Shown here: positions 1 to 64,000 of the stretch, piece after piece
Layout of the letters: each line of letters starts with the position of its first letter
Numbering within the stretch: position 1 is the stretch's first letter
NCBI RefSeq assembly: GCF_900116515.1
Contig: NZ_FPBA01000012.1
Span: forward strand, 1 to 64,000
Length of the DNA: 64,000 nt
Source of the DNA: Geodermatophilus amargosae
GTDB lineage: Bacteria; Actinomycetota; Actinomycetes; Mycobacteriales; Geodermatophilaceae
Reading direction: 5' to 3'
Position numbers and translations under genes: made by a program
The notes under the pieces: model-generated
Database searches by the model: none
Seen by the model: only the letters and a program-made list of their open reading frames with translations
What the model was told of the DNA's origin: nothing

Positions 1-1131
1 GAGGGCCTGTGGGTCTCTGCCGGTGGTGGGGTTGTCGGCCGCCAGGTCCGTCGGGTGCGGGCCGGCGGGGTCGGTGGGTTCGACCTGCGTGGTCGTGCGG
101 GCGTTCTGCCGGCGGCTGAACATCACCGCGGCCACCAGGGCGATGCCGTTGAACAGCGGCGTGATCCAGAATCCCGAGCCCGACGAGGAGAGCTGCAGAC
201 CCTGCACACCCAGGGCCAGGGTGAAGATCGCCAGCAGCGTGCCCCACACGTTGGGCCGCAGGTTGAACTGCGTGGCCCCGAGGAACACCGCGGCGTAGGC
301 CGGGAAGAGGAACGGCATGCCGATCGAGTTGTTGAACGTCCCCACCTGAGCGATGAACACGACGCCGGCCAGTCCGGCGACCGCACCGGCGGCGACGAAA
401 GAACCGATCACGACCCGCTCGGTGCGCACCCCCGACAGTCGCGCGGCCTCCCGGTTGAACCCCGAGGCATAGAGGTGGCGACCGACCTTGGTGTACTGCA
501 GGACGTACCACACCAGAAGGCCTAGGGCCAAGGTCACGAACAGACCGTTGGGAACCCCGAAGGTGCGCCCCTGCCCCAGGTCCTCGAAGGTCTGCGGGAG
601 CGAACTCAGCACCTGCTCGTTGTTGGAGATCTTCAGCGCGATCGCCGCCAGGATCTGACTGGTGCCCAGAGTCGCGATGAACGAGTTGATCCCCAGCTTT
701 CCGACCAGGATCCCGTTCACCAGGCCGACGAACGCCGACACCAGGACGGCGATCAGACACATAGTCCACACCCCGAGACCGGGATGGTTGTTGCTCATCC
801 AGGCCACCAGGATCACCGACAACGCCAGATTGGTCCCCAGGCTGATGTCGAACTCCCCGGCCACGAACGGCAGCAGCGCCGCCAACGCCAAGATGCCCAC
901 GATCGCCTGACTGCGGGCCACGCTCTGGAACGTGATCTCCGACAGGAACAGATCCGGGATCGTGATCCCGAAGATCACCACGATCAGGACCAGCAGATAC
1001 AACACGCTGACCCGCTTCGGGCTCAACGCGCCCAACACACTCGACACGTCAGCCACGGAAGACCGCTCCTTGCGGGAACGCACCGGCGGCGGCTGAGTCT
1101 GGTCGTTCTCGGGACTCGCGGTCGCAGTCAT
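1..1131 (-). CDS. ABC transporter permease, ribose/rhamnose type (partial)
   Basis: Inner-membrane permease of a sugar-type ABC importer (BPD_transp_2, RbsC-like). The reading frame is open to the left window edge, so the C-terminus is missing; 377 codons are visible. After a polar N-terminus of about 40 residues there are about eight to ten hydrophobic segments. The FVAGEFDISLGTNLAL stretch corresponds to the conserved loop of RbsC-type permeases. Start ATG at 1131 has GGAGG about 8 bases upstream. The likely solute-binding protein is 11 kb away at 12443-13618; the ATPase is not in the window and may lie to the left. The two upstream regions share an identical 16-base operator segment, suggesting co-control. 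The substrate is unknown; in this setting it may be a catabolic substrate rather than a sugar. Confidence 0.88.
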   Translation of the reverse strand, partial: MTATASPENDQTQPPPVRSRKERSSVADVSSVLGALSPKRVSVLYLLVLIVVIFGITIPDLFLSEITFQSVARSQAIVGILALAALLPFVAGEFDISLGTNLALSVILVAWMSNNHPGLGVWTMCLIAVLVSAFVGLVNGILVGKLGINSFIATLGTSQILAAIALKISNNEQVLSSLPQTFEDLGQGRTFGVPNGLFVTLALGLLVWYVLQYTKVGRHLYASGFNREAARLSGVRTERVVIGSFVAAGAVAGLAGVVFIAQVGTFNNSIGMPFLFPAYAAVFLGATQFNLRPNVWGTLLAIFTLALGVQGLQLSSSGSGFWITPLFNGIALVAAVMFSRRQNARTTTQVEPTDPAGPHPTDLAADNPTTGRDPQAL

Positions 1132-1695
1132 GGGACTCGTCCTCCGGAGTTGGCGGGATCAGGATCCCGGCGTTCTCGCCCACCTCGCGCCGGTGGCGCA
1201 GGTCACTCCTGCCGCGGTGAGCGTGACAGCCCTCCACCTGTCCGGTCAATAGTTCCTCATGACCAATTGCTGCCGGAGGTGGCCCTCAAGAGCGGCGAGC
1301 GCCCCGCCGGCCGGCTGTGCCTGCGGCGCCGTGAAGTGCTCGATGCCCCACCTCGCGGGACGTCCGAGGCCGGATCCTCGTGACTCGAGTCGCTCCCTAC
1401 GCGCTACGGCGGGTTGCCGCGAACTCCGGGGTCGTGCGACTCACCCAGCCGGCGCATCATCCGAGGGATCGCGCGGTCCGCCACCGGTGCCGTGACAGGC
1501 GGCACGTGCCGGACCACCTCGGCAGTCGCATGGTCACCCGGGGCCGAGGAGGCCGGGACGTGCGCTGCGGCGTCTTCCACCGCCTGCACCGTGAGCCCGA
1601 AGGGCTCGACCGCACACGCGGCTCACAGCAGGCGGTCCTCCACGACGCATCAGGGTCAGCGGCGGTGAGGACTCTGGCCGCCGGCGTGCCTGAGG
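1132..1695. other. non-coding stretch upstream of the permease
   Basis: About 560 bases with no ORF that I can match to a family. It carries the operator-like site at 1245-1266. The remainder may be decayed coding sequence but nothing recognisable remains. Confidence 0.5.
1245..1266. promoter_or_regulatory. operator-like palindrome, site 1
   Basis: GTCAATAGTTCCTCAT followed by GACCAA, one member of the window-wide TCCTCATGAGGA family. It lies about 115 bases upstream of the permease start. Its first 16 bases are identical to the site at 13800 in front of the ABC substrate-binding protein. Confidence 0.6.
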
Positions 1696-1711
1696 GTTCA
1701 TGATGAGGAAC
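1696..1711. promoter_or_regulatory. operator-like site 2, touching a start codon
   Basis: GTTCATGATGAGGAAC immediately precedes the ATG at 1712. The TGATGAGGAAC half matches the shared operator family. It also supplies the only purine-rich ribosome-binding candidate, so the mRNA may be leaderless or nearly so. Confidence 0.4.
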
Positions 1712-2254
1712 ATGGCTGATGACTCGACACCTCTGACGGCGGTAGAACTCGGTCAGCTGCGTGCGCTCCTCGAGCGCGACGCGATCCGCCGGGTGGTCGA
1801 GGGCTACGCCCGCGGCATGGATCGTTGCGAGGAGTCGAACGCGCGTGCGGCGTACTGGGACGACGGGCACGACAACCACGGCCTGTTCGACGGCAACGCC
1901 CAGGAGTTCGTGACCTGGGGTCTCGCCGCCGCCAAGGAGTACTCCGGCCAGCAGCACGTGCTCGGGCAGTCCACCATCGCCGTCGACGGCGATCGGGCAT
2001 CCGCGGAGACCTACTTCGTGCACTACGCCGAGCACGGGCGCGCGCCTTCCCCGAACGTCGTCACCGCGCTCGCGGGCCGCTACCTCGACCATCTCGAACG
2101 ACGCGGTGGCGAGTGGAAGATCGCCGACCGGGTCGTCGTCATCGACTGGAGCACCGTGTGGCGCTCGGAGGAGCGCTTCCCCGGGGTGGACGCCTTCGTC
2201 CCAGGTGACTGGTATCCGGACGACCGGATCTACACGAAGCCGCACTCCCTGTAA
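1712..2254 (+). CDS. SnoaL-like / NTF2-fold protein
   Basis: A 180-residue single-domain protein of the SnoaL_4 (NTF2-like cone) type. Such proteins act as small cyclases, isomerases, dehydratases or ring hydroxylase-like folds, so the exact reaction cannot be read from sequence. The start of the fold is typical: a helix with AIRRVVEGYARGMDR, then aromatic and acidic residues (YWDDGHDNHG), and C-terminal strands ending near DWSTVWRSEER. I prefer the ATG at 1712; in-frame ATGs at 1700 and 1703 add only four or three residues. A second SnoaL-like gene is at 11806. It stands alone on the plus strand with an operator-like element at its start and a hairpin 30 bases after its stop. Confidence 0.75.
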   Translation: MADDSTPLTAVELGQLRALLERDAIRRVVEGYARGMDRCEESNARAAYWDDGHDNHGLFDGNAQEFVTWGLAAAKEYSGQQHVLGQSTIAVDGDRASAETYFVHYAEHGRAPSPNVVTALAGRYLDHLERRGGEWKIADRVVVIDWSTVWRSEERFPGVDAFVPGDWYPDDRIYTKPHSL

Positions 2255-2284
2255 CCGGGGATCGGGTCGGATCAGGATTGGCTA

Positions 2285-2319
2285 CCTCGGACGCCGCGCA
2301 CGGTGTGCGACGTCCGAGG
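2285..2319 (+). terminator. hairpin after the SnoaL-like gene
   Basis: CCTCGGACG pairs with CGTCCGAGG, and the stem continues inward past one mismatch. It begins 31 bases after the stop codon. There is no T-run, as is common for actinomycete terminators. Confidence 0.5.
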
Positions 2320-2613
2320 TGCGCCGCATCCACTCCACCGGGGAACGCGGCCAGCGGGTTCCAGCCAGGACATGTGCATCAGATGTCGCATGGCGACCTG
2401 CTCGGGCGCCCTTGATGAGCGTGGGGCAGCCGAGACCCCTGGCGCGGGCAATGATCCTGTGATGACCTGCTGCCCGAGCGACACTGCCGAGGCACCAGAC
2501 GCCGGCCGGACCAGTCATCGCGGCGTCGAGACCAGCAGTTGCAGATGAGCGCGCATCCTCAGACCCAGGCAGCGCTCGGCCCGACACCTCACGGCACAAC
2601 GGTAGGAGCTGAC

Positions 2614-3789
2614 ATGGACGTCGACACGGCTTTCGACGACAAGCGCTTTCGCGAAGTGCTCGGCCACCTGCCCACAGGCGTGGTGGTCATCACGGCGATC
2701 ACGCCGGAGGGGAAGCCCTCCGGGATGGTCGTGGGCTCGTTCACGTCGGTCTCCCTGGACCCTCCGCTGGTCGCGTTCCTGCCCGCCCGCACCTCCTCGT
2801 CCTTCGCATCACTGCGTAAAGCACACAGCTTCTGCGTCAACATCCTGTCGGCGAAGCAGGAGCCGATCTGCCGTCAGTTCGCTGTCAGTGGCGGTGACAA
2901 GTTCGCCGGCGTCAACTGGTCCCCGGCGCCCTCGGGCGCTCCCGTCATCGACGGAGTGGTCGCCTGGATCGACTGCGAGTTCGAGCGAATCGACGAGGCC
3001 GGTGACCACTACATCGTGCTCGGGCGTGTGACGCACCTGGCTACGGGCGTGCCGACCATCCCCCTGCTCTTCTTCCAAGGCGGATACGGCGGGTTCGCCA
3101 CGACGTCCCTCGTGATGGGCGCGAGCGCCGACATGCTGCACAGCCTGTCGATCGCTGACCGAGCGCGTGCGGAGATCGAGGCCCTGGCTGGTGACGTGGG
3201 TTTCGAGTGCTACGCGCAGGTGCCGAAAGGCGACCAGTTCGTGGTCATCGCCTCGGTCTTTCCGCCCCTGGACGCGGTCCCGCCGTGGCGCATCGGCATG
3301 ACCTTCCCCGTGGTGCCGCCCTGGGGCGAGGTCTTCATGGCATGGGCCCCTCGCGATGAGCAGATCGCGTGGATGAACAGGATCAGGACGCCTGCTGACG
3401 ATCGGCAGCGCATCCTCGACGAGATGGCGACGATCCGGAGCACGGGATGGTCGATGACCGTGTGGCGGTCCATGGCAGACGTCGACCAGATCTCCGGGAT
3501 CATCGCGGAGCACGGACACACTCCCGCGATGGAGCGTCAGGTCGCCCAGCTCATGCGCAGTACCACCTCCGTCGCCGAGGTCAGGTCACAGGAGGACGTC
3601 GGGCGGTTGGACGGTCATCCGACCGGATCGATCGCATCCATCAGTGCACCTGTGATCGGCCCCGACGGTGAGCTGGCGCTGATGGTGAACATCCACAACA
3701 TCCCGGTGACCACACCCAAGCCGGAGGTACAGAGGTGCATCCAGCGCCTCCTCGAGGCGACGGCACGCATCGCCGAGCGCCTCGCCTAG
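2614..3789 (+). CDS. flavin reductase fused to an IclR-like effector domain
   Basis: A 391-residue two-domain protein. Residues about 1-165 form a flavin reductase-like FMN-binding split barrel: FREVLGHLPTGVVVITA, then SFTSVSLDPPLVAFLPA and the FxGVNW motif. This domain reduces FMN/FAD with NAD(P)H for two-component monooxygenases. Residues about 180-390 resemble the ligand-binding (GAF-like) domain of IclR regulators, with GMTFPVVPPWGEVFMAW where IclR proteins have the conserved Gly-Pro helix start, but no DNA-binding HTH is present. I chose ATG 2614 because GGAG lies 6 bases upstream; an ATG at 2545 would add 23 low-complexity residues. A stand-alone flavin reductase for the luciferase-like enzymes is at 26420. 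The fused domain may let a substrate or product tune flavin reduction; that is inference. Confidence 0.8.
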   Translation: MDVDTAFDDKRFREVLGHLPTGVVVITAITPEGKPSGMVVGSFTSVSLDPPLVAFLPARTSSSFASLRKAHSFCVNILSAKQEPICRQFAVSGGDKFAGVNWSPAPSGAPVIDGVVAWIDCEFERIDEAGDHYIVLGRVTHLATGVPTIPLLFFQGGYGGFATTSLVMGASADMLHSLSIADRARAEIEALAGDVGFECYAQVPKGDQFVVIASVFPPLDAVPPWRIGMTFPVVPPWGEVFMAWAPRDEQIAWMNRIRTPADDRQRILDEMATIRSTGWSMTVWRSMADVDQISGIIAEHGHTPAMERQVAQLMRSTTSVAEVRSQEDVGRLDGHPTGSIASISAPVIGPDGELALMVNIHNIPVTTPKPEVQRCIQRLLEATARIAERLA

Positions 3790-4145
3790 CTGTGCTGCCG
3801 GACCGGGCTCCGGCGTCGGGCACCACGTAGCGATGGTGATGATCGTGGCCGGCCCGATCGACGAGGTCGGCGCCGACAGCTCGGGCGTGAGCGAGGTCGT
3901 ATCGTCCTGAGGGTGCGGCCCATCTGTCCTGCTCACGAGCACGTCCGCTGGTGCGCGCCGTCGAGCGGAGACGCTCGGCGACGACGCTCACGCACCAGGT
4001 GGCGTCACCGACCCCTCGACGAGACGGTCGGTCCCCTCGCGGTCGAGCTCTCGAGCGCCTCGTGACACCGCTCGCCCTTCATCCCCGGTTCAGATCGGAA
4101 CTCGTCCGTCCCGATCTGCTCGTGCAGCGCGCAGGGCAGTAGCGG
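3790..4145. other. intergenic, convergent gene ends
   Basis: No gene seen. A short hairpin GCCGGA/TCCGGC at 3797-3814 follows the stop of the fusion gene and may terminate it. Confidence 0.4.
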
Positions 4146-4964
4146 TCACAGCCAGCCGACCGGGCCCTCGAGCAGGGGGCCCAGTTCGCCGCGGTTGATG
4201 TCGATGACCTGCGAGAGGTGCTCCTGCATAAGCGTCGCGGCGATCTCCGCGTCGCCGTCCACGATGACCTGGGCGAGCTTGAGGTGGTCCTCGACCAGTT
4301 GCCTGTGGAGCTTGCGGACGTCCCCGACGGTGGAGAGGTGGTGGGCGACCAGCTGGCCGTACGCGCGGAAGGTGAGCTGGAAGACCCGGTTGCCGGCCAG
4401 TCCGGACACCGCACCGTGGAAACCCTCGTGACCGGTCACGTAGACGTCGAGATCGACGTGCTCGTCCTCCTCCACGTCACCGGACAGATACGGCTCCATC
4501 ACCTGCTCACGCAGCGCAGCGTCCGGGTTCGAGGCGGCCATGCGGGCCAGCGTCGACTCCGCGAACACCCACGCCTCGAACAACTCGTCATACGTCGCCC
4601 CCGCGAGGTGGAAGAACAACGCCTCCATCCTGCCCAGATTGGCGGAGTCGACGGTGCCGACCACCGGACCACCACCGGGGCCACGACGGATGCTGATCAT
4701 CCCCTGGACCTCCAGGAGCCGCAGCCCCTCCCGCAGGGACTCACGGCTCACGCCGTACTGCTGCAGCATCTGGGCCTCCGAGGGCAGACCGTCCCCGGGC
4801 TGGAGCCCAGCGGCGGAGATGCTGCGCACGACCTCACGAGCCACGACCTCCGCGGCCTTCAGCGGTCGGAGCACCGAACCTCCGGCGGCGATCGGGATGC
4901 CCTTCGCCGGAGTCGCCGACTCCGCGGTCTGCGCATCGGTCTGCTTCTTCCTCGCCACGTGCAC
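4146..4964 (-). CDS. GntR-family (FadR/FCD) regulator, copy 1
   Basis: Transcriptional regulator of 272 residues with a winged-helix N-terminus (LPSEAQMLQQYGVSRESLRE, wing with RRGPGGGPVVG) and an all-helical FCD ligand/metal domain containing HEGFHGAVSGLAGNR and a late EHLSQVI helix. Such regulators usually repress catabolic genes and release on binding an acyl-CoA or organic acid. It is nearly the same protein as the one at 57859; the two genes are in opposite orientation and bracket the cluster. Start: GTG at 4964 (GTG at 4958 is equally possible, with AAGGGTG upstream); alignment with copy 2 rules out the long upstream extension, since similarity begins just after this point. It is the best candidate in the window for binding the repeated palindrome, but this is not shown by sequence. 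Confidence 0.9.
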   Translation of the reverse strand: MHVARKKQTDAQTAESATPAKGIPIAAGGSVLRPLKAAEVVAREVVRSISAAGLQPGDGLPSEAQMLQQYGVSRESLREGLRLLEVQGMISIRRGPGGGPVVGTVDSANLGRMEALFFHLAGATYDELFEAWVFAESTLARMAASNPDAALREQVMEPYLSGDVEEDEHVDLDVYVTGHEGFHGAVSGLAGNRVFQLTFRAYGQLVAHHLSTVGDVRKLHRQLVEDHLKLAQVIVDGDAEIAATLMQEHLSQVIDINRGELGPLLEGPVGWL

Positions 4965-5567
4965 CCTTACTCGTTCGTGATGGGCCTGGAGAGGCCCGCT
5001 GCGTGAGCGCGGCCACGCCGTCTTCAAGCCGCCATTCTTTGACTGCAATATATGCGCACTCGCCGGCATGAGGACGGGGCACGACCGACACCCTCCGCCT
5101 TCTCGATATTCGCCGGCCTCTCCGGGACTCCGACAGCGTCGTCTCAGGAAAGCTCGACGTGGGGGACATTCGGTCTCCGGTTGCCGTGCCGCTCGTCTCG
5201 CGGAAACCGAACAGGAGGACACAGCCCTCCTGGACCAGCACCTCGGCGTCCAGAGTGCCAGCGCGCCGTTCTGTCATGGTAGGTCGTCACTCGACGGTGT
5301 TGCGGACAGCGCGGCCACCGGCCCCCCGTGCGGCGGTGCACCGGCCCGTCGACGTGCGGTGGCGCTCATGGTGCCCGTGCTCCGGGGAGCAGCACGATGT
5401 CCGGCTCGGGACGGGCGCGCCCGGTCCCTCGGCCGGACGGCCTGCTGCCGGCTGGGCGAGCTCGAGCCCTCGACGTCGGGGGGGGCCGCCGGGGAGGACG
5501 GGGTTTTGCAGACCGGGCCGGCGGACTCCGGCGCGCAGTTCAGTCGCCGGCGTCGAGCTCCTCGGGC
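4965..5567. other. intergenic region upstream of GntR copy 1
   Basis: About 600 bases with no convincing gene. An AT-rich spot at 5046-5056 (minus-strand TATATT) could be the -10 box for the GntR gene. No good copy of the operator palindrome is present, only GCATGAGGAC near 5066. Confidence 0.4.
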
Positions 5568-6575
5568 TCAGTCGTCCAGTGCGGACAGGCCCGCGTCGAG
5601 CAGGGGGTCGATCGCGTCAGCAATCCCGTCGAAGCCCTCGCCGACCGTGTGCCCGGCCAGGAAGCGGTGGTGGATGCCCTCGAGGATGGCCGCCAGCTTG
5701 AATGCGGCCAGCGCGCGATACCAGCCGAAGCGAGCCAGGTCGCGGCTGCTCGAGGCGGCATAGCGGTTCAAGATCTCGTCCTCGGTGAGGTACCCGGGCG
5801 CGAGGGAGGCATCGGTGACCGCCTCGCCCAGCACAGCGCCCAGCCGGTCATAGGTCAGCATCAGCGCGAGGTCGGTCAGCGGGTCGCCCAGGGTCGCCAT
5901 CTCCCAGTCCAGCACGGCGGTCACCCGGTCCTGGCCGTCGACGAGGACGTTGTCGAGGCGGAAGTCGCCGTGCACGATGCCGGTGGTCGACTCGAGGGGG
6001 ACGTCCGCTGCGAGCCGCCCGAACAGCTGCTGAGCGGCCGGCAGGTCCCGGGTGTGCGACGCATCGAGCTGCTTCTTCCAGCGCGCCACCTGGCGAGCGA
6101 GGAACCCCTCGGGACGGCCGAAGTCGCCCAGCCCCACCGCGTGCGGATCAACCGCGTGCAACGCCGCGAGGGTGTCGACGAGGCCGGTGGAGATGACGCG
6201 GGTGCGGCCGGGCCCCAGTTCCGCGAGCTGGGCGGCCCGCCGGAGGGGCGTGCCGGCGCAGCGTTCCATGACGTAGAAGTCCGCACCGATCACCGACTCG
6301 TCGCCGCAGAACGCATAGGTCCGGGGCACGGGGACGGCGGTGTCCTGGAGCGCGGACATGACCCGGAACTCGCGGGCCATGTCGTGCGCGGTCGCCAGAA
6401 CGTGGCCCATCGGCGGGCGGCGCACGATCCACTCGCTGGTGCCGTCGGTCACCAGGTAGGTCAGGTTCGACTTCCCGCCGGCGATCAGCGTCGCTTCCAG
6501 CAGGCTGCCGGCACCGGACACCTCGCCCGCGAGCCAGCGTCCGAGGCTGTCGAGGTCGAGACCGGGTGGGCTCAC
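5568..6575 (-). CDS. APH-type phosphotransferase family protein
   Basis: A 335-residue aminoglycoside phosphotransferase-fold (kinase-like) protein. HGDFRLDNVL near residue 200 is the catalytic loop and DWEMATLGDPLTDLA the metal-binding DxD-like segment; the N-terminal GGKSNLTYLV is the nucleotide loop. Members found among acyl-CoA dehydrogenase genes (ACAD10/FadE36-like) are thought to phosphorylate hydroxyacyl substrates rather than antibiotics. The GTG start overlaps the stop of the upstream SDR remnant by four bases (GTGA), so it is translationally coupled to it. This gene is the last of the minus-strand run that begins at 9003. Confidence 0.85.
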   Translation of the reverse strand: MSPPGLDLDSLGRWLAGEVSGAGSLLEATLIAGGKSNLTYLVTDGTSEWIVRRPPMGHVLATAHDMAREFRVMSALQDTAVPVPRTYAFCGDESVIGADFYVMERCAGTPLRRAAQLAELGPGRTRVISTGLVDTLAALHAVDPHAVGLGDFGRPEGFLARQVARWKKQLDASHTRDLPAAQQLFGRLAADVPLESTTGIVHGDFRLDNVLVDGQDRVTAVLDWEMATLGDPLTDLALMLTYDRLGAVLGEAVTDASLAPGYLTEDEILNRYAASSSRDLARFGWYRALAAFKLAAILEGIHHRFLAGHTVGEGFDGIADAIDPLLDAGLSALDD

Positions 6576-7012
6576 TCGACACCGCCGGTGAGCGTGACCC
6601 CGCCGATGACGACGGTCTGGCCCGTCAGCGGGGCGGCGCCGGCGGGGAGCGGGAGCGCCACGACTCCCCCGATGTCCTCGGGCACGCCGAGGTGCTCGAG
6701 GGGGACGGTGGCGACCTCGGCTCCGCGGCCTTCGAGGAGCGCCGTCGCGGACGTCGTGACGACCGGGAATCCGACGGCGAGGTCGGCCTCGATCACCGGC
6801 CCGCAGCTGGGGTCGATGCCGGTGTCGTCGACCAGGGAGTTGGCGCGGCCGGTCGCGCCGGGGGCACGGGCGCTCCCGCCGAGCGAGGTGACCGCTCCGT
6901 CGTCGAGCGCTTCCTCGTCACGGCCGTCGATGACGAGCCGGGCGCCGTCGGCGACCAGCCGTCCGGGGGCGCCCGTGCTGATCGAGCTCTCCCCCTCCGA
7001 CCTTCGGCTCAT
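6572..7012 (-). pseudogene. short-chain dehydrogenase with internal deletion
   Basis: The 146-codon ORF contains only the two ends of an SDR. The start reads like a dinucleotide-binding half (STGAPGRLVADGARLVIDGRDEEAL). The last 50 residues match the SDR tail (PLEHLGVPEDIGGVVALPLP and TGQTVVIGG). Roughly 100 residues in between are lost, including the NAG strand and the YxxxK catalytic pair, so it cannot be an active SDR. The reading frame, the ribosome-binding site (GAGAGAGG five bases before ATG 7012) and the GTGA coupling to the phosphotransferase are intact. It may persist as a leader for that gene or as a small protein of unknown use. Confidence 0.6.
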
Positions 7013-7242
7013 GTGCGCCTCTCTCCCGGTCTCCGACCGAGCGCTTGCTGTCCTGACCGCGTCAGAGCGTGTCCCGACGCAGTAGTTCCCCACGCTGCCC
7101 CCTGACCCGGGCTGCGCCGCCGTCCCCGACCCCTCAGAGGCGGGGTCCGTCCGCCTCGAGCCGGCATGTGCGGCGACACGGGATCTTCGTTCGAGACGTC
7201 GACGGTCTCGGCCGCGCAGCGACGTGGGGCACCGACCGGGGA

Positions 7243-7698
7243 CTACGGGCGCGCCGGAGTCCCCGTCACGTGGGCGGCCAGGTCGCGGAGGAGGACGTCG
7301 TAGTTCGCAGTGATCATCTCCGCGGCGACCGGTTCGTCAGCAGCGTCGGCGTCGAAGTCCACGGCCAGGCGAACGAAGGTCTGACCGGTCGACGTGACCG
7401 CCCAGGCCCCCGCCTGGACGCGGTAGCTCCGCACCGGGAAACGGTTCGCACCGACGATCTCGTAGCGGACACTGCGTCGGACCTCGTCGTGTCCGAGCAG
7501 GCGTTCCCGCACCACCGCTCCGCTGCGGACCGTGATCGCGCGGACGGCGCCGACAGGTCCCCGGCCGACGGCTCCGCCCTCCAGCCGACAGTCCACGACG
7601 GCGGTGAGGCAGGTCGGCATCGCGCCGAAGTCCCCGAGGACACGCCAGACGTCGTCCACGGGCGCATCCACCACCGCCGAGACCTCCGTTGTCGCCAC
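7243..7698 (-). CDS. SRPBCC (polyketide cyclase-like) protein
   Basis: A 151-residue START/SRPBCC-fold protein. It opens with TEVSAVVDAPVDDVWRVLGDF, the usual first strand and helix of the family, and ends in the long C-terminal helix (VLLRDLAAHV). These proteins bind hydrophobic ligands and some are cyclases or aromatases; the ligand here is unknown. Start GTG 7698 is chosen because the family fold begins right there and GAGG lies 8 bases upstream; the longer frame upstream is arginine-rich and non-homologous. It follows the amidohydrolase by 129 bases on the same strand. Confidence 0.75.
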   Translation of the reverse strand: MATTEVSAVVDAPVDDVWRVLGDFGAMPTCLTAVVDCRLEGGAVGRGPVGAVRAITVRSGAVVRERLLGHDEVRRSVRYEIVGANRFPVRSYRVQAGAWAVTSTGQTFVRLAVDFDADAADEPVAAEMITANYDVLLRDLAAHVTGTPARP

Positions 7699-7827
7699 GT
7701 TCTGCACCTCTTCCGTGAATGGCCACGACGCACTGCGTCTGGCTCGTTTCCGACGCTGATCCGCAGGTCTCGTCCTACTCGACCACACCCCTGCCCGCAG
7801 GAGGCCGGCGCACAGTCCCGAACCGCG

Positions 7828-9003
7828 TCACCTGCGCGGGAAGCGGTACAGCTCGCGCGCGTTGGTCTCGACGATCTGGCGGACCTCGTCGTCAGGGACG
7901 TCGTGGAGCATCTCCGAGACGATCTTGCGGCTGTTCGGCCAGTAGGAGTCCGAGTGCGGGTAGTCGGCCTCCCAGGTGATCTTGTGCACGCCGATCTTGT
8001 GCCTGTTCTCCACGCCGTAGTGATCGGTGATGAAGCAGCCCCAGATGTGCTTCTCGAACAGCTCCGCCGGACGAACGGTCTGGTGGATGTTCTGGTAGAA
8101 GCGGTGCCGCTCCCAGGTGTACTCGACCCGCTCGAGCAGCCACGGCATCCAGCCGATGCCGCCCTCGGCGACCGCGACCTTGAAGCCGGGGTGCCGGTGG
8201 AAGACGGGCGAGAAGAGCAGGTCGCAGACGGTGTACATGGAGTTGGTCCCCATCAGCGCGGACATCACCGCCATGGGGGCTTCCGGCGCGGTCAGCTTGA
8301 CCTGGCCGGAGGTGCCGAAGTGCATGGTCGCGACCGCGTCGACCTCTTCGAAGACGTCGAACAGCCGGTCCCAGTGGTCGGTGTGGAAGGAGGGGTGGCC
8401 GAGGGGCACCGGGTTCTCGGGGAAGGAGATGGCGCGGACCCCGCGCGTTGCGAGCCTCCGCAGTTCAGCGATGGATGCCTCGACGTCCCAGTACGGGAGG
8501 ATGCCGACCGGGATGAAGCGGTCCGGATAGGGCGTGACCCACTCCTCGTGGACGTAGTCGTTCCAGGCCTTCGTGCAGAGCAGTGCGAGCTCGGGGTCCT
8601 TCACGTTCTGGAACATCGTCCCCGCGAACTTCGGGAAGGACGGGAAAAGCAGCTCGGCCTGCACGCCGTCGATGTCCATGTCGACCACCCGCGCCGCGGG
8701 GTCGTAGCAACCCGGGATCATGTCGTCGAAGCGCAGCGGCTCGGTGCCCAGCTCTTCGCGGGACTTGCCCGCGACCGCGTTGAGCCCGAGCTGGGCGTAG
8801 ACCAGACCCTCGAGCTGCCAGACCTGGCTGCCCTTCGGGACGCGCTGGCCGAAGCCGTACTGGTCCATCTCCTCACCCGTGGCCTCGACGATGCGGGGCC
8901 CGTTCTCCTGGTGCTTCTTCGGGAGGCGGGTGGACCACACCTCGGGACGCTCGATCAAGTGGTCGTCCACCGAGATCAGCTGCATGTCGTCGGTCAGAGG
9001 CAT
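7828..9003 (-). CDS. amidohydrolase 2 family metal-dependent hydrolase/decarboxylase
   Basis: A 391-residue TIM-barrel enzyme of the ACMSD-like amidohydrolase_2 family, common in actinomycete acyl-CoA and aromatic catabolic clusters. SVDDHLIERPEVW near the N-terminus is the variant metal motif (DxH). HFGTSG and AEGGIGWMPWLLERVEY are core barrel segments, and WEADYPHSDSYWP holds the late metal-ligand Asp. Most members decarboxylate or hydrolyse carboxylated intermediates; the substrate cannot be deduced. The start ATG 9003 has GAGGAG upstream. It heads the minus-strand run 9003 to 5568 and is divergent from the 3-hydroxyacyl-CoA dehydrogenase, with a 250-base promoter region between them that shows no clear palindrome. 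Confidence 0.85.
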   Translation of the reverse strand: MPLTDDMQLISVDDHLIERPEVWSTRLPKKHQENGPRIVEATGEEMDQYGFGQRVPKGSQVWQLEGLVYAQLGLNAVAGKSREELGTEPLRFDDMIPGCYDPAARVVDMDIDGVQAELLFPSFPKFAGTMFQNVKDPELALLCTKAWNDYVHEEWVTPYPDRFIPVGILPYWDVEASIAELRRLATRGVRAISFPENPVPLGHPSFHTDHWDRLFDVFEEVDAVATMHFGTSGQVKLTAPEAPMAVMSALMGTNSMYTVCDLLFSPVFHRHPGFKVAVAEGGIGWMPWLLERVEYTWERHRFYQNIHQTVRPAELFEKHIWGCFITDHYGVENRHKIGVHKITWEADYPHSDSYWPNSRKIVSEMLHDVPDDEVRQIVETNARELYRFPRR

Positions 9004-9252
9004 CGCGTGACTGCTCCTCGCTCATGTTCCCTCGGGGCACTCCAGCTGAGGTGCCCGCACGAGAGCCGGGGTCCTGACTCGTCCCGCGGCGGGCCGAGGG
9101 GCGACGCCTGGCCCGGACACGCTCGGCGGCGGATGGCGACATGGTACAAACATCCGTAGGAATTAGGAAGAGTCGCCTGGCGGCGAGTGGCGTCGCGCGG
9201 CCGCCCCGGCGCAGGCCATCGCGCCCCCGTTAGCAGGCCGTAGGGAGATGCT

Positions 9253-10104
9253 GTGGATCAGGTGGGCGTCGTCGGTGGCGGGACCATGGGCGCGGGCATC
9301 GCGGAGGTCTGCGCACGAGCCGGCGTCGACGTCGTCCTGGTCGAGGCGAACCCGGCCGGCGTCGACCGCTGCCGTTCTCGCCTCGAGTCGTCGATGCAGC
9401 GTGCCGTCCGTGCGGGGCGCCTGCCGTCCGAGCAGGCGGATGCGGCCCTCGCACGGATCACCGTCCTGGCCGACCTCGAGGGGGCGAGCGACGCGGACCT
9501 GGTGATCGAGGCGATCCCGGAGGTCGAGAGCCTCAAGCTGGACCTCTTCCGCCGACTGGACGCGCTGGTGAAGCCGGACGCGATCCTGGCGTCCAACACC
9601 TCCTCGATCCCGCTCGTGAAGATCGCCAGCAGCACCGATCGACCGGAACGCGTGGTCGGCGTCCACTTCTTCAACCCCGTACCGGTGCTGCCGTTGGTCG
9701 AGATCGTTGGCAGCCTGCTCACGTCGGACGAGACCCTGTCCGCGGTCACCGACTTCACCGAGGAGCGGCTGGGGAAGACGACCATCCGGTCGAGGGACCG
9801 TGCCGGTTTCATCGTCAACGCACTGCTGGTCCCCTACCTGCTGTCGGCGATCCGGATGCTGGAGTCCGGGTTCGCCACAGCGGAGGACATCGATGCCGGG
9901 ATGGTCCAGGGCTGCGCCCATCCCCTGGGGCCCCTGGCCCTCGCCGACCTGATCGGTCTCGACACCACCGCTGCCATCGCCGACTCGATGTACCACGAGT
10001 TCAAGGAACCGCTCTACGCCCCTCCCCCGTTGCTGCTGCGGATGGTCGAGGCCGGCCTGCTCGGCCGCAAGACCGGCCGTGGCTTCTTCCCGCACGCGAA
10101 CTGA
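9253..10104 (+). CDS. 3-hydroxyacyl-CoA dehydrogenase
   Basis: A 283-residue NAD-dependent enzyme oxidising 3-hydroxyacyl-CoA to 3-oxoacyl-CoA (PaaH/FadB2 type). The Rossmann motif VGGGTMGAGIAEV is at residues 7-19, catalytic His138 is in GVHFFNP, and the C-terminal helical domain carries NALLVPYLLSA and HPLGPLALADLIGLDT. The length fits the short monofunctional form. Start is GTG 9253 with GGGAG six bases upstream. It is followed after 11 bases by an acyl-CoA dehydrogenase, so the pair forms a beta-oxidation operon. Confidence 0.93.
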   Translation: MDQVGVVGGGTMGAGIAEVCARAGVDVVLVEANPAGVDRCRSRLESSMQRAVRAGRLPSEQADAALARITVLADLEGASDADLVIEAIPEVESLKLDLFRRLDALVKPDAILASNTSSIPLVKIASSTDRPERVVGVHFFNPVPVLPLVEIVGSLLTSDETLSAVTDFTEERLGKTTIRSRDRAGFIVNALLVPYLLSAIRMLESGFATAEDIDAGMVQGCAHPLGPLALADLIGLDTTAAIADSMYHEFKEPLYAPPPLLLRMVEAGLLGRKTGRGFFPHAN

Positions 10105-10115
10105 TCGAGGACGAG

Positions 10116-11285
10116 ATGCCACAGGCGGGGCTGTACCAGCTGACCGAGGAGCACGACGCGATCCGGACCGCGGTCCGGGACATCGCCGAGCGGGAGATCA
10201 AGCCGTACGCGGCCGAGGTGGACGCGGAGTCCCGGTTCCCGGTCGAGGCGCAGAAGGCGCTGACGGCGGCCGGCTTCCACGCCACGCACATCCCCGAGCA
10301 GTACGGCGGCGAGGGCGCCGACGCGATCGCCACCTGCATCGTCATCGAGGAGGTCGCCCGGGTCGACGTCTCGGCGTCGCTCATCCCGGCGGTCAACAAG
10401 CTCGGGTCGATGCCGGTCATCCTGTCGGCGTCGGAGGACCTCAAGCAGGAGGTGCTCCGGCCGATCGCCGCGGGCGACGCGATGATCAGCTACGGGCTCT
10501 CCGAGCGGGAGGCCGGCTCCGACGCCGCGGCGATGACGACCCGCGCCCGCCTCGAGGGCGACACCTGGGTGCTCAACGGCACCAAGGCCTGGATCACCAA
10601 CTCCGGCATCTCCGAGTGGTACACGGTCATGGCCGTCACCGACCCGGAGAAGCGGGCCAACGGCATCTCCGCCTTCGTCGTCCACCGCGACGACCCGGGC
10701 TTCGCGGTGGGCCCCAAGGAGCGGAAGATGGGGATCAAGGGCTCGCCCACCTGCGAGCTGTACTTCACCGACTGCACCATCCCGGCCGACCGGATCATCG
10801 GCGAGCCCGGCACCGGCTTCAAGACCGCGCTGCGGACGCTGGACTTCACCCGCCCGACCATCGGCGCGCAGGCCGTGGGCGTCGCCCAGGGCGCGCTGGA
10901 CGCCGCGGTCGAGTACACCCGGGAGCGCAAGCAGTTCGGCAAGACCGTCAGCGACTTCCAGGGCGTGCAGTTCATGCTCGCCGACATGGCCATGCAGATC
11001 GAGGCCGCGCGGCACCTGGTGTACGTGGCCGCCGCCCGTGGCGAGGCGGGCCATTCCGGCGGCAAGGTGGACCCCGACCTCGGCCGGCTGTGCGCTGCGG
11101 CCAAGGCCTTCGCCTCCGACGTCGCCATGAAGGTGACCACCAACGCCGTCCAGCTTTTCGGCGGCGCCGGCTACACCCAGGACTTCCCGGTCGAGCGCAT
11201 GATGCGCGACGCCAAGATCACCCAGATCTACGAGGGCACCAACCAGATCCAGCGGATGGTCATCGCCCGCAGCCTCCTGAGGTAG
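10116..11285 (+). CDS. acyl-CoA dehydrogenase
   Basis: A 389-residue FAD-dependent acyl-CoA dehydrogenase. SYGLSEREAGSDAAAM and WITNSGISEWYTVMA are the two FAD/substrate signature segments, and Glu373 in IYEGTNQIQR is the catalytic base. LFGGAGYTQDFPVERMMRDAK is the usual C-terminal helix. It introduces the alpha-beta double bond in an acyl-CoA and passes electrons to ETF; chain specificity is not visible. It lies 11 bases behind the 3-hydroxyacyl-CoA dehydrogenase. Its third-position GC is very high even for this window, leaving long antisense and alternate frames open. Confidence 0.95.
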   Translation: MPQAGLYQLTEEHDAIRTAVRDIAEREIKPYAAEVDAESRFPVEAQKALTAAGFHATHIPEQYGGEGADAIATCIVIEEVARVDVSASLIPAVNKLGSMPVILSASEDLKQEVLRPIAAGDAMISYGLSEREAGSDAAAMTTRARLEGDTWVLNGTKAWITNSGISEWYTVMAVTDPEKRANGISAFVVHRDDPGFAVGPKERKMGIKGSPTCELYFTDCTIPADRIIGEPGTGFKTALRTLDFTRPTIGAQAVGVAQGALDAAVEYTRERKQFGKTVSDFQGVQFMLADMAMQIEAARHLVYVAAARGEAGHSGGKVDPDLGRLCAAAKAFASDVAMKVTTNAVQLFGGAGYTQDFPVERMMRDAKITQIYEGTNQIQRMVIARSLLR

Positions 11286-11805
11286 GGCTCCGGGGGGCGG
11301 AGCTGCTGCCGGTCGGCGCTGGCCACCCCGGAGAAGCGTCCGGTGACCGTCGTGCGAACGGTCCGCCCGAGCCGATCACACGACCCTGCGCAGCGGCCTG
11401 GACTCCGCCGCCGGCCAGGCCACGTCGGTGCTCGATGCTCAGATGACCGGTCGCACGCGCAGCTCGGGCTTGCGCTCGCACTGTCGGTGGAGACCGGGGC
11501 CATCCCGCTTACCGTGGGAGGCCCCGGTCCCCACCACCCGGCCCGAGCGGTCACCGACGTCGTCCACCTTGACGAGATGGGTGGTCACGGAATCTGTCAG
11601 CCCAGACCTCGCGCCTTCACCATCTGGCGGCGCTCACCGAGCGGTTGGAGTTCGTGTCCGGCGTGCTGACCGTCCTGCTGGCGCGGCAGGCCGCGGACGT
11701 CGCCCTTGATGCCCGGCGGTGGACTGTCACTCGGCGTAGGTGCGAGAGGCCGTCCACGCGGCGGGTCGGTGACGCGTCGAGGTGCCCGGGAGGCCCGTCG
11801 GCCTC
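11286..11805. other. intergenic between convergent genes
   Basis: About 520 bases with no recognisable gene. It contains the strong hairpin at 11486-11535. Confidence 0.5.
11486..11535. terminator. long bidirectional hairpin
   Basis: GGTGGAGACCGGGGCC pairs with GGCCCCGGTCCCCACC: 16 base pairs with one mismatch around an 18-base loop. It lies between the plus-strand acyl-CoA dehydrogenase and the minus-strand SnoaL-like gene, so it can stop transcription from both sides. Confidence 0.6.
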
Positions 11806-12276
11806 TCACCACGGGACGAACTCGAGTCTGGTGCGCTCCATGCGCATGGTCTTGATCCGCCAGTCTTCCCCGACGCGTTCGTAGGTCTCGTGGTAGTAGC
11901 CGTAGCCGATGAATGCCCTGAACGGAGAGCCGGCTGCGAACCAGAGCCGATCGACCTGCGGCCACGTCGCTCTGCCCGTGGTCACGCTGATGATCTCGAT
12001 CTCGGGATCGCTCACGTGATGAACCGACACGATGCCCGCGAGCGAGTCCAGGGCGGAGGCGACGGCCTCGTCGACGCCATGGAGGACGACGTCCGTCTGT
12101 GGGGCGGAGTTCGCTCCGGTGACGGGATCGGTCATGACACCGCGACAATCGACCACGGCGTCATCGGCCCAGACGCGGCGGAGCAGGTCGCCGTCCTTCG
12201 TGTCGACGCCCCTCTGCTGTCGTGCTTTCGCGAGCCTGATGCCTTCGATCGCTTCCAACTTCGTGATCGCGTCCAT
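11806..12276 (-). CDS. SnoaL-like / NTF2-fold protein, second
   Basis: A 156-residue NTF2-cone protein of the SnoaL_4 group: EAIEGIRLAKARQQRGVDTKD is helix 1, VWADDAVVDCRG the first strand and acidic pair, and YGYYHETYERVGEDWRIKTMRMERTRLEF the last strands. Such proteins include dehydratases and hydrolases; the reaction here is unknown. Start ATG 12276 is chosen because the fold begins there and AGAGG is close upstream; the longer in-frame extension to 12312 looks non-homologous. It is distinct in sequence from the SnoaL-like gene at 1712. Confidence 0.72.
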   Translation of the reverse strand: MDAITKLEAIEGIRLAKARQQRGVDTKDGDLLRRVWADDAVVDCRGVMTDPVTGANSAPQTDVVLHGVDEAVASALDSLAGIVSVHHVSDPEIEIISVTTGRATWPQVDRLWFAAGSPFRAFIGYGYYHETYERVGEDWRIKTMRMERTRLEFVPW

Positions 12277-12382
12277 CTCGCCTCTTCCGTCTCCGACGCT
12301 GCCTGCCGGCAATCGGTTCCGCCCGCCCCCGGTGCAGAAGTGTTGATGAGCACTGCGGCAGGTCGTGTACGTCCCGCCCGGG

Positions 12383-12422
12383 GATCGGCCCGGCGTCCTG
12401 ACGAGAGGACGCCGAGCCGATC
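12383..12422 (-). terminator. hairpin after the substrate-binding protein gene
   Basis: GATCGGC and GGCGTCC on the left pair with GGACGCC and GCCGATC on the right around an 8-base loop, with a two-base internal mismatch. It sits 20 bases beyond the stop of the 12443-13618 gene. Confidence 0.65.
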
Positions 12423-12442
12423 GTGAGGTCAGGCAGCAGCGG

Positions 12443-13618
12443 TCAGGAGAGCTGCCACAGCTCCTCGTACTGCGACTGATAGTCGGCCAGGTCCCAGCTC
12501 CTCGTGCCCTCCGGGAAGTCCTCGGCCGTGTAGAGCGCCATGCCCAGGTCGGCGTACTCGTCCTGGAGCGGATCCATCCCGAGGTTCACGCGCGCGATCT
12601 GGTCCATCACCGCCCAGGAGAAACTCCCAGTGGGGATCAGGATCGTGGCGGCATAGTCGCCCTGCTCGACCTGCTCCACGATGCTCTCTTCCGTGGGCTG
12701 GGACACGAACACCTTGACGGTGTCCAGACCGGCGGCCGCGAGAGCCTGCGGCAGTCCGCGGACCACGTTGGCGTAGGAACCGATCACGTACTCCACGTCG
12801 GGGTTCTGGCGGACTGCCGCGACGACCGTCGAGGCAACGTCCCCACCGAGGTCCCCGGCGGAGATGTTCAACATCTCCAAGCTGCATCCGCTGCAGTTCT
12901 CGGCGACGTGTGTCTCGATCGCATCGTTGATGGGCGCCAGGCCGGGGAAGTCAGGAACGTTGACGAACACGGCGTTCCCGGTGCCGCCGCTGTCGACGAT
13001 CATCTGGTCCGCCATGGCCACGTTCGCGCTGATGCCGTTCTCGGACATGACGTTGCCGTACACGCCGTTCGCCTCACCCTCCGGCAGGTCCGTGGGGGAC
13101 GCGGCCCCCAGGAAGACCGGGATTCCTGCGTCCTTGGCCGCGGCCAGGCTCGGTCCCATGGCGTCGATGCCGGATCCCTGCACCACGATGGAGTTCACAC
13201 CCTCGCTGACGGCGCGCAACACCCCGTTGGGAATTCCCTGCGGATCCGTTGCTTCGACGGCGTAGACGGCGAAGTCCCAGTTCAGGACTTCGGCAGCCTC
13301 CTCGTAGAACTGGTCGTACACCGCCGCCGGCTGATTGTTGTAGCGGACCAAGGCGACGCGCAGCCCTTCCTCGGGCGCCTGCGTCAGCGGGACGTCCACG
13401 GGGATGTCGTCCGTTGGGTTGAGGTACGGATCGATGCGCTCCTGGGCCGCCGCGACGGCCGCGTCGTCGGTCTCCCCGGAGGAGCCTCCGTCACCACCGG
13501 AGCTGTCGCTGTCGCTGCCGCATGCCGCGAGACCGATGAGCAGGAGTGCGGAGGAGACGGCCACGGCACCTCGCGTTCTGCGGCCGCTGGGACCTCTGCG
13601 GATAGTTGAACCGGACAC
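12443..13618 (-). CDS. ABC transporter substrate-binding lipoprotein
   Basis: A 391-residue periplasmic-binding-fold (sugar-type, Peripla_BP_4) lipoprotein. The N-terminus has several arginines, a hydrophobic stretch and a lipobox with Cys33 in LIGLAAC, then a Ser/Gly/Asp linker before the binding domain. GVNSIVVQGSGIDAMGPSLAAAKDAGIPVF is typical of the family hinge. It should capture the ligand outside the cell for an importer, most likely the permease at 1-1131. GTG 13618 is preceded by GGAGG at seven bases, and the signal peptide fits that start; the upstream extension in the same frame is spurious. The operator-like site at 13800 shares 16 identical bases with the one upstream of the permease. 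Confidence 0.9.
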   Translation of the reverse strand: MSGSTIRRGPSGRRTRGAVAVSSALLLIGLAACGSDSDSSGGDGGSSGETDDAAVAAAQERIDPYLNPTDDIPVDVPLTQAPEEGLRVALVRYNNQPAAVYDQFYEEAAEVLNWDFAVYAVEATDPQGIPNGVLRAVSEGVNSIVVQGSGIDAMGPSLAAAKDAGIPVFLGAASPTDLPEGEANGVYGNVMSENGISANVAMADQMIVDSGGTGNAVFVNVPDFPGLAPINDAIETHVAENCSGCSLEMLNISAGDLGGDVASTVVAAVRQNPDVEYVIGSYANVVRGLPQALAAAGLDTVKVFVSQPTEESIVEQVEQGDYAATILIPTGSFSWAVMDQIARVNLGMDPLQDEYADLGMALYTAEDFPEGTRSWDLADYQSQYEELWQLS

Positions 13619-13799
13619 TGACTGGCCTCCAGATGAGAATGGACTGACGCAACCCAACAGGGACGGCGAGACGGAACGGTTGCGATCGCCTCGACGCGTG
13701 GTGCTCGACGCTCTCCGGCGGTTAGAGCAGCAGTCTTCGTGCCCTGGCCTCGCCTCGTGTGAGTGGCGGACGTCACCTTGGCACCCAGTTCGAGGCGCC

Positions 13800-13822
13800 G
13801 TCAATAGTTCCTCATAACAAAT
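13800..13822. promoter_or_regulatory. operator-like palindrome, site 3
   Basis: GTCAATAGTTCCTCAT then AACAAAT, about 180 bases upstream of the ABC substrate-binding gene. It is the closest relative of site 1. Confidence 0.6.
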
Positions 13823-14556
13823 TAGGCACCCGTCGAACCCGGCCGTGGAGTGCGCGCGGGAAGACCCTGAACGAGCCGTCCTGCTCTCTCCGCCGGTGTG
13901 CTCCCGCTCGTCCTGGGCCGCATGGCCTGCGACGAAAGCCGTCGGGTGCGCGCGCCTGAGAAGATCCGGGTCGTCAGCGGCCTGCGTTGATGTTCTCGAT
14001 CAGCCGGCCGGACCAGAGGTGGACGCCGGTCCCCATGGTGTCGGCGCCCAGCCCATCGCCGCAGAGCCTGCAGCCGAGCGAGTCCGTCTCCGCCACGCGT
14101 GTGCGCGAGCAGGTCGACCACCGGCCCGGCCGCCTCTGAGCATGCGGCAGACGTGGACGTCGTCGGGCCCGAGGACAGGGCGGACGAGCTCCGCCGCATC
14201 CCATCACTCTCGATCCGCCGGTCGTCGATCGACGGGATCGGCGCCCAGCCCGCCGCTCCACCCCGTTGTCGTGCCGACCGCTTCCACCACGGGAAGGCCG
14301 GCGATGAGCGCGCAGCGGTCCGGCATCCGGGCGGTCACCTGGTCCCACCCGCGGCCATAGGTGGGGTGGGACACCGACCCGGTCCACGCCGACCGAGCCC
14401 GGATCCGGGCGTCGGATCCGCATCGGCCCAGCCGGAGGACGTGAGTGGCTCGGGGATCCACGTCGACGGAGACGTCGACGACCGCTCACCTGCTCGGACT
14501 CGACGACGTCTCCTCCGGCGGCGAGCGGCGGCCGGCCGGCGAGTCCGAATCCGGAC
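13823..14556. other. long stretch without a recognised gene
   Basis: About 730 bases. Minus-strand frames give fragments such as HPTYGRGWDQVTARMPDR (14290s-14380s) and GTGVHLWSGRLIENINAGR ending near 13977 that look protein-like but lie in different frames, so this may be a decayed gene. I could not assign a family. Confidence 0.35.
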
Positions 14557-15375
14557 CTACTTGTTCACCAGGCCCGCGTCGACGGGCAGGGTGATGCCGG
14601 TGACGTAACGGGCTTCGTCGGACACGAGCCACGCGATCGCGTTGCTCACGTCGATGGGCTGGATCTTCTCCACCGGCATCGGGTTCATCAGGCTCGCGGC
14701 GATCGCCGGGTTGGCCGCGGCATCCAGCCCCGAGAACCCGACCAGCATCGGGGTGTCGACTCCCGTCGGATTCACGGTGTTGACCCGGATGCTCTCCGGC
14801 GCGAGGAGGTTGGCGTACATCCGCATGATCCCGGTGACGCCGTGCTTCGCGGCGGCGTAGCCGAAGTTCCCCCCGTTGGTGCCGGCCACCATCCCCTTCA
14901 GCCCGTTGACCGAGCTGGTGATGACGATGGACCCGCCCTGCCCCTGCTCCCTCAGCGTCGGGAGGGCGGCCTGGATCGTGTTCCACACGCCGACCAGCAT
15001 GATGTCGACGGCGTCGCGGAACGCCTCGTCGTCGCGCCCCGGAGCCAGGCCCTGGAACATCACACCGGCGTTGGCCAGGACGATGTCGAGCCGGCCGAGG
15101 GTGGCGATGCCGTCCGCGGCGGCCGCCTTGAGCGCTGCTGAGTCTCGGACGTCGGCGACGTGTGCCACCATCCGCCGGTCGAGCTTCTCGACCATCGCGA
15201 CCGTCTCGTCGAGGTCCTCACGAGACGACATGGGGTATGAGACCGTGCCGACCTGGTCGCAGATGTCGACACCGATGATGTCGGCACCCTCCTGAGCCAG
15301 CCGGACCGCGTGCGACCGGCCCTGCCCACGCGCGGCGCCGGTGATGAAGGCGACCTTGCCGTCCAGCTTCCCCAT
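14557..15375 (-). CDS. mycofactocin-coupled SDR (carveol dehydrogenase-like)
   Basis: A 272-residue short-chain dehydrogenase. TGAARGQGRSHAVRLAQEGAD is the nucleotide site with the Gly-Gln-Gly variant seen in carveol dehydrogenase-type enzymes. The insert YPMSSREDLDETVAMVEKLDRR after strand 2 is the mark of the mycofactocin-coupled subfamily, whose bound NAD is recycled by the peptide-derived cofactor mycofactocin. NAG, then Ser and YAAAKHG supply the catalytic residues. It likely oxidises a secondary (perhaps alicyclic) alcohol. ATG 15375 lies 33 bases behind the DUF35 gene stop, as last gene of the CoA-transferase/thiolase operon. The mycofactocin biosynthesis genes are not in the window. 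Confidence 0.88.
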   Translation of the reverse strand: MGKLDGKVAFITGAARGQGRSHAVRLAQEGADIIGVDICDQVGTVSYPMSSREDLDETVAMVEKLDRRMVAHVADVRDSAALKAAAADGIATLGRLDIVLANAGVMFQGLAPGRDDEAFRDAVDIMLVGVWNTIQAALPTLREQGQGGSIVITSSVNGLKGMVAGTNGGNFGYAAAKHGVTGIMRMYANLLAPESIRVNTVNPTGVDTPMLVGFSGLDAAANPAIAASLMNPMPVEKIQPIDVSNAIAWLVSDEARYVTGITLPVDAGLVNK

Positions 15376-15408
15376 GACACTTCTCCTCTTGATGAATCGG
15401 TCCCGGGC

Positions 15409-15822
15409 TCACGCCTCGGGCACGGGCTCCCACTGCGGGATGGTGACGCCGGGTTCGATGTCCTCGAACCGGACACGGACGGGCATGCCGTCATGGAGCT
15501 CCGGCGCTCCGGGCAGGTACCCGACGAAGCGGATCGCCGGGTCCTCGTCCAGCTGGACCAGGACGACCGTGCACGGCGCCGGGAACGCCTCGTGGATCGA
15601 GTGCTGCAGCACCGTCCAGGAGTAGACCGACCCGGTCGGCCGGACGTCCCGCCAGCCGACGTCCCACGACCCACAGTGGTGGCAGTAGGACTTCGGCAGG
15701 TGCAACGTCGCGGCGCAGGAGTTGCAGGTACGCACCACCAGCCGGTGCTCGGCCGCCGCAGCGAAGAACCCGCCGGTCTCCTCGTCGTCGACGACCGGCA
15801 GCGGCCTGTCGATGGCCGCCAT
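15409..15822 (-). CDS. DUF35 OB-fold/zinc-ribbon acyl-CoA partner protein
   Basis: A 137-residue protein with an N-terminal rubredoxin-like zinc ribbon (CNSCAATLHLPKSYCHHCG near residues 33-51) and a C-terminal OB fold (GSVYSWTVLQHSIHEAFPAPCTVVLVQLDE). These pair with SCP2/thiolase-like enzymes and help bind the CoA substrate; in sterol catabolism the pair forms an aldolase. The ATG overlaps the thiolase stop (TGATG), so the two are co-translated and probably form one complex. Confidence 0.88.
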   Translation of the reverse strand: MAAIDRPLPVVDDEETGGFFAAAAEHRLVVRTCNSCAATLHLPKSYCHHCGSWDVGWRDVRPTGSVYSWTVLQHSIHEAFPAPCTVVLVQLDEDPAIRFVGYLPGAPELHDGMPVRVRFEDIEPGVTIPQWEPVPEA

Positions 15823-17024
15823 CACGCGGCCCTGAGGATCAGCGCGCTGGTGACCGTCGGCGTTCCGGAGGTCACGAGGCAGGTCTGCGCCCCCGGGACC
15901 TGCGACGTCGACTGGCCCCTCATCTGCCGGACCCCCTCGACGACGTGGTTCATGCCGTGGATGTAGCCCTCGGAGAGGTTGCCGCCGGCGGTGTTGATCG
16001 GGACGGTGCCCCCGATGTCGATCGCTCCGCTGGACGCGAAGGCGCCGCCCTCGCCCGTGCCGCAGAGGCCGTAGTCCTCCAGCTGGAGGAGGACGGTGAT
16101 CGTGTAGCAGTCGTACAGCTGGGCGACGTCGATGTCCGCGGGACCCAGGCCCGCGCGACGGTAGAGCTCCTTGCCCACTCGCCTCCCCGGGTTGTCGAGG
16201 AGGTCGGGCCGCATCAGAGCCGGGAAGACCAACCCGCCCTGCATCTCCGGCATCGCCGCCTGGGTGACCGCGCGGATCAGCACACCCGGGTGCGGGGAGT
16301 CCTTCGCGCGCTCGGCGGCGGTGACGACGACGGCGCACGCGCCGTCGGTCTCCAGGCAGTAGTCGAACATCCGGAGGGGGTCGGCGATCATCCGCGACTC
16401 GTAGTAGTCGGAGAGCGACATCGTCCGATGGGCCATCTGGGCCGCGGGATTGGCGTTGGCCCGCTTCCGCACCGTCATCGCGATGCTCGCGAGGTCGTCG
16501 GAGGTGGACCCGTACTCGATCATGTGACGACGCGCGTACATCGCGAACAACTGGCCGGGCGCCATCAGCCCGTAAGGCAGGAAGAACTCGTCCAGGGTGC
16601 CGTTGCCGCCGACGTGTCGCGCTCCACCGGACCGCTGGATCGCCGACCCCCTGCCGAGCCTGAGCCCCGAGCGGCCGTTGAGCCCCCGGTAGACGAGGAC
16701 GTTGGTCGCCTGGCCGGACAGGATGGCCGCGACGGCCTGCCCGATCATGCCGCACGGGGCTGAACCCCCGGTTCCGGTGATCCCCCAGAAGGTGAGGCCG
16801 GACAGTCCAAGCCAGTGACCGATGTCGTTGTGGGTTACGGAGTCGTAGTCCGATCGAACCACGCCGTCGATGTCCGCCGGCGTGAGCCCGGCGTCCGCGA
16901 TGGCCGCCAGGCTCGCCTCGGAGACCAGCGCGGCGACACTCCGGCCGGACTTCTTCGAGAACTCCGTCGCCCCGATGCCGACGACGGCGCACCTGTCCCG
17001 GTGATCGTGATCCGTGGTCGCCAT
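15822..17024 (-). CDS. thiolase-fold acetyl-CoA acetyltransferase / SCPx-type lyase
   Basis: A 400-residue thiolase superfamily protein of the SCP2/lipid-transfer type. VVGIGATEFSKKSGRS opens the fold; GGSAPCGMIGQAVAAILSG occupies the place of the nucleophile loop; DIDVAQLYDCYTITVLLQLEDYG and GGNLSEGYIHGMNHVVEGVRQ hold the late conserved Asp/His residues. Members of this group either thiolytically cleave 3-oxoacyl-CoA or act as retro-aldolases with a DUF35 partner; the coupled downstream DUF35 gene favours the second. A Cys is present in the nucleophile loop, which keeps thiolysis possible. It follows the CoA-transferase by 82 bases. Confidence 0.85.
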   Translation of the reverse strand: MATTDHDHRDRCAVVGIGATEFSKKSGRSVAALVSEASLAAIADAGLTPADIDGVVRSDYDSVTHNDIGHWLGLSGLTFWGITGTGGSAPCGMIGQAVAAILSGQATNVLVYRGLNGRSGLRLGRGSAIQRSGGARHVGGNGTLDEFFLPYGLMAPGQLFAMYARRHMIEYGSTSDDLASIAMTVRKRANANPAAQMAHRTMSLSDYYESRMIADPLRMFDYCLETDGACAVVVTAAERAKDSPHPGVLIRAVTQAAMPEMQGGLVFPALMRPDLLDNPGRRVGKELYRRAGLGPADIDVAQLYDCYTITVLLQLEDYGLCGTGEGGAFASSGAIDIGGTVPINTAGGNLSEGYIHGMNHVVEGVRQMRGQSTSQVPGAQTCLVTSGTPTVTSALILRAA

Positions 17025-17106
17025 CAGGCAGGCCCTCTCATCCGGTTCTGCGGTCGACGTCGACGCGGTCGGGCCGGACGCGCGGCGCTCGTGTGACGAC
17101 AGCTGC

Positions 17107-18312
17107 TCACAGGACGGTGCCGGAGATCTTGAGCTTGAGGATCTCCTCGTAGTCGAGGCCGAGCTCGAGCAACACCTCGTCGGTGTGCTCGCCGTGCTCG
17201 GGCGCCGCCCGCAGCGGGTAGCGGGCTTCGCCGAATTGCCAGGGGGACGCCGCCACGGGCACCTTCCGCCCTCCCGCGTCCACCTCGGTCAGGTAGCCGT
17301 TGGCCAGGACCTGCGGGTCCTGGCTGACCTCGAAGCTGTCCTGCACCCGCGACCAGGGGCCGCCGAGCCCCGTCAGCCGGGACTCGACGTCCGCGAGGGT
17401 GAGGCGGCCGAAGACCTCGTCCAGGGCCGCCGTGCACGCCTGCCGGTGAGCGGCGCGCGCCGTCGAGTCGACGAACCGCTCGTCCACGGCGAGCTCGGGC
17501 TCCCCCAGGGCTTCACACAGCCGCGCGAAGTAGCGGTCCGACTGGAACAGCGACAGCTTCACGAAGCGACCGTCCTTCGTGCGGAAGGAGAGCGACAGTG
17601 GATTGCGGTTGTCCTCGCGCAACGTCTTCTGGATCGGCTCGCCGCGCATGGCGGAGGCGGTGATCGCCGGGGAGTTGCCCCAGACGGCGACGCTGAGCAG
17701 CGACACGTCCACCAGCGGGGCCTCCCCCGTGCGCTCGCGGTGGAACAGGCCCGCCGCGACCGCACCCGCCACCGACGTCGCACCCGGCAGGTCACCCAGC
17801 CCCGGGCGCACCGGCGTCGGCCGCATGGCGCCGGCCGGCGTGAGGTTGTCCGCGGCGCCGCCCCGGGCCCAGTAGGTGGTCCCGTCGAAGCCAGGCATCG
17901 AGCGCTCGGGGCCGGCGGGGCCGTAGCCGCTGCCGCGGACATAGACGATCGAGGGGTTCATCGACCGGATGTCGTCGACGTCCACCCGGAGCCGTCTGCG
18001 ACTCTCGGGCAGGAGGTTGGTGAGGAAGACGTCTGCCCCGGCGACGAGCTTGCGCAGGATCTCGTACCCCTCCGGCGTGCCGCCGTCCAGCCCGACGCTG
18101 CGCTTGCCCCGATTGGCCTGCTGCATCAGGGGCTCGAACGGTTCGCCCCCGACGCTCATGTCCGCGATCACGATGGCGCGCTGAGGGTCCGGGTGCTCCG
18201 GGTGCTCGATCTTGACGACGTCGGCGCCCCAGTCCGCGAGGATGGCGCCGGCGGCGGGCACGAACAGGTACGACGCCAGTTCGACGACGCGCACTCCTTC
18301 GAGGACCTTCAT
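17107..18312 (-). CDS. CaiB/BaiF family CoA-transferase
   Basis: A 401-residue family III CoA-transferase, moving CoA between carboxylic acids. [33 protein letters not shown] is the N-terminal fold signature; [10 protein letters not shown] follows, and Asp in [12 protein letters not shown] is the expected catalytic aspartate. The C-terminal part with [13 protein letters not shown] is normal for the family. ATG 18312 is first in the minus-strand operon CoA-transferase, thiolase, DUF35, SDR. An operator-like site lies about 140 bases upstream at 18451. The substrate acid is unknown. Confidence 0.92.
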
Positions 18313-18753
18313 GAACGCCTACCTTCGCTCTGGGGTGCGGCCGGGTGTCAGGACGACAGCGGGTAGCCGATGACCCGGGTCTCGAAGATGCTCCTCGGAT
18401 CCCGCCGGGCCCGTTGCGGCCGCGACCGTTCCGATCATGAGACGCGGGTCAAATTCATCAGGATGAAACGCTAGGCAGTCGTGGGCCGGGTGTCAATCCA
18501 CGCCGGATCGCCACCTCGAGACGACCGCTTCGTCGACGTGCGCGACGTCGGTGGGGCATCGACGCCGATCCCGCGAGACCGCACCGGGACGACGCCGATC
18601 CGCACGCACACGTCGTGGGCACGGGCCGCGCGGTGCCGCCCGCGGCGCCCCCGCACCGTCGCCGGCCGCGATGCGCCGTGCACGAGACGGTCGGCGGGAC
18701 CTCGTCCCGCATGGGCGCCCTAGACCTCCACCCGGCCGATCCGCTCGGAGAGG
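18313..18753. other. intergenic with operator-like site
   Basis: About 440 bases, no gene recognised. Two palindrome-like elements occur: GATCATGAGACG at 18433 and the better one at 18451. Confidence 0.5.
18451..18470. promoter_or_regulatory. operator-like palindrome, site 4
   Basis: AAATTCATCAGGATGAAACG, a variant with one base less in the centre, upstream of the CoA-transferase operon. Confidence 0.45.
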
Positions 18754-20262
18754 TCACGCACCCGCGGTCCCCTGCAGGCTGGCCCGCAGCAACCTCCGCA
18801 CGAGCTTGCCGTTGTCGTTGTACGGCAGCATGTCGACGAGGGCGATGCTCGACGGGGTCTTGCTGGAGCGCAGCTTCCCGCGCACCCACTCCTGGAGCTC
18901 GCCGGGATCCGGAGTCCGTCCCTCGACCGGCACCACGGCGGCCACCACACGCTCGCCCCAGTCGTCGTCCGGCAGACCGACGACACCGGCGTCTGCCACG
19001 TCCGGGTGCTCGAGCAGGGCGTCCTCCACCTCACCCGGCGAGATGTTCTCCCCGCCGCGGACGATCACGTCGTCGAGCCGGCCCTCCACGAAGACGTAGC
19101 CCTCCTCGTCGATGCGCGCCGCGTCCTTGGTGCGGAACCAGCCCCCCGCCGCGCCCGACTCGGTCCCGACGTAGCGGCCTGAGACCTGCTCACCGCGCAC
19201 CCACAACTCGCCCGTCACACCGGGGGCGACCGGCTCGCCGTCCGCGTCGCGCACCGACAGCTCGACCGTCGGCAGAGCGCGCCCGACCGAGCCGAGCCGC
19301 GCGCGCACCGCCGGATCGTCCGACGTGAGCGCCAGCCGATGATCGTCCGGCCCCAGGACGGTGATGCTGGAGCTTGTCTCGGTCAGTCCGTACCCGTTCA
19401 CGAAGCCGGTCTCCGGGAGGAGCGCCATCGCGCGCTCGAGGACCGGCAGGGGCATGCGCCCGCCGCCGTAGGAGAGATGACGCAGGCTCGGCAGTCCGCC
19501 GCCGTCCTCGGCGAGCAGGTCCACGATCCGGGCGACCATCGTCGGGACCACCGTCGCGTGGGTGACCCGGAGAGCTCGAACGGCGTCGATCCACGTCCGC
19601 GCGTCGAAGGCGGGCAACTGCACGATCCGGCGACCGCTGAACAGCGTGCTGAGCAGGTTGGCGATCCCGCCGACGTGGTACGGCGGCAGGCTGCTGAGCT
19701 GGGCGTCCCCCTCCTCCGCCGCCATGAGCTCGACGCTGCCGAGGATGTAGGAGCTCAGGTTGTCGTGCCCGAGGACCGCCACCTTGGGACTGCCCGAGGT
19801 GCCACTCGTGAACAGCAGGACCGCCGGGTTTGCCGGCTCCTCGGCTCCGGCCTCGATCGGTGCGGCGTCCGCGACGGCTGCCAGGAACAGCGAACGGGCG
19901 ACCAACTGGACGCCGGGCTCCCCCGCCAGTGACTCGAACCGCGGGAGGAACTCGTCGTCGACGAGGACCACCACTGGGGCGAGCCTGCGGACGGCGGCCG
20001 CGAGGTCCGCGTCCGCCCAGCGGTAGTTCAACGGGCTGAAGGGTCGGTCCGCCAGCGCAGCGCCGAACAGCGCGACCGGGAACAGCTCCGAGTTCACCCC
20101 GATCATCGCCACCGTGTCGGCCGAGGACTCTCGCAGGACGCGCGCGGCCCGGCGGGCACGGTCGTAGAGCTGTGCGTACGTGACCCCCCGCTCGGGGTCA
20201 CCGAGCACGACCCGGTCCCCGCCCGCATCGGCGGCGATCTCGGCGAGCATCGCGATGTTCAT
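18754..20262 (-). CDS. acyl-CoA synthetase (AMP-forming ligase) 1
   Basis: A 502-residue class I adenylate-forming enzyme that activates a carboxylic acid with ATP and CoA. The AMP-binding loop LLFTSGTSGSPKVA, GYGLTETSSSITVLG, and the hinge GRLDDVIVRGGENISPGEVE are all present; the C-terminal NDNGKLVRRLL carries the catalytic lysine of the thioesterification domain. It starts only 13 bases after a 102-residue protein, a pairing repeated at 43456-45655. Substrate unknown. Confidence 0.92.
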   Translation of the reverse strand: MNIAMLAEIAADAGGDRVVLGDPERGVTYAQLYDRARRAARVLRESSADTVAMIGVNSELFPVALFGAALADRPFSPLNYRWADADLAAAVRRLAPVVVLVDDEFLPRFESLAGEPGVQLVARSLFLAAVADAAPIEAGAEEPANPAVLLFTSGTSGSPKVAVLGHDNLSSYILGSVELMAAEEGDAQLSSLPPYHVGGIANLLSTLFSGRRIVQLPAFDARTWIDAVRALRVTHATVVPTMVARIVDLLAEDGGGLPSLRHLSYGGGRMPLPVLERAMALLPETGFVNGYGLTETSSSITVLGPDDHRLALTSDDPAVRARLGSVGRALPTVELSVRDADGEPVAPGVTGELWVRGEQVSGRYVGTESGAAGGWFRTKDAARIDEEGYVFVEGRLDDVIVRGGENISPGEVEDALLEHPDVADAGVVGLPDDDWGERVVAAVVPVEGRTPDPGELQEWVRGKLRSSKTPSSIALVDMLPYNDNGKLVRRLLRASLQGTAGA

Positions 20263-20275
20263 CCGGGGCCTCCAC

Positions 20276-20584
20276 TCAGTCCGAGGCGGGGAGCGGTTTG
20301 GCGGACTTGAGCGGCAGCTCGACGCCGTCGAGCGCGAGCGCCCCTGTGCCGGCCTTGACGCAGAGCAGTTCCAGTCCGGTTGCCGGGTCGGCGTAGCGCT
20401 TGCCCAGTGCCGTGCCGCCGGTGGCCCCCTCGTCGATGGTGAGGCCGGGGGTGGGTTGGCTGTCGGCGGGGATCAGGGGGTGCCCGCCGCAGGTGAGGGA
20501 GACCTCGCCGGCGGGTGCGCGGACCACGACCACCTGGGTGTCGTCCACTGCGCTGCGCCAGCGCGATCCGATACGGAGCTGCAT
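20276..20584 (-). CDS. conserved 102-residue protein paired with acyl-CoA ligase, copy 1
   Basis: Unrecognised small soluble protein. It starts MQLRIGSRWRSAVDDTQVVV, has LTCGGHPLIP with a single Cys, and ends LPASD; it contains no membrane segment or known motif that I can name. It is followed after 13 bases by an acyl-CoA synthetase. A second copy at 45347 is almost identical and also precedes an acyl-CoA synthetase. Both have the operator-like palindrome at the same distance (TCATGA 49 bases upstream of the ATG). The association suggests a helper or regulator of the ligase, for example an acyl carrier or inhibitor, but that is a guess. Confidence 0.8.
   Translation of the reverse strand: MQLRIGSRWRSAVDDTQVVVVRAPAGEVSLTCGGHPLIPADSQPTPGLTIDEGATGGTALGKRYADPATGLELLCVKAGTGALALDGVELPLKSAKPLPASD
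20349..20584. repeat. 236-base exact direct repeat (partner 45420-45655)
   Basis: The 5' three quarters of the 102-residue gene is identical at the DNA level, by eye, to 45420-45655, with abrupt divergence on both sides (at the ATG and at codon 79). The repeats are in the same orientation 25 kb apart, so recombination could delete or amplify the interval. The sharp borders suggest recent gene conversion. Confidence 0.85.
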
Positions 20585-20627
20585 CTCCGACCTCCTCCGG
20601 CCTCGACCCCGGTGACTCCGGGCCAGC

Positions 20628-20648
20628 ATTCATCATGAGGATAACAAG
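20628..20648. promoter_or_regulatory. operator-like palindrome, site 5
   Basis: ATTCATCATGAGGATAACAA. On the minus strand TATCCT within it is a good -10 box with TACCCA 17 bases upstream, so the operator would cover the promoter of the 102-residue protein and ligase genes. Confidence 0.65.
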
Positions 20649-20788
20649 ACCTAGGACTCCTGGGTAGAGAGTCCTGGGAAAGCGTGGGGACGAGCTTCTC
20701 GCCGTCCGCCGCTCGACCTCGAAGCGGCGCTTGCTCACGCCCCCTCCGGTAAGGGACGCGGCGCGACCGGTGTCCCTGGGCCGGACCG

Positions 20789-22522
20789 TCAGTCCTCGAC
20801 GAAGGGCAGGAGGAGCCGGGACGGCGCCCCCGGGCCGGACAGCACGCGCTGCCGGGCCGGCACGGACGACGTCGCGTCCAGGCTCCGCTCGCCGGTGTTC
20901 GGGTTCGGGTCGAACCGCGGGTAGTTGCTGGAGGACACGTCCACCCGGATGCGGTGCCCGCGGAGGAAGACCTGCGAGGTCGCACCCATCTCGATCTCCA
21001 CACGCCGGACGACCCCGGGTCCGGCCCCCTCCTCGACGAAGAGCCGCCGGATCCCGTCGCACACCGAGATCGCGCGGCCGTCGGGGTACACGTCGACCAG
21101 ACGGGCCGTGAAATCCGTACTGGGCGCCGTGCTGGTGATCCACAGCTCCGCGCGCACGTACCCGGTGACCTCGACCGGCGAGTCCAGCACGGGCCCCGTG
21201 TAGCTCAGGACGTCGGCGCGCGCCTCGAGGTCCCGCTGGTCGACCGGACCGTGCGTGCTGATGAGCGGCGAGATCACGTGGGCGCCCCCTGCGGTCGGGA
21301 CCGGGTCCGTCGGGTCGTAGACGAACTCGTCGCCACCCGACCCCGTCGGTTCCTCGGCCACCAGCGCGCCGGCTCGGACATCCGTCGCCGCGTCGCCGTC
21401 ACTGGTCAGGTACAAGGGACGGACCCGCGCACGGCGGAGCGGCCACTCGTCCTCGTCCCGCCACTCGTTCGCGCCCATGACGAACAGGCGTACCGGGCTG
21501 TGGTCCGACTGGGGACGGTCGTCCAACGCGGCACCGAGCCACGAGAGCTGGATCCGGTCCAGGTCCATGGCTGCCGCGGGACCGAAGCTGAGGTCCCCGA
21601 CGCGCACCGCGTCGACGGAGAAGCCACGCAGGGCGTAGTGGAACCAGGGGCCCACGATCAGCCGCTGCGGCGCTCGACCAGCCGCCCGCAGGGCGGTGAA
21701 GTTCGTCAGGGTGCCGGGGAGCATGGCGTCGTACCAGCTCGTGACGTGCACTCCCGCCGAGTGGATCCGGTCGTGACGCTCCTCGATGGACCGCGCCTCC
21801 CAGTACTCGCCGGGGGCGTCGTGGTCGAGCCACTGCGGGAACCACGGTGTGAGCGTCTCGAGCACGCCGGATCCGTCGTCCAGGCGGTCGCGCAGGGGGA
21901 AGGTCACCGGCGTGTGGGGCAGGTCGTCGAGCACCTTGCGCAGGCTCGCGCGCATGACGCGTGCCCGAGGGACCCGGGGGTCCGGGAACACCCGGGGCAG
22001 TGAACCGATGGCCATCACACCCAGGTTGGTCGACAACAGGGCCCCGAGCTCCAGAGCACCGCCCCAGTAACTGCGGCCCTCGTAGTAGTCCGAGCTGGCC
22101 TGCAGCGCGGCGAAGGCCTGCAGCGCGGGCGGACCGGAGGCCGCCATCTGCATCGTGGTCGCGCCCATGTACGACGCACCGAAAGCGCCCACCCGGCCGG
22201 TGGACCACGGCTGCTCCGCCGCCCACTCCACGGTGTCGAAGCCGTCGTCGAACTCCATGAACGGCTCGAAGTCACCCCCCGAGCCCCCGCGTCCGCGGAC
22301 GTCCTGGACGACCACCGCGAATCCCCTCGCCGCGGCGGTGACGGGGTTGAGGGAGACGAAGTTGTCAGGGAAGGGGATCCGCCCGTAGGGGGTGCGCTGG
22401 ACCAGGACCGGCCAACGCCCCTCCGCCGGGCGGTACACGTCGGCGACGAGATCGACGCCGTCGCGCATCGGGATCGCCACGTCCCGCTCGATCACGATCG
22501 ACGACACATCGGGTACGGACAC
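20789..22522 (-). CDS. CocE/NonD family serine hydrolase
   Basis: A 577-residue X-Pro dipeptidyl-peptidase-like (S15) hydrolase. The N-terminal alpha/beta-hydrolase domain has the nucleophile Ser117 in FGASYMGATTMQ. A jelly-roll C-terminal domain follows, with VEVTGYVRAELWITSTAP and the late RVDVSSSNYPRFDPNPNTG region near the catalytic His. Relatives include cocaine esterase and cephalosporin acylases; the natural substrate is probably an ester or amide. GTG 22522 is preceded by GGAGG at seven bases. It stands alone downstream of the small gene at 22787. Confidence 0.87.
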   Translation of the reverse strand: MSVPDVSSIVIERDVAIPMRDGVDLVADVYRPAEGRWPVLVQRTPYGRIPFPDNFVSLNPVTAAARGFAVVVQDVRGRGGSGGDFEPFMEFDDGFDTVEWAAEQPWSTGRVGAFGASYMGATTMQMAASGPPALQAFAALQASSDYYEGRSYWGGALELGALLSTNLGVMAIGSLPRVFPDPRVPRARVMRASLRKVLDDLPHTPVTFPLRDRLDDGSGVLETLTPWFPQWLDHDAPGEYWEARSIEERHDRIHSAGVHVTSWYDAMLPGTLTNFTALRAAGRAPQRLIVGPWFHYALRGFSVDAVRVGDLSFGPAAAMDLDRIQLSWLGAALDDRPQSDHSPVRLFVMGANEWRDEDEWPLRRARVRPLYLTSDGDAATDVRAGALVAEEPTGSGGDEFVYDPTDPVPTAGGAHVISPLISTHGPVDQRDLEARADVLSYTGPVLDSPVEVTGYVRAELWITSTAPSTDFTARLVDVYPDGRAISVCDGIRRLFVEEGAGPGVVRRVEIEMGATSQVFLRGHRIRVDVSSSNYPRFDPNPNTGERSLDATSSVPARQRVLSGPGAPSRLLLPFVED

Positions 22523-22786
22523 TGGGGACCTCCGGGTCTGGGACGGGGAACGGGGCGCCGGTCGGCGGCTCCGTCCCTGTGCTGGGTGGGCCGGGAAGAG
22601 GGCCCGGTGGAACGACGGCACCTGCCTGGGAGTGGAGCCGCTCCTCCAGGGGCGCGCCGGACCTCCGCGCCGGGGCGTTCGCCGCGCGGCGGCCATGGGG
22701 CCGACTCCTGCGTGGTGGAGCACCCGCGGCCGGTCTCGTCCTGCCGCGCGCAGCGAGCCGCCACGCAGGCGAGACCGGCAACCGAG

Positions 22787-23053
22787 CTAAGGGGACGTCG
22801 CGGCGTGGCCGATCTTCCGCACGACCCCGAAGCCGTCGGCGAGCGCCCGCTCACTGGCCGCGAGTCGTGTGCGCATGGCCTCGATGCGGACGCGGGACCG
22901 CGCCGCCGCGAGGGGTCGCTCCCGCGCCGCGGCCGACTCGAGGAAAGCCTGCTCGGTCTCGATCTCCTCGCGCAGACGCTCGACTGCCTCGTCGTGTGTC
23001 AGGAGGTCCTCGTCCTCCCAGTCGGACTCTCCGAGGATGCGGATCTCACTCAC
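22787..23053 (-). CDS. small acidic helical protein, unknown
   Basis: An 88-residue protein starting VSEIRILGES, rich in Glu, Arg and Ala. Residues about 18-75 are predicted by composition to be a long helix or coiled coil (ERLREEIETEQAFLESAAARE). No family recognised. GTG 23053 has a weak GGAG-like site upstream. An operator-like site lies about 100 bases upstream, in the region shared with the crotonase remnant at 23300. Confidence 0.6.
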   Translation of the reverse strand: MSEIRILGESDWEDEDLLTHDEAVERLREEIETEQAFLESAAARERPLAAARSRVRIEAMRTRLAASERALADGFGVVRKIGHAATSP

Positions 23054-23154
23054 GCCTGGCTCCGTTCGACTCCGTTGACCACACGGCCCGATCACCACCA
23101 GGTCGGACACCTCCGACCCCACGGCACACCATCGCGCGATCGTCCTCACATCGC

Positions 23155-23174
23155 AATAAACCTCATGATAGAAG
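23155..23174. promoter_or_regulatory. operator-like palindrome, site 6
   Basis: AATAAACCTCATGATAGAAG. It resembles AATAATCTCATGAGAAACCT at 29213 in front of the intact crotonase, and it precedes the dead copy of that gene by a similar distance. Confidence 0.5.
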
Positions 23175-23299
23175 TCGCCGCAGTAGCCGAGGCCATGGGA
23201 GGACGCCGGCGCTGAGAGGGGGCATCCGGAGACCAGCGGGACGAGCGTCCGACCGGCCTGGTCGGCCCGCGCACGCCCTCGGCCTGACGAGGGGGCAGC

Positions 23300-23560
23300 A
23301 CGGGCTGACGAGGCGGACGTCGAGCGCTCCGAGGAGTACACCGGGCTGATCGTCGAAGGCCCTGGACCGTGGCGGGTGGGGTCTCCCCTCCGTCGCGGCG
23401 CGGATCTCCGCTCGAGCAGCACGCACCCCTGGCGCGATCGCGATCGAGCTCGACCGCGATGCCCAGGTCCGCGTCGCAGTGCCCGTCCCGACGCGTGGCG
23501 TGGAAGGGGCCGCGAGGACATCACGACTGACACAGCGGGTCGAAGCGGGTGCTGGACCAC
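23300..23560 (+). pseudogene. decayed copy of the 29347 crotonase
   Basis: The start of the crotonase gene at 29347 can be traced here. GTCGAGCGC then GAGTACACCGGGCTGATCGT mirrors the intact LERYKKYTGLIV segment, and GAGCTCGACCGCGATGCCCA with GTCCGCGTCG mirrors LELDRDPEVRV. The start codon is lost (ACG where the intact gene has ATG), and frame breaks occur between matching blocks. Similarity fades after about 23560; the catalytic part is gone. The upstream region, including an operator-like site, is also related to that of the intact gene. The remnant marks an old duplication of a promoter plus the gene start. Confidence 0.65.
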
Positions 23561-23659
23561 CATGACGAGCAGCACCGGCTGTCTGCACCTGACGTCGGAC
23601 CATCTACCGCTCAGACGTCCGCCTGTCCGGCAGAGGCGTCCCTCACCGGGTGGCCCGGC

Positions 23660-25000
23660 TCAGGCCCCGTTGCCGGTGACGCGGGGGTCGAGTCCGTAGC
23701 GCGGGGGCAGCCCCAGGTGGTCGCGCAGAGTGGTCCCCACGTGGTCCTCCGGGAAGAGCCCGCGCGCCCGCAGGATCGGCACGATCCGGTCGACGACGTC
23801 GTCGATCCCGTCGTGGAAATCGTCCACGCCGACCATGAAGCCGTCGGCGGCGCCGGCGCGGAACCACGCCTGCAGGTGGTCGGCGGCCTGTTCCCCGGTG
23901 CCCGTCACGAAGGGGTAGGGCTCGAGCACCCCGTGGGCGACGATGTCGCGCGGCGACCACCCGGCGCGAGCCAGGTCGAACGCCTGCTGCGAACGCGCGT
24001 AGGCGAGGCGGGGCCTGGCCGAGGCCAGCTCCGCTGGGCTCAGGGCCTCGTCGGGGTGGGCGAACCCGTGGCGCAGGCCCAGCAGCGCGCCCAGTCGGGC
24101 CATCGCCTGCTCCGGATCGGCCCGGTCGTCGAGGGCACGATGACGGTCCAGCGCCTCGCGCTGGCTGTCCCCGAGCGAGAAGCCGGTGAACGCGAGGAAC
24201 GTGACCTCGTCGGGGTCGCGCCCCGCTGCCTCGGTCGCGCGCCGGACGACGTCCCGTTGGGCACGCCCCTCCTCGATCGTCATCGGCATCCCGATCACGA
24301 CATCGGCGTACATGCCGGCAGCCTGCAGGCCGTACCCGCTGCTGGCCGGCATGACGATGACCGGCTGGCCCTGCTCCGAGGGCGGCACCGGGAGCGGGCC
24401 CCGCGCCGCGACGTGTCGGCCCTGCAGGTCGACCGGGCGGACCTGCGCAGGGTCGGCGAACGCGCCGGACTTGTCCGGTCGGCCCGCCCCCTGCCCCCAA
24501 CTCCCCCAGAGCGCCTGCACGATGTGCACGACCTCGTGCAGGCGTTCGTACTTCTCCTCCCGGGCAGGCAACGGCCGACCGAAGTTGGCGAAGGCGTCGG
24601 GCTCGTAGCTCGGGACGGCGTTCCACCCGGCCCTGCCGTGGCTGTAGAGGTCCAGGGCCTTGAGGTGGCGAGCCAGCACGTACGGCTCGGTGAAGGTCGT
24701 GGACATGGTCCCGACGAGTCCGATCCTCTCGGTCGCCTGAGCCAGCGCCGAGAGCGTCACGATCGGGTCCATGCCGAACACGGGGGGTGCAGCGGCCAGG
24801 TCCGCCTGCATGAACAGACGGTCCGGCATGAAGACGAACTGGAAGCCGCCCCGCTCCGCGGTCCGAGCCTGTCGGACGGCCGCATCGAGGTCGGTGAAGG
24901 AGCCGACGTCGGTGTGCGGCATGCGCCAGGCCCCGTGGTGGCTGCCGATGTTGTTCCCCATGACCAGGGCCAGGGCCAGGTGCTGGTTCCGCATGCCCAT
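23660..25000 (-). CDS. luciferase-like flavin-dependent monooxygenase (NtaA/DszA type) 1
   Basis: A 446-residue FMN-dependent oxygenase of the NtaA/SnaA/DszA/LadA branch, using reduced flavin delivered by a separate reductase. GAWRMPHTDVGSFTDLDAAVRQARTAERGGF is the N-terminal barrel signature, SHGRAGWNAVPS the family core motif, and QGRHVAARGPLPVPPSEQGQPVI the flavin loop. These enzymes cleave C-N or C-S bonds, hydroxylate alkanes, or act as type II Baeyer-Villiger enzymes. It ends the minus-strand operon flavin reductase, monooxygenase 2, monooxygenase 1. ATG 25000 has GGAG six bases upstream. Confidence 0.9.
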   Translation of the reverse strand: MGMRNQHLALALVMGNNIGSHHGAWRMPHTDVGSFTDLDAAVRQARTAERGGFQFVFMPDRLFMQADLAAAPPVFGMDPIVTLSALAQATERIGLVGTMSTTFTEPYVLARHLKALDLYSHGRAGWNAVPSYEPDAFANFGRPLPAREEKYERLHEVVHIVQALWGSWGQGAGRPDKSGAFADPAQVRPVDLQGRHVAARGPLPVPPSEQGQPVIVMPASSGYGLQAAGMYADVVIGMPMTIEEGRAQRDVVRRATEAAGRDPDEVTFLAFTGFSLGDSQREALDRHRALDDRADPEQAMARLGALLGLRHGFAHPDEALSPAELASARPRLAYARSQQAFDLARAGWSPRDIVAHGVLEPYPFVTGTGEQAADHLQAWFRAGAADGFMVGVDDFHDGIDDVVDRIVPILRARGLFPEDHVGTTLRDHLGLPPRYGLDPRVTGNGA

Positions 25001-25054
25001 CTCATTCTCCGCTCGTCGGGGTCCCCGGGGATCGACGCGGTCCCGGTGCACGAC

Positions 25055-26395
25055 CTAGGCGTTCGCTGCGGGGACGACGCGCGGGTCGAGGCCGTACTGC
25101 TCGGGCACGCCGAGGTTCTGGCGCAGGGTCCGGCCCGGGTAGTCCGTCGGGTAGACGCCTCGCTGCTGCAGCAGGGGGACCACCTGGTCGACGAAGGCGT
25201 CGACGCCGTCCTCGAACACGTCCGGGTTGAGCCAGAACCCATCGGCTGCCCCGGCCTCGAACCACCGCTGCAGGTGGTCTGCGTGGACCTCGGCGGGTCC
25301 CACGGTGACGGGGTGGTAGTCGATGACGCCGTGCGCCAGGATCTCGCGGATCGTCCAGCCCCGTCGCGCCACCTCCAGCGCGGGCTCCGAGCGGGGGTCC
25401 ATGGGTGAGGCATGGGCCTCGGCGAGCTGCGACGGGGACAGCGGCCGGTCCAGCTGGTCGTGACCGAGGGCGATGCCGAGCATGGCGGACAGGTGCGGGA
25501 GCTGTGCGGGGAACGACTCCCCGGCGATCGCGATCCTGCGATCCAGGCCCTCCCGCACGCTGGGAGCGACCGTCGTCATCAGCCCCGCGAAGTACTTGAT
25601 GTCATCGGGGTCGCGGCCGGCGTCCTGCGCGGCACGCCGCACCATCTCGCGTTGCGCCCGACCCTGCTCGATGGTCCACACCTCACCGATGAACCCGCTG
25701 GCGTAGCGGCCCGCGAGGGCGAGCAGGTGCGGGCTGGGGCCACCGGAGCTGAAGATGACGGGCTGCCCCTGCTCCGAGGGCGGGATGGCCAGGGGCCCGC
25801 GTGCGGCGACGTACCGGCCCTGCAGGTTCACCGGCTGCAGCCCGGCGGGGTCGACGAACTGCCCGGACTCCTTGTCCTTGACCCAGGCGTCTGCTGCCCA
25901 GCTCCCCCAGAGTGCCTGCACGATCTGGACGGATTCGTGTGCCCGTTCGTACCGCTCGGCGCGGGAGGCGACCGTGCGGCCGTAGTTGGCGGCGACGGCG
26001 GGGTCACTGGTCGTGACGGCGTTCCACCCGGCACGGCCGTGGCTCAGCACGTCCAGCGCCTTGAACTGACGGGCGTGGTTGAAGGGCTCCTGGAAGGTGG
26101 TCGACCCCGTGGCGACGAGTCCGATGCGGGACGTCGCCTGCGAGATGGCCGTCAGGGACGTCATCGGCTCCAGAATGTTGCGGATGGTCTGCCGGCCGAC
26201 GTCGGCCCGCACCGCCGGGAAGTCGGGGATGAAGAGGAAGCTGAACCCGCCGCGTTCGGCCGCCTGGGCGAAGCGGATGTTGGCCGCGATGTCGGTGTAG
26301 TTGTCGGCATGGACGCCGGGAGCACGCCAGGACGACGCCAACGCGCCGTACCCGTCGTTCATCGCCATGCCCAGGATCATCTTCGTGTCGGTCAT
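25055..26395 (-). CDS. luciferase-like flavin-dependent monooxygenase (NtaA/DszA type) 2
   Basis: A 446-residue paralogue of the downstream gene: same length, roughly half identical by eye, with GVHADNYTDIAANIRFAQAAERGGF, SHGRAGWNAVTT and QGRYVAARGPLAIPPSEQGQP in matching places. Two diverged copies may act on successive intermediates or on isomers, as the paired type II Baeyer-Villiger enzymes of camphor catabolism do for enantiomers; that is inference. It lies 24 bases after the flavin reductase, and the next monooxygenase follows by 54 bases. ATG 26395 has GGAAGAG upstream. Confidence 0.9.
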   Translation of the reverse strand: MTDTKMILGMAMNDGYGALASSWRAPGVHADNYTDIAANIRFAQAAERGGFSFLFIPDFPAVRADVGRQTIRNILEPMTSLTAISQATSRIGLVATGSTTFQEPFNHARQFKALDVLSHGRAGWNAVTTSDPAVAANYGRTVASRAERYERAHESVQIVQALWGSWAADAWVKDKESGQFVDPAGLQPVNLQGRYVAARGPLAIPPSEQGQPVIFSSGGPSPHLLALAGRYASGFIGEVWTIEQGRAQREMVRRAAQDAGRDPDDIKYFAGLMTTVAPSVREGLDRRIAIAGESFPAQLPHLSAMLGIALGHDQLDRPLSPSQLAEAHASPMDPRSEPALEVARRGWTIREILAHGVIDYHPVTVGPAEVHADHLQRWFEAGAADGFWLNPDVFEDGVDAFVDQVVPLLQQRGVYPTDYPGRTLRQNLGVPEQYGLDPRVVPAANA

Positions 26396-26419
26396 CGTGT
26401 TCTCTTCCGTTCGGGAGGA

Positions 26420-26917
26420 TCAGTCGGCGAGCCGGCGTGCACCGCTGTCGAAGAAGACGGGAGGGCGTTGTGCGTCGTCGCGAGAGAGGTCGAGGACCCT
26501 GAGCAGGGTGAGCACGTGGTCGCCGGCCGGGATCTCGGTGACCAGCTCGACGGTCAGCGTCGCGAGGGCGCCCTGCACGAAGGCCGCGCCGGCGACGACG
26601 CCCACGTCGATACCGCCGAAGCGCTCGCGGGAGGGGCGTCGCAGGTCGTGCAACGTGTCCGCGTGACGCTCGCCGAGGACGCTGATGCCCCATCGGGCCG
26701 CCCGCCGCAGCTGTGGCCAACTCGTCGACGAGTGGGCGAACGAGACCGAGACCAGGGGCGGGTCGAGGGACACCGAGGTGAACGAGTCGGCGGAGAGTCC
26801 GACGCCCCTACGGTCGACCTCCGCGGCCACGACGGCGGTGCCGGTCGGGGATCCGGCCAGCGCACGCCTCATCCGCAGCGGGGTCACAGGCGCGGTCGGT
26901 GCAGCCGTGTGGGTCAT
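26420..26917 (-). CDS. flavin reductase (NtaB/DIM6 type)
   Basis: A 165-residue FMN-binding split-barrel reductase. The core SADSFTSVSLDPPLVSVSFAHSSTSWPQL is the flavin-binding segment, ERFGGIDV corresponds to the FxGV motif, and GDHVLTLLRVLDL to the last strand. It should reduce FMN with NADH and hand it to the two adjacent monooxygenases. The ATG lies so close to the MerR-type promoter that the transcript is probably leaderless. The N-terminus is short and proline/threonine-rich. Confidence 0.9.
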   Translation of the reverse strand: MTHTAAPTAPVTPLRMRRALAGSPTGTAVVAAEVDRRGVGLSADSFTSVSLDPPLVSVSFAHSSTSWPQLRRAARWGISVLGERHADTLHDLRRPSRERFGGIDVGVVAGAAFVQGALATLTVELVTEIPAGDHVLTLLRVLDLSRDDAQRPPVFFDSGARRLAD

Positions 26918-26932
26918 GCGACCATCCTCAGA

Positions 26933-26958
26933 CCTTCACACCCGTGTCAGGGTCAAGG
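26933..26958 (-). promoter_or_regulatory. MerR-type promoter/operator for the monooxygenase operon
   Basis: On the minus strand CCTTGACCC and GGTGTGAAGG form the two arms of an imperfect dyad around TGACAC. TTGACC is a good -35 box inside the left arm, and GAGGAT about 20 bases on is a possible -10. An over-long spacer spanned by a dyad is what MerR activators act on. The predicted start of transcription falls at or beside the flavin reductase ATG (26917). The divergent MerR gene begins 12 bases away on the other side. Confidence 0.65.
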
Positions 26959-26969
26959 ACCATGGGCGG

Positions 26970-27362
26970 GTGAAGATCGGTGAGCTCTCCCACAAGACGG
27001 ACGTCTCGGCGCGGATGCTGCGGTACTACGAGGAGCAGGGGCTCATCACCGTCGAACGGCGGGAGAACGGGTTCCGCGAGTACGACGACTACCTCGTCGA
27101 TCGTGTGCGCAAGATCCGCGAGCTCCTCGACTCCGGCATCCCCACGAGGATCATCGCCGACATCCTGCCCTGCCTGAACCGCGAGCAGCTCCTCGTCACG
27201 GACGCCGATCCGCAGCTGAGAGCTGTCCTGATCGAGCAACGGGACAAGATGGAGCAGCGCATCGCGATCCTCACGCACAACCGGGACGCCCTGAGCCGGT
27301 ACATCGACGCCATGGACGAGGCCACGACCGCCGACCGACCAGGTGCACCGAACGGTCGCTGA
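26970..27362 (+). CDS. MerR-family regulator
   Basis: A 130-residue MerR regulator. KIGELSHKTDVSARMLRYYEEQGL is the canonical winged HTH, followed by a wing (ERRENGFREYDDYLVDRV) and a dimerisation coiled coil with EQRDKMEQRIAILTHNRDALSRYI. A single Cys in DILPCL is conserved in many members of this branch, but there is no metal-binding C-terminal cluster, so an organic ligand is more likely. GTG 26970 is required since the HTH starts at once. Divergent from the flavin reductase operon, it probably controls that promoter. It is the only MerR regulator in the window. Confidence 0.9.
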   Translation: MKIGELSHKTDVSARMLRYYEEQGLITVERRENGFREYDDYLVDRVRKIRELLDSGIPTRIIADILPCLNREQLLVTDADPQLRAVLIEQRDKMEQRIAILTHNRDALSRYIDAMDEATTADRPGAPNGR

Positions 27363-27518
27363 CGCATGCGGTCACGGGGCTGCGCACCGGAGAGCGGTGC
27401 ACCCCTCTGCCGGTCCGGCGGAGCACCAGTCCGAGTGGCACTCCCAGGTGGCGCCGTGCTCCTGGACGCTCGGCGGCCCACCGGCGGCAGCATCGGCCCC
27501 GCCGGTCGTCAGCTGCGG

Positions 27519-29030
27519 TCAGTAGGTGCGGGACCAGACGCTCTTGCGCCGGGTGTACTCCTCGAGCGCGGCCTGCCCGAGACTCCGCCCGTAGCCGGAG
27601 TCCTTGGCGCCGCCGAAGGACACGGCCGCGTCGACCACCTGGTAGGAGTTGATCCACACGGTGCCGACGTCGAGCGCCCTGGTCGCGCGCTCGGCGGTCC
27701 CGATGTCGCGCGTGAAGACGCCGGCCGCCAGGCCGAAGCGCGATCCATTGGCGACCCGGAAGGCCTCGGCCTCGTCCTCGAACGGCAGGATCGACATGAC
27801 CGGACCGAAGATCTCCTCGGACGCGATCGTCATCCCGCTGGTCACGTCCGCGAAAATCACCGGCGCCTGGTAGAACCCGTCGAGACCCACACTGGAGCTG
27901 CCCTCGTAGCGGAGCGTGGCGCCCTCGCTCTTACCGGCCTCGACGAAACCCCGCACCTTCGACAGTTGCTCCGGCGAGATCAGCGGGCCCAGGTCGGTGC
28001 GGCTGTCGAAGGCGTGACCCACCCGCAGCCCCTCCGAGTACGCGACCGTCTCGGCGACGAAGTCGTCGTACACGCTGCGGTGGACCAGTGTGCGGGAACC
28101 GGCGGTGCACACCTGCCCCGAGTTGTTCCAGACCGCGCGGGCAGCAGCGGCCGCGGCCGCCGGCAGGTCGGCGTCGGGGAACACGAGCACCGGCGACTTC
28201 CCACCGAGCTCCAGGTTCACCTTCTTGAAGGTCTGTGCCGCCGCGGCGGCGATCCGCCGACCGGTGTCGACGGAGCCGGTGAACGACATCCGGGTGATGC
28301 CCGGGTGGGCCACCATGGCGGCACCGACCACCCCGTCGCCCTGCACCACGTTGAAGACGCCGGGCGGGATGCCGGCCTCCAGGGCGAGTCGGGCCATGTA
28401 CGCGGCGGAGATCGGGGTGTGCTCCGCGGGCTTCAGGACCACGCAGTTCCCTGCGGCCAGGGCAGGCGCGACCTGGTTGAAGATCGCCGCGGGGCCGTTC
28501 CACGGCTTGATCACACCGACCACACCGACCGGCTCCACCCGCTCCTGCACGACGTAGTCGGGCCCTACCGGAGGCACGTGGCCGGCGAGCTTGGTGGGCC
28601 AACCGGCGTAGTAGTGCAACGCGTTGGCGGAGGCCGTCGCGAGGAAGTCCGAGTGCGAGCGCAGCACGCCTGCGTTGAGGGAATCCAGGTCGCCGATGAT
28701 CTGGGCATGCTCCTGGACCAGGTCGCCGAGCCGGTGCAGGCGCGCTTCACGGTCGCGCGGCGTCAGGTTGCGCCACCGCCCGTCCTCCCAGGCAGTCAGA
28801 GCCGCGCGGACAGCGCGGTCGAGGTCGGCCGCGTCGCCGCGCACGACCTCGCCGAGCTTGTGGCCGGTGGACGGGTTGATGACGTCGCGGACACCGCCGG
28901 CCGAGGTGGCCACCAGCTCTCCGTCGATGACGTGCGGGATGATGCCCTCGTCGAGGAAGTCCGAGGCCCCGGCAGCGACCTCGGTGCCGTCGACGACCCT
29001 CGTGTGCGTCAGTTCCTGCGTGGAACTCAT
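27519..29030 (-). CDS. aldehyde dehydrogenase
   Basis: A 503-residue NAD(P)-dependent aldehyde dehydrogenase. Cys308 in SGQVCTAGSR is the nucleophile, the Glu in LELGGKSP the general base, and KPWNGPAAIFNQVAPALAAGN the cofactor region; SYGG-like GGAKDSGYGRSLGQAALEEYTRRKSV ends the protein. It oxidises an aldehyde to the acid that a CoA ligase could then activate. ATG 29030. It is divergent from the crotonase at 29347, with operator site 7 between them. Confidence 0.93.
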   Translation of the reverse strand: MSSTQELTHTRVVDGTEVAAGASDFLDEGIIPHVIDGELVATSAGGVRDVINPSTGHKLGEVVRGDAADLDRAVRAALTAWEDGRWRNLTPRDREARLHRLGDLVQEHAQIIGDLDSLNAGVLRSHSDFLATASANALHYYAGWPTKLAGHVPPVGPDYVVQERVEPVGVVGVIKPWNGPAAIFNQVAPALAAGNCVVLKPAEHTPISAAYMARLALEAGIPPGVFNVVQGDGVVGAAMVAHPGITRMSFTGSVDTGRRIAAAAAQTFKKVNLELGGKSPVLVFPDADLPAAAAAAARAVWNNSGQVCTAGSRTLVHRSVYDDFVAETVAYSEGLRVGHAFDSRTDLGPLISPEQLSKVRGFVEAGKSEGATLRYEGSSSVGLDGFYQAPVIFADVTSGMTIASEEIFGPVMSILPFEDEAEAFRVANGSRFGLAAGVFTRDIGTAERATRALDVGTVWINSYQVVDAAVSFGGAKDSGYGRSLGQAALEEYTRRKSVWSRTY

Positions 29031-29212
29031 GGATGCCCGCTCTCCGTTCGTGCCGCTCCGGAAGCCGCCTCAGGACGGACGGTGCTCGTCGCGCACCTCG
29101 GCGACCGGGTCCGAGTACGCCGTCAGGTCGACCGCACTGCTGTGCGCATCCCCTGTCAGGGAGCCGCCCGGGGCAGTCCTGCCACCCGAACGGCCTCCCG
29201 ACCCAGGAGCCA

Positions 29213-29232
29213 GAATAATCTCATGAGAAACC
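29213..29232. promoter_or_regulatory. operator-like palindrome, site 7
   Basis: AATAATCTCATGAGAAACCT between the aldehyde dehydrogenase and the crotonase. TAATCT is a possible plus-strand -10 box inside the site. Confidence 0.55.
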
Positions 29233-29346
29233 TCGTGGCAACCGCCGAGCGCGTGGTAGGACTCCGGTGCTGACGGGGCAGTCGGTCGACGCAGGCGACC
29301 GTCCTCCGGTCCGACCACGCCGTTCTTTCCTGACGCAGGGGGCACC

Positions 29347-30297
29347 ATGGCAACCGACACGAACCTCGAGCGCTACAAGAAGTACACCGGGTTGATCGTC
29401 CAGGGGCAGGACCGCGGGGTGGTCCGGGTCGGATTCCGCCCCGGTACGCACCTCGCCCACGAGCAGCACGCGCACATCGGCGAGATCTGGCTCGAGCTCG
29501 ACCGCGACCCCGAGGTCCGCGTCGTCCTGCTCGGCCCCGCACGGGGCGCGGAAGGGTTCGACCAGCCCGGTCGGGACATCTCGACCTACGCCAAGGGCGC
29601 GGTCGACCAGATGTGGCGCATGGCCACGGACTACGCCCTCAATGCCCAGTTGCTCCACGAGGCGCGCGAGATCGTGCACAACATGCTGAACTTCAACAAG
29701 CCGGTCGTGGCGCTCTACCCCGGGTCCTTCCAGCTCACCGTGCCCCTGGCCGACATCTCCATTGCCACCCGTGACTGCACGTTCGCCGACCGCCACACCA
29801 GCTACGGAGGAGCCGCCGGCGACCACGTCGTCGCCGCGTGGCCGCTGCACATGTCGATGGCTAAGGCGAAGTGGCACGCACTGACCGGCGAGCCCATCAC
29901 GGGCGAGGAGGCCGAGCGGATCGGGTTGATCAGCCTGGTCGTCGACGACGAGGAGGAGCTCGAGCGGCGTGGCGAGGAGGTCGCGCAGCGGCTGGCACGC
30001 GGCTCGCAGCGAGCCCTGCAGTGGACGAAGCGGTCGCTGAACTACCACTACAAGCAGCACGCCGCGGCCTTCGACCTCTCCGCCGCCTTCGAGCAGCTCA
30101 CCTTCCTGGGCCCCGACATCCGCGAGGGCACCATCGCGCTGCGAACTCAGCGTGAGCCCGACTTCCCGGAGTACACCCTCCCCGACGGCGCGTTCAGCGC
30201 GCTCGTCCCCCAGGACGACCCGTCGCCGAAGTACACCCACCCCGACGACGCCTACAGCGCGCTCGTCCCCCAGGACGACCCGCCGTCCGCGGGCTAG
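29347..30297 (+). CDS. crotonase family protein resembling 6-oxocamphor hydrolase
   Basis: A 316-residue enoyl-CoA hydratase/isomerase-fold protein. The segment FADRHTSYGGAAGDHVVAAW aligns with the 6-oxocamphor hydrolase region that carries its catalytic His and Asp (the ...GPHF...PGDGAHVVW stretch of that enzyme), and both residues are kept. A Gln stands where that enzyme has another active-site His. The usual crotonase glutamates and CoA-site glycines are not evident. This favours hydrolytic C-C cleavage of a cyclic diketone over hydration of a CoA ester, but it is inference from remembered sequence. The C-terminus carries two 20-residue repeats. ATG 29347 with GGGGGCACC upstream. A dead copy lies at 23300. 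Confidence 0.8.
   Translation: MATDTNLERYKKYTGLIVQGQDRGVVRVGFRPGTHLAHEQHAHIGEIWLELDRDPEVRVVLLGPARGAEGFDQPGRDISTYAKGAVDQMWRMATDYALNAQLLHEAREIVHNMLNFNKPVVALYPGSFQLTVPLADISIATRDCTFADRHTSYGGAAGDHVVAAWPLHMSMAKAKWHALTGEPITGEEAERIGLISLVVDDEEELERRGEEVAQRLARGSQRALQWTKRSLNYHYKQHAAAFDLSAAFEQLTFLGPDIREGTIALRTQREPDFPEYTLPDGAFSALVPQDDPSPKYTHPDDAYSALVPQDDPPSAG
30171..30290 (+). repeat. 60-base tandem repeat at the crotonase C-terminus
   Basis: Two 60-base units encode 20-residue repeats sharing FSALVPQDDP / YSALVPQDDP, with starts YTLPDG and YTHPDD. The C-terminal tail is outside the crotonase fold; it may be a linear interaction motif or a recent slippage duplication. Confidence 0.85.
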
Positions 30298-30504
30298 GGC
30301 CCGTCCTGGCGATCGTCCACCGGTGTGGACTGCCGCCACCGACGAGCGCGCCGGGGACGACCGGCGGATCGAGCCGCTGCGCACGGTCCGGACCAGGAGA
30401 GATGCACCCCGGTGACGGGGTGGGTCAGCAGGAACAGCCAGTCGTCGACTCGGCTGCCTCGATGAGATCTCGGTGTGGATCCAGGACGGATGGCAGGAGA
30501 AGAG

Positions 30505-31425
30505 ATGAAGATCGTCGTCGTAGGGGGCACGGGCGCTCTCGGTGCGCATGCAGCCGGCTTCCTCCACGCCAAGGGTCATCACGTCTCGATCGCCGCGCGC
30601 AAGGCCCCACCCGAGAACACTCTCGTGGCGACGATGCCCTTTCTGCAGGGCGACTACGTCCAGGGCGACTACACGCCTGATCGGCTCCGTGGATTCGATG
30701 CGGTCGTCTTCGCCGCAGGCAACGACATGCGTCACTTCTCGCACTCTCTGGACGCCGAGGACTATCTGCTCCACGCCAATGGCGAGTGTGTTCCCCGCTT
30801 CGCGCGTGCCGCGCGCGAGGCGGGTGTCAAGCGCATGGTGCAGATCGTCACCGCTTACCCCCAGGCGACACCGGAGCTGGTGGAGGGGAGTTTCTACCTG
30901 CGCTCACGCCTCATGGCCTGCGAGGGTGCGCGAGCCGAGGGGCGATCGGGCTTCGACGTGCTCAGCGTCAACCCCTCGTTCATGGTCGGGGGTAGTCCCG
31001 GCATGCCCAGTTACAACCTGGATCCTCTCGTCAGGTGGGCGATGGGGATCGACGAGGCACCGCTGTTCGCCCCGCCTGGCGGTAGCAACTTCATGAGCTA
31101 CCGGTCGCTGAGCCAGGCGATCGAAGGCGCCCTCCTGCGTGGTGAACCCGGTAAGGCCTACCTGGTGGGTGATGAGACCCTCAGCTTCACCGAGTACCTG
31201 AACCTGTACTTCGAGGCGGTCGGCAGTGCGGTGAGGCTGGAGGAGCGCGACGAGGCCCACCCCGTGTTCCCCGACGAGCTGATGATCCAGGGGCGCGGCA
31301 AGTGGGTCCGGTACGAGCCCGACGCCGACGAGGCAGCTCTGCTGGGATATGTCCGGAACGATGTCGCGAACGGTGTCAGAGAAGCCGTGGCGGCCTTCCG
31401 GACGACCCACGCTGAGGCAGTCTGA
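30505..31425 (+). CDS. NAD-dependent epimerase/dehydratase-like (extended SDR, NmrA-like)
   Basis: A 306-residue extended-SDR protein. KIVVVGGTGALGAHAAGFLHAKGHHV is the Rossmann site. NPSFMVGGSPGMPSYNLDPL, SYRSLSQAIEGALLRGEPGKAY and the C-terminal substrate domain follow the usual order. A classic YxxxK pair is not obvious (YLRSRLMAC occupies the place), so it may bind rather than turn over NAD, or act atypically. ATG 30505 with AGGAG five bases upstream. Alone on the plus strand; a perfect 11-bp hairpin follows. Confidence 0.78.
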   Translation: MKIVVVGGTGALGAHAAGFLHAKGHHVSIAARKAPPENTLVATMPFLQGDYVQGDYTPDRLRGFDAVVFAAGNDMRHFSHSLDAEDYLLHANGECVPRFARAAREAGVKRMVQIVTAYPQATPELVEGSFYLRSRLMACEGARAEGRSGFDVLSVNPSFMVGGSPGMPSYNLDPLVRWAMGIDEAPLFAPPGGSNFMSYRSLSQAIEGALLRGEPGKAYLVGDETLSFTEYLNLYFEAVGSAVRLEERDEAHPVFPDELMIQGRGKWVRYEPDADEAALLGYVRNDVANGVREAVAAFRTTHAEAV

Positions 31426-31499
31426 CCCAGGGACCGACGCGCCGACCGGATCTACGCCATGAGCTGGCCGGCGGCGTGATCACCGTCGGGTGACCACGC

Positions 31500-31530
31500 C
31501 GCCATCGGGGTGGTGGGCTCCCCGATGGCG
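31500..31530. terminator. perfect 11-bp hairpin between convergent genes
   Basis: CGCCATCGGGG pairs with CCCCGATGGCG around a nine-base loop, between the epimerase-like gene and the minus-strand amidohydrolase. Confidence 0.65.
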
Positions 31531-31546
31531 AGCGAGCTAGCGCCGT

Positions 31547-32947
31547 TCAGCGCGCGAAGACCACCCGGCCTCCGACGAGCGTCCCCTGGACGGCGTCGGA
31601 CGTCGGCGCGTGGAGGACGTCGGTCAGCGTGCGATCCAGCACCACCAGGTCAGCGGTGCTGCCGACGCGGACCCGTCGTGGAGCCCCGCCAGGGTTCCCC
31701 GGAGACCCGAGGTAGCCGGCGAGGGCCTGGGCCGGCGTCAAGGTCTCCGCGGCGCCCACGACCGCGCCCGACGCCGTGCGCCGGTGGACGGCGGCGGTCA
31801 TGACGGCCCAGGGGTCCAGCGGGCCGTACGGGGCGTCGCTGGAGAGGGCCAGCGGCACCCCGGCAGCCAGGATGCTCGCGCACCGGTAGAGGTCGGCGTG
31901 GTCGATGGCGGGCACGTCGCGGAGGTAGTCGTCGCCGCGGGCGGAGAGGAACCCGGGCTGCGTCACCACCCGCAGTCCCGTTGCCGCTAGCTCGTCCAAC
32001 AGCTCTACCGGGACGAGCGCTGCGTGCTCGACCCGGTCACCCAGACGCACGCCGGTGATGCCCAGGGCCACGAGCAGCAGGACCAGGGCCTCCCGGGTGA
32101 CGCAGTGCACGGCCACCGATCGGCCGGCGTCGTGCGCGGCGCGGATCCGGTCGACGAGGTCGCCCAGGGACGGCAGCCCGGAGTCGGCGAGGACGATCTT
32201 GTACGGCCCGGCGACCAGGCCCGGGAGCACCTCCCGTCGGCCGAGCGGAACGCCGAGGACCTCGACTCGCGGAGGCAGCACCCCGCGGGCGACGGCGTCG
32301 GCGATCGCAGAAAGGGCTGCGTCGTCCAGGTCCGGGGTGGCGTCGGTGACCGAGGTGATGCCCAGTCGGGCCAACCGGGCGCCGACGGCGGCCAGGTCCG
32401 GCGGAGCGGAGCGAGGGAGCCTGCTCCTCAGCCAGTCGTCGGCCCGCCACAGTCGCCCGGTCGGGACACCGCGACCGTCGCGCTCGACGCCCGGGTGGAC
32501 GGCGGCGACGAGGCCGAGGATCTCGGCGCCGCGGCTGTTGACCGTCCACAGCGCACCGCTGCGCTGCTGGACGCGTACGGGCCGCGCGCCGTGCAGGCGG
32601 TCGAGCGCGGCGGCATCGAGATCGCCGGCGACCGATTCGACGTAGCCGATGCCGCGGACCCATCCCCCGGCGGCCGGAGCCGCGGCCAGCGCGGTGGCCA
32701 GCTGCTCCGGGTCGGTGACCGCCGGCGGTCCGCAGGCGACCGACCGGTCGGCCGCGGCGAGGGCGTGCAGGTGCAGGTGGGCATCGTGCAGCCCGGGCAG
32801 CAGCGCGCCCCCGGCTGCGTCCAGGACCTCCTCGCCGGGCAGCTCGCGCAGGCCCGCACCGACCTCCGTCACCCGTCCGGCGCCGATGCGGACGGCGGCC
32901 CCCCGGACGCCGTCGACCTCCGCGTCGTGCACCAGCAGGCCGCTCAC
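31547..32947 (-). CDS. amidohydrolase 3 family metal-dependent hydrolase
   Basis: A 466-residue amidohydrolase superfamily protein (YtcJ/AmiD-like). PGLHDAHLHLHALA is the N-terminal metal motif HxH; VAVHCVTREAL and GDRVEHAAL supply the later histidines; LSSDAPYGPLDPWAVM holds the terminal metal Asp. Substrate unknown; family members hydrolyse cyclic or N-acyl amides. GTG 32947 overlaps the stop of the CoA-transferase by four bases (GTGA), so the two are co-translated. It ends in a beta-sandwich segment (GSTADLVVLDRTLTDVL). Confidence 0.85.
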   Translation of the reverse strand: MSGLLVHDAEVDGVRGAAVRIGAGRVTEVGAGLRELPGEEVLDAAGGALLPGLHDAHLHLHALAAADRSVACGPPAVTDPEQLATALAAAPAAGGWVRGIGYVESVAGDLDAAALDRLHGARPVRVQQRSGALWTVNSRGAEILGLVAAVHPGVERDGRGVPTGRLWRADDWLRSRLPRSAPPDLAAVGARLARLGITSVTDATPDLDDAALSAIADAVARGVLPPRVEVLGVPLGRREVLPGLVAGPYKIVLADSGLPSLGDLVDRIRAAHDAGRSVAVHCVTREALVLLLVALGITGVRLGDRVEHAALVPVELLDELAATGLRVVTQPGFLSARGDDYLRDVPAIDHADLYRCASILAAGVPLALSSDAPYGPLDPWAVMTAAVHRRTASGAVVGAAETLTPAQALAGYLGSPGNPGGAPRRVRVGSTADLVVLDRTLTDVLHAPTSDAVQGTLVGGRVVFAR

Positions 32948-34197
32948 GGCATCGGGATCCCGAGCTCGCGCAGGACCTCCCGGGTGTGGGCCCCCGGCGC
33001 CGCGACCTCCCCTGCAGGGGGCTCGCGCCGGCGAGGAGCAGCCACCGGCAGCGGGCCGCCCGGCGTGTCGACGACCCAGCTCCCGGCGCGGCGCCGAGCC
33101 GTGAGGGACGGGCTCGGCGGGCCCTCGGGCAGGGTCGCACCGACCACGTCGGCCATCGCGACGTCCCACAACACCCCGGAGCCGTCCCCGGGAGCCGACA
33201 TCGCCAGGACGGCCGCGGTCAGCCCGGTGAGCGGGTCGGCGATCGCGTCCCCGACGAACACCGGCGTCCCCTCCGCCGTCCAGGCCACCAGACCCGCCCC
33301 GGCGGCGACGTCGTCCCCGAATCCCACGCGGCCGGATCCGCGCCCCCCGGCCGTGATCGAGATCCAGGTCGTCCCCTCCGCGACCGCCGCAGCGGCGTCG
33401 AGCCCGAACCCCGCCAGCGCCCGGGGGCGGGAGCCCTCGATGACGACGTCGGCTGCGTCGACCAGCGCGGCCATCGCCGTCCGCCCGCCGGCCGTGGCCG
33501 GGTCGAGCACGACGGAACGGTGCCCGGCGTGCAGCAGCCGGTAGAACCCCGGATCGCCCCGCCGCGCGCCGTCCAGCCGGTGCGGGGTCTCCACCTTCAC
33601 CACCCGGGCGCCGGCCGCGCCGAGCAGCGAGGCGCACAACGGGCCGGCCCAGAGCGCGCTGAAGTCGACGACCAGCAGCCCCTCGACCGGGCGGCCGGCC
33701 AACGGGACGGGCGTCGCCGCCGGACGCGGGAGCACCGGAGCGGCAGCGACGCCGAGCAGCTCGGCGCGCTCGGCCAGCTCCGCGCCCGTGTGCACCCCGA
33801 GCCAGGCGGCGACGGCCGGCCACGGGTCCTCGGGTAGGGCCCGTTCGACCAGAGCGCCGAGCAGCAGGGGGTCGTCGGGGCGTGCGCAGGCGACCGCCGC
33901 CCAGCCGTCGGCCGTCGGCAGCAGCCGGCAACTGCCACCGGCCGACACGGTCCCCGCCCGCCGGTGCCCGGTCAGCGCGGCCCGGTCGGCCAGCACCTGG
34001 GCTCCGTCCACGTGCACCGGCGCGCGGGTGCCGGCGGTAACCGCGGTGATCCGCGCCCCGAGCTCGCGGGCGACCGTCGCGGCTCGGCCCGGCGGCACGA
34101 GGGGTGGCCCGTCCGGCCTCCCGGTCAGCGCGACGACCCCGCTCGAGGCCCAGTCCACGACCGGCGACGGCTCCGTCGGAACCGGCGATCCGGGCAT
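32944..34197 (-). CDS. CoA-transferase family III protein with displaced domain order
   Basis: A 417-residue CaiB-type protein. The sequence that normally opens such enzymes (VEGLLVVDFSALWAGPLCASLLGAAGARVVKVE) begins only around residue 190. It is preceded by a segment resembling a CaiB linker/second-domain region (ASSGVVALTGRPDGPPLVPPG, ACARPDDPLLLGALVE). After the Rossmann half come SRPRALAGFGLDAA and GFGDDVAAGAGLVAW, whose Asp may be the catalytic one. The layout looks permuted compared with the CoA-transferase at 17107, though a subfamily with this order may be known. Its ATG is only 25 bases from the ATG of the divergent crotonase. Confidence 0.75.
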   Translation of the reverse strand: MPGSPVPTEPSPVVDWASSGVVALTGRPDGPPLVPPGRAATVARELGARITAVTAGTRAPVHVDGAQVLADRAALTGHRRAGTVSAGGSCRLLPTADGWAAVACARPDDPLLLGALVERALPEDPWPAVAAWLGVHTGAELAERAELLGVAAAPVLPRPAATPVPLAGRPVEGLLVVDFSALWAGPLCASLLGAAGARVVKVETPHRLDGARRGDPGFYRLLHAGHRSVVLDPATAGGRTAMAALVDAADVVIEGSRPRALAGFGLDAAAAVAEGTTWISITAGGRGSGRVGFGDDVAAGAGLVAWTAEGTPVFVGDAIADPLTGLTAAVLAMSAPGDGSGVLWDVAMADVVGATLPEGPPSPSLTARRRAGSWVVDTPGGPLPVAAPRRREPPAGEVAAPGAHTREVLRELGIPMP

Positions 34198-34222
34198 GTC
34201 GCGACGATACGGTGACCGGGTC
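34198..34222. promoter_or_regulatory. 25-base divergent promoter gap, probably leaderless both ways
   Basis: Only 25 bases separate two divergent ATG codons. GATACG (plus) and TATCGT (minus) overlap in the middle as possible -10 boxes. No ribosome-binding site fits either start, so both transcripts are likely leaderless and the two -35 regions must lie inside the opposite genes. Confidence 0.45.
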
Positions 34223-35323
34223 ATGACCAGCCGCCCACGATCACCGTCCGAGCCCGGAGCCGGCTTGCTCCTGGTGGCCCCGGCCGCGCTCGCCGCCCAG
34301 GGCACCGCGCCGCTGCTGGCGGAGGACGGACGGATCGAGCAGCCGCTGCTGGTGGTGGACCTCGACGGTGAACCGGAGGACGTCGGGGCGGCCGCGGCGG
34401 CCGCCACCGCGAGTGACCGGGTGCTCGTCGGCATCAGCCGTGGACGCGCGCCCGACCCCGGCTGGGAGCCGCTCGTGCGGGCGCTGGACCTGACGTTGGT
34501 CCCGTCCGGGAGCGACCGCGGCATCCGCGAGGTGGTGACGGTCCCCGATCCGGCGGCGGCCGCGCTGGCCCTGTCGGCCACCGCGCGGGCCCACCCGCAT
34601 GCGAGTGTCGTCCTCGCAGGGCTGCTCCGCTGGGGCGGGGAGCTCGACGTGCCGGCGGCACTCGACGCCGAGTCCCTCGCCTACTCGGCCTTGCTCGGCG
34701 GCCCGGAGTTCGCCGCCTGGCTGGCCCGCCGAGGCCCGCGGCCGCTGCCACCCCCGGCGCGCGAAGACCCGGTACGCGTCCGGCGGGACGGCGACGAGCT
34801 CCGGCTGACGCTGAACCGGCCCGAGCGCCGCAACGCCTACGGACGCGAGCTGCGCGACGCACTGGTGTCGGCCCTGCACCTGGTGGCCTGGGACGAGCGC
34901 ATCGTCCGAGTGGTGCTCGACGGCACCGGGCCGTCCTTCTGCTCCGGCGGCGACCTCGACGAGTTCGGCACCGCGCCGGACCCGGTCACCGGCCACCTGG
35001 TGCGCACCCGTGCCGGGGCCGCCCTTCCGCTGCACCGTGTGGCCGACCGGGTCGAGGTGTGGCTGCACGGCGCGTGCGTCGGAGCGGGCATCGAACTTCC
35101 GGCCTACGCGCACCGGATCGTCGCCGCGCCGGACACCCGGATCCGCCTTCCGGAGATCGGCATGGGCCTGATCCCCGGGGCCGGCGGCACCGTGAGCATC
35201 CCGCGCAGGATCGGCCGGTGGCGGACCCTCTACCTGGCGCTCAGCGACGCCGTCATCGACGCGCAGACGGCCCTGTCGTGGGGGCTCGTCGACTCGGTCG
35301 CCGGTCACCAGCCCACCGTCTGA
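34223..35323 (+). CDS. enoyl-CoA hydratase/isomerase family protein with N-terminal extension
   Basis: A 366-residue protein. The crotonase domain starts only at about residue 180 (LRLTLNRPERRNAYGRELRDAL), then has SFCSGGDLDEFG for the oxyanion hole, VWLHGACVGAGIELPAYAH as the second CoA/oxyanion segment, and RLPEIGMGLIPGAGGTVSIPRRIGR with the Glu expected of hydratases. The first 180 residues are Ala/Leu-rich, contain no membrane helix and match nothing I know; they may be a degenerate crotonase-like or CoA-binding half. Divergent from the CoA-transferase at 32944. Confidence 0.82.
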   Translation: MTSRPRSPSEPGAGLLLVAPAALAAQGTAPLLAEDGRIEQPLLVVDLDGEPEDVGAAAAAATASDRVLVGISRGRAPDPGWEPLVRALDLTLVPSGSDRGIREVVTVPDPAAAALALSATARAHPHASVVLAGLLRWGGELDVPAALDAESLAYSALLGGPEFAAWLARRGPRPLPPPAREDPVRVRRDGDELRLTLNRPERRNAYGRELRDALVSALHLVAWDERIVRVVLDGTGPSFCSGGDLDEFGTAPDPVTGHLVRTRAGAALPLHRVADRVEVWLHGACVGAGIELPAYAHRIVAAPDTRIRLPEIGMGLIPGAGGTVSIPRRIGRWRTLYLALSDAVIDAQTALSWGLVDSVAGHQPTV

Positions 35324-35466
35324 CAGTGGCCGAGTGCTCCATCTGGTGCGCCACACCCCGGGTGCCGGCGCCCAGGCGTGGGGAAGCACCAGGGGACAAG
35401 GGCAGCTCAGCGACGGCGCGTCGACAGCTCCGCTCACCGTCACCGTGCCCGGCCGAGGCGGCGCAG

Positions 35467-35946
35467 TCAGACGACAGGTTCCTTCCAGAAACGCTCGGTG
35501 TCCATGGGCGGGGTGGCCTCGACATCGGCCGGGAGATAGGAGATGAACTCGACGAGGTTCTCGTCGGGATCGCGACAGTAGACGCTGGCCCCTTCGACGC
35601 CCCGGCCGCCGATCCGCCGCACCGGTCCGTGCTCGGGAGTGATCCCCAGCCGCGTCAGCGTGGCGAGGAGGTCGTCGATTCCTCCCTCCCAGATGAAGCA
35701 CAGGTCGCCGCACCCCGGCTCCGCGGTCGGTGCGCTGAGGTTGGCCGGGTGCGACCGGAAGGACGCGAGGATCTCCGTGCGGACATTGATCTTCTGGCTG
35801 CCACAGACGATGCCGACGACCACTGCATCGCCGGCGATCCAGGCCTCCTCACCGTCGATCGAGAAGCCCAGCGCCCGGTAGAACGCAACGAGCCGGGCGG
35901 TGTCGGCGGTCGGCAGCGCCACATGGTCGAGAGCGGACACGGGCAC
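35467..35946 (-). CDS. VOC (glyoxalase/dioxygenase fold) protein
   Basis: A 159-residue vicinal-oxygen-chelate protein. SALDHVALPTADTARLVAFYRALGF is the first beta-alpha-beta module with the metal His. DLCFIWEGGIDDLLATLTRLGI and SVYCRDPDENLVEFISY form the second, with the final metal Glu in LVEF. Could be an isomerase, lyase or extradiol-type enzyme; the metal is not predictable. GTG 35946 is the start. No partner gene is adjacent. Confidence 0.82.
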   Translation of the reverse strand: MPVSALDHVALPTADTARLVAFYRALGFSIDGEEAWIAGDAVVVGIVCGSQKINVRTEILASFRSHPANLSAPTAEPGCGDLCFIWEGGIDDLLATLTRLGITPEHGPVRRIGGRGVEGASVYCRDPDENLVEFISYLPADVEATPPMDTERFWKEPVV

Positions 35947-36165
35947 GTTTCGACCGTATCAAGGAGATCGTGGAGTCAGACGCCTTCGTGAAGGTCAGGG
36001 GCGCCTTCTTGGACGAGCGCGGCAGTGTGCCGGGCAGTTCTGCATGACCCTCTCCCCTGGGCCCGGACGCCATCCAGACGCCGGAGGCGGCATGACCACA
36101 CATCCATGTCGCTCGGCGACTCGGCTCGGACCGGCGAACTCGTGACGGGTGCTCGTGCGGCACGA
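35947..36165. other. short intergenic region
   Basis: About 220 bases with nothing recognised. Confidence 0.4.
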
Positions 36166-36417
36166 TCAGAGGTCGTCGACGGTCTCCTCCGACTTGCGGT
36201 GACCGCCCTGCGCGTCGTCCGCGTCGGGATGCACCGTGCGCTCCTCCGACTCGGCCAAGATCGCCTCGGCCTGGAGCCGCGCGTCTCGATCCCCCTTCGC
36301 CGGGCCGGGGGAGCCTTCTACCGCCTGCTCCTCGGGCAGCAGATGTGCCCTGGTCCGGACGTTGTGGCCCGTGACGTTGGCCAGGGCCTCCGGCGACGGA
36401 TCCTTCTGCGTGGTCAT
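36166..36417 (-). CDS. small hydrophilic protein, unknown
   Basis: An 83-residue, highly polar protein starting MTTQKDPSPEAL, with many Glu, Asp, Arg and Ala and no hydrophobic core. It is probably disordered or helical. The ribosome-binding site is good (AGAGG seven bases before ATG 36417), which supports a real gene. No family recognised. It shares composition but not sequence with the small protein at 22787. Confidence 0.55.
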   Translation of the reverse strand: MTTQKDPSPEALANVTGHNVRTRAHLLPEEQAVEGSPGPAKGDRDARLQAEAILAESEERTVHPDADDAQGGHRKSEETVDDL

Positions 36418-36872
36418 GTCAGAACCTCTGCTCCTCGGTGCCGAGGCTGAGGGCCTCCGCAACGTCTGAGGGTCGGGCCGGATCTAGCGTGTTCGGCCGC
36501 GTGAGCGGCGCAGCGGGTGGTCGACCGCCCACAGGGACGCGCAGCGCGCTGTGCGCGGAGGGACTCCGAGCCACTCGCAACGTCCACCGCGAAGTACAAC
36601 GTCGCCAGGCGGTGCGGGTCAACCGCTCGGCGGCGGCCCTGGCCTCCACGGCCGGGAGGATCGGACAGTCGTCGGACGGCACCACACGCGACGATGCCGA
36701 GGCCGATGACTTCGCCTGCCCTCGATGCCCTCATCGCCGTCGGCTCGAGCGCGGGCCGACTCACGGTGGTGCGCCCCCCGGCTCGGGTAGTCGTGCTGCA
36801 TCTTCCGGCAGTGATGCGCTGGGGTGACCGGAGGCCGGCTTCGCCGAGGAGTGCTGCTGCCACTCGAACCGT
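36418..36872. other. stretch without a recognised gene
   Basis: About 455 bases. Open frames exist on both strands but have arginine/serine-rich, shadow-like translations; nothing supported. Confidence 0.4.
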
Positions 36873-37694
36873 TCACCCGTGCGCGGCGATGGACACCGGC
36901 TCCCACGCCCGCCACGTCGCCAGCCGCGACTCGTACTCCTCCTCCGCCAGTGCGAGCGGGCCGTCGCCGAAGAAGATCCGCAGCGGCGGCTCGTCTGCGT
37001 CGACGACCTGGAGGACGGCTTCGCGCGTGGCCGCGGGATCGCCGGGGTCCGGGTAGAGAGCCTTGCGCTCCCTGTCGACCTCCTCGCGGAACGCGGCATA
37101 GGCGGGGTTGGCGGCGGCCCTCTTCTGTGAGGAACCGGCGAAGTCGGTGCCGTAGTAGCCGGGCTCGATGAGCGTGACCTTGATGCCGAAGCCGGCGACC
37201 TCGGATGCCAGCGATTGGCTCAACGCCTCCAGCGCCCACTTGGTCGCGGTGTAGACGCTGACTTCCGGGCCCGTGACGATCCCGCCGTTGCTCGACACCT
37301 GGAGGAAGTGGCCCGATCGCTGCTCGCGGAGGTACGGGAGTGCGGCCTGCGTGACGGAGAGCGCGCCGAAGAAGTTGGCGTCGAACTGTGCCCGCGCCTC
37401 GGCCTCGGAGATCTCCTCGACCATGCCGAAGAGGCCGTAGCCGGCGTTGTTGACGACGATGTCCAGCCGACCGAAGTGGCCGTGCGCAGCTGCCACGGCA
37501 GAGAACACAGCGTCCCGATCCGTGACGTCGAGTCGTATCGGGAGGATCTTGTCGCCGAACTGCGCGACCAGGTCGTCGAGCCTGGCCGTATCGCGGGCAG
37601 TGGCGGCTACGTTGTCGCCGCGTTCCAACGCGGCGATCGTCCACTCGCGCCCGAAGCCCCGCGAGGCGCCGGTGATGAACCACGTCTTGGCCAT
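36873..37694 (-). CDS. short-chain dehydrogenase/reductase
   Basis: A 273-residue classical SDR. TWFITGASRGFGREWTIAALERG is the cofactor site, NNAGYGLFG the structural strand, and VSSNGGIVTGPEVSVYTATKWALE contains the catalytic Ser, Tyr and Lys. The longer C-terminal part with PGYYGTDFAGSSQKR is typical of the retinol/oxidoreductase group acting on bulky hydrophobic alcohols or ketones. ATG 37694; operator site 8 is about 60 bases upstream. Confidence 0.9.
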   Translation of the reverse strand: MAKTWFITGASRGFGREWTIAALERGDNVAATARDTARLDDLVAQFGDKILPIRLDVTDRDAVFSAVAAAHGHFGRLDIVVNNAGYGLFGMVEEISEAEARAQFDANFFGALSVTQAALPYLREQRSGHFLQVSSNGGIVTGPEVSVYTATKWALEALSQSLASEVAGFGIKVTLIEPGYYGTDFAGSSQKRAAANPAYAAFREEVDRERKALYPDPGDPAATREAVLQVVDADEPPLRIFFGDGPLALAEEEYESRLATWRAWEPVSIAAHG

Positions 37695-38017
37695 GTCGTC
37701 TCCTTCGTCTCGTCCGGCAGCGACAGCTGCTCCTCGGCATCGAACCACGCAATTGCTCATGATGAACGGTCCTGCCGCACGCGAGACCGACCTACTTCGG
37801 CCTCGCCCGGGCGCGACTGGACCGCTCCCGTTCTGGGGACGGACTGCACTCCTGAAGCTGCCAAGCCGCGGTTCCGGCCTCCCCCACCCCCTGGGATCGC
37901 ACGAACGGTGGTCCGGCAGCCATCCCGCCACGTCGACGTCCACGAGAGCCGGGACCACCTCGTCGATGTCCGCCGACGCCAATGATCTGCCTGGGTGCTG
38001 CTCCGTCAGTCGGGTGC
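37695..38017. other. intergenic with operator site 8
   Basis: About 320 bases between the MFS gene end and the SDR start. Apart from the palindrome at 37751 nothing is recognised. Confidence 0.5.
37751..37769. promoter_or_regulatory. operator-like palindrome, site 8
   Basis: AATTGCTCATGATGAACGG, about 57 bases upstream of the SDR start at 37694. Confidence 0.55.
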
Positions 38018-39514
38018 TCAGACCCGGTCGGGAGCGGGCGCCGTCACCTCGGAGGGCACCTGCGTCCGGCTCACGAAGAGGGTGCCGAGGATCGCGCCGA
38101 GGCCGAGGACTGCCGCGGTCATGAACGCGGCCCGGCCCGCGGACTCGGACTGGGCCAGGGTGAGCACGCCTGCGTCCGCGGCGTCCGAGCCGATGGTGTA
38201 TGCCGAGATGAGCACCGCCCCGCCGGCGGCGCCGGCCAACTGTTGGATGGTGGTGAAGGCCGCGGTGCCGTGGGGGTACAGGTCGGCGCGGAGGCCGGCC
38301 AGCGCTGTCGTCGTCAGGGGAACCCACATCATGGCCTGCCCTCCGAACATGACCGTGTAGGCCGCCAGGGCCGTTCCGACAGCGGTGTCCTCGTCGACGG
38401 TGCTGAGGGACCACAGCGACGCCGTCCAGATGAACGCGCCGGTGACTACCAGGGGGCGCGGGCCGAAGCGGTCGTACACCCGGCCGCCCAGGACAGAGAC
38501 GAGGGAGACGGCCGCACCACCCGGCACCAGGAACAGGCCGACCGCCAGGGTGCTCAGGCCGAGGACGGCGGTGAGGACCAGCGGCAGCACGATCAGGGTG
38601 CCGAAGCCGGCCATCGCGACGATGACCATCACGAGCAGTGACAGCGAGAACGACCGCGACCGGAAGACCCGCATGTCGAGCAACGCGCTGCCGGAACGCT
38701 GCAGGGCGACCTGTCGGAGGGCGAAGGCCCCCACGCCGGCCGACCCCACCGCGATGGGAACGTACGGGGCGATCGGCACATGGCCCGACACGGACTCCCC
38801 GATCGACGCCAGCCCGTAGACCAAGGCGCCGAACCCGACGGCGGAGAGCGCCAGGGACAGCACGTCGAGGGTCACCGGCTCGGGCGTGGTGATGTTGCGG
38901 AGCTTGACCGCCCCCACCACCAGTGCGACGACGGCGACCGGCAGCATGAGGAGGAACAACCAACGCCAGGACAACGCCGACAGCACGACGCCGGACAGCG
39001 CCGGACCGGCCGCCGGCGCGACGGCCGGTACGGCCGTGACGATCGCCATCAGCGTGCCCTGGCGGGCCACGGGAGCCAGCCGCATCGTCGTCGTCATCAG
39101 CAGTGGCACGAAGACGGCCGTCCCGGCAGCCTGGAGGATCCGCCCGGCGAACAGGACGCCGAAGCCAGGGGCGACGGCGGCGATCACCGTCCCGACGGCG
39201 AACAGCGACATCGCGCTCAGGAAGATCGTGCGCACGTGCCACCGCCGCATCACGAACCCGGTGGCCGGAGTGAGGACCGCCAGCGTCAGCAGATAGCCCG
39301 TGGTCAGCCACTGACCGGTGGTCGGGGTGATGCCGAGGTCGGTGATCAGGGTCGGCAGCGCTACCCCGAGCATCATCTCGTTGAGCATGACGGTGAACGC
39401 GGAGGCTGCGAGCAGGCTGATGACGAGGGCGCTCCCTGGCGCCAGCCGGTCGCTGACGTCGGTCGGGGCTCCCAGGGCGGCGAGACCCGGTGCCGGATGG
39501 TCCTGCGTGGCCAT
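38018..39514 (-). CDS. MFS transporter, DHA2 (14-TM) drug-efflux type
   Basis: A 498-residue membrane exporter. About 14 hydrophobic helices; the motif A-like loop FVMRRWHVRTIFLSAMSLFAVGT and motif C-like segment AVPAVAPAAGPALSGVVLSALSWRWLFLL are those of EmrB/QacA relatives. It likely exports a toxic substrate or intermediate. ATG 39514. Same strand as its neighbours, but with 200-base gaps, so probably its own transcript. A second DHA2-type exporter is at 47972. Confidence 0.9.
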   Translation of the reverse strand: MATQDHPAPGLAALGAPTDVSDRLAPGSALVISLLAASAFTVMLNEMMLGVALPTLITDLGITPTTGQWLTTGYLLTLAVLTPATGFVMRRWHVRTIFLSAMSLFAVGTVIAAVAPGFGVLFAGRILQAAGTAVFVPLLMTTTMRLAPVARQGTLMAIVTAVPAVAPAAGPALSGVVLSALSWRWLFLLMLPVAVVALVVGAVKLRNITTPEPVTLDVLSLALSAVGFGALVYGLASIGESVSGHVPIAPYVPIAVGSAGVGAFALRQVALQRSGSALLDMRVFRSRSFSLSLLVMVIVAMAGFGTLIVLPLVLTAVLGLSTLAVGLFLVPGGAAVSLVSVLGGRVYDRFGPRPLVVTGAFIWTASLWSLSTVDEDTAVGTALAAYTVMFGGQAMMWVPLTTTALAGLRADLYPHGTAAFTTIQQLAGAAGGAVLISAYTIGSDAADAGVLTLAQSESAGRAAFMTAAVLGLGAILGTLFVSRTQVPSEVTAPAPDRV

Positions 39515-39712
39515 GGATGCGCCCTCTGGGTGTCGGTGTCGGGAGGTGCGAGCGGGGATCAGGTCGACCGGTGCCGCTCCGGCGAGGCGCGGGCCAGGTC
39601 CGTACTCGGGGGCGCGCCGAGGAACTGGCCGCGCAGGGCGCTTCCCCGGGTCCCGGTCGAACGGGTCCCGCTCCTACTCGGGATGACCGGGCGGCGCGTG
39701 ACGCGCGGACGG

Positions 39713-40477
39713 TCAGGTGACGAGGATCCCGCCCTCGACCGGCAACGTGATACCGGTGACGTAGCCGCTGGCGTCGCTCGCCAGGAAGATCAGTGCGGCG
39801 CCGATCTCCTCCTGCTTGCCGACACGACCCATCAGGGTGCGGGGCACGACCACTTCCTCGACGTACTCGCCCTCGAACTGGTCGGTCATCTCCGACTCGA
39901 AGTAGCCCGGTGCCAGTGCGTTGACGCGGATGCCCTTGCGCGGCGTCCACTGTTGGGCGAGGTCGCGGGTCAACCCGATCAGGCCGGCCTTGCTGGAGGC
40001 GTACGCCGCCTGCGGGAGCCCCAGGGTCGTGAGCCCCACGACGCTGGAGATGTTGACGATCGAGCTGCCCGGCCGCATGACGCGACCGGCGGCCTGGGCC
40101 ATCCAGTAGCAGGCGTTGAGGTTGAGCTCGATGACCGAGCGGAATTGCTCGGGCGTCTCCCGCGACGCGGGGACCGCCGTGCCGACACCGGCGTTGTTGA
40201 CGAGCACGTCGACCCGGCCGAACGCCTCCATCGCCGCCTCCACGAGCGCCTGGCAGTCCCCTGGGTCGGTGACGTCGGTGCGCACCGCGATCGCCTTGCG
40301 GCCCAGCGCCTCCGCCGAGGCCACCGTGTCCGCCAGCCTGTCCTCGCGGCGCGCGCCCAGTGCCAGATCGGCGCCTGCCTCCGCGAGAGCCCTGGCGAAC
40401 GTCACGCCCAGGCCGCTGGACGCGCCGGTGACGACGGCGACCTTCCCGTCGAGGCGGAACGAGTCGAGGAATCCCAC
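39713..40477 (-). CDS. SDR, 3-oxoacyl reductase-like, last gene of the polyester operon
   Basis: A 254-residue classical SDR. VAVVTGASSGLGVTFARALAEAGADL is the cofactor loop, NNAGVGTAV the NAG strand, and SSVVGLTTLGLPQAAYASSKAGLIGL the Ser-Tyr-Lys triad. Together with a PHA synthase in the same operon it could be the reductase that makes 3-hydroxyacyl-CoA monomer (a PhaB-like role), but sequence alone does not separate this from FabG-like or other SDRs. It starts 1 base after the GNAT gene stop, on the minus strand. Confidence 0.88.
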   Translation of the reverse strand: MGFLDSFRLDGKVAVVTGASSGLGVTFARALAEAGADLALGARREDRLADTVASAEALGRKAIAVRTDVTDPGDCQALVEAAMEAFGRVDVLVNNAGVGTAVPASRETPEQFRSVIELNLNACYWMAQAAGRVMRPGSSIVNISSVVGLTTLGLPQAAYASSKAGLIGLTRDLAQQWTPRKGIRVNALAPGYFESEMTDQFEGEYVEEVVVPRTLMGRVGKQEEIGAALIFLASDASGYVTGITLPVEGGILVT

Positions 40478-40478
40478 G

Positions 40479-41009
40479 TCACTGTCCTTCCAGCAGGTCG
40501 ACCATGCCGACCGCGGTCATCGCCTCGAACATCTGCTCCGTGAGGAGGGCGAGCACCAGCAGGTCCTGCAGTTCGCCGCTCCGGTCCCGGAAGTGGTCGC
40601 GCAACAACGCTTCGCCGGTGAAACCCATCCCGAGGAACATCTCGGTGACCGGTTGCTGCCTGGCCGCCACCTCGACCACGAGCTTGAGCAGGCCGGACCG
40701 CACGCCGTTGGCGACGGCGTGCTGCGCCAGGCCACGGCCGATGCCGCGACCACGGGTTACGGGGTCGACGACCAGCCGCAGTTCGGCGACGTGGTCGGAC
40801 CACCCGGTCAGCGGCAGCAGGGCCGCCATCCCGTTGACGGTGCCGTCAGGGGCCACCTCGACCCAGCGCCAGCCCCGAGCGGTCGGCCAGCCCGCGAGCG
40901 CGGCGGGTGTGACGTCCTCCTTGACGAAGGTCAGATCGCTGTCGGGCAACCGCCTGAAGAGCTCGCCGAGCGCGGCCACGTGGTCGTGTGCGAACTCCTG
41001 GATGGTCAT
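40479..41009 (-). CDS. GNAT-family acetyltransferase
   Basis: A 176-residue GNAT-fold acyltransferase. ELRLVVDPVTRGRGIGRGLAQHAVANG contains the RGxGIG acetyl-CoA loop, and PVTEMFLGMGFTGEALLRDHF the end of the fold. The ATG overlaps the PHA synthase stop (ATGA), so it is translationally coupled to it. An acetyltransferase is not a usual part of PHA operons; it may cap, modify or regulate the synthase or ligase, as lysine acetylation does for some CoA ligases. That is speculation. Confidence 0.85.
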   Translation of the reverse strand: MTIQEFAHDHVAALGELFRRLPDSDLTFVKEDVTPAALAGWPTARGWRWVEVAPDGTVNGMAALLPLTGWSDHVAELRLVVDPVTRGRGIGRGLAQHAVANGVRSGLLKLVVEVAARQQPVTEMFLGMGFTGEALLRDHFRDRSGELQDLLVLALLTEQMFEAMTAVGMVDLLEGQ

Positions 41010-42079
41010 GCGAGGACCTCGCTCCGCTGCTTCAGGAAGTCGATGATGAGGGGAAGCGTGTTGCGGGCGGCGGTGCGCCCAACCATCAGGCCGATGTGGC
41101 CGGCGTCGAGCCGCAGCTCCTGCTTGTCCTCCGAGCCGATCAGTCCGACGAGGGGGCTGGCGGCGGGCTCGGGGATGATGTGGTCGCGGAGCCCGAGGAC
41201 GTGCAGGAACGGCACCCGGATGTCGGAGAGCCGGACCCGGTCACCACCGAGGAAGACCCGATCACGGAGCAGCGCGTTGTCCTCGACCAGTCGCGTGAGC
41301 TGGTGCGCGACACCACCCGGCAGCGGCACCTGGCCGGTCGCCCAGCCACTCATCGCCTGGTACGCCCCGACGAATTCGTCGCTCCACAGCTTGTCGATCA
41401 GGTCGACGCGCGAGGTGAGCTCACTGACCGGCGCCAAGGCGCGGAACCCCTGCACGATGATCGACGGCGGGACCATGCCGTCGTCCCCGAGAACGGCATC
41501 GAGGTCGGTGCGCGCCATCAAGTCCGTCATCGGGCCCAGCTTCTGCAGATCCGCCGGCGTGGTGGGGACCGTGAGGCTGTGCAGCGGTGCGTCGAGATGG
41601 TGCGCGGCGTACAGCACCGACAGCACCCCGCCGAAGCAGTAGCCGAGGAGGTTGACGCTGTCGCTGCCGGAGAGCTCGCGGACACGGTGGATCGCGGCGG
41701 GTATGTGGGAGTCGACGTGGTCCTCGAGCTGGTTCTGCGCGTCCCCCTCGTCGGGGACGCCCCAGTCGAGCAGGTAGACGTCGAAGCCGGCGGCCACCAA
41801 GTGCTCGATCACGCTGTTGCCGGGCCGCAGGTCCAGGATGTAGCTGCGGTTGAACAGGCTGTAGATGATCAGCAGCGGCGGCCGCAGGGACACCTGCTCG
41901 CTGCGGTAGTGCCACAGGTCGGTGCGGCCCCGGCTCCACACGACGTCCTTGGGACTGAGGCCGACATCCGTCCGCTGGATGCCGGTCACCATCCGGATGC
42001 CGTTGCGCGCGCGCAGCGCGGTCCGCTCGACCTCGCGGCGGATGCGGTCAAGCGGGCTCAGGTCCGGGATCGTCACCAC
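41006..42079 (-). CDS. class III-like polyhydroxyalkanoate synthase catalytic subunit
   Basis: A 357-residue alpha/beta-hydrolase-fold PhaC of the short class III size. The lipase-like box is GYCFGG with Cys148 as nucleophile; Asp299 in LGLRDHIIP and His328 in AGHIGLMVG complete the triad, at nearly the same spacing as the Cys149/Asp302/His331 of the purple sulfur bacterial enzyme. PPLLIIYSLFNRSYILDL and VYLLDWGVPDEGD are family signatures. It polymerises hydroxyacyl-CoA and needs a small partner, probably the overlapping upstream gene. GTG 42079 has GGAGGA eight bases upstream, giving a 32-base overlap with that gene. Confidence 0.9.
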   Translation of the reverse strand: MVTIPDLSPLDRIRREVERTALRARNGIRMVTGIQRTDVGLSPKDVVWSRGRTDLWHYRSEQVSLRPPLLIIYSLFNRSYILDLRPGNSVIEHLVAAGFDVYLLDWGVPDEGDAQNQLEDHVDSHIPAAIHRVRELSGSDSVNLLGYCFGGVLSVLYAAHHLDAPLHSLTVPTTPADLQKLGPMTDLMARTDLDAVLGDDGMVPPSIIVQGFRALAPVSELTSRVDLIDKLWSDEFVGAYQAMSGWATGQVPLPGGVAHQLTRLVEDNALLRDRVFLGGDRVRLSDIRVPFLHVLGLRDHIIPEPAASPLVGLIGSEDKQELRLDAGHIGLMVGRTAARNTLPLIIDFLKQRSEVLA

Positions 42080-42371
42080 GGCGCGTCTCCTCCCTCCGGT
42101 CGCGCTGGAGCTGCAGGGACAGCAGCCGGAGATCGCGATCGAGGGCGCCGACCTGCTGGCGGAGCCGCTTGACGTCGGTCCCGGCGGGGAGGTTGACGGC
42201 GTGCCACGCACGGGCGGCCAGCCTGCCGAGGCCGGCCCGGACGGTCCGGTCGGCACCGGCGAGGAAGGCGACCGCCTGAGCGAACTCCTTCGAGCGGATC
42301 AGCTCGTCGGCGAGCGGGGTGGCCACTTCCTCGAAGCGGTCGTAGAGGTCGCGGGGACCGGGCAGGCCCAT
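42048..42371 (-). CDS. minimal PhaE/PhaR-like synthase partner
   Basis: A 107-residue, largely helical protein overlapping the synthase start by 32 bases. The segment NLPAGTDVKRLRQQVGALDRDLRLL resembles the C-terminal motif of PhaE/PhaR subunits (NLPTR-D followed by a heptad helix), which contact the catalytic subunit. The N-terminal part (YDRFEEVATPLADELIRSKEF) is another helix. PhaE proteins are usually much longer, so this would be a stripped-down version. Its ATG overlaps the previous stop in TGATG. Confidence 0.65.
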   Translation of the reverse strand: MGLPGPRDLYDRFEEVATPLADELIRSKEFAQAVAFLAGADRTVRAGLGRLAARAWHAVNLPAGTDVKRLRQQVGALDRDLRLLSLQLQRDRREETRRGDDPGPEPA

Positions 42372-43459
42372 CACGGCGCCCCGGGGACGGAGCCGCGGAC
42401 GAGGTCGGCCAGCACGTCGCCGGCCTCGAGGGGCACGAGGTGCCCCACCTCCGGGATCTCGACGTACCGGGCGCCGGGGATCAGCCGGGCCAGGCGCATC
42501 CCGTTGCCCACGGGCGTGAGGGGATCCACCTCTCCGTGCACCACTGTCGTGGGAACCCTGAGGCTGGCCAGCCGTCGGGGACCGTGCCAGCCGAGGACGG
42601 CCAGCGCCTGGTTCACCACTCCGGCGCGCGGCGTGCGCCGCTCCCCCAACTGCTCGACCAGCTCGTCGAGCAGAGCCGGCTCGCGTTCGGCGAAGCCCGG
42701 AGCGGCATGAGCGGCCCACCGCGACCGGAGGAACTGCTGCACGGACTCGCCCGGCGGAGGCCGGTCGAACGACCGTTCGGTCAGCTCCGGGGAGCCGGGG
42801 ATCTGTGCCGGCGTGGGGGGGCGCGTCGCGACCAGGAAGAGCTCACCCACGAGAGCCGGATGCCGGAGAGCCAGCTCCTGCGCGATCATTCCGCCCATCG
42901 AGAGTCCGAGCACGCCGGCTCGCTCCGCACCGGCGGAGCGCAGGACTGCTGCGGCGTCGTCCGCGAGATCCGACATCGTGAACGGAGCAGGCGCCGTCCG
43001 CGACAGCCCACTCCCCCGGGTGTCCATGCGGATCACGCGGAAACTGCGCTCCAGGTCTCTCAGCCACGCGGTGGGCCACACACTCCCACCAGCGGTCCAT
43101 CCGTTGAGCAAGAGCAGTGGCCCGCCGTCGCCGCCCTCGTCCCAGTGGACGCGAGGCCGCCGACCGGCCGGGGAGCTCTCGGCGACGGGACGGGCGCGCG
43201 ACTCGCTGGACCGCTGCCGCCGGGCCTCCTCCTCCTCCCGCACGCGGCGTTCTGCGGTGGTACGGCCACCTGTCAGCCGTGCGGCCAGCCGCTGCGGCTT
43301 GTCGGCCGTGGCCACGAGCACCGACTGCGTCCTCGTCGCCAGCTCCACCCACGCCGCGACGGCCTCGTGGCGCGACAGGGGCTCCCACCACTGACGGGAT
43401 CGGCGAGCGAGGGCGTCCGCGGTGTCGCGCGGGATCGGGAGCCGGATGGAGGTGCTCAC
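42371..43459 (-). CDS. alpha/beta hydrolase with helical N-terminal domain
   Basis: A 362-residue protein. Residues 1-110 are helical and charged (AVAAWVELATRTQSVLVATADKPQ, then an Arg/Glu stretch), reminiscent of a PHA-granule or PhaE-like helix. Residues 110-360 are an alpha/beta hydrolase with GLSMGGMIAQELAL as nucleophile elbow, Asp in HGEVDPLTP and His in EVGHLVPLEAG. It could be a polyester depolymerase, thioesterase or transacylase. ATG 43459 overlaps the ligase stop (ATGA). Confidence 0.83.
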   Translation of the reverse strand: MSTSIRLPIPRDTADALARRSRQWWEPLSRHEAVAAWVELATRTQSVLVATADKPQRLAARLTGGRTTAERRVREEEEARRQRSSESRARPVAESSPAGRRPRVHWDEGGDGGPLLLLNGWTAGGSVWPTAWLRDLERSFRVIRMDTRGSGLSRTAPAPFTMSDLADDAAAVLRSAGAERAGVLGLSMGGMIAQELALRHPALVGELFLVATRPPTPAQIPGSPELTERSFDRPPPGESVQQFLRSRWAAHAAPGFAEREPALLDELVEQLGERRTPRAGVVNQALAVLGWHGPRRLASLRVPTTVVHGEVDPLTPVGNGMRLARLIPGARYVEIPEVGHLVPLEAGDVLADLVRGSVPGAP

Positions 43460-45063
43460 GCCGACCTCAGCTCGCGCCTGAGCACCTTCCCAGTGGCGTT
43501 GCGTGGCAGCTGCTCGAGGAACCGGACGCTGCGCGGGACCTTGAAGCGAGCCAGTCGCTCACGCACGAAGAGCTGTACCGCGTCCTCGTCCAGCGCCGTC
43601 CCCGGCTTCGTCACCACGAACGCGCACAGCGCCTGACCGAAGCGCGGGTCGGGCACGCCGACGACGGCCACCTCGGCGATCCCCGGATGCTCGGCGAGCA
43701 GCTCCTCGACCTCCTGCGGATACACGTTCTCGCCGCCCGAGACGATCATGTCGTCCTCGCGTCCTTCGACGAAGAGCAGCTCACCCTCGACGTGCCCGAT
43801 GTCCCCCGAGGCGAGCAGTCCACGCTGCTCCTCCTTGGCGCCGCCGCTCGTGTACCCGTCGAACCGCATCGAGCTGCCGACGAAGATCCGGCCGGTGTCG
43901 CCGGCCGCAACAGGCCGACCCTGGCCGTCGAGGATCTCGACGGATGCGCCGAGCACACGGCGACCGGCCGTTCCGGGGTGCGAGCGCAGCTCGGCGGGCG
44001 TGGCGATGGTCGCGAGCGCGACCTCGGTGGAGCCGTACACGTTGTAGAGCACCGCACCGAACCGGTTCAGGGTCTCCGTCGCGAGAGCGGGCCCGAGTGC
44101 GGAGCCGCTCGCTGCGATCACCCTGAGCCGGGTCGTGTCGGACGCCAGCAGGGCGGACGGACCCAGCGCCAGGATCCGCTGGAGCATGACCGGCACGACC
44201 ACGAGGACGTGCGCGCGGTGGCCGCAGACGGATCGGAGCGTCTCCCTCGGGTCGAAGTGGCGACTCAGCACGGTGGTGGACGCGCGGGCCAGGCCCAGCA
44301 GCAGGTTGGTGAGCCCCCAACTGTGGAAGAGCGGAGCGGCGACGACCTGGGTGTCGCGTGGCCGGTACGGGATGCGGCTCAGCAGCCCCGCCAGGCCCTC
44401 GACGGATTCGGCTGCGGAGCTGCGTGCGGCACCCCGGGGGCGTCCTGTCGTCCCCGAGGTGAGCACGATGAGGCGTCCCTGCCTGCGCGGCGCGAGGAAT
44501 CCCTGTCGGAGCGCCATGGCCGCCTGTGCCGCTTCTCCGAACGTGCGCCGGGCGCCGCAGCCGACGACCACGCCCTCGAACTCGTCCCCGTGCAGCAGGA
44601 AGTCGACGCCTTCGGCGGCCACGACGTCAGCGAGCTGGGGAGCGGCGAACTCCGTGTTGAGGAAGACGAGATCAGCGCCGGTGCGGGCAACGGCGACGAG
44701 AGCCAGGACGTACTCCCGGGAGTTGCGGGCGAGGATCCCGACGCGTGTCCCAGGGGCCACGCCCTCGTCCACGAGTCCCCGAGCCAGGTGACCGGCGCGC
44801 CGCCACAGCTCGCCGTACGTCAGAGCGCCGTAGGGGTCGACGACAGCGTGGGCCCACGGATACCGCGCCGCAGAGGAAGCGACCGCGCCGACGATCCCCC
44901 GGCCCCACACCCCCACCGCGCCGAGCGCCAGGGGTACGCGGTGGGGCTGTCGCAGATCGATGTTCGCGCGCGTCAGGATTGCGTCTGCGCGTAACCGCGA
45001 CCGGATCGAGACCCTCGGTCGCCCTGCGGGATCGTCGTCCCGACCGCCTTCGACGATGGTCAT
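43456..45063 (-). CDS. acyl-CoA synthetase (AMP-forming ligase) 2
   Basis: A 535-residue adenylate-forming ligase of the long/medium-chain type. IVLTSGTTGRPRGAARSS is the ATP loop, LYNVYGSTEVALATIA the second motif, and GREDDMIVSGGENVYPQEVEELL the hinge; RNATGKVLRRELR carries the catalytic lysine. It probably supplies acyl- or hydroxyacyl-CoA for the synthase downstream. ATG 45063 overlaps the stop of the FolE-like fragment (ATGA). It is fully diverged from the ligase at 18754 although both have the same 102-residue upstream partner. Confidence 0.92.
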   Translation of the reverse strand: MTIVEGGRDDDPAGRPRVSIRSRLRADAILTRANIDLRQPHRVPLALGAVGVWGRGIVGAVASSAARYPWAHAVVDPYGALTYGELWRRAGHLARGLVDEGVAPGTRVGILARNSREYVLALVAVARTGADLVFLNTEFAAPQLADVVAAEGVDFLLHGDEFEGVVVGCGARRTFGEAAQAAMALRQGFLAPRRQGRLIVLTSGTTGRPRGAARSSAAESVEGLAGLLSRIPYRPRDTQVVAAPLFHSWGLTNLLLGLARASTTVLSRHFDPRETLRSVCGHRAHVLVVVPVMLQRILALGPSALLASDTTRLRVIAASGSALGPALATETLNRFGAVLYNVYGSTEVALATIATPAELRSHPGTAGRRVLGASVEILDGQGRPVAAGDTGRIFVGSSMRFDGYTSGGAKEEQRGLLASGDIGHVEGELLFVEGREDDMIVSGGENVYPQEVEELLAEHPGIAEVAVVGVPDPRFGQALCAFVVTKPGTALDEDAVQLFVRERLARFKVPRSVRFLEQLPRNATGKVLRRELRSA

Positions 45064-45329
45064 CGTCGGACCTCCCTGGCCGGAATGTCCTCCACCAGGA
45101 ACATCTCGTCGTGGTCCTCGTCGAACGTCGTGGAGAGGACGTCCCGCGGGTCCTGCCGCAGGCCGGCGAACGTCTCGACAGATGCCTGGGCAAGCCGCGC
45201 CGGTGTCTCCTGTTGCCCGGGCCGGTCGCGGTCCTCCCCCACCGCGACCAACAGCCGGCGGATCGCGGCGGCGGCTCGGGCGGCAGCGACGTCACCAGCC
45301 ACGACGCCTGACCTCCCCGTGTCCTCCAT
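45060..45329 (-). CDS. GTP cyclohydrolase I N-terminal domain fragment
   Basis: An 89-residue protein whose residues about 18-85 match the N-terminal helical part of FolE (AAAIRRLLVAVGEDRDRPGQ, ETPARLAQASVETFAGL, TTFDEDHDEMFLVEDIP). It stops exactly where FolE would continue with the catalytic CEHHLLPF segment, so zinc ligands and active site are missing and it cannot make dihydroneopterin. Frame, ribosome-binding site (AGGAG five bases before ATG 45329) and ATGA coupling to the ligase are all intact, which argues for use as a stand-alone helical domain rather than plain debris. Function unknown. Confidence 0.75.
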   Translation of the reverse strand: MEDTGRSGVVAGDVAAARAAAAIRRLLVAVGEDRDRPGQQETPARLAQASVETFAGLRQDPRDVLSTTFDEDHDEMFLVEDIPAREVRR

Positions 45330-45346
45330 CGGGACTCCTCGTCCGC

Positions 45347-45655
45347 TCAGTCCGATGCGGGGAGGGGCTTGGCGGACCGGAGGGGTAGTTCGACGCCGTC
45401 GAGCGCGAGCGCCCCTGTCCCGGCCTTGACGCAGAGCAGTTCCAGTCCGGTTGCCGGGTCGGCGTAGCGCTTGCCCAGTGCCGTGCCGCCGGTGGCCCCC
45501 TCGTCGATGGTGAGGCCGGGGGTGGGTTGGCTGTCGGCGGGGATCAGGGGGTGCCCGCCGCAGGTGAGGGAGACCTCGCCGGCGGGTGCGCGGACCACGA
45601 CCACCTGGGTGTCGTCCACTGCGCTGCGCCAGCGCGATCCGATACGGAGCTGCAT
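45347..45655 (-). CDS. conserved 102-residue protein paired with acyl-CoA ligase, copy 2
   Basis: Almost identical to the product of 20276-20584: only one residue differs (Arg for Lys, near the C-terminus, in ELPLRSAKPLPASD). First gene of the polyester operon, 17 bases ahead of the FolE-like fragment. The 236 bases 45420-45655 match copy 1 exactly, while the 3' end shows many silent changes. The protein is therefore under selection, and part of the gene has been homogenised. Unknown function, probably tied to the ligase. Confidence 0.8.
   Translation of the reverse strand: MQLRIGSRWRSAVDDTQVVVVRAPAGEVSLTCGGHPLIPADSQPTPGLTIDEGATGGTALGKRYADPATGLELLCVKAGTGALALDGVELPLRSAKPLPASD
45420..45655. 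repeat. 236-base exact direct repeat (partner 20349-20584)
   Basis: Second copy of the identical segment; same orientation, 25 kb from the first. Confidence 0.85.
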
Positions 45656-45696
45656 TCTCTACCTCCCACGAGCACATGCCTCTGAGACCTGAGGCG

Positions 45697-45717
45697 TAAT
45701 TCCTCATGAGGATATCA
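45697..45717. promoter_or_regulatory. operator-like palindrome, site 9, over the polyester operon promoter
   Basis: TAATTCCTCATGAGGATATC, one of the best copies. On the minus strand TATCCT in the site is a -10 box with TTCCAC 17 bases upstream. Spacing to the start codon is the same as at site 5. Confidence 0.7.
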
Positions 45718-45855
45718 GCAGGCCGGCCGAGGTGGAAGCCGTTCCGCGAGGGCATTCGGGGATGACCGCTCGCCGCCCTCCACTCACACCCCAGGTCGGC
45801 GCACGCCGCCCACTCGGGAGGCCAGCCCGGCTCCGACGCGGAGCCGGGCTGGGCA

Positions 45856-46602
45856 TCACATGTAGAGAACGCGGTTGAGGCGGACGAAGTAGTCAGCGTC
45901 GGGGTTCCTCGAAGGGTCTCCCAGTCGTTCCGCGACGACGGCGGTGGCCAGGTCACGCCGTCGGGGTGCCCGTTCGGCATCGGCCGCGGCCAAGGCAGCC
46001 GCCAGCTCCTCACGGGTCAGGTCGGTGCAGTAGGGCGGCGTGCCGGGTTGGTGACGCCAGGATCCGGCGAGAAGTCCGGCGTCGTAGCCGTCGAATCCGG
46101 TGTCCTCGACCAGCTGCATCCCGATGCGACGGGCCTCGTAGCCGTCTGCCGCGACCGGCAGGGCGATGCGGCCAGGGGTGCCCGCCGGCTGCCCCTTGCT
46201 AGCCAGGGAGTCGGACCCGATGGAGTTCCATGCCTTGACGACCGTTCGCCCCAGCTGCTGCGCGACCCACACACTCTCGACCTGCCCCCCGTCGAGGGCC
46301 TCGATCGCGCCGTCGCGCGTCGGGTAGTAGTTCATGGTGTCGATGACGACGACACCCTCCGGCAGGGCGCGCACGAGCGGCGCGATCTCGAGGAGTCGGC
46401 CGAGGGGCACCGAGACGATGAGCACGTCGATGTCGGCGACAGCGTCCGCCGCGGTGACGGCGCGCGCGCCGGCGGCGAGGACGTCCTGCTCGATGGTGTG
46501 AGGACCTCGTGAGTTGGCGACCTTGACCTCGTGCCCGGCCTCAGGCAGGCGCAGGGCCAGGGTCTTGCCGATGTGCCCCGTACCGAGGATGCCGATCTTC
46601 AT
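45856..46602 (-). CDS. NADPH:F420 / NADP-binding oxidoreductase-like protein
   Basis: A 248-residue protein of the NADP oxidoreductase, coenzyme F420-dependent family. KIGILGTGHIGKTLALRLPEAGHEVKVANSRGP is the dinucleotide site with an NSRGP loop typical for NADPH; VVIDTMNYYPTRDG and VVKAWNSIGSDSL follow as in the family. It may reduce F420 or simply oxidise/reduce a substrate with NADP; no F420-dependent enzyme is certain in the window, although the luciferase-like proteins share that fold. ATG 46602. Divergent from the SDR at 46957. Confidence 0.82.
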   Translation of the reverse strand: MKIGILGTGHIGKTLALRLPEAGHEVKVANSRGPHTIEQDVLAAGARAVTAADAVADIDVLIVSVPLGRLLEIAPLVRALPEGVVVIDTMNYYPTRDGAIEALDGGQVESVWVAQQLGRTVVKAWNSIGSDSLASKGQPAGTPGRIALPVAADGYEARRIGMQLVEDTGFDGYDAGLLAGSWRHQPGTPPYCTDLTREELAAALAAADAERAPRRRDLATAVVAERLGDPSRNPDADYFVRLNRVLYM

Positions 46603-46886
46603 GGACTTCCCATCCTGTCGTGTGTGCGGACTCCCCCGAGCTGCCGCCGCCCGACCGACGTCCCGTGGGCGGACGTCCCCGCCTCCGAGACGAGGAGGGT
46701 GATCAGGCTGGTGGCGCCGTCGGCCGGCGTGGCACGCCCGACGGTGGTGCGAGAGGTCACTGGTCCGGGTGGATCGTTCCAACGCTCACGGTTCCCCGAT
46801 TCATCGATGTCGATCCGGAGATCCGCGGGACGCGTCCTCGTTGCGTCCAGGCCCTGGGCTGTGGACCGCAAGTGGCCTGGAGCACT

Positions 46887-46905
46887 ATATTGCTCATGAG
46901 GTTCG
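46887..46905. promoter_or_regulatory. operator-like palindrome, site 10
   Basis: ATATTGCTCATGAGGTTCG about 52 bases upstream of the plus-strand SDR start; TATATT at 46886 is a good -10 box overlapping its edge. Confidence 0.6.
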
Positions 46906-46956
46906 GGTGCCAGCTCCGGCCCCTCCACCATCATGCGGACCACACAACTGGAGTTG

Positions 46957-47784
46957 ATGGACGTGAGCGGACGGCTGACCGGCAAGGTCGCCTTCATCAC
47001 CGGCGCGGCGCGCGGACAGGGCCGGGCGCACGCACTGCGGCTGGCCAGTGAGGGCGCCGACATCCTCGCCCTGGACCTGGCCGGCCCCCTCCCCCAGGGA
47101 GTGCCGTACGAGTCGTCGACCCCGGACGACCTGGCCGAGACGGCCCGCCAGGTCGGTGCTCTCGACCGCCGGATCCTGACCCACGAGGGTGACGTCCGGG
47201 ACTTCGAGGACATGCAGGCCTTCGTCGGGCGGGGCGTTGCCGAGTTCGGCCGGCTGGACATCGTGGTGGCCAACGCCGCCGTCTTCGTCCCCGGCACCTG
47301 GGACGAGATCACGCCGACGATGTTCAAGGACACGATGGACATCAACGTCACAGGTGTGTGGAACACGGTGATGGCGGGTGCGCCGCACCTGGTCGCCGGG
47401 AGTGACGGCGGGTCGGTCGTGATCATCAGCTCCGGCGCGGGGAAGAAGCTGCAGCCGTTCGCGATCCCGTACACGACCAGCAAGCACGCGGTCACCGGCA
47501 TGACGCGGGCCTTCGCCGCCGAGCTCGGCAAGCACGGCATCCGGGTCAACTCGGTGCACCCCGGCGCTGTCGCCACGCCCATGGGCGGCGATGCCGTGAT
47601 GGCCGCCATGGAACGGGTCGGTGCCTCCAACCCGAAGCTCGCGGCCATGGGGACCACCTTCCTCGACCAGGGCTGGACGGAGGCCGACCAGATCGCGAAC
47701 GCAGTGGCGTTCCTGGTCTCCGACGAGGCCAGGTTCATCACGGCCGAACACCTGTCGGTCGACGGGGGCGTACAGCACTTCTGA
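46957..47784 (+). CDS. mycofactocin-coupled SDR, second
   Basis: A 275-residue SDR. FITGAARGQGRAHALRLASEGADILALDL is the same Gly-Gln-Gly cofactor site as at 14557, and YESSTPDDLAETARQVGALDRR the mycofactocin-family insert. Catalytic Ser sits in ISSGAGKK and Tyr/Lys in YTTSKHAVTG; SVDGGVQHF ends the protein. It is expected to hold NAD tightly and oxidise an alcohol with mycofactocin as partner. Start is uncertain: ATG 46957 has GGAG only three bases upstream, while GTG 46963 has it at nine and would remove two residues. A strong terminator follows. Confidence 0.87.
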   Translation: MDVSGRLTGKVAFITGAARGQGRAHALRLASEGADILALDLAGPLPQGVPYESSTPDDLAETARQVGALDRRILTHEGDVRDFEDMQAFVGRGVAEFGRLDIVVANAAVFVPGTWDEITPTMFKDTMDINVTGVWNTVMAGAPHLVAGSDGGSVVIISSGAGKKLQPFAIPYTTSKHAVTGMTRAFAAELGKHGIRVNSVHPGAVATPMGGDAVMAAMERVGASNPKLAAMGTTFLDQGWTEADQIANAVAFLVSDEARFITAEHLSVDGGVQHF

Positions 47785-47836
47785 CCGACGGCCAGCTCGT
47801 CGCAGGCGGTAAGTCACCGCCCAGGCGCCAACGCGA

Positions 47837-47868
47837 CGCCCGGGGTGGCGTGCTGGCCACCCCGGGCG
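47837..47868. terminator. perfect 12-bp hairpin between convergent genes
   Basis: CGCCCGGGGTGG pairs with CCACCCCGGGCG around an eight-base loop, between the SDR (+) and the MFS exporter (-). Confidence 0.75.
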
Positions 47869-47971
47869 GGGAACGGTCTGTGACGGGCGCGGTCCTCCGC
47901 CACGAGCAGTGCCCGGACTGTCGTGACGCCGGCTCGCGCATCGACGCCGGCCGCGAGGGCCGTCTGCTCGG

Positions 47972-49483
47972 TCACGGCTCGTTCTGCCGTCCCCCGGGTG
48001 GCGACCCGGACTCGCTCTCGACCAGCGTGCCGCCGGGTACCAGCGCCACCTCGGGGTGCCGCATCTCGACGTCAGGCCCGTTGTGGATGCGGGAGTCGCG
48101 CCGGACCTCCGGGATGAGCAGTGCGGCCAGGGCGCTCAGGACCAGCACACCGGTGAGCACGAGGAAGCCGGTGGCGTAGCCGGACCCCCCCGGCGGACCC
48201 CCTGTGGTCGCGGCGCCGGAGACGATGCTGGCCATCAGCGCGGCACCGACGGCCCCGCCGATGGTGCGAACGTTGGCATTGATGCCGCTGGCCACCCCGG
48301 TCTGGTGCGCCGGCACGGCGGCCACGATCAGATTCGCCACCGCGGAGAAGGCCAGACCGAAACCCGCGCCGTTGACGGCCGTGATCAGGTAGATCGCCCA
48401 CTCACTGTCGTGCGCCACCACGACGAGCAGGAAGCCGACAGCGCTGACGAGCGAGCCGACCACGACCAGGTTCCTTGAGCCGAATCGCAGGGCCATCCGG
48501 CCGGCCACGAGGCCGAGCACGAACACCGCGACGGTCTGCGGCAGCATCATCAGGCCGGATTCGGTGACCGAGGCGCCGAGGCCGTGGCCATCGGACGGGG
48601 ACGCCTGCAGGAGCTGGGGCAGGAACCCGAGTGCCGAGTAGACAGCCGCGCCGAGGGCCAGCGTGACGAGGTTGGTCGCCCAGACCGCCCGGATCCGCAT
48701 CATCGTCATGTCGATCAGCGGGTGCTCGGCGCGGGACTCCGCCACCACCCAGACGACAGCGAGGACGACGGCCGCGGCGAGCAGGGCGAGCACGCTCGGC
48801 GAACTCCACCCCCAGGTCGGCGCCTGGCTGACGGCGAGCAGGAGCCCGACGAGCCAGCCGGACAAGAGGGCCGCGGAGATCCAGTTGATGGAACCCGCGG
48901 ACAGCGCGCGGGACTCCGGCAGCAGGAACTGGGCGGCGAGGGCCGACAGGACCGTAACGATCAGCGGCACCCAGAACAGCCAGTGGTAGCCGAAGGCGTC
49001 GACGATCGGGCCGGCCAGGATGAGGCCGACACCACCTCCCAGTGCGGTCAGGCCGGCGATGGCGCCGACCGCACCGGGGACCTCGCGCTGCGGGAACTCG
49101 TCCCGGATGATCCCGAAGGCCAACGGCAGGACGCCTCCCCCGACGCCCTGGACGACACGGCCGATGATCATGACCGACAGGTCGGTGGCCACGGCGGACA
49201 GCAGACAGCCGAGCGCCATTGTCCCCAGACCGACGACGAACATCCGCTTCTTGCCAGTCATGTCGCCCAAACGACCCAGGATCGGGGTGAAGACCGACGC
49301 CGCGATGAAGTTGGCGGTCAACACCCACGTCACGTCGGTCTGAGAGCTCCCCAACTCCGCCTGGACCGTCGGTAGCACCGGATTGACCAGCGACTGCAGG
49401 AACGCGAAGGCGGCGACACCGAGGGCCAGGACGGCGAACGTCGAGCGATGCCCAGTGCGCCGCTCGGTAGGGCTCTGCCGCAC
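47972..49483 (-). CDS. MFS transporter, DHA2 (EmrB/QacA) type
   Basis: A 503-residue exporter with about 14 membrane helices. LGRLGDMTGKKRMFVVGLGTMALG is motif A and GLTALGGGVGLILAGPIVDAFGYHWLFWV the motif C region. The C-terminal tail after the last helix is polar, about 50 residues. GTG 49483. The upstream region is shared with KorA and holds two operator-like sites and a tandem repeat, so it may be induced with the island. It is clearly diverged from the exporter at 38018. Confidence 0.9.
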   Translation of the reverse strand: MRQSPTERRTGHRSTFAVLALGVAAFAFLQSLVNPVLPTVQAELGSSQTDVTWVLTANFIAASVFTPILGRLGDMTGKKRMFVVGLGTMALGCLLSAVATDLSVMIIGRVVQGVGGGVLPLAFGIIRDEFPQREVPGAVGAIAGLTALGGGVGLILAGPIVDAFGYHWLFWVPLIVTVLSALAAQFLLPESRALSAGSINWISAALLSGWLVGLLLAVSQAPTWGWSSPSVLALLAAAVVLAVVWVVAESRAEHPLIDMTMMRIRAVWATNLVTLALGAAVYSALGFLPQLLQASPSDGHGLGASVTESGLMMLPQTVAVFVLGLVAGRMALRFGSRNLVVVGSLVSAVGFLLVVVAHDSEWAIYLITAVNGAGFGLAFSAVANLIVAAVPAHQTGVASGINANVRTIGGAVGAALMASIVSGAATTGGPPGGSGYATGFLVLTGVLVLSALAALLIPEVRRDSRIHNGPDVEMRHPEVALVPGGTLVESESGSPPGGRQNEP

Positions 49484-49649
49484 GCGGGTCCTCTCGAGGG
49501 GCGATCACGGATCCGTTCCGCGCAGGCCCCTCGCGCGTGTGCGTCCTCAGGGACGCGGCGCCGGCGGATCCACGCTCGGACGGGAGACCGCCTCCGCTCC
49601 ACGTCGGAGGGAACGAGGCCGATCTCGCCGGCGTACGAGGCAGCAGCCT

Positions 49650-49672
49650 ATTCCTCATGACCTTATGGGTAC
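49650..49672. promoter_or_regulatory. operator-like palindrome, site 11
   Basis: ATTCCTCATGACCTTATGGG, about 170 bases upstream of the MFS start. It leads directly into the tandem repeat. Confidence 0.5.
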
Positions 49673-49695
49673 AAGCCACCTTATGGGTACAAGCC
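49661..49695. repeat. 18-base tandem duplication
   Basis: CCTTATGGGTACAAGCC occurs twice, 18 bases apart, immediately beside operator site 11. Could be a second protein-binding element or slippage. Confidence 0.85.
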
Positions 49696-49714
49696 GCCGA
49701 CGGCTTCACGCCCC

Positions 49715-49743
49715 TTGACTGTCCAGTCACACCGACGTAGCGT
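49715..49743 (+). promoter_or_regulatory. promoter for the KorAB operon
   Basis: TTGACT (49715-49720), 17-base spacer, TAGCGT (49738-49743). Expected transcript start is near 49750, which places the perfect palindrome at 49754 just downstream, a classic position for a blocking repressor. Confidence 0.6.
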
Positions 49744-49753
49744 GCGTCACGTC

Positions 49754-49771
49754 AGATCCTCATGAGGATCT
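49754..49771. promoter_or_regulatory. operator, perfect 18-base palindrome, site 12
   Basis: AGATCCTCATGAGGATCT reads the same on both strands. It is the most symmetric member of the family and sits just after the likely KorAB promoter. Confidence 0.75.
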
Positions 49772-49932
49772 CACTCGCATCATCCCGCCGGGCCCGTGGC
49801 TCCACCGTTGGGCTACGGATCATCGACGACGACGCGCTGAGTCGCACGACACCGAGTAGCCGTCTCGACTGCGCCATGCGCTCCCCGCGCGTGAGCCGGG
49901 GCGCGGCACAGCCCGTTCACCGCAGGAGGTAC

Positions 49933-51816
49933 ATGATGGCGTCACCCGGATCCGAGCCGGTCCACGGATCGCCGCGGAAGCAGTCTCGCGTCGTCATCAG
50001 GTTCGCCGGCGACTCCGGTGACGGCATGCAGCTGACTGGCGACCGGTTCACGGCGGAGGCGGCGGCATTCGGCAACGATCTGTCGACGCTGCCGAACTTC
50101 CCCGCGGAGATCCGGGCGCCGCACGGCACTCTGGCCGGTGTCTCGAGCTTCCAGCTGCACTTCGCCGACTACGACATCCTGACCCCGGGTGACCGGCCGG
50201 ACGTGCTGGTGACGATGAACCCGGCCGCGCTGAAGGCGAACCTCACGGATCTGTCGCCCGGCGGAGTCCTGATCGTCGACACCGACGAGTTCACGAAGCG
50301 GAATCTGACCAAGGTCGGTTTCGAGAGCGACCCGCTCGAGGACGGCTCGTTGGCGTCGTACACCGTGCACCGGGTGGCGATGACGTCACTGACCACCGCC
50401 GCGCTGGCCCCCTTGGGAATCGGCAAGAAGGAGGCCGAGCGCAGCAAGAACATGTTCGCCCTGGGCCTGCTGTCGTGGATGTACTCGCGGCCGACCGAGG
50501 GCACCGAACGCTGGCTGCGGGACAAGTTCGCCAAGCGTCCGGAGATCGCCGAGGCCAACATCGTGGCCTTCCGCACCGGGCACGCCTACGGCGAGACGAC
50601 CGAGTCCTTCGCGGTGACCTACGAGGTCTCGCCGGCTGCGCTGCCGGACGGCACCTACCGGCAGATCACCGGGAACACCGCACTCGCCTACGGCATCGTG
50701 GCGTCCGGCCTGCGGTTCGGGCTGCCCGTGTTCCTCGGCAGCTACCCGATCACGCCGGCGTCGGACATCCTGCACGAGCTGTCAAAGCTCAAGCGGTTCG
50801 GCGTGACGACCTTCCAGGCCGAGGACGAGATCGCGGGCGTGAGTGCGGCGATCGGTGCGGCCTTCGGCGGCTCCCTGGGGGTGACGACGACATCGGGCCC
50901 CGGCATCTCGCTCAAATCGGAGGCCATCGGTCTGGCGGTGATGACGGAGTTGCCCCTCCTGGTGGTCGACGTGCAGCGTGGCGGCCCCTCCACCGGCCTG
51001 CCGACGAAGACCGAGCAGTCAGACCTGCTGCAGGCGATGTTCGGCCGCAACGGTGAGGCTCCACTGCCGATCGTGGCACCGCGGTCCCCCTCCGACGCCT
51101 TCGACGCCACGCTGGACGCCGTCCGCATCGCGGTCACCTACCAGACGCCGGTGCTGCTGCTCTCCGACGGGGCGATCGCCAACGGCTCCGAGCCGTGGAG
51201 GCTGCCCGAGGACGGGGACCTACCCGAGACACCGGTGCGGTTCGCCACCGAGCCGAACGGTCCGGACGGCAGCTTCCTGCCCTACCTGCGCGACCCCGAC
51301 ACCCTCGCGGTCCCGTGGGCGGTGCCCGGCACACCCGGTCTCGCCCATCGGATCGGCGGGCTGGAGAAGGCCGACGGCACCGGCAACATCTCCTACGACC
51401 CGGCCAACCACGAGTTCATGGTGCGGGTGCGCCAGGCCAAGATCGACGGCGTCACGGTGCCCGACCTGGACGTCGAGGACCCGGACGGCGACGCCGACGT
51501 CCTCGTCGTCGGCTGGGGGTCGACCTACGGCCCGATCGGTGCCGCGGTCCGCCGGCTGCGAGCCCTCGGGCACCCGGTGGCACAGGCCCACTTCCGGTAC
51601 CTCAACCCGTTCCCGGCCAACACCGCGGACGTCCTGCGCCGGTACCGGAAGGTCGTCGTCCCCGAAATGAACCTCGGCCAGCTGGCCTTCCTGCTCCAGG
51701 GACGGTTCTGCATCCCCGTCGAGTCGATCACCAAGGTCGCCGGCATGCCGTTCGGAGCGGCCGAGCTCGCCGAGCGCCTGACTCCGCTGATGATGAAGGA
51801 AGAGGTGTCGGCATGA
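49933..51816 (+). CDS. korA: 2-oxoacid:ferredoxin oxidoreductase, gamma/alpha fused subunit
   Basis: A 627-residue KorA-type subunit. The first 190 residues are the gamma domain (VIRFAGDSGDGMQLTGDRF, RAPHGTLAGVSSFQ), followed by the alpha/pyrimidine-binding domain (GSYPITPASDILHELSKLK, FQAEDEIAGVSAAIGAAFGG, TTTSGPGISLKSEAIGLAV) and domain II (VVGWGSTYGPIGAAVRRL). With KorB it decarboxylates 2-oxoglutarate or a related 2-oxoacid to the acyl-CoA and reduces ferredoxin, in the cytoplasm. ATG 49933 has AGGAGG at four bases. The stop overlaps the KorB ATG (ATGA). Confidence 0.92.
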   Translation: MMASPGSEPVHGSPRKQSRVVIRFAGDSGDGMQLTGDRFTAEAAAFGNDLSTLPNFPAEIRAPHGTLAGVSSFQLHFADYDILTPGDRPDVLVTMNPAALKANLTDLSPGGVLIVDTDEFTKRNLTKVGFESDPLEDGSLASYTVHRVAMTSLTTAALAPLGIGKKEAERSKNMFALGLLSWMYSRPTEGTERWLRDKFAKRPEIAEANIVAFRTGHAYGETTESFAVTYEVSPAALPDGTYRQITGNTALAYGIVASGLRFGLPVFLGSYPITPASDILHELSKLKRFGVTTFQAEDEIAGVSAAIGAAFGGSLGVTTTSGPGISLKSEAIGLAVMTELPLLVVDVQRGGPSTGLPTKTEQSDLLQAMFGRNGEAPLPIVAPRSPSDAFDATLDAVRIAVTYQTPVLLLSDGAIANGSEPWRLPEDGDLPETPVRFATEPNGPDGSFLPYLRDPDTLAVPWAVPGTPGLAHRIGGLEKADGTGNISYDPANHEFMVRVRQAKIDGVTVPDLDVEDPDGDADVLVVGWGSTYGPIGAAVRRLRALGHPVAQAHFRYLNPFPANTADVLRRYRKVVVPEMNLGQLAFLLQGRFCIPVESITKVAGMPFGAAELAERLTPLMMKEEVSA

Positions 51817-52895
51817 CCGCGATCGACCTGGGGCTGCCGGTGCTCGGCGGACTGGACCGCGTGCCCACCGAGGACGAGGTGCAGCGGGCCAAGGACTTCA
51901 CCAGCGACCAGGAGGTGAGGTGGTGCCCGGGTTGCGGTGACTACGCGGTGCTGGCCGCCGTCCGCTCGTTCCTGCCGACGTTGCACATCAAGCGGGAGAA
52001 CACCGTCTTCGTGTCGGGCATCGGGTGCTCCTCCCGGTTCCCGTACTACCTGGACACCTACGGCATGCACTCGATCCACGGCCGCGCGCCGGCGATCGCG
52101 ACCGGGCTGGCCGTCACCCGGCCCGACCTGTCGGTGTTCGTGGTGACCGGGGACGGCGACGCCCTGTCCATCGGCGGGAACCACCTGATCCACGCCCTGC
52201 GCCGCAACGTGAACCTGACGATCCTGCTCTTCAACAACCGGATCTACGGGCTCACCAAGGGCCAGTACTCGCCCACCTCCGAGGTCGGCAAGGTCACCAA
52301 GTCCACCCCGATGGGCTCGCTGGACCACCCGTTCAACCCGGTGTCCCTCGCGCTGGGCGCCGAGGCGACGTTCGTCGGGCGGGCGATGGACTCCGACCGA
52401 GCCGGCCTGACGGAGGTGCTCGACGCCGCGACGCGGCACCGCGGGGCGTCGCTGGTCGAGATCTACCAGGACTGCCCCATCTTCAACGACGGCTCCTTCG
52501 ACGTGCTGCGCAAGCCCGACCAGTCCGAGTCGCGAGTGATCACCGTGCGGCACGGCGAGCCGATCGTCTTCGGCAACGAGGGCCGCTACGCCGTCGTCCG
52601 CAAGGGCTTCGGGCTGGCCGTGGCGCCGACCGCGGAGGTCGCACCGGAGGACGTCGTGGTCCACGACGCCACCGACACCGAGCTCGCCTTCGCCCTGTCC
52701 CGGCTGTCCGACCAGGACCTGCAGCACGCCGTCTTCGGCGTGCTGCGGCGGGTGGACCGGCCCACGTACGACGACCTCGCCCGGGCCCAGGTGCAGCACG
52801 CGGTACAGGACGGGACCGCCGACCTCCACTCGCTCCTGCACGGCACCGACACGTGGGCCGTGCAGAGCGGCAACGTGCAGATCCCGCATGACTGA
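51813..52895 (+). CDS. korB: 2-oxoacid:ferredoxin oxidoreductase, beta subunit
   Basis: A 360-residue TPP-binding subunit. RWCPGCGDYAVLAAV and GIGCSSRFPYY bear cluster-ligand cysteines of the beta family, and GDGDALSIGGNHLIHALRRNVNLTILLFNNRIYG is the TPP/Mg motif. The C-terminal extension of about 100 residues is normal for actinobacterial KorB. It may serve the housekeeping citric acid cycle or, here, a specialised branched 2-oxoacid from the degraded substrate; the presence of the island operator upstream favours the latter. Confidence 0.93.
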   Translation: MTAIDLGLPVLGGLDRVPTEDEVQRAKDFTSDQEVRWCPGCGDYAVLAAVRSFLPTLHIKRENTVFVSGIGCSSRFPYYLDTYGMHSIHGRAPAIATGLAVTRPDLSVFVVTGDGDALSIGGNHLIHALRRNVNLTILLFNNRIYGLTKGQYSPTSEVGKVTKSTPMGSLDHPFNPVSLALGAEATFVGRAMDSDRAGLTEVLDAATRHRGASLVEIYQDCPIFNDGSFDVLRKPDQSESRVITVRHGEPIVFGNEGRYAVVRKGFGLAVAPTAEVAPEDVVVHDATDTELAFALSRLSDQDLQHAVFGVLRRVDRPTYDDLARAQVQHAVQDGTADLHSLLHGTDTWAVQSGNVQIPHD

Positions 52896-52930
52896 GGGAC
52901 CACTGACGCGAGAGAGCGGAGGGACCGGAC

Positions 52931-53164
52931 GTGTGCGAGCAGGGTTCCGTTCCTGCGGATGTGTTCCGGTGGCTCTGTCGGGAGCTGGGACACGCGGCGG
53001 ACGAGGTCATGAGCGTCCGCCTCAACCGCGAGCGCGTCGTGCTGCTGAAGGACCCGCCCACGGGGCCGCTGCAGAAGTTCACGTACGAGCCGCTCGGCGG
53101 TCGGCTCACGCTCGTCGACCAGGAACCGGCCGGCGCCCGCGATGACGAAGGTGGGCGGCGATGA
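52931..53164 (+). CDS. small protein between korB and ferredoxin, unknown
   Basis: A 77-residue protein starting MCEQGSVPADVFRWL; includes ERVVLLKDPPTGPLQKFTYEPLGGRLTLVD. No family recognised. GTG 52931 has GGAGGG eight bases upstream. Position inside the KorAB-ferredoxin operon suggests a role in assembly or electron transfer, but no cofactor motif is visible (one Cys at position 2, another near 16). Confidence 0.6.
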   Translation: MCEQGSVPADVFRWLCRELGHAADEVMSVRLNRERVVLLKDPPTGPLQKFTYEPLGGRLTLVDQEPAGARDDEGGRR

Positions 53165-53234
53165 GTGTGCCCCGCCGGCGACGAGGGGCGATGAACTGCT
53201 GCGATTGTCCTGCCCCTCCTCCCTCGGAGCGGTC

Positions 53235-53456
53235 GTGCCCCGGTACCGCTACATCTCCCCCTGGCCGGCGGTCTTCGGTGACCTCGAGGTCGGCCGAAAC
53301 GCCCGTGTCCTCCCCGTCGACGGGCGGGCACTGCCCCCGACCGGATCGACGGTCATCCTCCTCCCGGGAGATGAGATCGAGCTCGAGCAGCCGTCCACCG
53401 ATGCCCGCCTCAGAGAGGTGGCCGGGCCCACGGACGGCGGACAAGAGGTCCACTGA
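53235..53456 (+). CDS. small beta-rich protein, unknown
   Basis: A 73-residue protein starting VPRYRYISPWPAVFGDL, with DGRALPPTGSTVILLPGDEIELEQP, which looks like a small beta barrel. GTG 53235 has GGAG five bases upstream and starts right at the likely fold; an ATG at 53142 in the same frame would add 31 residues that overlap the previous gene. No family assigned; it is in the KorAB-ferredoxin operon. Confidence 0.5.
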   Translation: MPRYRYISPWPAVFGDLEVGRNARVLPVDGRALPPTGSTVILLPGDEIELEQPSTDARLREVAGPTDGGQEVH

Positions 53457-53537
53457 CCGGTCCGGATCCGGTAGTGAGCAGTCCCCCCGGCGCCGCACGC
53501 ACCACGGCGCGGTGCCGCTGTCGAACAAGGAGCCGTC

Positions 53538-53864
53538 ATGACCTACGTCATCGCCGAGCCGTGCGTCGATGTCCTCGACAAGAGGTGCATCGACGAGTGC
53601 CCGGTGGACTGCATCTACGAGGGTGACCGGATGCTGTACATCCATCCGGACGAGTGCGTCGACTGCGGCGCCTGTGAGCCGGTCTGCCCGGTGGAGGCCA
53701 TCTACTACGACACGGACCTCCCGGACCAGTGGAGCGCCTTCCAGGACGCCAACGCCGAATTCTTCTCGGAGCTCGGCACCCCAGGAGGCGCAGCCAAGAC
53801 CGGCCGGATCGGCCGTGATCATCCGATGGTCACCGCTCTCCCACCCCGCAGCGAGAGTCACTGA
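53538..53864 (+). CDS. fdxA: 7Fe ferredoxin
   Basis: A 108-residue actinobacterial-type ferredoxin with [3Fe-4S] and [4Fe-4S] sites. CVDVLDKRCIDECPVDCIYEG gives the first cluster and the partner Cys-Pro of the second; CVDCGACEPVCPVEAIYY completes them. It would accept electrons from KorAB and pass them to an oxygenase, reductase or to NAD via the reductase at 59975. ATG 53538. The C-terminal 40 residues are ordinary for this family. Confidence 0.93.
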   Translation: MTYVIAEPCVDVLDKRCIDECPVDCIYEGDRMLYIHPDECVDCGACEPVCPVEAIYYDTDLPDQWSAFQDANAEFFSELGTPGGAAKTGRIGRDHPMVTALPPRSESH

Positions 53865-53992
53865 TCGGAGACGACGCCGGTCCGGCACGCCGGTGGCCGT
53901 CCTGCGTGTGGCGCGGCCCGGCCTGCACACCTCGTCATGTCGACCAGCGCTTCCTCGAGCGGTCGAGAGCCATCAGTCATGGGTTGCGGACA

Positions 53993-54012
53993 ATAAGTTA
54001 TGAGGAATAGGG
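53993..54012. promoter_or_regulatory. operator-like palindrome, site 13
   Basis: AATAAGTTATGAGGAATAGG (reverse complement CCTATTCCTCATAACTTATT), ending about 8 bases before the RibBA start. It matches site 11 (CTATTCCTCATGACCTTAT) closely. TAAGTT may be the -10 box. Confidence 0.6.
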
Positions 54013-54019
54013 TGACGCC

Positions 54020-55501
54020 GTGAAGCCCCAGGACAGACGGTCACCGTCCGGACGGGACGCCGTTCACACGCGTGTGAACGCTCCTCGTGCGCATACCGGG
54101 ACGGTGCCGTCCGACCTCGGCTCGGGCCTGATCCGGACGGAGCCGGCCGTGGTCGTCGGAGGCGGATCCCTCGATCTCCCCGCCTCCGCACCGCCGTTGT
54201 CGCTCGACACCGTGGAGGCGGCGCTCGCGGAGATCGCTGCAGGTCGCCCGGTGATCGTCGTGGATGACGAGAACCGCGAGAGCGGAAGCGACCTCATCAT
54301 GGCCGCGGATGCCGTGACCCCCGAGTGGATGGCATTCACCGTCCGGCACACGTCCGGTCTGGTGTACCTGCCGCTCACCGGAGCGGTTCTCGACCGCCTG
54401 GGCATCCCGGCCATGGTCCACGAGAGCGTGGACCGGCTGCAGACGGGCCTCGCGGTCAGCGTCGATGCGAGCTCCGGTGTCACGACGGGCATCTCCGCGC
54501 GAGATCGGGCCCGCACGGCGCGGCTGCTGGCCGATCCGCGAACCGAGCCCGGGGACCTGACACGACCGGGTCATCTCCTCCCCCTGCGGACGAGGGAAGG
54601 TGGCGTGCTGGTCCGCCCGGGGCACGCCGAGGCGGCTGTGGACCTGGCCCGGCTGGCCGGTCGTCAGCCGGCCGGCGTGATCGCCGAGATGGTCGAGGAC
54701 GACGGCAGCATGCGGCGTGCCGACAGCTGCCGGGCATTCGCCGACGAGCACCACCTGGTGATGATCTCGATCCAGGACCTCCGCGACCACCGCCTCCGGG
54801 AGGAGGGAGTCGTCCGTCGGGTGGTCTCCACCTCGATGCCGACTCGTCCCGGAGTGCTCACCGCCGTGGGCTACATCGACCAGCAGTCCGGGACCGAACA
54901 CCTCGCTCTGGTCGCCGGACTCGGCGCAGACGGACACCTTCCCGACGGCGACGACGTCCTGGTCAGGATCCACTCCGCGTGCCTGACCGGCGAGGTTCTG
55001 AGCTCGAGCCGCTGCGACTGCGGCCCGCAGCTGGATGCGTCCATCGAGAAGATCGCGACCGCGGGGCGCGGCGTGGTCGTCTATCTGCGTGGCCACGAGG
55101 AGAGCGGAACCGGCCTTCTCGCCACACTGAGGGCCTGCTCCCTGCAGGACCGAGGACTCGACACCGTCGAGGCGGGCACCCGACACGGGATGCCCGTCGA
55201 CGCCAGGCACCGCCAGGCGGCCGCCGACATCCTCACCGACCTCGCCGCCCGGAGGGTACGACTGCTCACGGACGATCTCGCCGAGGTGACGGCCCTGAGC
55301 GGTCATGGCATCCACGTGTCCGCACGGCTCCCCCTCGCCGTCGGCGCACCTCGGGACAACGTCCGGCTTCTCGCCACGAGGCGGGACCGGACGGGACACC
55401 ACCTCGTGGAGGTGGTGTCCGGTGCCCCGCCCCTCGTGGTGGGCAGAGCCCCCCTCCCCACCTGGAGCCGACCCGACGATGCGGTACCGGGAGTCGGGTG
55501 A
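54020..55501 (+). CDS. ribBA: RibBA homologue (DHBP synthase / GTP cyclohydrolase II)
   Basis: A 493-residue fusion. After a 60-residue extension, residues about 65-265 are the 3,4-dihydroxybutanone-phosphate synthase domain (DDENRESGSDLIMAAD, VSVDASSGVTTGISARDRA, PGHLLPLRTREGGVLVRPGHAEAAVDLA). Residues about 270-480 are GTP cyclohydrolase II (HSACLTGEVLSSSRCDCGPQL zinc site; YLRGHEESGTGLLATLRACSLQDRGLDTVEAG). Several conserved spots differ: EGRGIG is HEESGTG, the Tyr of RAYALQD is Cys, and GHTEA is GHAEA. It may be a lower-activity or specialised paralogue that boosts flavin supply for the monooxygenases. Start taken as GTG 54020, close to the operator. The dodecin gene follows. Confidence 0.88.
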   Translation: MKPQDRRSPSGRDAVHTRVNAPRAHTGTVPSDLGSGLIRTEPAVVVGGGSLDLPASAPPLSLDTVEAALAEIAAGRPVIVVDDENRESGSDLIMAADAVTPEWMAFTVRHTSGLVYLPLTGAVLDRLGIPAMVHESVDRLQTGLAVSVDASSGVTTGISARDRARTARLLADPRTEPGDLTRPGHLLPLRTREGGVLVRPGHAEAAVDLARLAGRQPAGVIAEMVEDDGSMRRADSCRAFADEHHLVMISIQDLRDHRLREEGVVRRVVSTSMPTRPGVLTAVGYIDQQSGTEHLALVAGLGADGHLPDGDDVLVRIHSACLTGEVLSSSRCDCGPQLDASIEKIATAGRGVVVYLRGHEESGTGLLATLRACSLQDRGLDTVEAGTRHGMPVDARHRQAAADILTDLAARRVRLLTDDLAEVTALSGHGIHVSARLPLAVGAPRDNVRLLATRRDRTGHHLVEVVSGAPPLVVGRAPLPTWSRPDDAVPGVG

Positions 55502-55615
55502 ACGGGGCCACCTCGGCCAGAACCGTGCCCGAACAGGGCTGTGGGAGATCTCCCTCGAGGAAAGCGTCCGCCACAGGGTGAGGCGAAACGGTGTCCACCC
55601 GGATAGGAGCCATGG

Positions 55616-55828
55616 ATGAGTGACCACGTCTACGGACTCAGCGAGATCGTCGGTAGCAGCAAGACCAGCGTCGAGGACGCCATCCGGACCGCCATCCGAC
55701 AGGCGGCGCAGACCGTCCGCAACATCGAGTGGTTCGAGACGGGAGAGATCCGAGGGCACGTGGTCGACGGTGACGTCGCGTACTTCCAGGTGAAGCTGAA
55801 GCTGGGGTTCCGCATCGAGGATCGGTAG
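55616..55828 (+). CDS. dodecin, flavin-storing small protein
   Basis: A 70-residue dodecin: VYGLSEIVGSSKTSVEDAIRTAIRQAAQTVRNIEWFE is the conserved strand-helix with the flavin-stacking Trp, then GEIRGHVVDGDVAYFQVKLKLGFRIED. Dodecins form hollow dodecamers that bind flavins in pairs and buffer or protect them. It follows the RibBA homologue by 115 bases on the same strand, consistent with a flavin make-and-store pair. ATG 55616 with GGAG nearby. Confidence 0.93.
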   Translation: MSDHVYGLSEIVGSSKTSVEDAIRTAIRQAAQTVRNIEWFETGEIRGHVVDGDVAYFQVKLKLGFRIEDR

Positions 55829-55901
55829 CCGAACCGCCCCGTCCCGTGCTGCCCGGTCCGGCGCCCCTGTGGGTCCTCGAGGAGTCTCGTCGTCTCCCGC
55901 G

Positions 55902-57537
55902 ATGAGTGACATGCCCACCGAACGAGCGACGTCGTTGTGGGCGCCGTTGCGCGTACGCGCCTTCCGGGCCATGTGGCTGGCGCAGTTGGTCAGCATGCTG
56001 GGCACCTGGATGCAGACCGCGGGTGCGCAGTGGGTGCTGGTCGACGAACCCGACTCGTCGACCCTGGTCGCGCTCGTCCAGGTGGCATCGATCCTGCCGA
56101 TGGTGCTGTTCGCCCTTCCGGCAGGTGCGCTGGCCGACATCCTGGACCGGCGCAGGCTGCTGATCGGCGTGCAACTCCTCCAACTGGCCGTGGGCAGCTC
56201 GCTCAGCATCCTGACGGCCGTGGGTCTGATGCCACCCGCGCTGCTGCTCCTCTTCACCTTCCTGCTCGGTACGTGCCTGACCGCGACCCTGCCCGCCTAC
56301 CAGGTCCTGGTCCAGTCGTTCGTGCCGCGCGAGCAGGTGCGGATGGTGGCCGCGCTGGGTGGCATGGCCGGGAACGGGGCCCCGAGCCGTGGGCCCGGCA
56401 CTGGCAGGGGTGTTGTTGTCCCAGTCCGGGCCGGCCGTCGTGTTCGGGTTCACCGCCGTGTCGGCCTCGGCCTTCCTCGTCGTGCTGGGCGTCGTGCGCC
56501 GTCCACCGGTCCCGACCGGCATGCCCCCCGAGCGGTTCACGAGCGCCATCCGGACCGGTGGCCGGTACGTGCGCAACTCACCCGCCATGCGCCGGTATCT
56601 GCTGCGGGTCTTCCTCTTCGTGCTGCCCGGCGCCGCGATGTGGGCGTTGTTACCGCTGGTTGCCTCCGAGCAGCTGTCCAGCGGTTCCACGGGCTTCGGC
56701 GTGCTGCTAGGTAGCCTCGGAGTCGGCGCAGTTGCCGGCGCCGCGGTGCTGCCGCGCCTGGCTGCCCGGCTCTCGGCGAATCGACTGCTGGTCCTGTCGG
56801 CGGTGCTCTTCACCGTCTCACTCGTGGCCTGCGTGACGGTGCCGAACCCAGCCGTGCTCGCGGTGCTCCTGGTGCCCGGCGGCATGGCGTGGCTTCTCGT
56901 GCTCATGGGCGTCAGCGCGGCGTTACAGGTCTTCCTGCCGCAATGGGTGCGCGCCCGCGGTCTGGCCACGTTGAACATGGTCTTCGCGGCGTCGCAGGCA
57001 GCGGGCTCGCTCCTGTGGGGGCTCGTGGCACAAGCCGTCGGGTTGCGTCCCACCTTTCTCGCTGCAGCGGTCCTCATGGTGGCCGGCGCGGTGACCGTGG
57101 CGCTGTGGCCCCTCCCCGACGTCGCACACCTGGACCGCGATCCGGCGGTCTACTGGACGGACCCGGACCTGGCCTACGAGCCGGACCCTCGGGTGGGGCC
57201 GGTGCTGGTCGTCGTGCGCTACGTGGTCCCGCCCGAGGCGCAAGGGCCGTTCCTCGAGGCGATGGAGCCAGTGCGACGCTCCCGGCTGCAGACCGGGGCG
57301 ACGAGCTGCAGGCTCTATCAAGACGGGATCAATCCCTCGCTGTTCGTGCTCGTCCAGTCCTACGACACGTGGGAGGAGCACCTGCGCCAGCACACCGGCC
57401 GGCTCACCGGTGCCGACCGGCAGCGGGAGGAGATGGCCCACTCCTTCGCGGTGGATGTGGAGGGCGCGCACCTGTTCCCGGCCGTGAACCGGGACCTCGG
57501 CATGATGCCGTCGGGCCCGACGGACGCGTGGTCCTGA
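55902..57537 (+). pseudogene. MFS_3 transporter with C-terminal monooxygenase-like domain, frameshifted
   Basis: Two overlapping frames together give one MFS_3 (transmembrane secretion effector, EntS-like) protein. The N-terminal half (RAFRAMWLAQLVSMLGTWMQT to MVAALGGMAGNGA) ends in one frame near 56385. The rest (RAVGPALAGVLLSQSGPAVV to the C-terminus) continues in the next frame. The change lies in GGGGCCCC around 56380-56386 and equals one extra C. Residues after about 430 form the antibiotic-biosynthesis-monooxygenase-like tail (FLEAMEPVRRSRLQTGA). The rest is undamaged, so this is either a recent mutation, a phase-variable run or a sequence error. Start ATG 55902 is likely. Confidence 0.75.
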
Positions 57538-57858
57538 GTCATGAAGTGGGAACATCGCCGGTGCGGCTCGCCGGACGACGGGTGGGGCGGGGCTCGACGT
57601 GGCTGCCGAGGGCGTGATCCCGAGGACGCCAGGCTCTGCCGGGCAGGATTCGTCCCGGCCGTGGACCTCGTCCGCCTGGAGCGAGGCCAGGCGCTGGGTT
57701 GGCGTGACACACGACGCCGAGGACGGTGACGAGGTGCTGGGAGCACTTGCGCCGTTGACCGACGGTCGGACAAGGTCGTCGGTCACCGTCTCACCGCGTG
57801 TCCTGGTGGATGGACCAGCGCCCTCAGGACAGCGGGCGATGACAGCGAAGTGAGAGCC
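57538..57858. other. intergenic upstream of GntR copy 2
   Basis: About 320 bases, no gene recognised. No good copy of the operator palindrome is present upstream of this regulator. Confidence 0.4.
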
Positions 57859-58698
57859 ATGGTGACGAGCAAGAAGAAGACCGGCGCGCGCAAGGGTAAG
57901 CAGACCGAGGCGCAGGCCCCGGAGTCGGCGACTCCGCCGAAGGGCATCCCGATCGCCGCCGGAGGTTCGGTGCTCCGACCGCTCAAGGCCGCGGAGGTCG
58001 TGGCTCGTGAGGTCGTGCGCAGCATCACTGCCGCTGGGCTACAGCCCGGGGACGGTCTGCCCTCGGAGGCCCAGATGCTGCAGCAGTACGGCGTCAGCCG
58101 CGAGTCCCTGCGGGAGGGGCTGCGGCTCCTGGAGGTCCAGGGGATGATCAGCATCCGTCGTGGCCCCGGCGGTGGTCCGGTGGTCGGCACCGTCGACTCC
58201 GCCAATCTGGGCAGGATGGAGGCGCTGTTCTTCCACCTCGCGGGCGCGACGTACGACGAGTTGTTCGAGGCGTGGGTGTTCGCGGAGTCGACGCTCGCCC
58301 GGATGGCGGCGATGAATCCCGACGCTGCGCTACGCGAGCAGGTGATGGCCCCGTATCTGTCCGGTGATGTCGAGGACGACGAGCACGTCGACCTCGACGT
58401 CTACGTGACCGGCCACGAGGGTTTCCACGGTGCGGTGTCCGGACTCGCCGGTAACCGGGTCTTCCAGCTCACCTTCCGCGCGTACGGCCAGATCCTTGCC
58501 CACCACACCGCCACCGTCGGGGACGTCCGGAAACTCCACAAGAAGCTGGTCGAGGACCACCTCAAGGTGGCCCAGGTCATCGTGGATGGCGACGCGGAGG
58601 TCGCCGCGACGCTCATGCAGGAGCACCTCTCGCAGGTCTTCGACCTCCACCGGGGCGAACTGGGCCCCCTGCTCGAGGGACCGGTCGGCTGGCTGTGA
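57859..58698 (+). CDS. GntR-family (FadR/FCD) regulator, copy 2
   Basis: A 279-residue paralogue of the regulator at 4146, roughly 90 percent identical by eye from residue 25 on, differing in the lysine-rich N-terminus (MVTSKKKTGARKGKQTEAQ) and scattered FCD positions such as QILAHHTATVGDVRKLHKKL. The DNA-binding helix (YGVSRESLREGLRLLEVQGM) is identical, so both must bind the same operator, while the ligand pockets may differ slightly. ATG 57859 with GAGAG before it. It is inverted with respect to copy 1; the two enclose 53 kb of catabolic genes. Confidence 0.92.
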   Translation: MVTSKKKTGARKGKQTEAQAPESATPPKGIPIAAGGSVLRPLKAAEVVAREVVRSITAAGLQPGDGLPSEAQMLQQYGVSRESLREGLRLLEVQGMISIRRGPGGGPVVGTVDSANLGRMEALFFHLAGATYDELFEAWVFAESTLARMAAMNPDAALREQVMAPYLSGDVEDDEHVDLDVYVTGHEGFHGAVSGLAGNRVFQLTFRAYGQILAHHTATVGDVRKLHKKLVEDHLKVAQVIVDGDAEVAATLMQEHLSQVFDLHRGELGPLLEGPVGWL

Positions 58699-58846
58699 TC
58701 CCGCCTCGGTCGCGGGGGCCGGCGGGTACGGCGTGACGGACGATCAGGGCGTCCGGAGTGAGGCCGACCCCGGCACGGTGGTGGGGGCTCCGCGCCGAGC
58801 GCCAGAGCCGCACAGGGCAGTGGACCCCTCACGGAGGACGACACCC

Positions 58847-59899
58847 ATGACAGCCGACGATGCAGCGCCGGGAGACACGCGCGGCCCTGAGATCCTCCTC
58901 TGTCCCGACTCGTTCAAGGGCACCTTTGCAGCGCGGGAGGTCGCAGCCGCCCTCGCGCGCGGGGTGCACGAGGCCGGTGGCCGACCCGTCGTGCTCCCCC
59001 TCGCCGACGGCGGGGAGGGCACCGCACAGGCCCTGTTGGACGCCGTCGGGGGCGTCTGGCTCGAGGTCACGGCCACCGGTCCCCTCGGCGAGCCGGTGCC
59101 GGCGCGTCTGGCCCTCCTGACCGACGGCCGCACGGCGGTGGTGGACGTCGCTGCGGCGAGCGGGCTGCCACTCGTCGCTCGAGAGGACCGGGACGCCGAG
59201 CGCGCCACCAGTTACGGCACGGGGGAACTCATCGCGCAGGCCGCTCGCGAGGGAGCCCGCACGGTCTACGTCGCCTGCGGCGGGAGCGCAACGACGGACG
59301 GCGGTCACGGCGCCGTCCAGGCCGTCCACGCCGGTGGTGGCCTCCGGGGAGCGCGACTGGTGGTCCTCAGCGACGTCACGACACCGTTCGAGGAGGCCGC
59401 GACGGTCTTCGGTCCGCAGAAGGGCGCCGCGCCGGACGCAGTCGAGCGGCTCACCGACCACCTGCACCGGCTCGCCGCCGGCTTCCCCCGGGATCCTCGC
59501 GGACTGCCCCGGTCCGGCGCAGCCGGCGGCCTGGCCGGCGGCCTCTGGGCCTTCTTCGACGCGGAGCTCACGTCGGGCATCGACGCCGTGATGGACGCGG
59601 TGGGTTTCGACGACGCCAGCCGTCGCGCCGCGGTCGTCGTGACGGGCGAGGGACGGCTGGACGACCAGAGCATGCGCGGCAAGGTCGTGTCAGGGGTCGT
59701 GCGCCGCGCGGTGGGCCGCCCCGTCTACGTGTGCGCCGGCCAGGTCGCTCTCCCAGAGCATGCCGTGCGCGAGGCCGGCCTCCGCGCGGCGCTGGTCACG
59801 CCCACTCTGGAGGACCTGGTGCGGGCGGGCGCGCATATCACCCGCATGCACGTCGGAAGGCACGGCGACGGCACGGAGCAGGGAGCGGCTGCTCGTTGA
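58847..59899 (+). CDS. glycerate kinase
   Basis: A 350-residue glycerate kinase of the GlxK/GarK family, phosphorylating D-glycerate with ATP. LLCPDSFKGTFAAREVAAALARG is the N-terminal signature, PLADGGEGTAQALLDAVGG the second and CGGSATTDGGHGAVQAV the third (usual form GSATNDGG, here Thr for Asn). GEGRLDDQSMRGKV is near the C-terminus. ATG 58847 with GGAGG ten bases upstream. It follows the GntR gene by 148 bases on the same strand. Its link to the island is unclear; perhaps it uses a C3 product. Confidence 0.88.
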   Translation: MTADDAAPGDTRGPEILLCPDSFKGTFAAREVAAALARGVHEAGGRPVVLPLADGGEGTAQALLDAVGGVWLEVTATGPLGEPVPARLALLTDGRTAVVDVAAASGLPLVAREDRDAERATSYGTGELIAQAAREGARTVYVACGGSATTDGGHGAVQAVHAGGGLRGARLVVLSDVTTPFEEAATVFGPQKGAAPDAVERLTDHLHRLAAGFPRDPRGLPRSGAAGGLAGGLWAFFDAELTSGIDAVMDAVGFDDASRRAAVVVTGEGRLDDQSMRGKVVSGVVRRAVGRPVYVCAGQVALPEHAVREAGLRAALVTPTLEDLVRAGAHITRMHVGRHGDGTEQGAAAR

Positions 59900-59925
59900 C
59901 CACCAGCCGGTCAGCGGAGCGTGGC

Positions 59926-59947
59926 GACGGGCGCGATTCCGCCCGTC
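59926..59947. terminator. hairpin between convergent genes
   Basis: GACGGGCG pairs with CGCCCGTC around a six-base loop, between the glycerate kinase end and the ferredoxin reductase end. Confidence 0.6.
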
Positions 59948-59974
59948 CGCTGCTCCTCGGAGCGGATCCTGACC

Positions 59975-61216
59975 TCAGCGCGCTGTGAGGGCCTGGACAG
60001 AGGTCGTGGCGTCGGCCGTGGTCGTCGTCGAGGCCAGCGACCGCCGCAGGGTGAGAGTGGCTCTGGGCCAGGAGACGATGACCGCGCCGACGACGTTCCC
60101 GTCCGATGCGCCGTAGACGGCGGCGAAGCGCGGACGGGGAGCGGCGCCGTCGCTGATCACGGGCTCGTTCTCGATGACGTCGATCAGCTCGCCGCGGGCG
60201 GGGTCCCCGAGGACCTGGATCTGCCAGTCGTACTGATCGCTCCACACGTAGGGGCGGGGCCGGTGCTCGGGAGCATCGCCGTGCACGATGACCTTCGCCA
60301 CGACCGCTGCCTGCTCGACGGCGTTCGTCCAGTGCTCGTGCCGGCGTTGAACGCCGTCATGGGGATCGAGCCAGCGCGCGGCATCGCCGACGGCGTAGAT
60401 CCCAGCGACGTCGGTCGCTCGTCCCCGGGCGTCGCACGCGACGCCGTTCACCAGGTCGAGACCGGCCCCGGACAGCCACCCGGTGTTGGGCACGGTCCCG
60501 ATCCCGATGACGACGACGTCGCAGGTGAGAACCGTCGAGTCGGACAGGGACAGCTGGATGCCCGAGGCGTCCCTCTGGATCGACTCGACGCGGGTGCTCA
60601 AGAGGAGGTTCGCGCCGCGGTCCTGGTGCAGCTCGATGAAACGATCGGCGAGCGCGCCCCCCAGCACACGCGCCATCGGGTGTGGGAGCGGATCGATCAT
60701 CGTGACGTCCAACCCCAGGCCCCGGGCCGTAGCGGCTACCTCGGCGCCGACGAACCCTGCCCCGACGACCGCGATGCTGCTCGCGCCGTCGAGCGCGCGT
60801 CGGAGCTGATCGGCGTCCTGGAGATCCCGGAGAGAGAGCACCCCCTCGACGGTGTCCCACGGGGTGACTCGCGGACTACTGCCGGTCGCTACGACCAGGT
60901 GCTCATAACTGATCCGCGAGCCGTCCGCGAGTTGCACCACGTCCCAGTCGGGGTCGATGCCGACCGCTCGAGCCCCGAGCACCATCTCCACGTCGAGGTC
61001 GCCCGCTGCCTCCTGAGTGAGAAGGGTGAACTGGTCCAGGGACCTGCTGCCGGCCAGGTACTGCTTGGACAAGGGAGGCCGGTCGTAGGGCTCGACGAGT
61101 TCCTCGGTCAGGAGACGGATCCGACCTCCATAACCTTCCCTCCGCAACCCCTGGACCGTTCGGACGGCACCGATGGAGCCACCGACGACCACTACGCCTG
61201 CTGGTGCTTCACTCAT
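59975..61216 (-). CDS. NAD(P)H:ferredoxin reductase (rhodocoxin/putidaredoxin reductase type)
   Basis: A 413-residue FAD enzyme. VVVVGGSIGAVRTVQGLRREGY binds FAD, VVGAGFVGAEVAATARGLGLDV binds NAD(P)H, and IYAVGDAARWLDPH is the second FAD contact; the 90-residue C-terminal interface domain is present. It passes electrons from NAD(P)H to a small ferredoxin for a P450 or Rieske oxygenase. No such oxygenase is in the window, so it may work with the ferredoxin at 53538 or with genes elsewhere. ATG 61216. It sits next to the mobile elements. Confidence 0.9.
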   Translation of the reverse strand: MSEAPAGVVVVGGSIGAVRTVQGLRREGYGGRIRLLTEELVEPYDRPPLSKQYLAGSRSLDQFTLLTQEAAGDLDVEMVLGARAVGIDPDWDVVQLADGSRISYEHLVVATGSSPRVTPWDTVEGVLSLRDLQDADQLRRALDGASSIAVVGAGFVGAEVAATARGLGLDVTMIDPLPHPMARVLGGALADRFIELHQDRGANLLLSTRVESIQRDASGIQLSLSDSTVLTCDVVVIGIGTVPNTGWLSGAGLDLVNGVACDARGRATDVAGIYAVGDAARWLDPHDGVQRRHEHWTNAVEQAAVVAKVIVHGDAPEHRPRPYVWSDQYDWQIQVLGDPARGELIDVIENEPVISDGAAPRPRFAAVYGASDGNVVGAVIVSWPRATLTLRRSLASTTTTADATTSVQALTAR

Positions 61217-61923
61217 CGCTCACGCCGCCCCGGTGTCCTCGATCTCGTTCCCATCCGCCGGGTGACCAAGGTGAGCGCCTGGGACCTCTCGAGCACCACT
61301 GCCTCGCTCCCTGTCCAAGCGGACCGCCGATCGGCCAATCATCCCCATGTTTACCAGTGTCCGGAGGCGGTGACCATGGCGCCGCGCAGGCGCTCGACGC
61401 GCCCCGCCTGCATCGAGGAGTCGCGGGCACCGTGAGGCCGACGTCGCCCTCCGGTCGCAGGCAACGTCCCTCCGAGCACCGGAGTCGACAGCCCTCGGGA
61501 ACCGGGCGAAGGCTCCTGGCGGAGCGCCGGGCGGAGGTGCGCGACCCTGGGCTGGTGGCCATCCGGGTGAACTAGCGGAAAGGCTCGTGCCCAGTCACGG
61601 CCTATTCGGTCGGCGGGAGGCGGCGCTGCGCCACCCCACACCCCGAGACCCGACGGCCAGCTCCCGTCATCGAGGCGTCGTACCGAGGTCACCGGCGGCG
61701 TCCACACCGGCCACCGCTCGACCTCGCGCGGCGCCTCCCACGCCCGCACGACCGGGCTCCGACGTCGGTCCTCGTGCGCTACTGGACCGGGCCATCGCGC
61801 CTCCGATCACCACCAGAGAACGGCCAAGATCAAGTGCCACACAGACCCGTGAATAGGTGAGTTGCAGGCGCGCGTCAGCGCGGGGCGGGCGAAGCCCGTC
61901 CTCTAGTTCGTCTGCAGTTGAGG
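61217..61923. other. non-coding junction between island and IS element
   Basis: About 700 bases with no gene supported. The last 60 bases (GTGAATAGGTGAGTTGCAGG and following) may belong to the IS end; IS110 elements lack terminal inverted repeats, so the border cannot be fixed by eye. Confidence 0.4.
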
Positions 61924-63153
61924 TCAGGCGGCGGGGTCGAGGACCACGGTGTGCCCGAGCCGTTCGAGTTGAGCGACCAGGCGGCGGGTGTGGGCCTCGT
62001 CGTTGCGCTTGGCGAGCCAGTCCGGGCCGAGGTCCCGATAGGGCTCATCGCGGGAGAGCATGTAGTAGGCCGAGACCAGCATCGAGTGCGCCACGGCGAC
62101 CTGGGCGCGGGCCCGGCCGCGGCGGGCGGTGAGCCGGGCGTGCTGGGCGGCCAGATAGTTGGCGCCGTGCATCCGCCCGACCGAGCCGGCGGCCTCCACC
62201 AGCATCGCGGTCAGCCACTTGTTGCCGTGCTGCTGCTCGGGCCGCTGCCGTCGGCCGGCCGACTCGTGCACTCCCGGCGCCAGGCCGGCCCAGGAGGCCA
62301 GATGGGCCGCGGAGGGGAACCGGGACATGTCCCCGCCGGTCTCGGCGAGGATCACCTGGGCGACCTTCTCCCCCACTCCGGGGATGGTCTGCAGCAGCTC
62401 CAGCTGGTGCGCCCAGGGCCGGCAGGCTTGGGCGAGCACCGCATCGAGCTCGGCGAGGGCGTCTTCGACCAGGGTCAGGCGGTGCAGCATGCTGCGCGCG
62501 AGCTGGGCGTGGTGTTCGTCGAAGTGCCCGGTCAGCGCCTCGGTCAGCGCCGGGATCTTGCGCCGCATCCGGGTCTTGGCCAGCTCGGCGAGCACCGCCG
62601 GATCCCGCTCACCGGCGATCAGCGCGGTCAGCATCGCCCGCGCCGAGACGCTGGAGAGGCTGGCCGCGACCGAGGAGAGCTTGATGCTGGCGTCCTCCAG
62701 CATCAGCTCCAGCCGGGTGATCTCCCGGGTGCGGTCGCCCATCAGCTGCACCCGGTAGCGGGTCAGCATCCGCAACCGGCGAATATCTGCAGGAGGCACG
62801 AACGACGGCCGAATGAGCCCGCACTCCAGCAGTTGGGCGATCCATTCGGCGTCCTTGACGTCGGTCTTTCTGCCCGGGACGCCCTTGATGTGCGCGGCGT
62901 TGCACAGCCAGGTGTCCATCACCTCCTCCAGGCAGTAGAAGACCGGCTTCCAGTAGGTCGAGGTCGACTCCATCGCCGCGATCGTCACGCCCTCGGCGAG
63001 CAACCAGTCCCGCATCACCTCCAGCGAGCGGGTCATCGTCGGGAACGTCCGGGTCTGCGCCCGCCGGCCCCGTGGGCCGGGCGTGCGCACACAGACCGTC
63101 AGGCTCGCCTTGCCGATGTCGAGCCCTGCGACCCGTTCGAACAGCACCTCCAC
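61924..63153 (-). CDS. IS110-family DEDD/serine transposase
   Basis: A 409-residue IS110 recombinase. The RuvC-like N-terminal domain has the first Asp in GLDIGKASLTV, Glu in AMESTSTYW and the Asp pair in KTDVKDAEWIAQLLE. The C-terminal Tnp domain has LLQTIPGVGEKVAQVILAETG (helix-hairpin-helix) and SWAGLAPGVHESAGRR with the serine expected to join DNA. The start GTG 63153 has GAGG about 8 bases upstream; longer in-frame extensions to 63270 fall in the non-coding end. It looks intact, so the element may be active. Confidence 0.93.
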   Translation of the reverse strand: MEVLFERVAGLDIGKASLTVCVRTPGPRGRRAQTRTFPTMTRSLEVMRDWLLAEGVTIAAMESTSTYWKPVFYCLEEVMDTWLCNAAHIKGVPGRKTDVKDAEWIAQLLECGLIRPSFVPPADIRRLRMLTRYRVQLMGDRTREITRLELMLEDASIKLSSVAASLSSVSARAMLTALIAGERDPAVLAELAKTRMRRKIPALTEALTGHFDEHHAQLARSMLHRLTLVEDALAELDAVLAQACRPWAHQLELLQTIPGVGEKVAQVILAETGGDMSRFPSAAHLASWAGLAPGVHESAGRRQRPEQQHGNKWLTAMLVEAAGSVGRMHGANYLAAQHARLTARRGRARAQVAVAHSMLVSAYYMLSRDEPYRDLGPDWLAKRNDEAHTRRLVAQLERLGHTVVLDPAA

Positions 63154-63440
63154 GGCGATCCCTCCTCCGCATCGACACCGATGGCGTCGCCCGGAGGGCC
63201 CTCTGCCAGGACACAGACCCACGCGCTCACGGCAGCAATCAAGGGCACCCGAGGACCCCGCGCCATACACCTCAGCGGGCTCGCTGGCACCACTGTGTTC
63301 CGACGTCGCCGGACGACAGGAGCATTCTCATCCGCACGGGCAGCGATCAAGATCGCAATGGGTTACACCTCATGCACTGCCGGCTCCGGCAGCCTCCAGG
63401 CACGGCACGGCCGGCGCCCCGGACGAGCAGGAGGCCGCCC
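63154..63440 (-). ncRNA. candidate bridge RNA region of the IS110 element
   Basis: The non-coding leader upstream of the transposase. IS110 bridge RNAs are transcribed from this side and carry two loops matching target and donor DNA. GCAGCAATCAAG (63231) and GCAGCGATCAAG (63341) recur 110 bases apart and could be paired elements. I did not fold the RNA; position is the main evidence. Confidence 0.35.
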
Positions 63441-63442
63441 GC

Positions 63443-63631
63443 CTATCGGGTCGGAGGGGTGGGCGCCTCGGCGCTGAGCCGGGCCGCGCCCACGCCGCGC
63501 CGGCGGACCCCGTGCCGGTCGAGGATCTTCCGCACCGCGGAGAACGACCGGTCGGTGAGCTCCGCCAACTCCCGCAAGGAGCGACCCGCGGCGTAATGCT
63601 CCACGACGAACCGCTCCACCTGCGCCTGCAC
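63443..63631 (-). CDS. small helix-turn-helix protein beside the relaxase
   Basis: A 62-residue protein that is almost entirely one HTH: RSLRELAELTDRSFSAVRKILDRHGVRRRG, followed by a Pro/Thr tail. Such proteins commonly lie next to MobF relaxase genes in actinomycete conjugative elements, where they presumably control transfer genes. The start is taken at 63631; a longer version is possible. Divergent from the relaxase. Confidence 0.7.
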   Translation of the reverse strand: MQAQVERFVVEHYAAGRSLRELAELTDRSFSAVRKILDRHGVRRRGVGAARLSAEAPTPPTR

Positions 63632-63846
63632 GCCCGGGTCCGGGCGAGAAGACGCCGTGCCCGCGAAGGCGGCCAGCGGCCGGAGCTCCGTGCGGGGCGG
63701 ATAGGTGAGGGCGTCGACCGGATGCCCGACCGGAACTCGACGCAGCTCACCACCCCAGCGATCGGGCGTTCGAGCACCGCCGCGGCGCGAGCAACTGGAG
63801 GACTCCGGGTCCGCGACTGGAGGTGCCGTTCCTACCGTCCGCGGCC
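63632..63846. promoter_or_regulatory. divergent promoter region of HTH and relaxase genes
   Basis: Contains two ACTGGAGG repeats (63792 and 63821) shortly before the relaxase start that could be binding sites or ribosome-binding mimics. An origin of transfer may lie here but no clear nic motif was recognised. Confidence 0.35.
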
Positions 63847-64000
63847 GTGATGTCCCTGCACAAGCTGACGGCGGGCGAGGGATACAGCTATCTCACGCGG
63901 CAGGTGGCGGCACTGGACGCCACCCAGCGGGGCCATGCCGGCCTGGGTGACTACTACGCCCAGCGCGGCGAGTCCCCCGGGACGTGGGCCGGCAGCGGCC
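63847..64000 (+). CDS. MobF-type conjugative relaxase (TrwC/TraA), start only
   Basis: The first 51 codons are visible before the window ends. MSLHKLTAGEGYSYLTRQVA, then LGDYYAQRGESPGTWAGSG, is the usual start of actinobacterial MobF relaxases, which nick the transfer origin and lead DNA transfer. GTG 63847 is directly followed by ATG 63850; either may be used. It shows that a conjugative element begins or continues to the right of the island. Confidence 0.85.
   Translation, partial: MMSLHKLTAGEGYSYLTRQVAALDATQRGHAGLGDYYAQRGESPGTWAGSG

What the first reader, a model, noticed from the sequence alone, without database searches (positions are those of the whole stretch)
1245..54012. About 13 copies of one palindrome suggest a single repressor for the whole island
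A TCCTCATGAGGA-core palindrome, flanked by AAT/ATT, lies at 1245, 1696, 13800, 18451, 20628, 23155, 29213, 37751, 45697, 46887, 49650, 49754 and 53993. Nearly all are upstream of genes or operons, and none of the good copies lie inside genes. In several the likely -10 box (TATCCT, TAATCT) is part of the site, and at 49754 a perfect copy sits just after a good promoter. This looks like a dedicated regulon covering uptake, ligases, SDRs, crotonase, polyester operon, KorAB and RibBA. The motif does not resemble the usual FadR-type sequence I know.
Basis: partly seen in the sequence, partly recalled or inferred. Interest (0 to 1): 0.88.

Follow-up and report, generated by a model that had tools for sequence, protein, structure and literature searches.

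The report
One GntR switch for degradation islands
Fourteen copies of one mirror-image DNA sequence in front of genes in this bacterial degradation island are very probably binding sites of the GntR-type switch protein encoded near both ends of the island, and the same protein and sequence occur together in other bacteria too.

Summary
All 13 sites exist, and leave-one-out scoring ranks each above every non-site position of the window. A weaker 14th lies at 15389. The frozen 18-bp matrix gives no hit of 17 bits in 400 kb sampled from the same genome.

The likely regulator is the FCD-type GntR pair g04/g55. Six homologues of 32-40% identity have none, except one differently shaped palindrome. 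All 16 motif-linked proteins carry Glu39 and Arg58; those six carry Gly39 and Pro/Ser58.

Sites are phased to promoters: TTGAC begins 15 bases before or 10 after the centre in 12 of 22 eligible occurrences (0 of 20,000 random placements). In the first class the operator fills the promoter spacer, as expected for a repressor. The motif lacks the GT...AC core common in FadR-subfamily operators.

Binding, effector and substrate are untested. Several island operons have no site, g04/g55 themselves have none, two isolated sites lie elsewhere in the genome, and genome G316 has sites but no close GntR found.

The parts
1251..1268 (.). motif site upstream of g01 (ABC permease, minus strand); TTGAC starts 10 nt after the centre
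   Evidence: 25.8 bits, LOO 25.2
1695..1712 (.). motif site at the called start of g02 (SnoaL-like); overlaps a possible ribosome-binding site
   Evidence: 20.7 bits, LOO 17.9
13806..13823 (.). motif site upstream of g12 (substrate-binding protein, minus strand); TTGAC starts 10 nt after the centre
   Evidence: 24.8 bits, LOO 23.6
15381..15398 (.). 14th, weaker candidate upstream of g14 (SDR, minus strand); its GAGGAG half may be a ribosome-binding site
   Evidence: 13.95 bits when not in the matrix, 17.9 when included
18452..18469 (.). motif site directly after a TTGACA-17-TAGCGT promoter-like pair, upstream of g17 (CoA-transferase, minus strand)
   Evidence: 22.7 bits
20627..20644 (.). motif site upstream of g19-g18 (102-aa protein, acyl-CoA ligase; minus strand); TATCCT overlaps the site
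   Evidence: 25.8 bits
23157..23174 (.). weakest of the 13 sites, upstream of g21 (minus strand)
   Evidence: 17.8 bits, LOO 15.6
29215..29232 (.). motif site between divergent g26 (aldehyde dehydrogenase) and g27 (crotonase-like)
   Evidence: 21.1 bits
37751..37768 (.). motif site upstream of g34 (SDR, minus strand)
   Evidence: 25.0 bits
45698..45715 (.). motif site with perfect core upstream of the g43-g36 run (102-aa protein, GTP cyclohydrolase I fragment, ligase, hydrolases, PhaC-like; minus strand)
   Evidence: 29.5 bits
46888..46905 (.). motif site upstream of g45 (SDR)
   Evidence: 20.8 bits
49649..49666 (.). motif site between g46 (MFS) and g47 (KorA-like); a TAGGCT -10-like word facing g46 abuts it
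   Evidence: 22.5 bits
49754..49771 (.). motif site with perfect core downstream of a TTGACT-17-TAGCGT promoter-like pair, upstream of g47-g48 (KorAB-like)
   Evidence: 25.8 bits
53992..54009 (.). motif site upstream of g52 (RibBA-like); overlaps a TAGGGT -10-like word
   Evidence: 21.7 bits
4146..4958 (-). g04, GntR-FCD regulator copy 1 (270 aa), proposed to bind the sites
   Evidence: Pfam GntR + FCD; E39/R58
57859..58698 (+). g55, GntR-FCD regulator copy 2 (279 aa), 92% identical to copy 1

Best explanation
The palindromes are operators of a FadR-subfamily (FCD) GntR regulator present as two near-identical copies, g04 and g55, near the two ends of the island. A dimer is proposed to bind ATTCMTCA|TGAKGAAT through a recognition helix with S-R-E-S-L-R-E and a wing with I-R-R-G. 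At many promoters the bound dimer lies between the -35 and -10 boxes, or over the -10/start region, and blocks RNA polymerase. An intermediate of the catabolic pathway, perhaps an acyl-CoA or carboxylate, would bind the FCD domain and release it. Shown here: the sites, their enrichment, their place in front of genes, their association with this GntR clade, the co-segregating residues, and the phasing to -35 boxes. Inferred: binding, dimer, repression and inducer.
For: The unchanged window matrix finds 14 sites in 71 kb around the Georgenia homologue, 10 in 42 kb in Streptomyces NWU339 and 6 in the 38.5-kb G143 contig; the fetched flanks of the Georgenia and NWU339 islands have none above 15 bits. 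It finds 4, 7, 8, 6 and 6 sites of 18 bits or more in 40, 22.6, 40, 40 and 40 kb around the homologues of G459, G593, G404, G520 and G575 (one each of the G593 and G404 sites is inside a gene), 2 in the 13-kb NTH33 locus and 5 of 17 bits or more in each of four 41-kb Rhodococcus plasmid loci. Six homologues of 32-40% identity (19.9 kb each, 40 kb for G490) have 0 in five cases and 1 in the sixth; in the same 19.9-kb span G459, G593, G404, G520 and G575 have 4, 6, 6, 2 and 3. All 16 motif-linked GntR proteins have E39/R58, the six others G39 and P/S58. 48 of 49 pooled sites lie outside called genes (first 20 nt not counted as inside) with a gene reading away from them; 29 of 31 in a second set. 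TTGAC offsets peak at -15 (5) and +10 (7) in 46 oriented sites; 0 of 20,000 random placements reach this. The second set shows -16/-15 five times and +9/+10 three times in 29 sites, one TTGAC counting in both because two sites are 25 nt apart. Of the window's genes with homologues in the Georgenia, NWU339 and G143 islands, the GntR is the only DNA-binding regulator. It is the only regulator type listed in both the R. opacus and the Rhodococcus DMU1 stretch (those gene tables are incomplete).
Against: No site lies upstream of g04 or g55 in the window (best 0.6 bits). Relatives are mixed: sites lie in front of the GntR gene in NWU339 (one of two copies), NTH33, G143, G520, G575 and three Rhodococcus loci, but not in Georgenia, G459, G593, G404 or DMU1. 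G316 has 4 sites on an 8.3-kb contig, but its best GntR match is only 32% identical; the contig ends 1.4 kb past a site and the genome is a draft of about 190 contigs. Most genomes were chosen because they encode the GntR. The loci are not all independent: NWU339/NTH33 and three Rhodococcus loci are about 96% identical over long stretches. Two isolated sites (C48:4406, C33:4886) lie elsewhere in the genome. The exact-consensus genome scans showed no enrichment. No binding data exist. The +10 class is not simply explained by occlusion.
Confidence: 0.86

Rival explanations
1. The same GntR binds the sites but is a dual regulator: repressor at spacer and -10 sites, activator at sites just upstream of a -35 box (TTGAC 10 nt after the centre), such as the two uptake promoters at 1259 and 13814.
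For: 7 of 46 oriented sites have TTGAC at exactly +10 on the gene-facing strand and 3 of 29 in the second set at +9/+10. Several of these promoters lack a good -10 box (judged by eye).
Against: A repressor can also act at that position; few promoters; no expression data.
Confidence: 0.3
2. Another regulator, encoded elsewhere, binds the sites; the GntR is linked only because it travels with the same pathway.
For: G316 has sites but no close GntR found. Choosing genomes by a pathway CoA-transferase instead of the GntR gives 5 of 394 genomes, and all 5 have motif sites beside it. Not all genes of the relatives' islands were annotated.
Against: Four of those 5 genomes also have the GntR. The window shares the GntR at 78-79% with Georgenia but has no close copy of that CoA-transferase and still has the motif. 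E39/R58 segregates with the motif in 22 of 22 proteins compared.
Confidence: 0.09
3. The MerR-type regulator g25 (26970-27362) binds in the promoter spacers and activates by untwisting, as MerR proteins do.
For: Spacer placement of some sites.
Against: g25 has no homologue at E <= 1e-15 in the Georgenia, NWU339, NTH33 or G143 stretches; spacers of the -15 class are 16-17 bp, not the 19-20 bp of MerR promoters (recalled); no site lies at its own promoter.
Confidence: 0.02
4. The sites are chance AT-rich matches or copies of a repeated element.
For: The bare 12-mer is barely enriched. Exact consensus scans of 298 and 394 genomes give 6 and 15 genomes with one hit each, no more than the reversed control (by my count 10 and 18 genomes).
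Against: 0 of 399,660 background positions reach 17 bits; clusters in other genomes; the only long direct repeat near sites, 300 nt, ends before the sites at 20635 and 45706.
Confidence: 0.01

Closest known systems
FadR (FCD) subfamily of GntR regulators, consensus operators as in PMC4494728 (sections 5 and 10 read)
   Same: HTH PF00392 plus FCD PF07729; palindromic operators; Arg38, Arg42, Glu43 and Gly59 kept (numbering of the paper's table 1 applied by eye)
   Different: The common consensus has TKGT/ACMA boxes with 3 (sometimes 2) nt between GT and AC; here the boxes read TCMT and AKGA, 4 nt apart, with no GT...AC. Arg28, which prefers the G of the box, is Ala here
LutR of Bacillus subtilis, operator TCATC-N1-GATGA (PMC11734750, passages read)
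   Same: GntR-family repressor with TCATC/GATGA half-sites; operator downstream of its promoters. PDB chain 8pqm, which I recall to be the LutR DNA-binding domain, also lacks Arg28
   Different: Centre N1 in LutR, AT here; similarity seen only in the DNA-binding domain (8pqm E 1.9e-5); lactate utilisation
LldR of Corynebacterium glutamicum (PDB 2di3)
   Same: Best solved-structure match (E 6e-16, residues 42-261 of 279); three C-terminal His aligned
   Different: NCBIfam LldR model scores 67.6 against a cut-off of 311; PMC4494728 lists LldR with the usual 3-nt GT-AC operators

Membership tests
GntR, FadR/FCD subfamily | N-terminal GntR winged helix-turn-helix | tested here: met
   PF00392 45.4 and 45.8 bits, cut-off 27
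GntR, FadR/FCD subfamily | C-terminal FCD domain | tested here: met
   PF07729 49.2 and 44.9 bits, cut-off 24.3
GntR, FadR/FCD subfamily | common, not universal, operator TKGT/ACMA | tested here: not met
   Position frequencies of 44 sites (14 window, 30 relatives) show TTCMTCA|TGAKGAA. PMC4494728 lists exceptions such as NanR and BioR, so this does not exclude membership
LutR | operator TCATC-N1-GATGA | tested here: not met
   similar half-site, two conserved central bases instead of one
NanR / LldR / PdhR models | NCBIfam curated cut-off | tested here: not met
   NanR 79.7 of 260, LldR 67.6 of 311, PdhR 47.3 of 330 bits for g55
Dedicated regulon of a local regulator | same motif in front of several operons, found with the regulator in other genomes | tested here: met
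   exception G316
Dedicated regulon of a local regulator | site in front of the regulator's own gene | tested here: inconclusive
   Absent in the window; present in some relatives, absent in others
Transcriptional repressor | DNA binding, and derepression on deletion | not testable with these tools
   needs gel shift and deletion

The most novel reading that the evidence does not exclude
Probability: 0.3. Interest if true: 0.65.

Novelty: new variant of a known kind. Interest (0 to 1): 0.52.

Why it matters
It gives a regulator-operator pair with a testable specificity rule (Glu39/Arg58 against Gly39/Pro58). It outlines a catabolic regulon from sequence alone, so unknown genes such as the 102-aa protein can be assigned to it and the substrate sought by induction. 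Seven literature searches of the held library listed no paper that by title and abstract treats this motif or GntR clade; 20 papers contain one of six motif strings, with unrelated titles (listing only). The library lacks most subscription journals.

Tried and rejected
The sequence-only covariance model R1 was too weak for a genome scan: 6 rows, 3 places, at E <= 10. Exact consensus TTCMTCATGAKGAA over 298 and 394 genomes has no power: the window's genome, G143, G459, G520 and G593 have no exact copy; 2 of the 15 class hits (G404, G575) are the GntR-adjacent sites. MerR, another regulator and chance are weighed under rivals.

Rows dropped: the NTH33 sites (duplicates of NWU339) and C22:70086 (no gene reads away from it) from the phasing count of 46; two sites inside genes (G593, G404) from the second count of 29. 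The partial 36% homologue L021 (Asn39, Arg58; no site of 12 bits or more in 3.3 kb) is not among the six motif-free homologues. Weaker GntR matches (the 32% and lower ones) were not examined. L020, L043, L044, L045 and L046 are the same genes as C17, G295, G085, G193 and G027 and were counted once. The G295 region has hits of 20.0, 17.3 and 15.4 bits, the G193 region 16.9 and 15.3, the G027 region 15.1; the 20.0 and 16.9 hits belong to another palindrome. Of the 22 non-contig places, 5 were not fetched, and I did not check which lie in genes. G459 has a match to the Georgenia CoA-transferase but was not listed.
Full report
Check of the observation. The 13 palindromes are present where stated. 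As a bare 12-mer the motif is weak (35 matches with up to 3 mismatches against 24.0 +/- 4.5). With its AT flanks it is strong: in a leave-one-out test with an 18-bp symmetrised matrix, 13 of 13 sites outrank every non-site position of the window. A 14th candidate (centre 15389) was added before the matrix was frozen. In 20 x 20 kb of the same genome no position reaches 17 bits and one reaches 15. Apart from 1703, which overlaps a called start, the window sites lie outside called genes. Outside the window, matrix sites of 17 bits or more among the fetched stretches of the genome are C22:70086, C21:74824, C21:80230, C48:4406 and C33:4886; the two C21 sites probably belong to the island, because C21 ends with the window's first 1,058 nt.

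Gene content. My own codon-usage gene caller gave 60 genes. Pfam scans of all 60 show an ABC permease and substrate-binding protein, acyl-CoA ligases, CoA-transferases, a thiolase/OB-fold pair, acyl-CoA dehydrogenase, SDRs, crotonases, aldehyde dehydrogenase, luciferase-type monooxygenases, MFS transporters, KorAB-like proteins and RibBA. DNA-binding proteins found: two GntR-FCD copies (g04, g55; 92% identical), a MerR (g25) and a 62-aa helix-turn-helix protein (g59) beyond the IS110 element; g03 carries an IclR C-terminal domain only.

Who binds? The one scan of genome contigs, which reaches close relatives only, found the GntR in Streptomyces NWU339 (two copies), Streptomyces NTH33 and Georgenia ruanii. 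More distant ones came from sampled genomes and Rhodococcus plasmids. The frozen window matrix was run on their surroundings. Georgenia has 14 sites in 71 kb, NWU339 10 in 42 kb, G143 6 in 38.5 kb; fetched flanks of the first two islands have none above 15 bits. G459, G593, G404, G520 and G575 have 4, 7, 8, 6 and 6 of 18 bits or more, two of them inside genes. Four Rhodococcus loci have 5 each of 17 bits or more, three of the four being about 96% alike over long stretches. Six homologues of 32-40% identity (C17 of the window's genome, G085, G027, G490, G295, G193) have 0, 0, 0, 0, 1 and 0 of 18 bits or more, although G520 (42%) and G575 (43%) are hardly closer and do have the motif. Numbered as in table 1 of PMC4494728, position 39 is Glu and position 58 Arg in all 16 motif-linked proteins, and Gly and Pro or Ser in those six. 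By that table both positions contact DNA in FadR and AraR. I placed g55 on the numbering by eye.

A test not selected by GntR. Searching 394 class members with the Georgenia CoA-transferase gave 5 genomes: the GntR-bearing G404, G520, G575 and G593, and G316. G316 has 4 sites on its 8.3-kb contig but no GntR better than 32%. Its genus-mate G459 has similar sites with the GntR about 8.5 kb away, so an assembly gap is possible; the case stays open. A second G593 locus has 1 site in 20 kb. So motif, GntR and pathway gene go together and are not fully separable here; the window, which has GntR and motif but no close copy of that CoA-transferase, points to the GntR.

Promoter geometry. Of 49 pooled sites, 48 have a gene reading away from them. 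In the 46 oriented sites used, TTGAC occurs 25 times within 80 nt, 7 times at +10 and 5 times at -15. Of the 22 occurrences outside the motif 12 are at these two offsets, which none of 20,000 uniform random placements reached. In the second set of 29 sites TTGAC falls at -16/-15 five times and at +9/+10 three times, one TTGAC serving two neighbouring sites. With TTGAC at -15 and TAnnnT near +7/+8 the operator fills a 16-17-bp spacer (Georgenia 76766 and 80590, NWU339 59328, 73091 and 76550): repressor geometry. In the window itself this exact arrangement is not seen with TTGAC; its sites follow or overlap -10-like words (18460, 20635, 45706, 49657, 49762, 54000) or precede a TTGAC (1259, 13814). 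The +10 class could repress or activate.

Comparison. FadR-subfamily operators share TKGT/ACMA boxes with 2-3 nt between GT and AC (PMC4494728, sections 5 and 10 read). Here the boxes read TCMT/AKGA with four nucleotides between them, and Arg28, which prefers the G of the box, is Ala. LutR of B. subtilis binds TCATC-N1-GATGA (PMC11734750, passages read): similar half-sites, one central base less. No NCBIfam model reaches its cut-off. The protein is a FadR-subfamily member by domains with an atypical operator.

Function. Rhodococcus records annotate the shared cluster as mycofactocin-coupled SDR, ferredoxin, P450, ester cyclase, SDRs, acyl-CoA dehydrogenases, two CoA-transferases, lipid-transfer protein with OB-fold partner, phosphotransferase, a hypothetical protein and an AMP-binding ligase. 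Breakdown of an alicyclic or terpenoid compound through CoA thioesters is my inference. The window shares only part of that core, so its island may serve another substrate under the same switch.

Verdict. The regulon and its GntR are well supported, repression is likely, and the rest is testable.

Noticed in passing
20276-20584 and 45347-45655: Two copies of a 102-aa protein differing in one residue, with no Pfam match; relatives stand between the phosphotransferase and AMP-ligase genes in the Georgenia, NWU339 and G143 islands, and a hypothetical protein of about 100 aa does so in R. opacus.
   Followed up: partly
4146-4946 and 57898-58698: The two GntR genes form an 801-nt inverted repeat, 93% identical, 53 kb apart; recombination between them could invert the island.
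   Followed up: no
61924-63999: IS110-family transposase, a 62-aa helix-turn-helix protein, and at the window's edge the start of a TrwC-type relaxase (sub-threshold Pfam match), followed on the contig by a 1,763-aa reading frame: a sign of a mobile element beside the island.
   Followed up: no
30166-30285: 60-nt unit repeated in tandem near the 3' end of crotonase-like g27.
   Followed up: no
45060-45329: 89-aa reading frame matching positions 2-67 of 179 of GTP cyclohydrolase I; looks like a fragment.
   Followed up: no
2614-3789: Flavin reductase domain fused to an IclR C-terminal domain, with no DNA-binding domain recognised.
   Followed up: no
L110 14570 and L112 5130: Near the Gly39/Pro58 sister GntR proteins of G295 and G193 lies another palindrome, TAAACATGATNATGTTTA-like, possibly the operator of a sister clade.
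   Followed up: no
1-1058: Identical over 1,058 nt to the end of contig C21 of the same genome, so the island probably continues there, with sites about 8 and 13 kb upstream of the window.
   Followed up: partly
31547-35323: Cassette of Amidohydro_3, CoA-transferase and crotonase shared with Georgenia, NWU339 and G575 and, by annotation, next to the GntR in R. opacus; it has sites in Georgenia and NWU339 but not in the window.
   Followed up: partly
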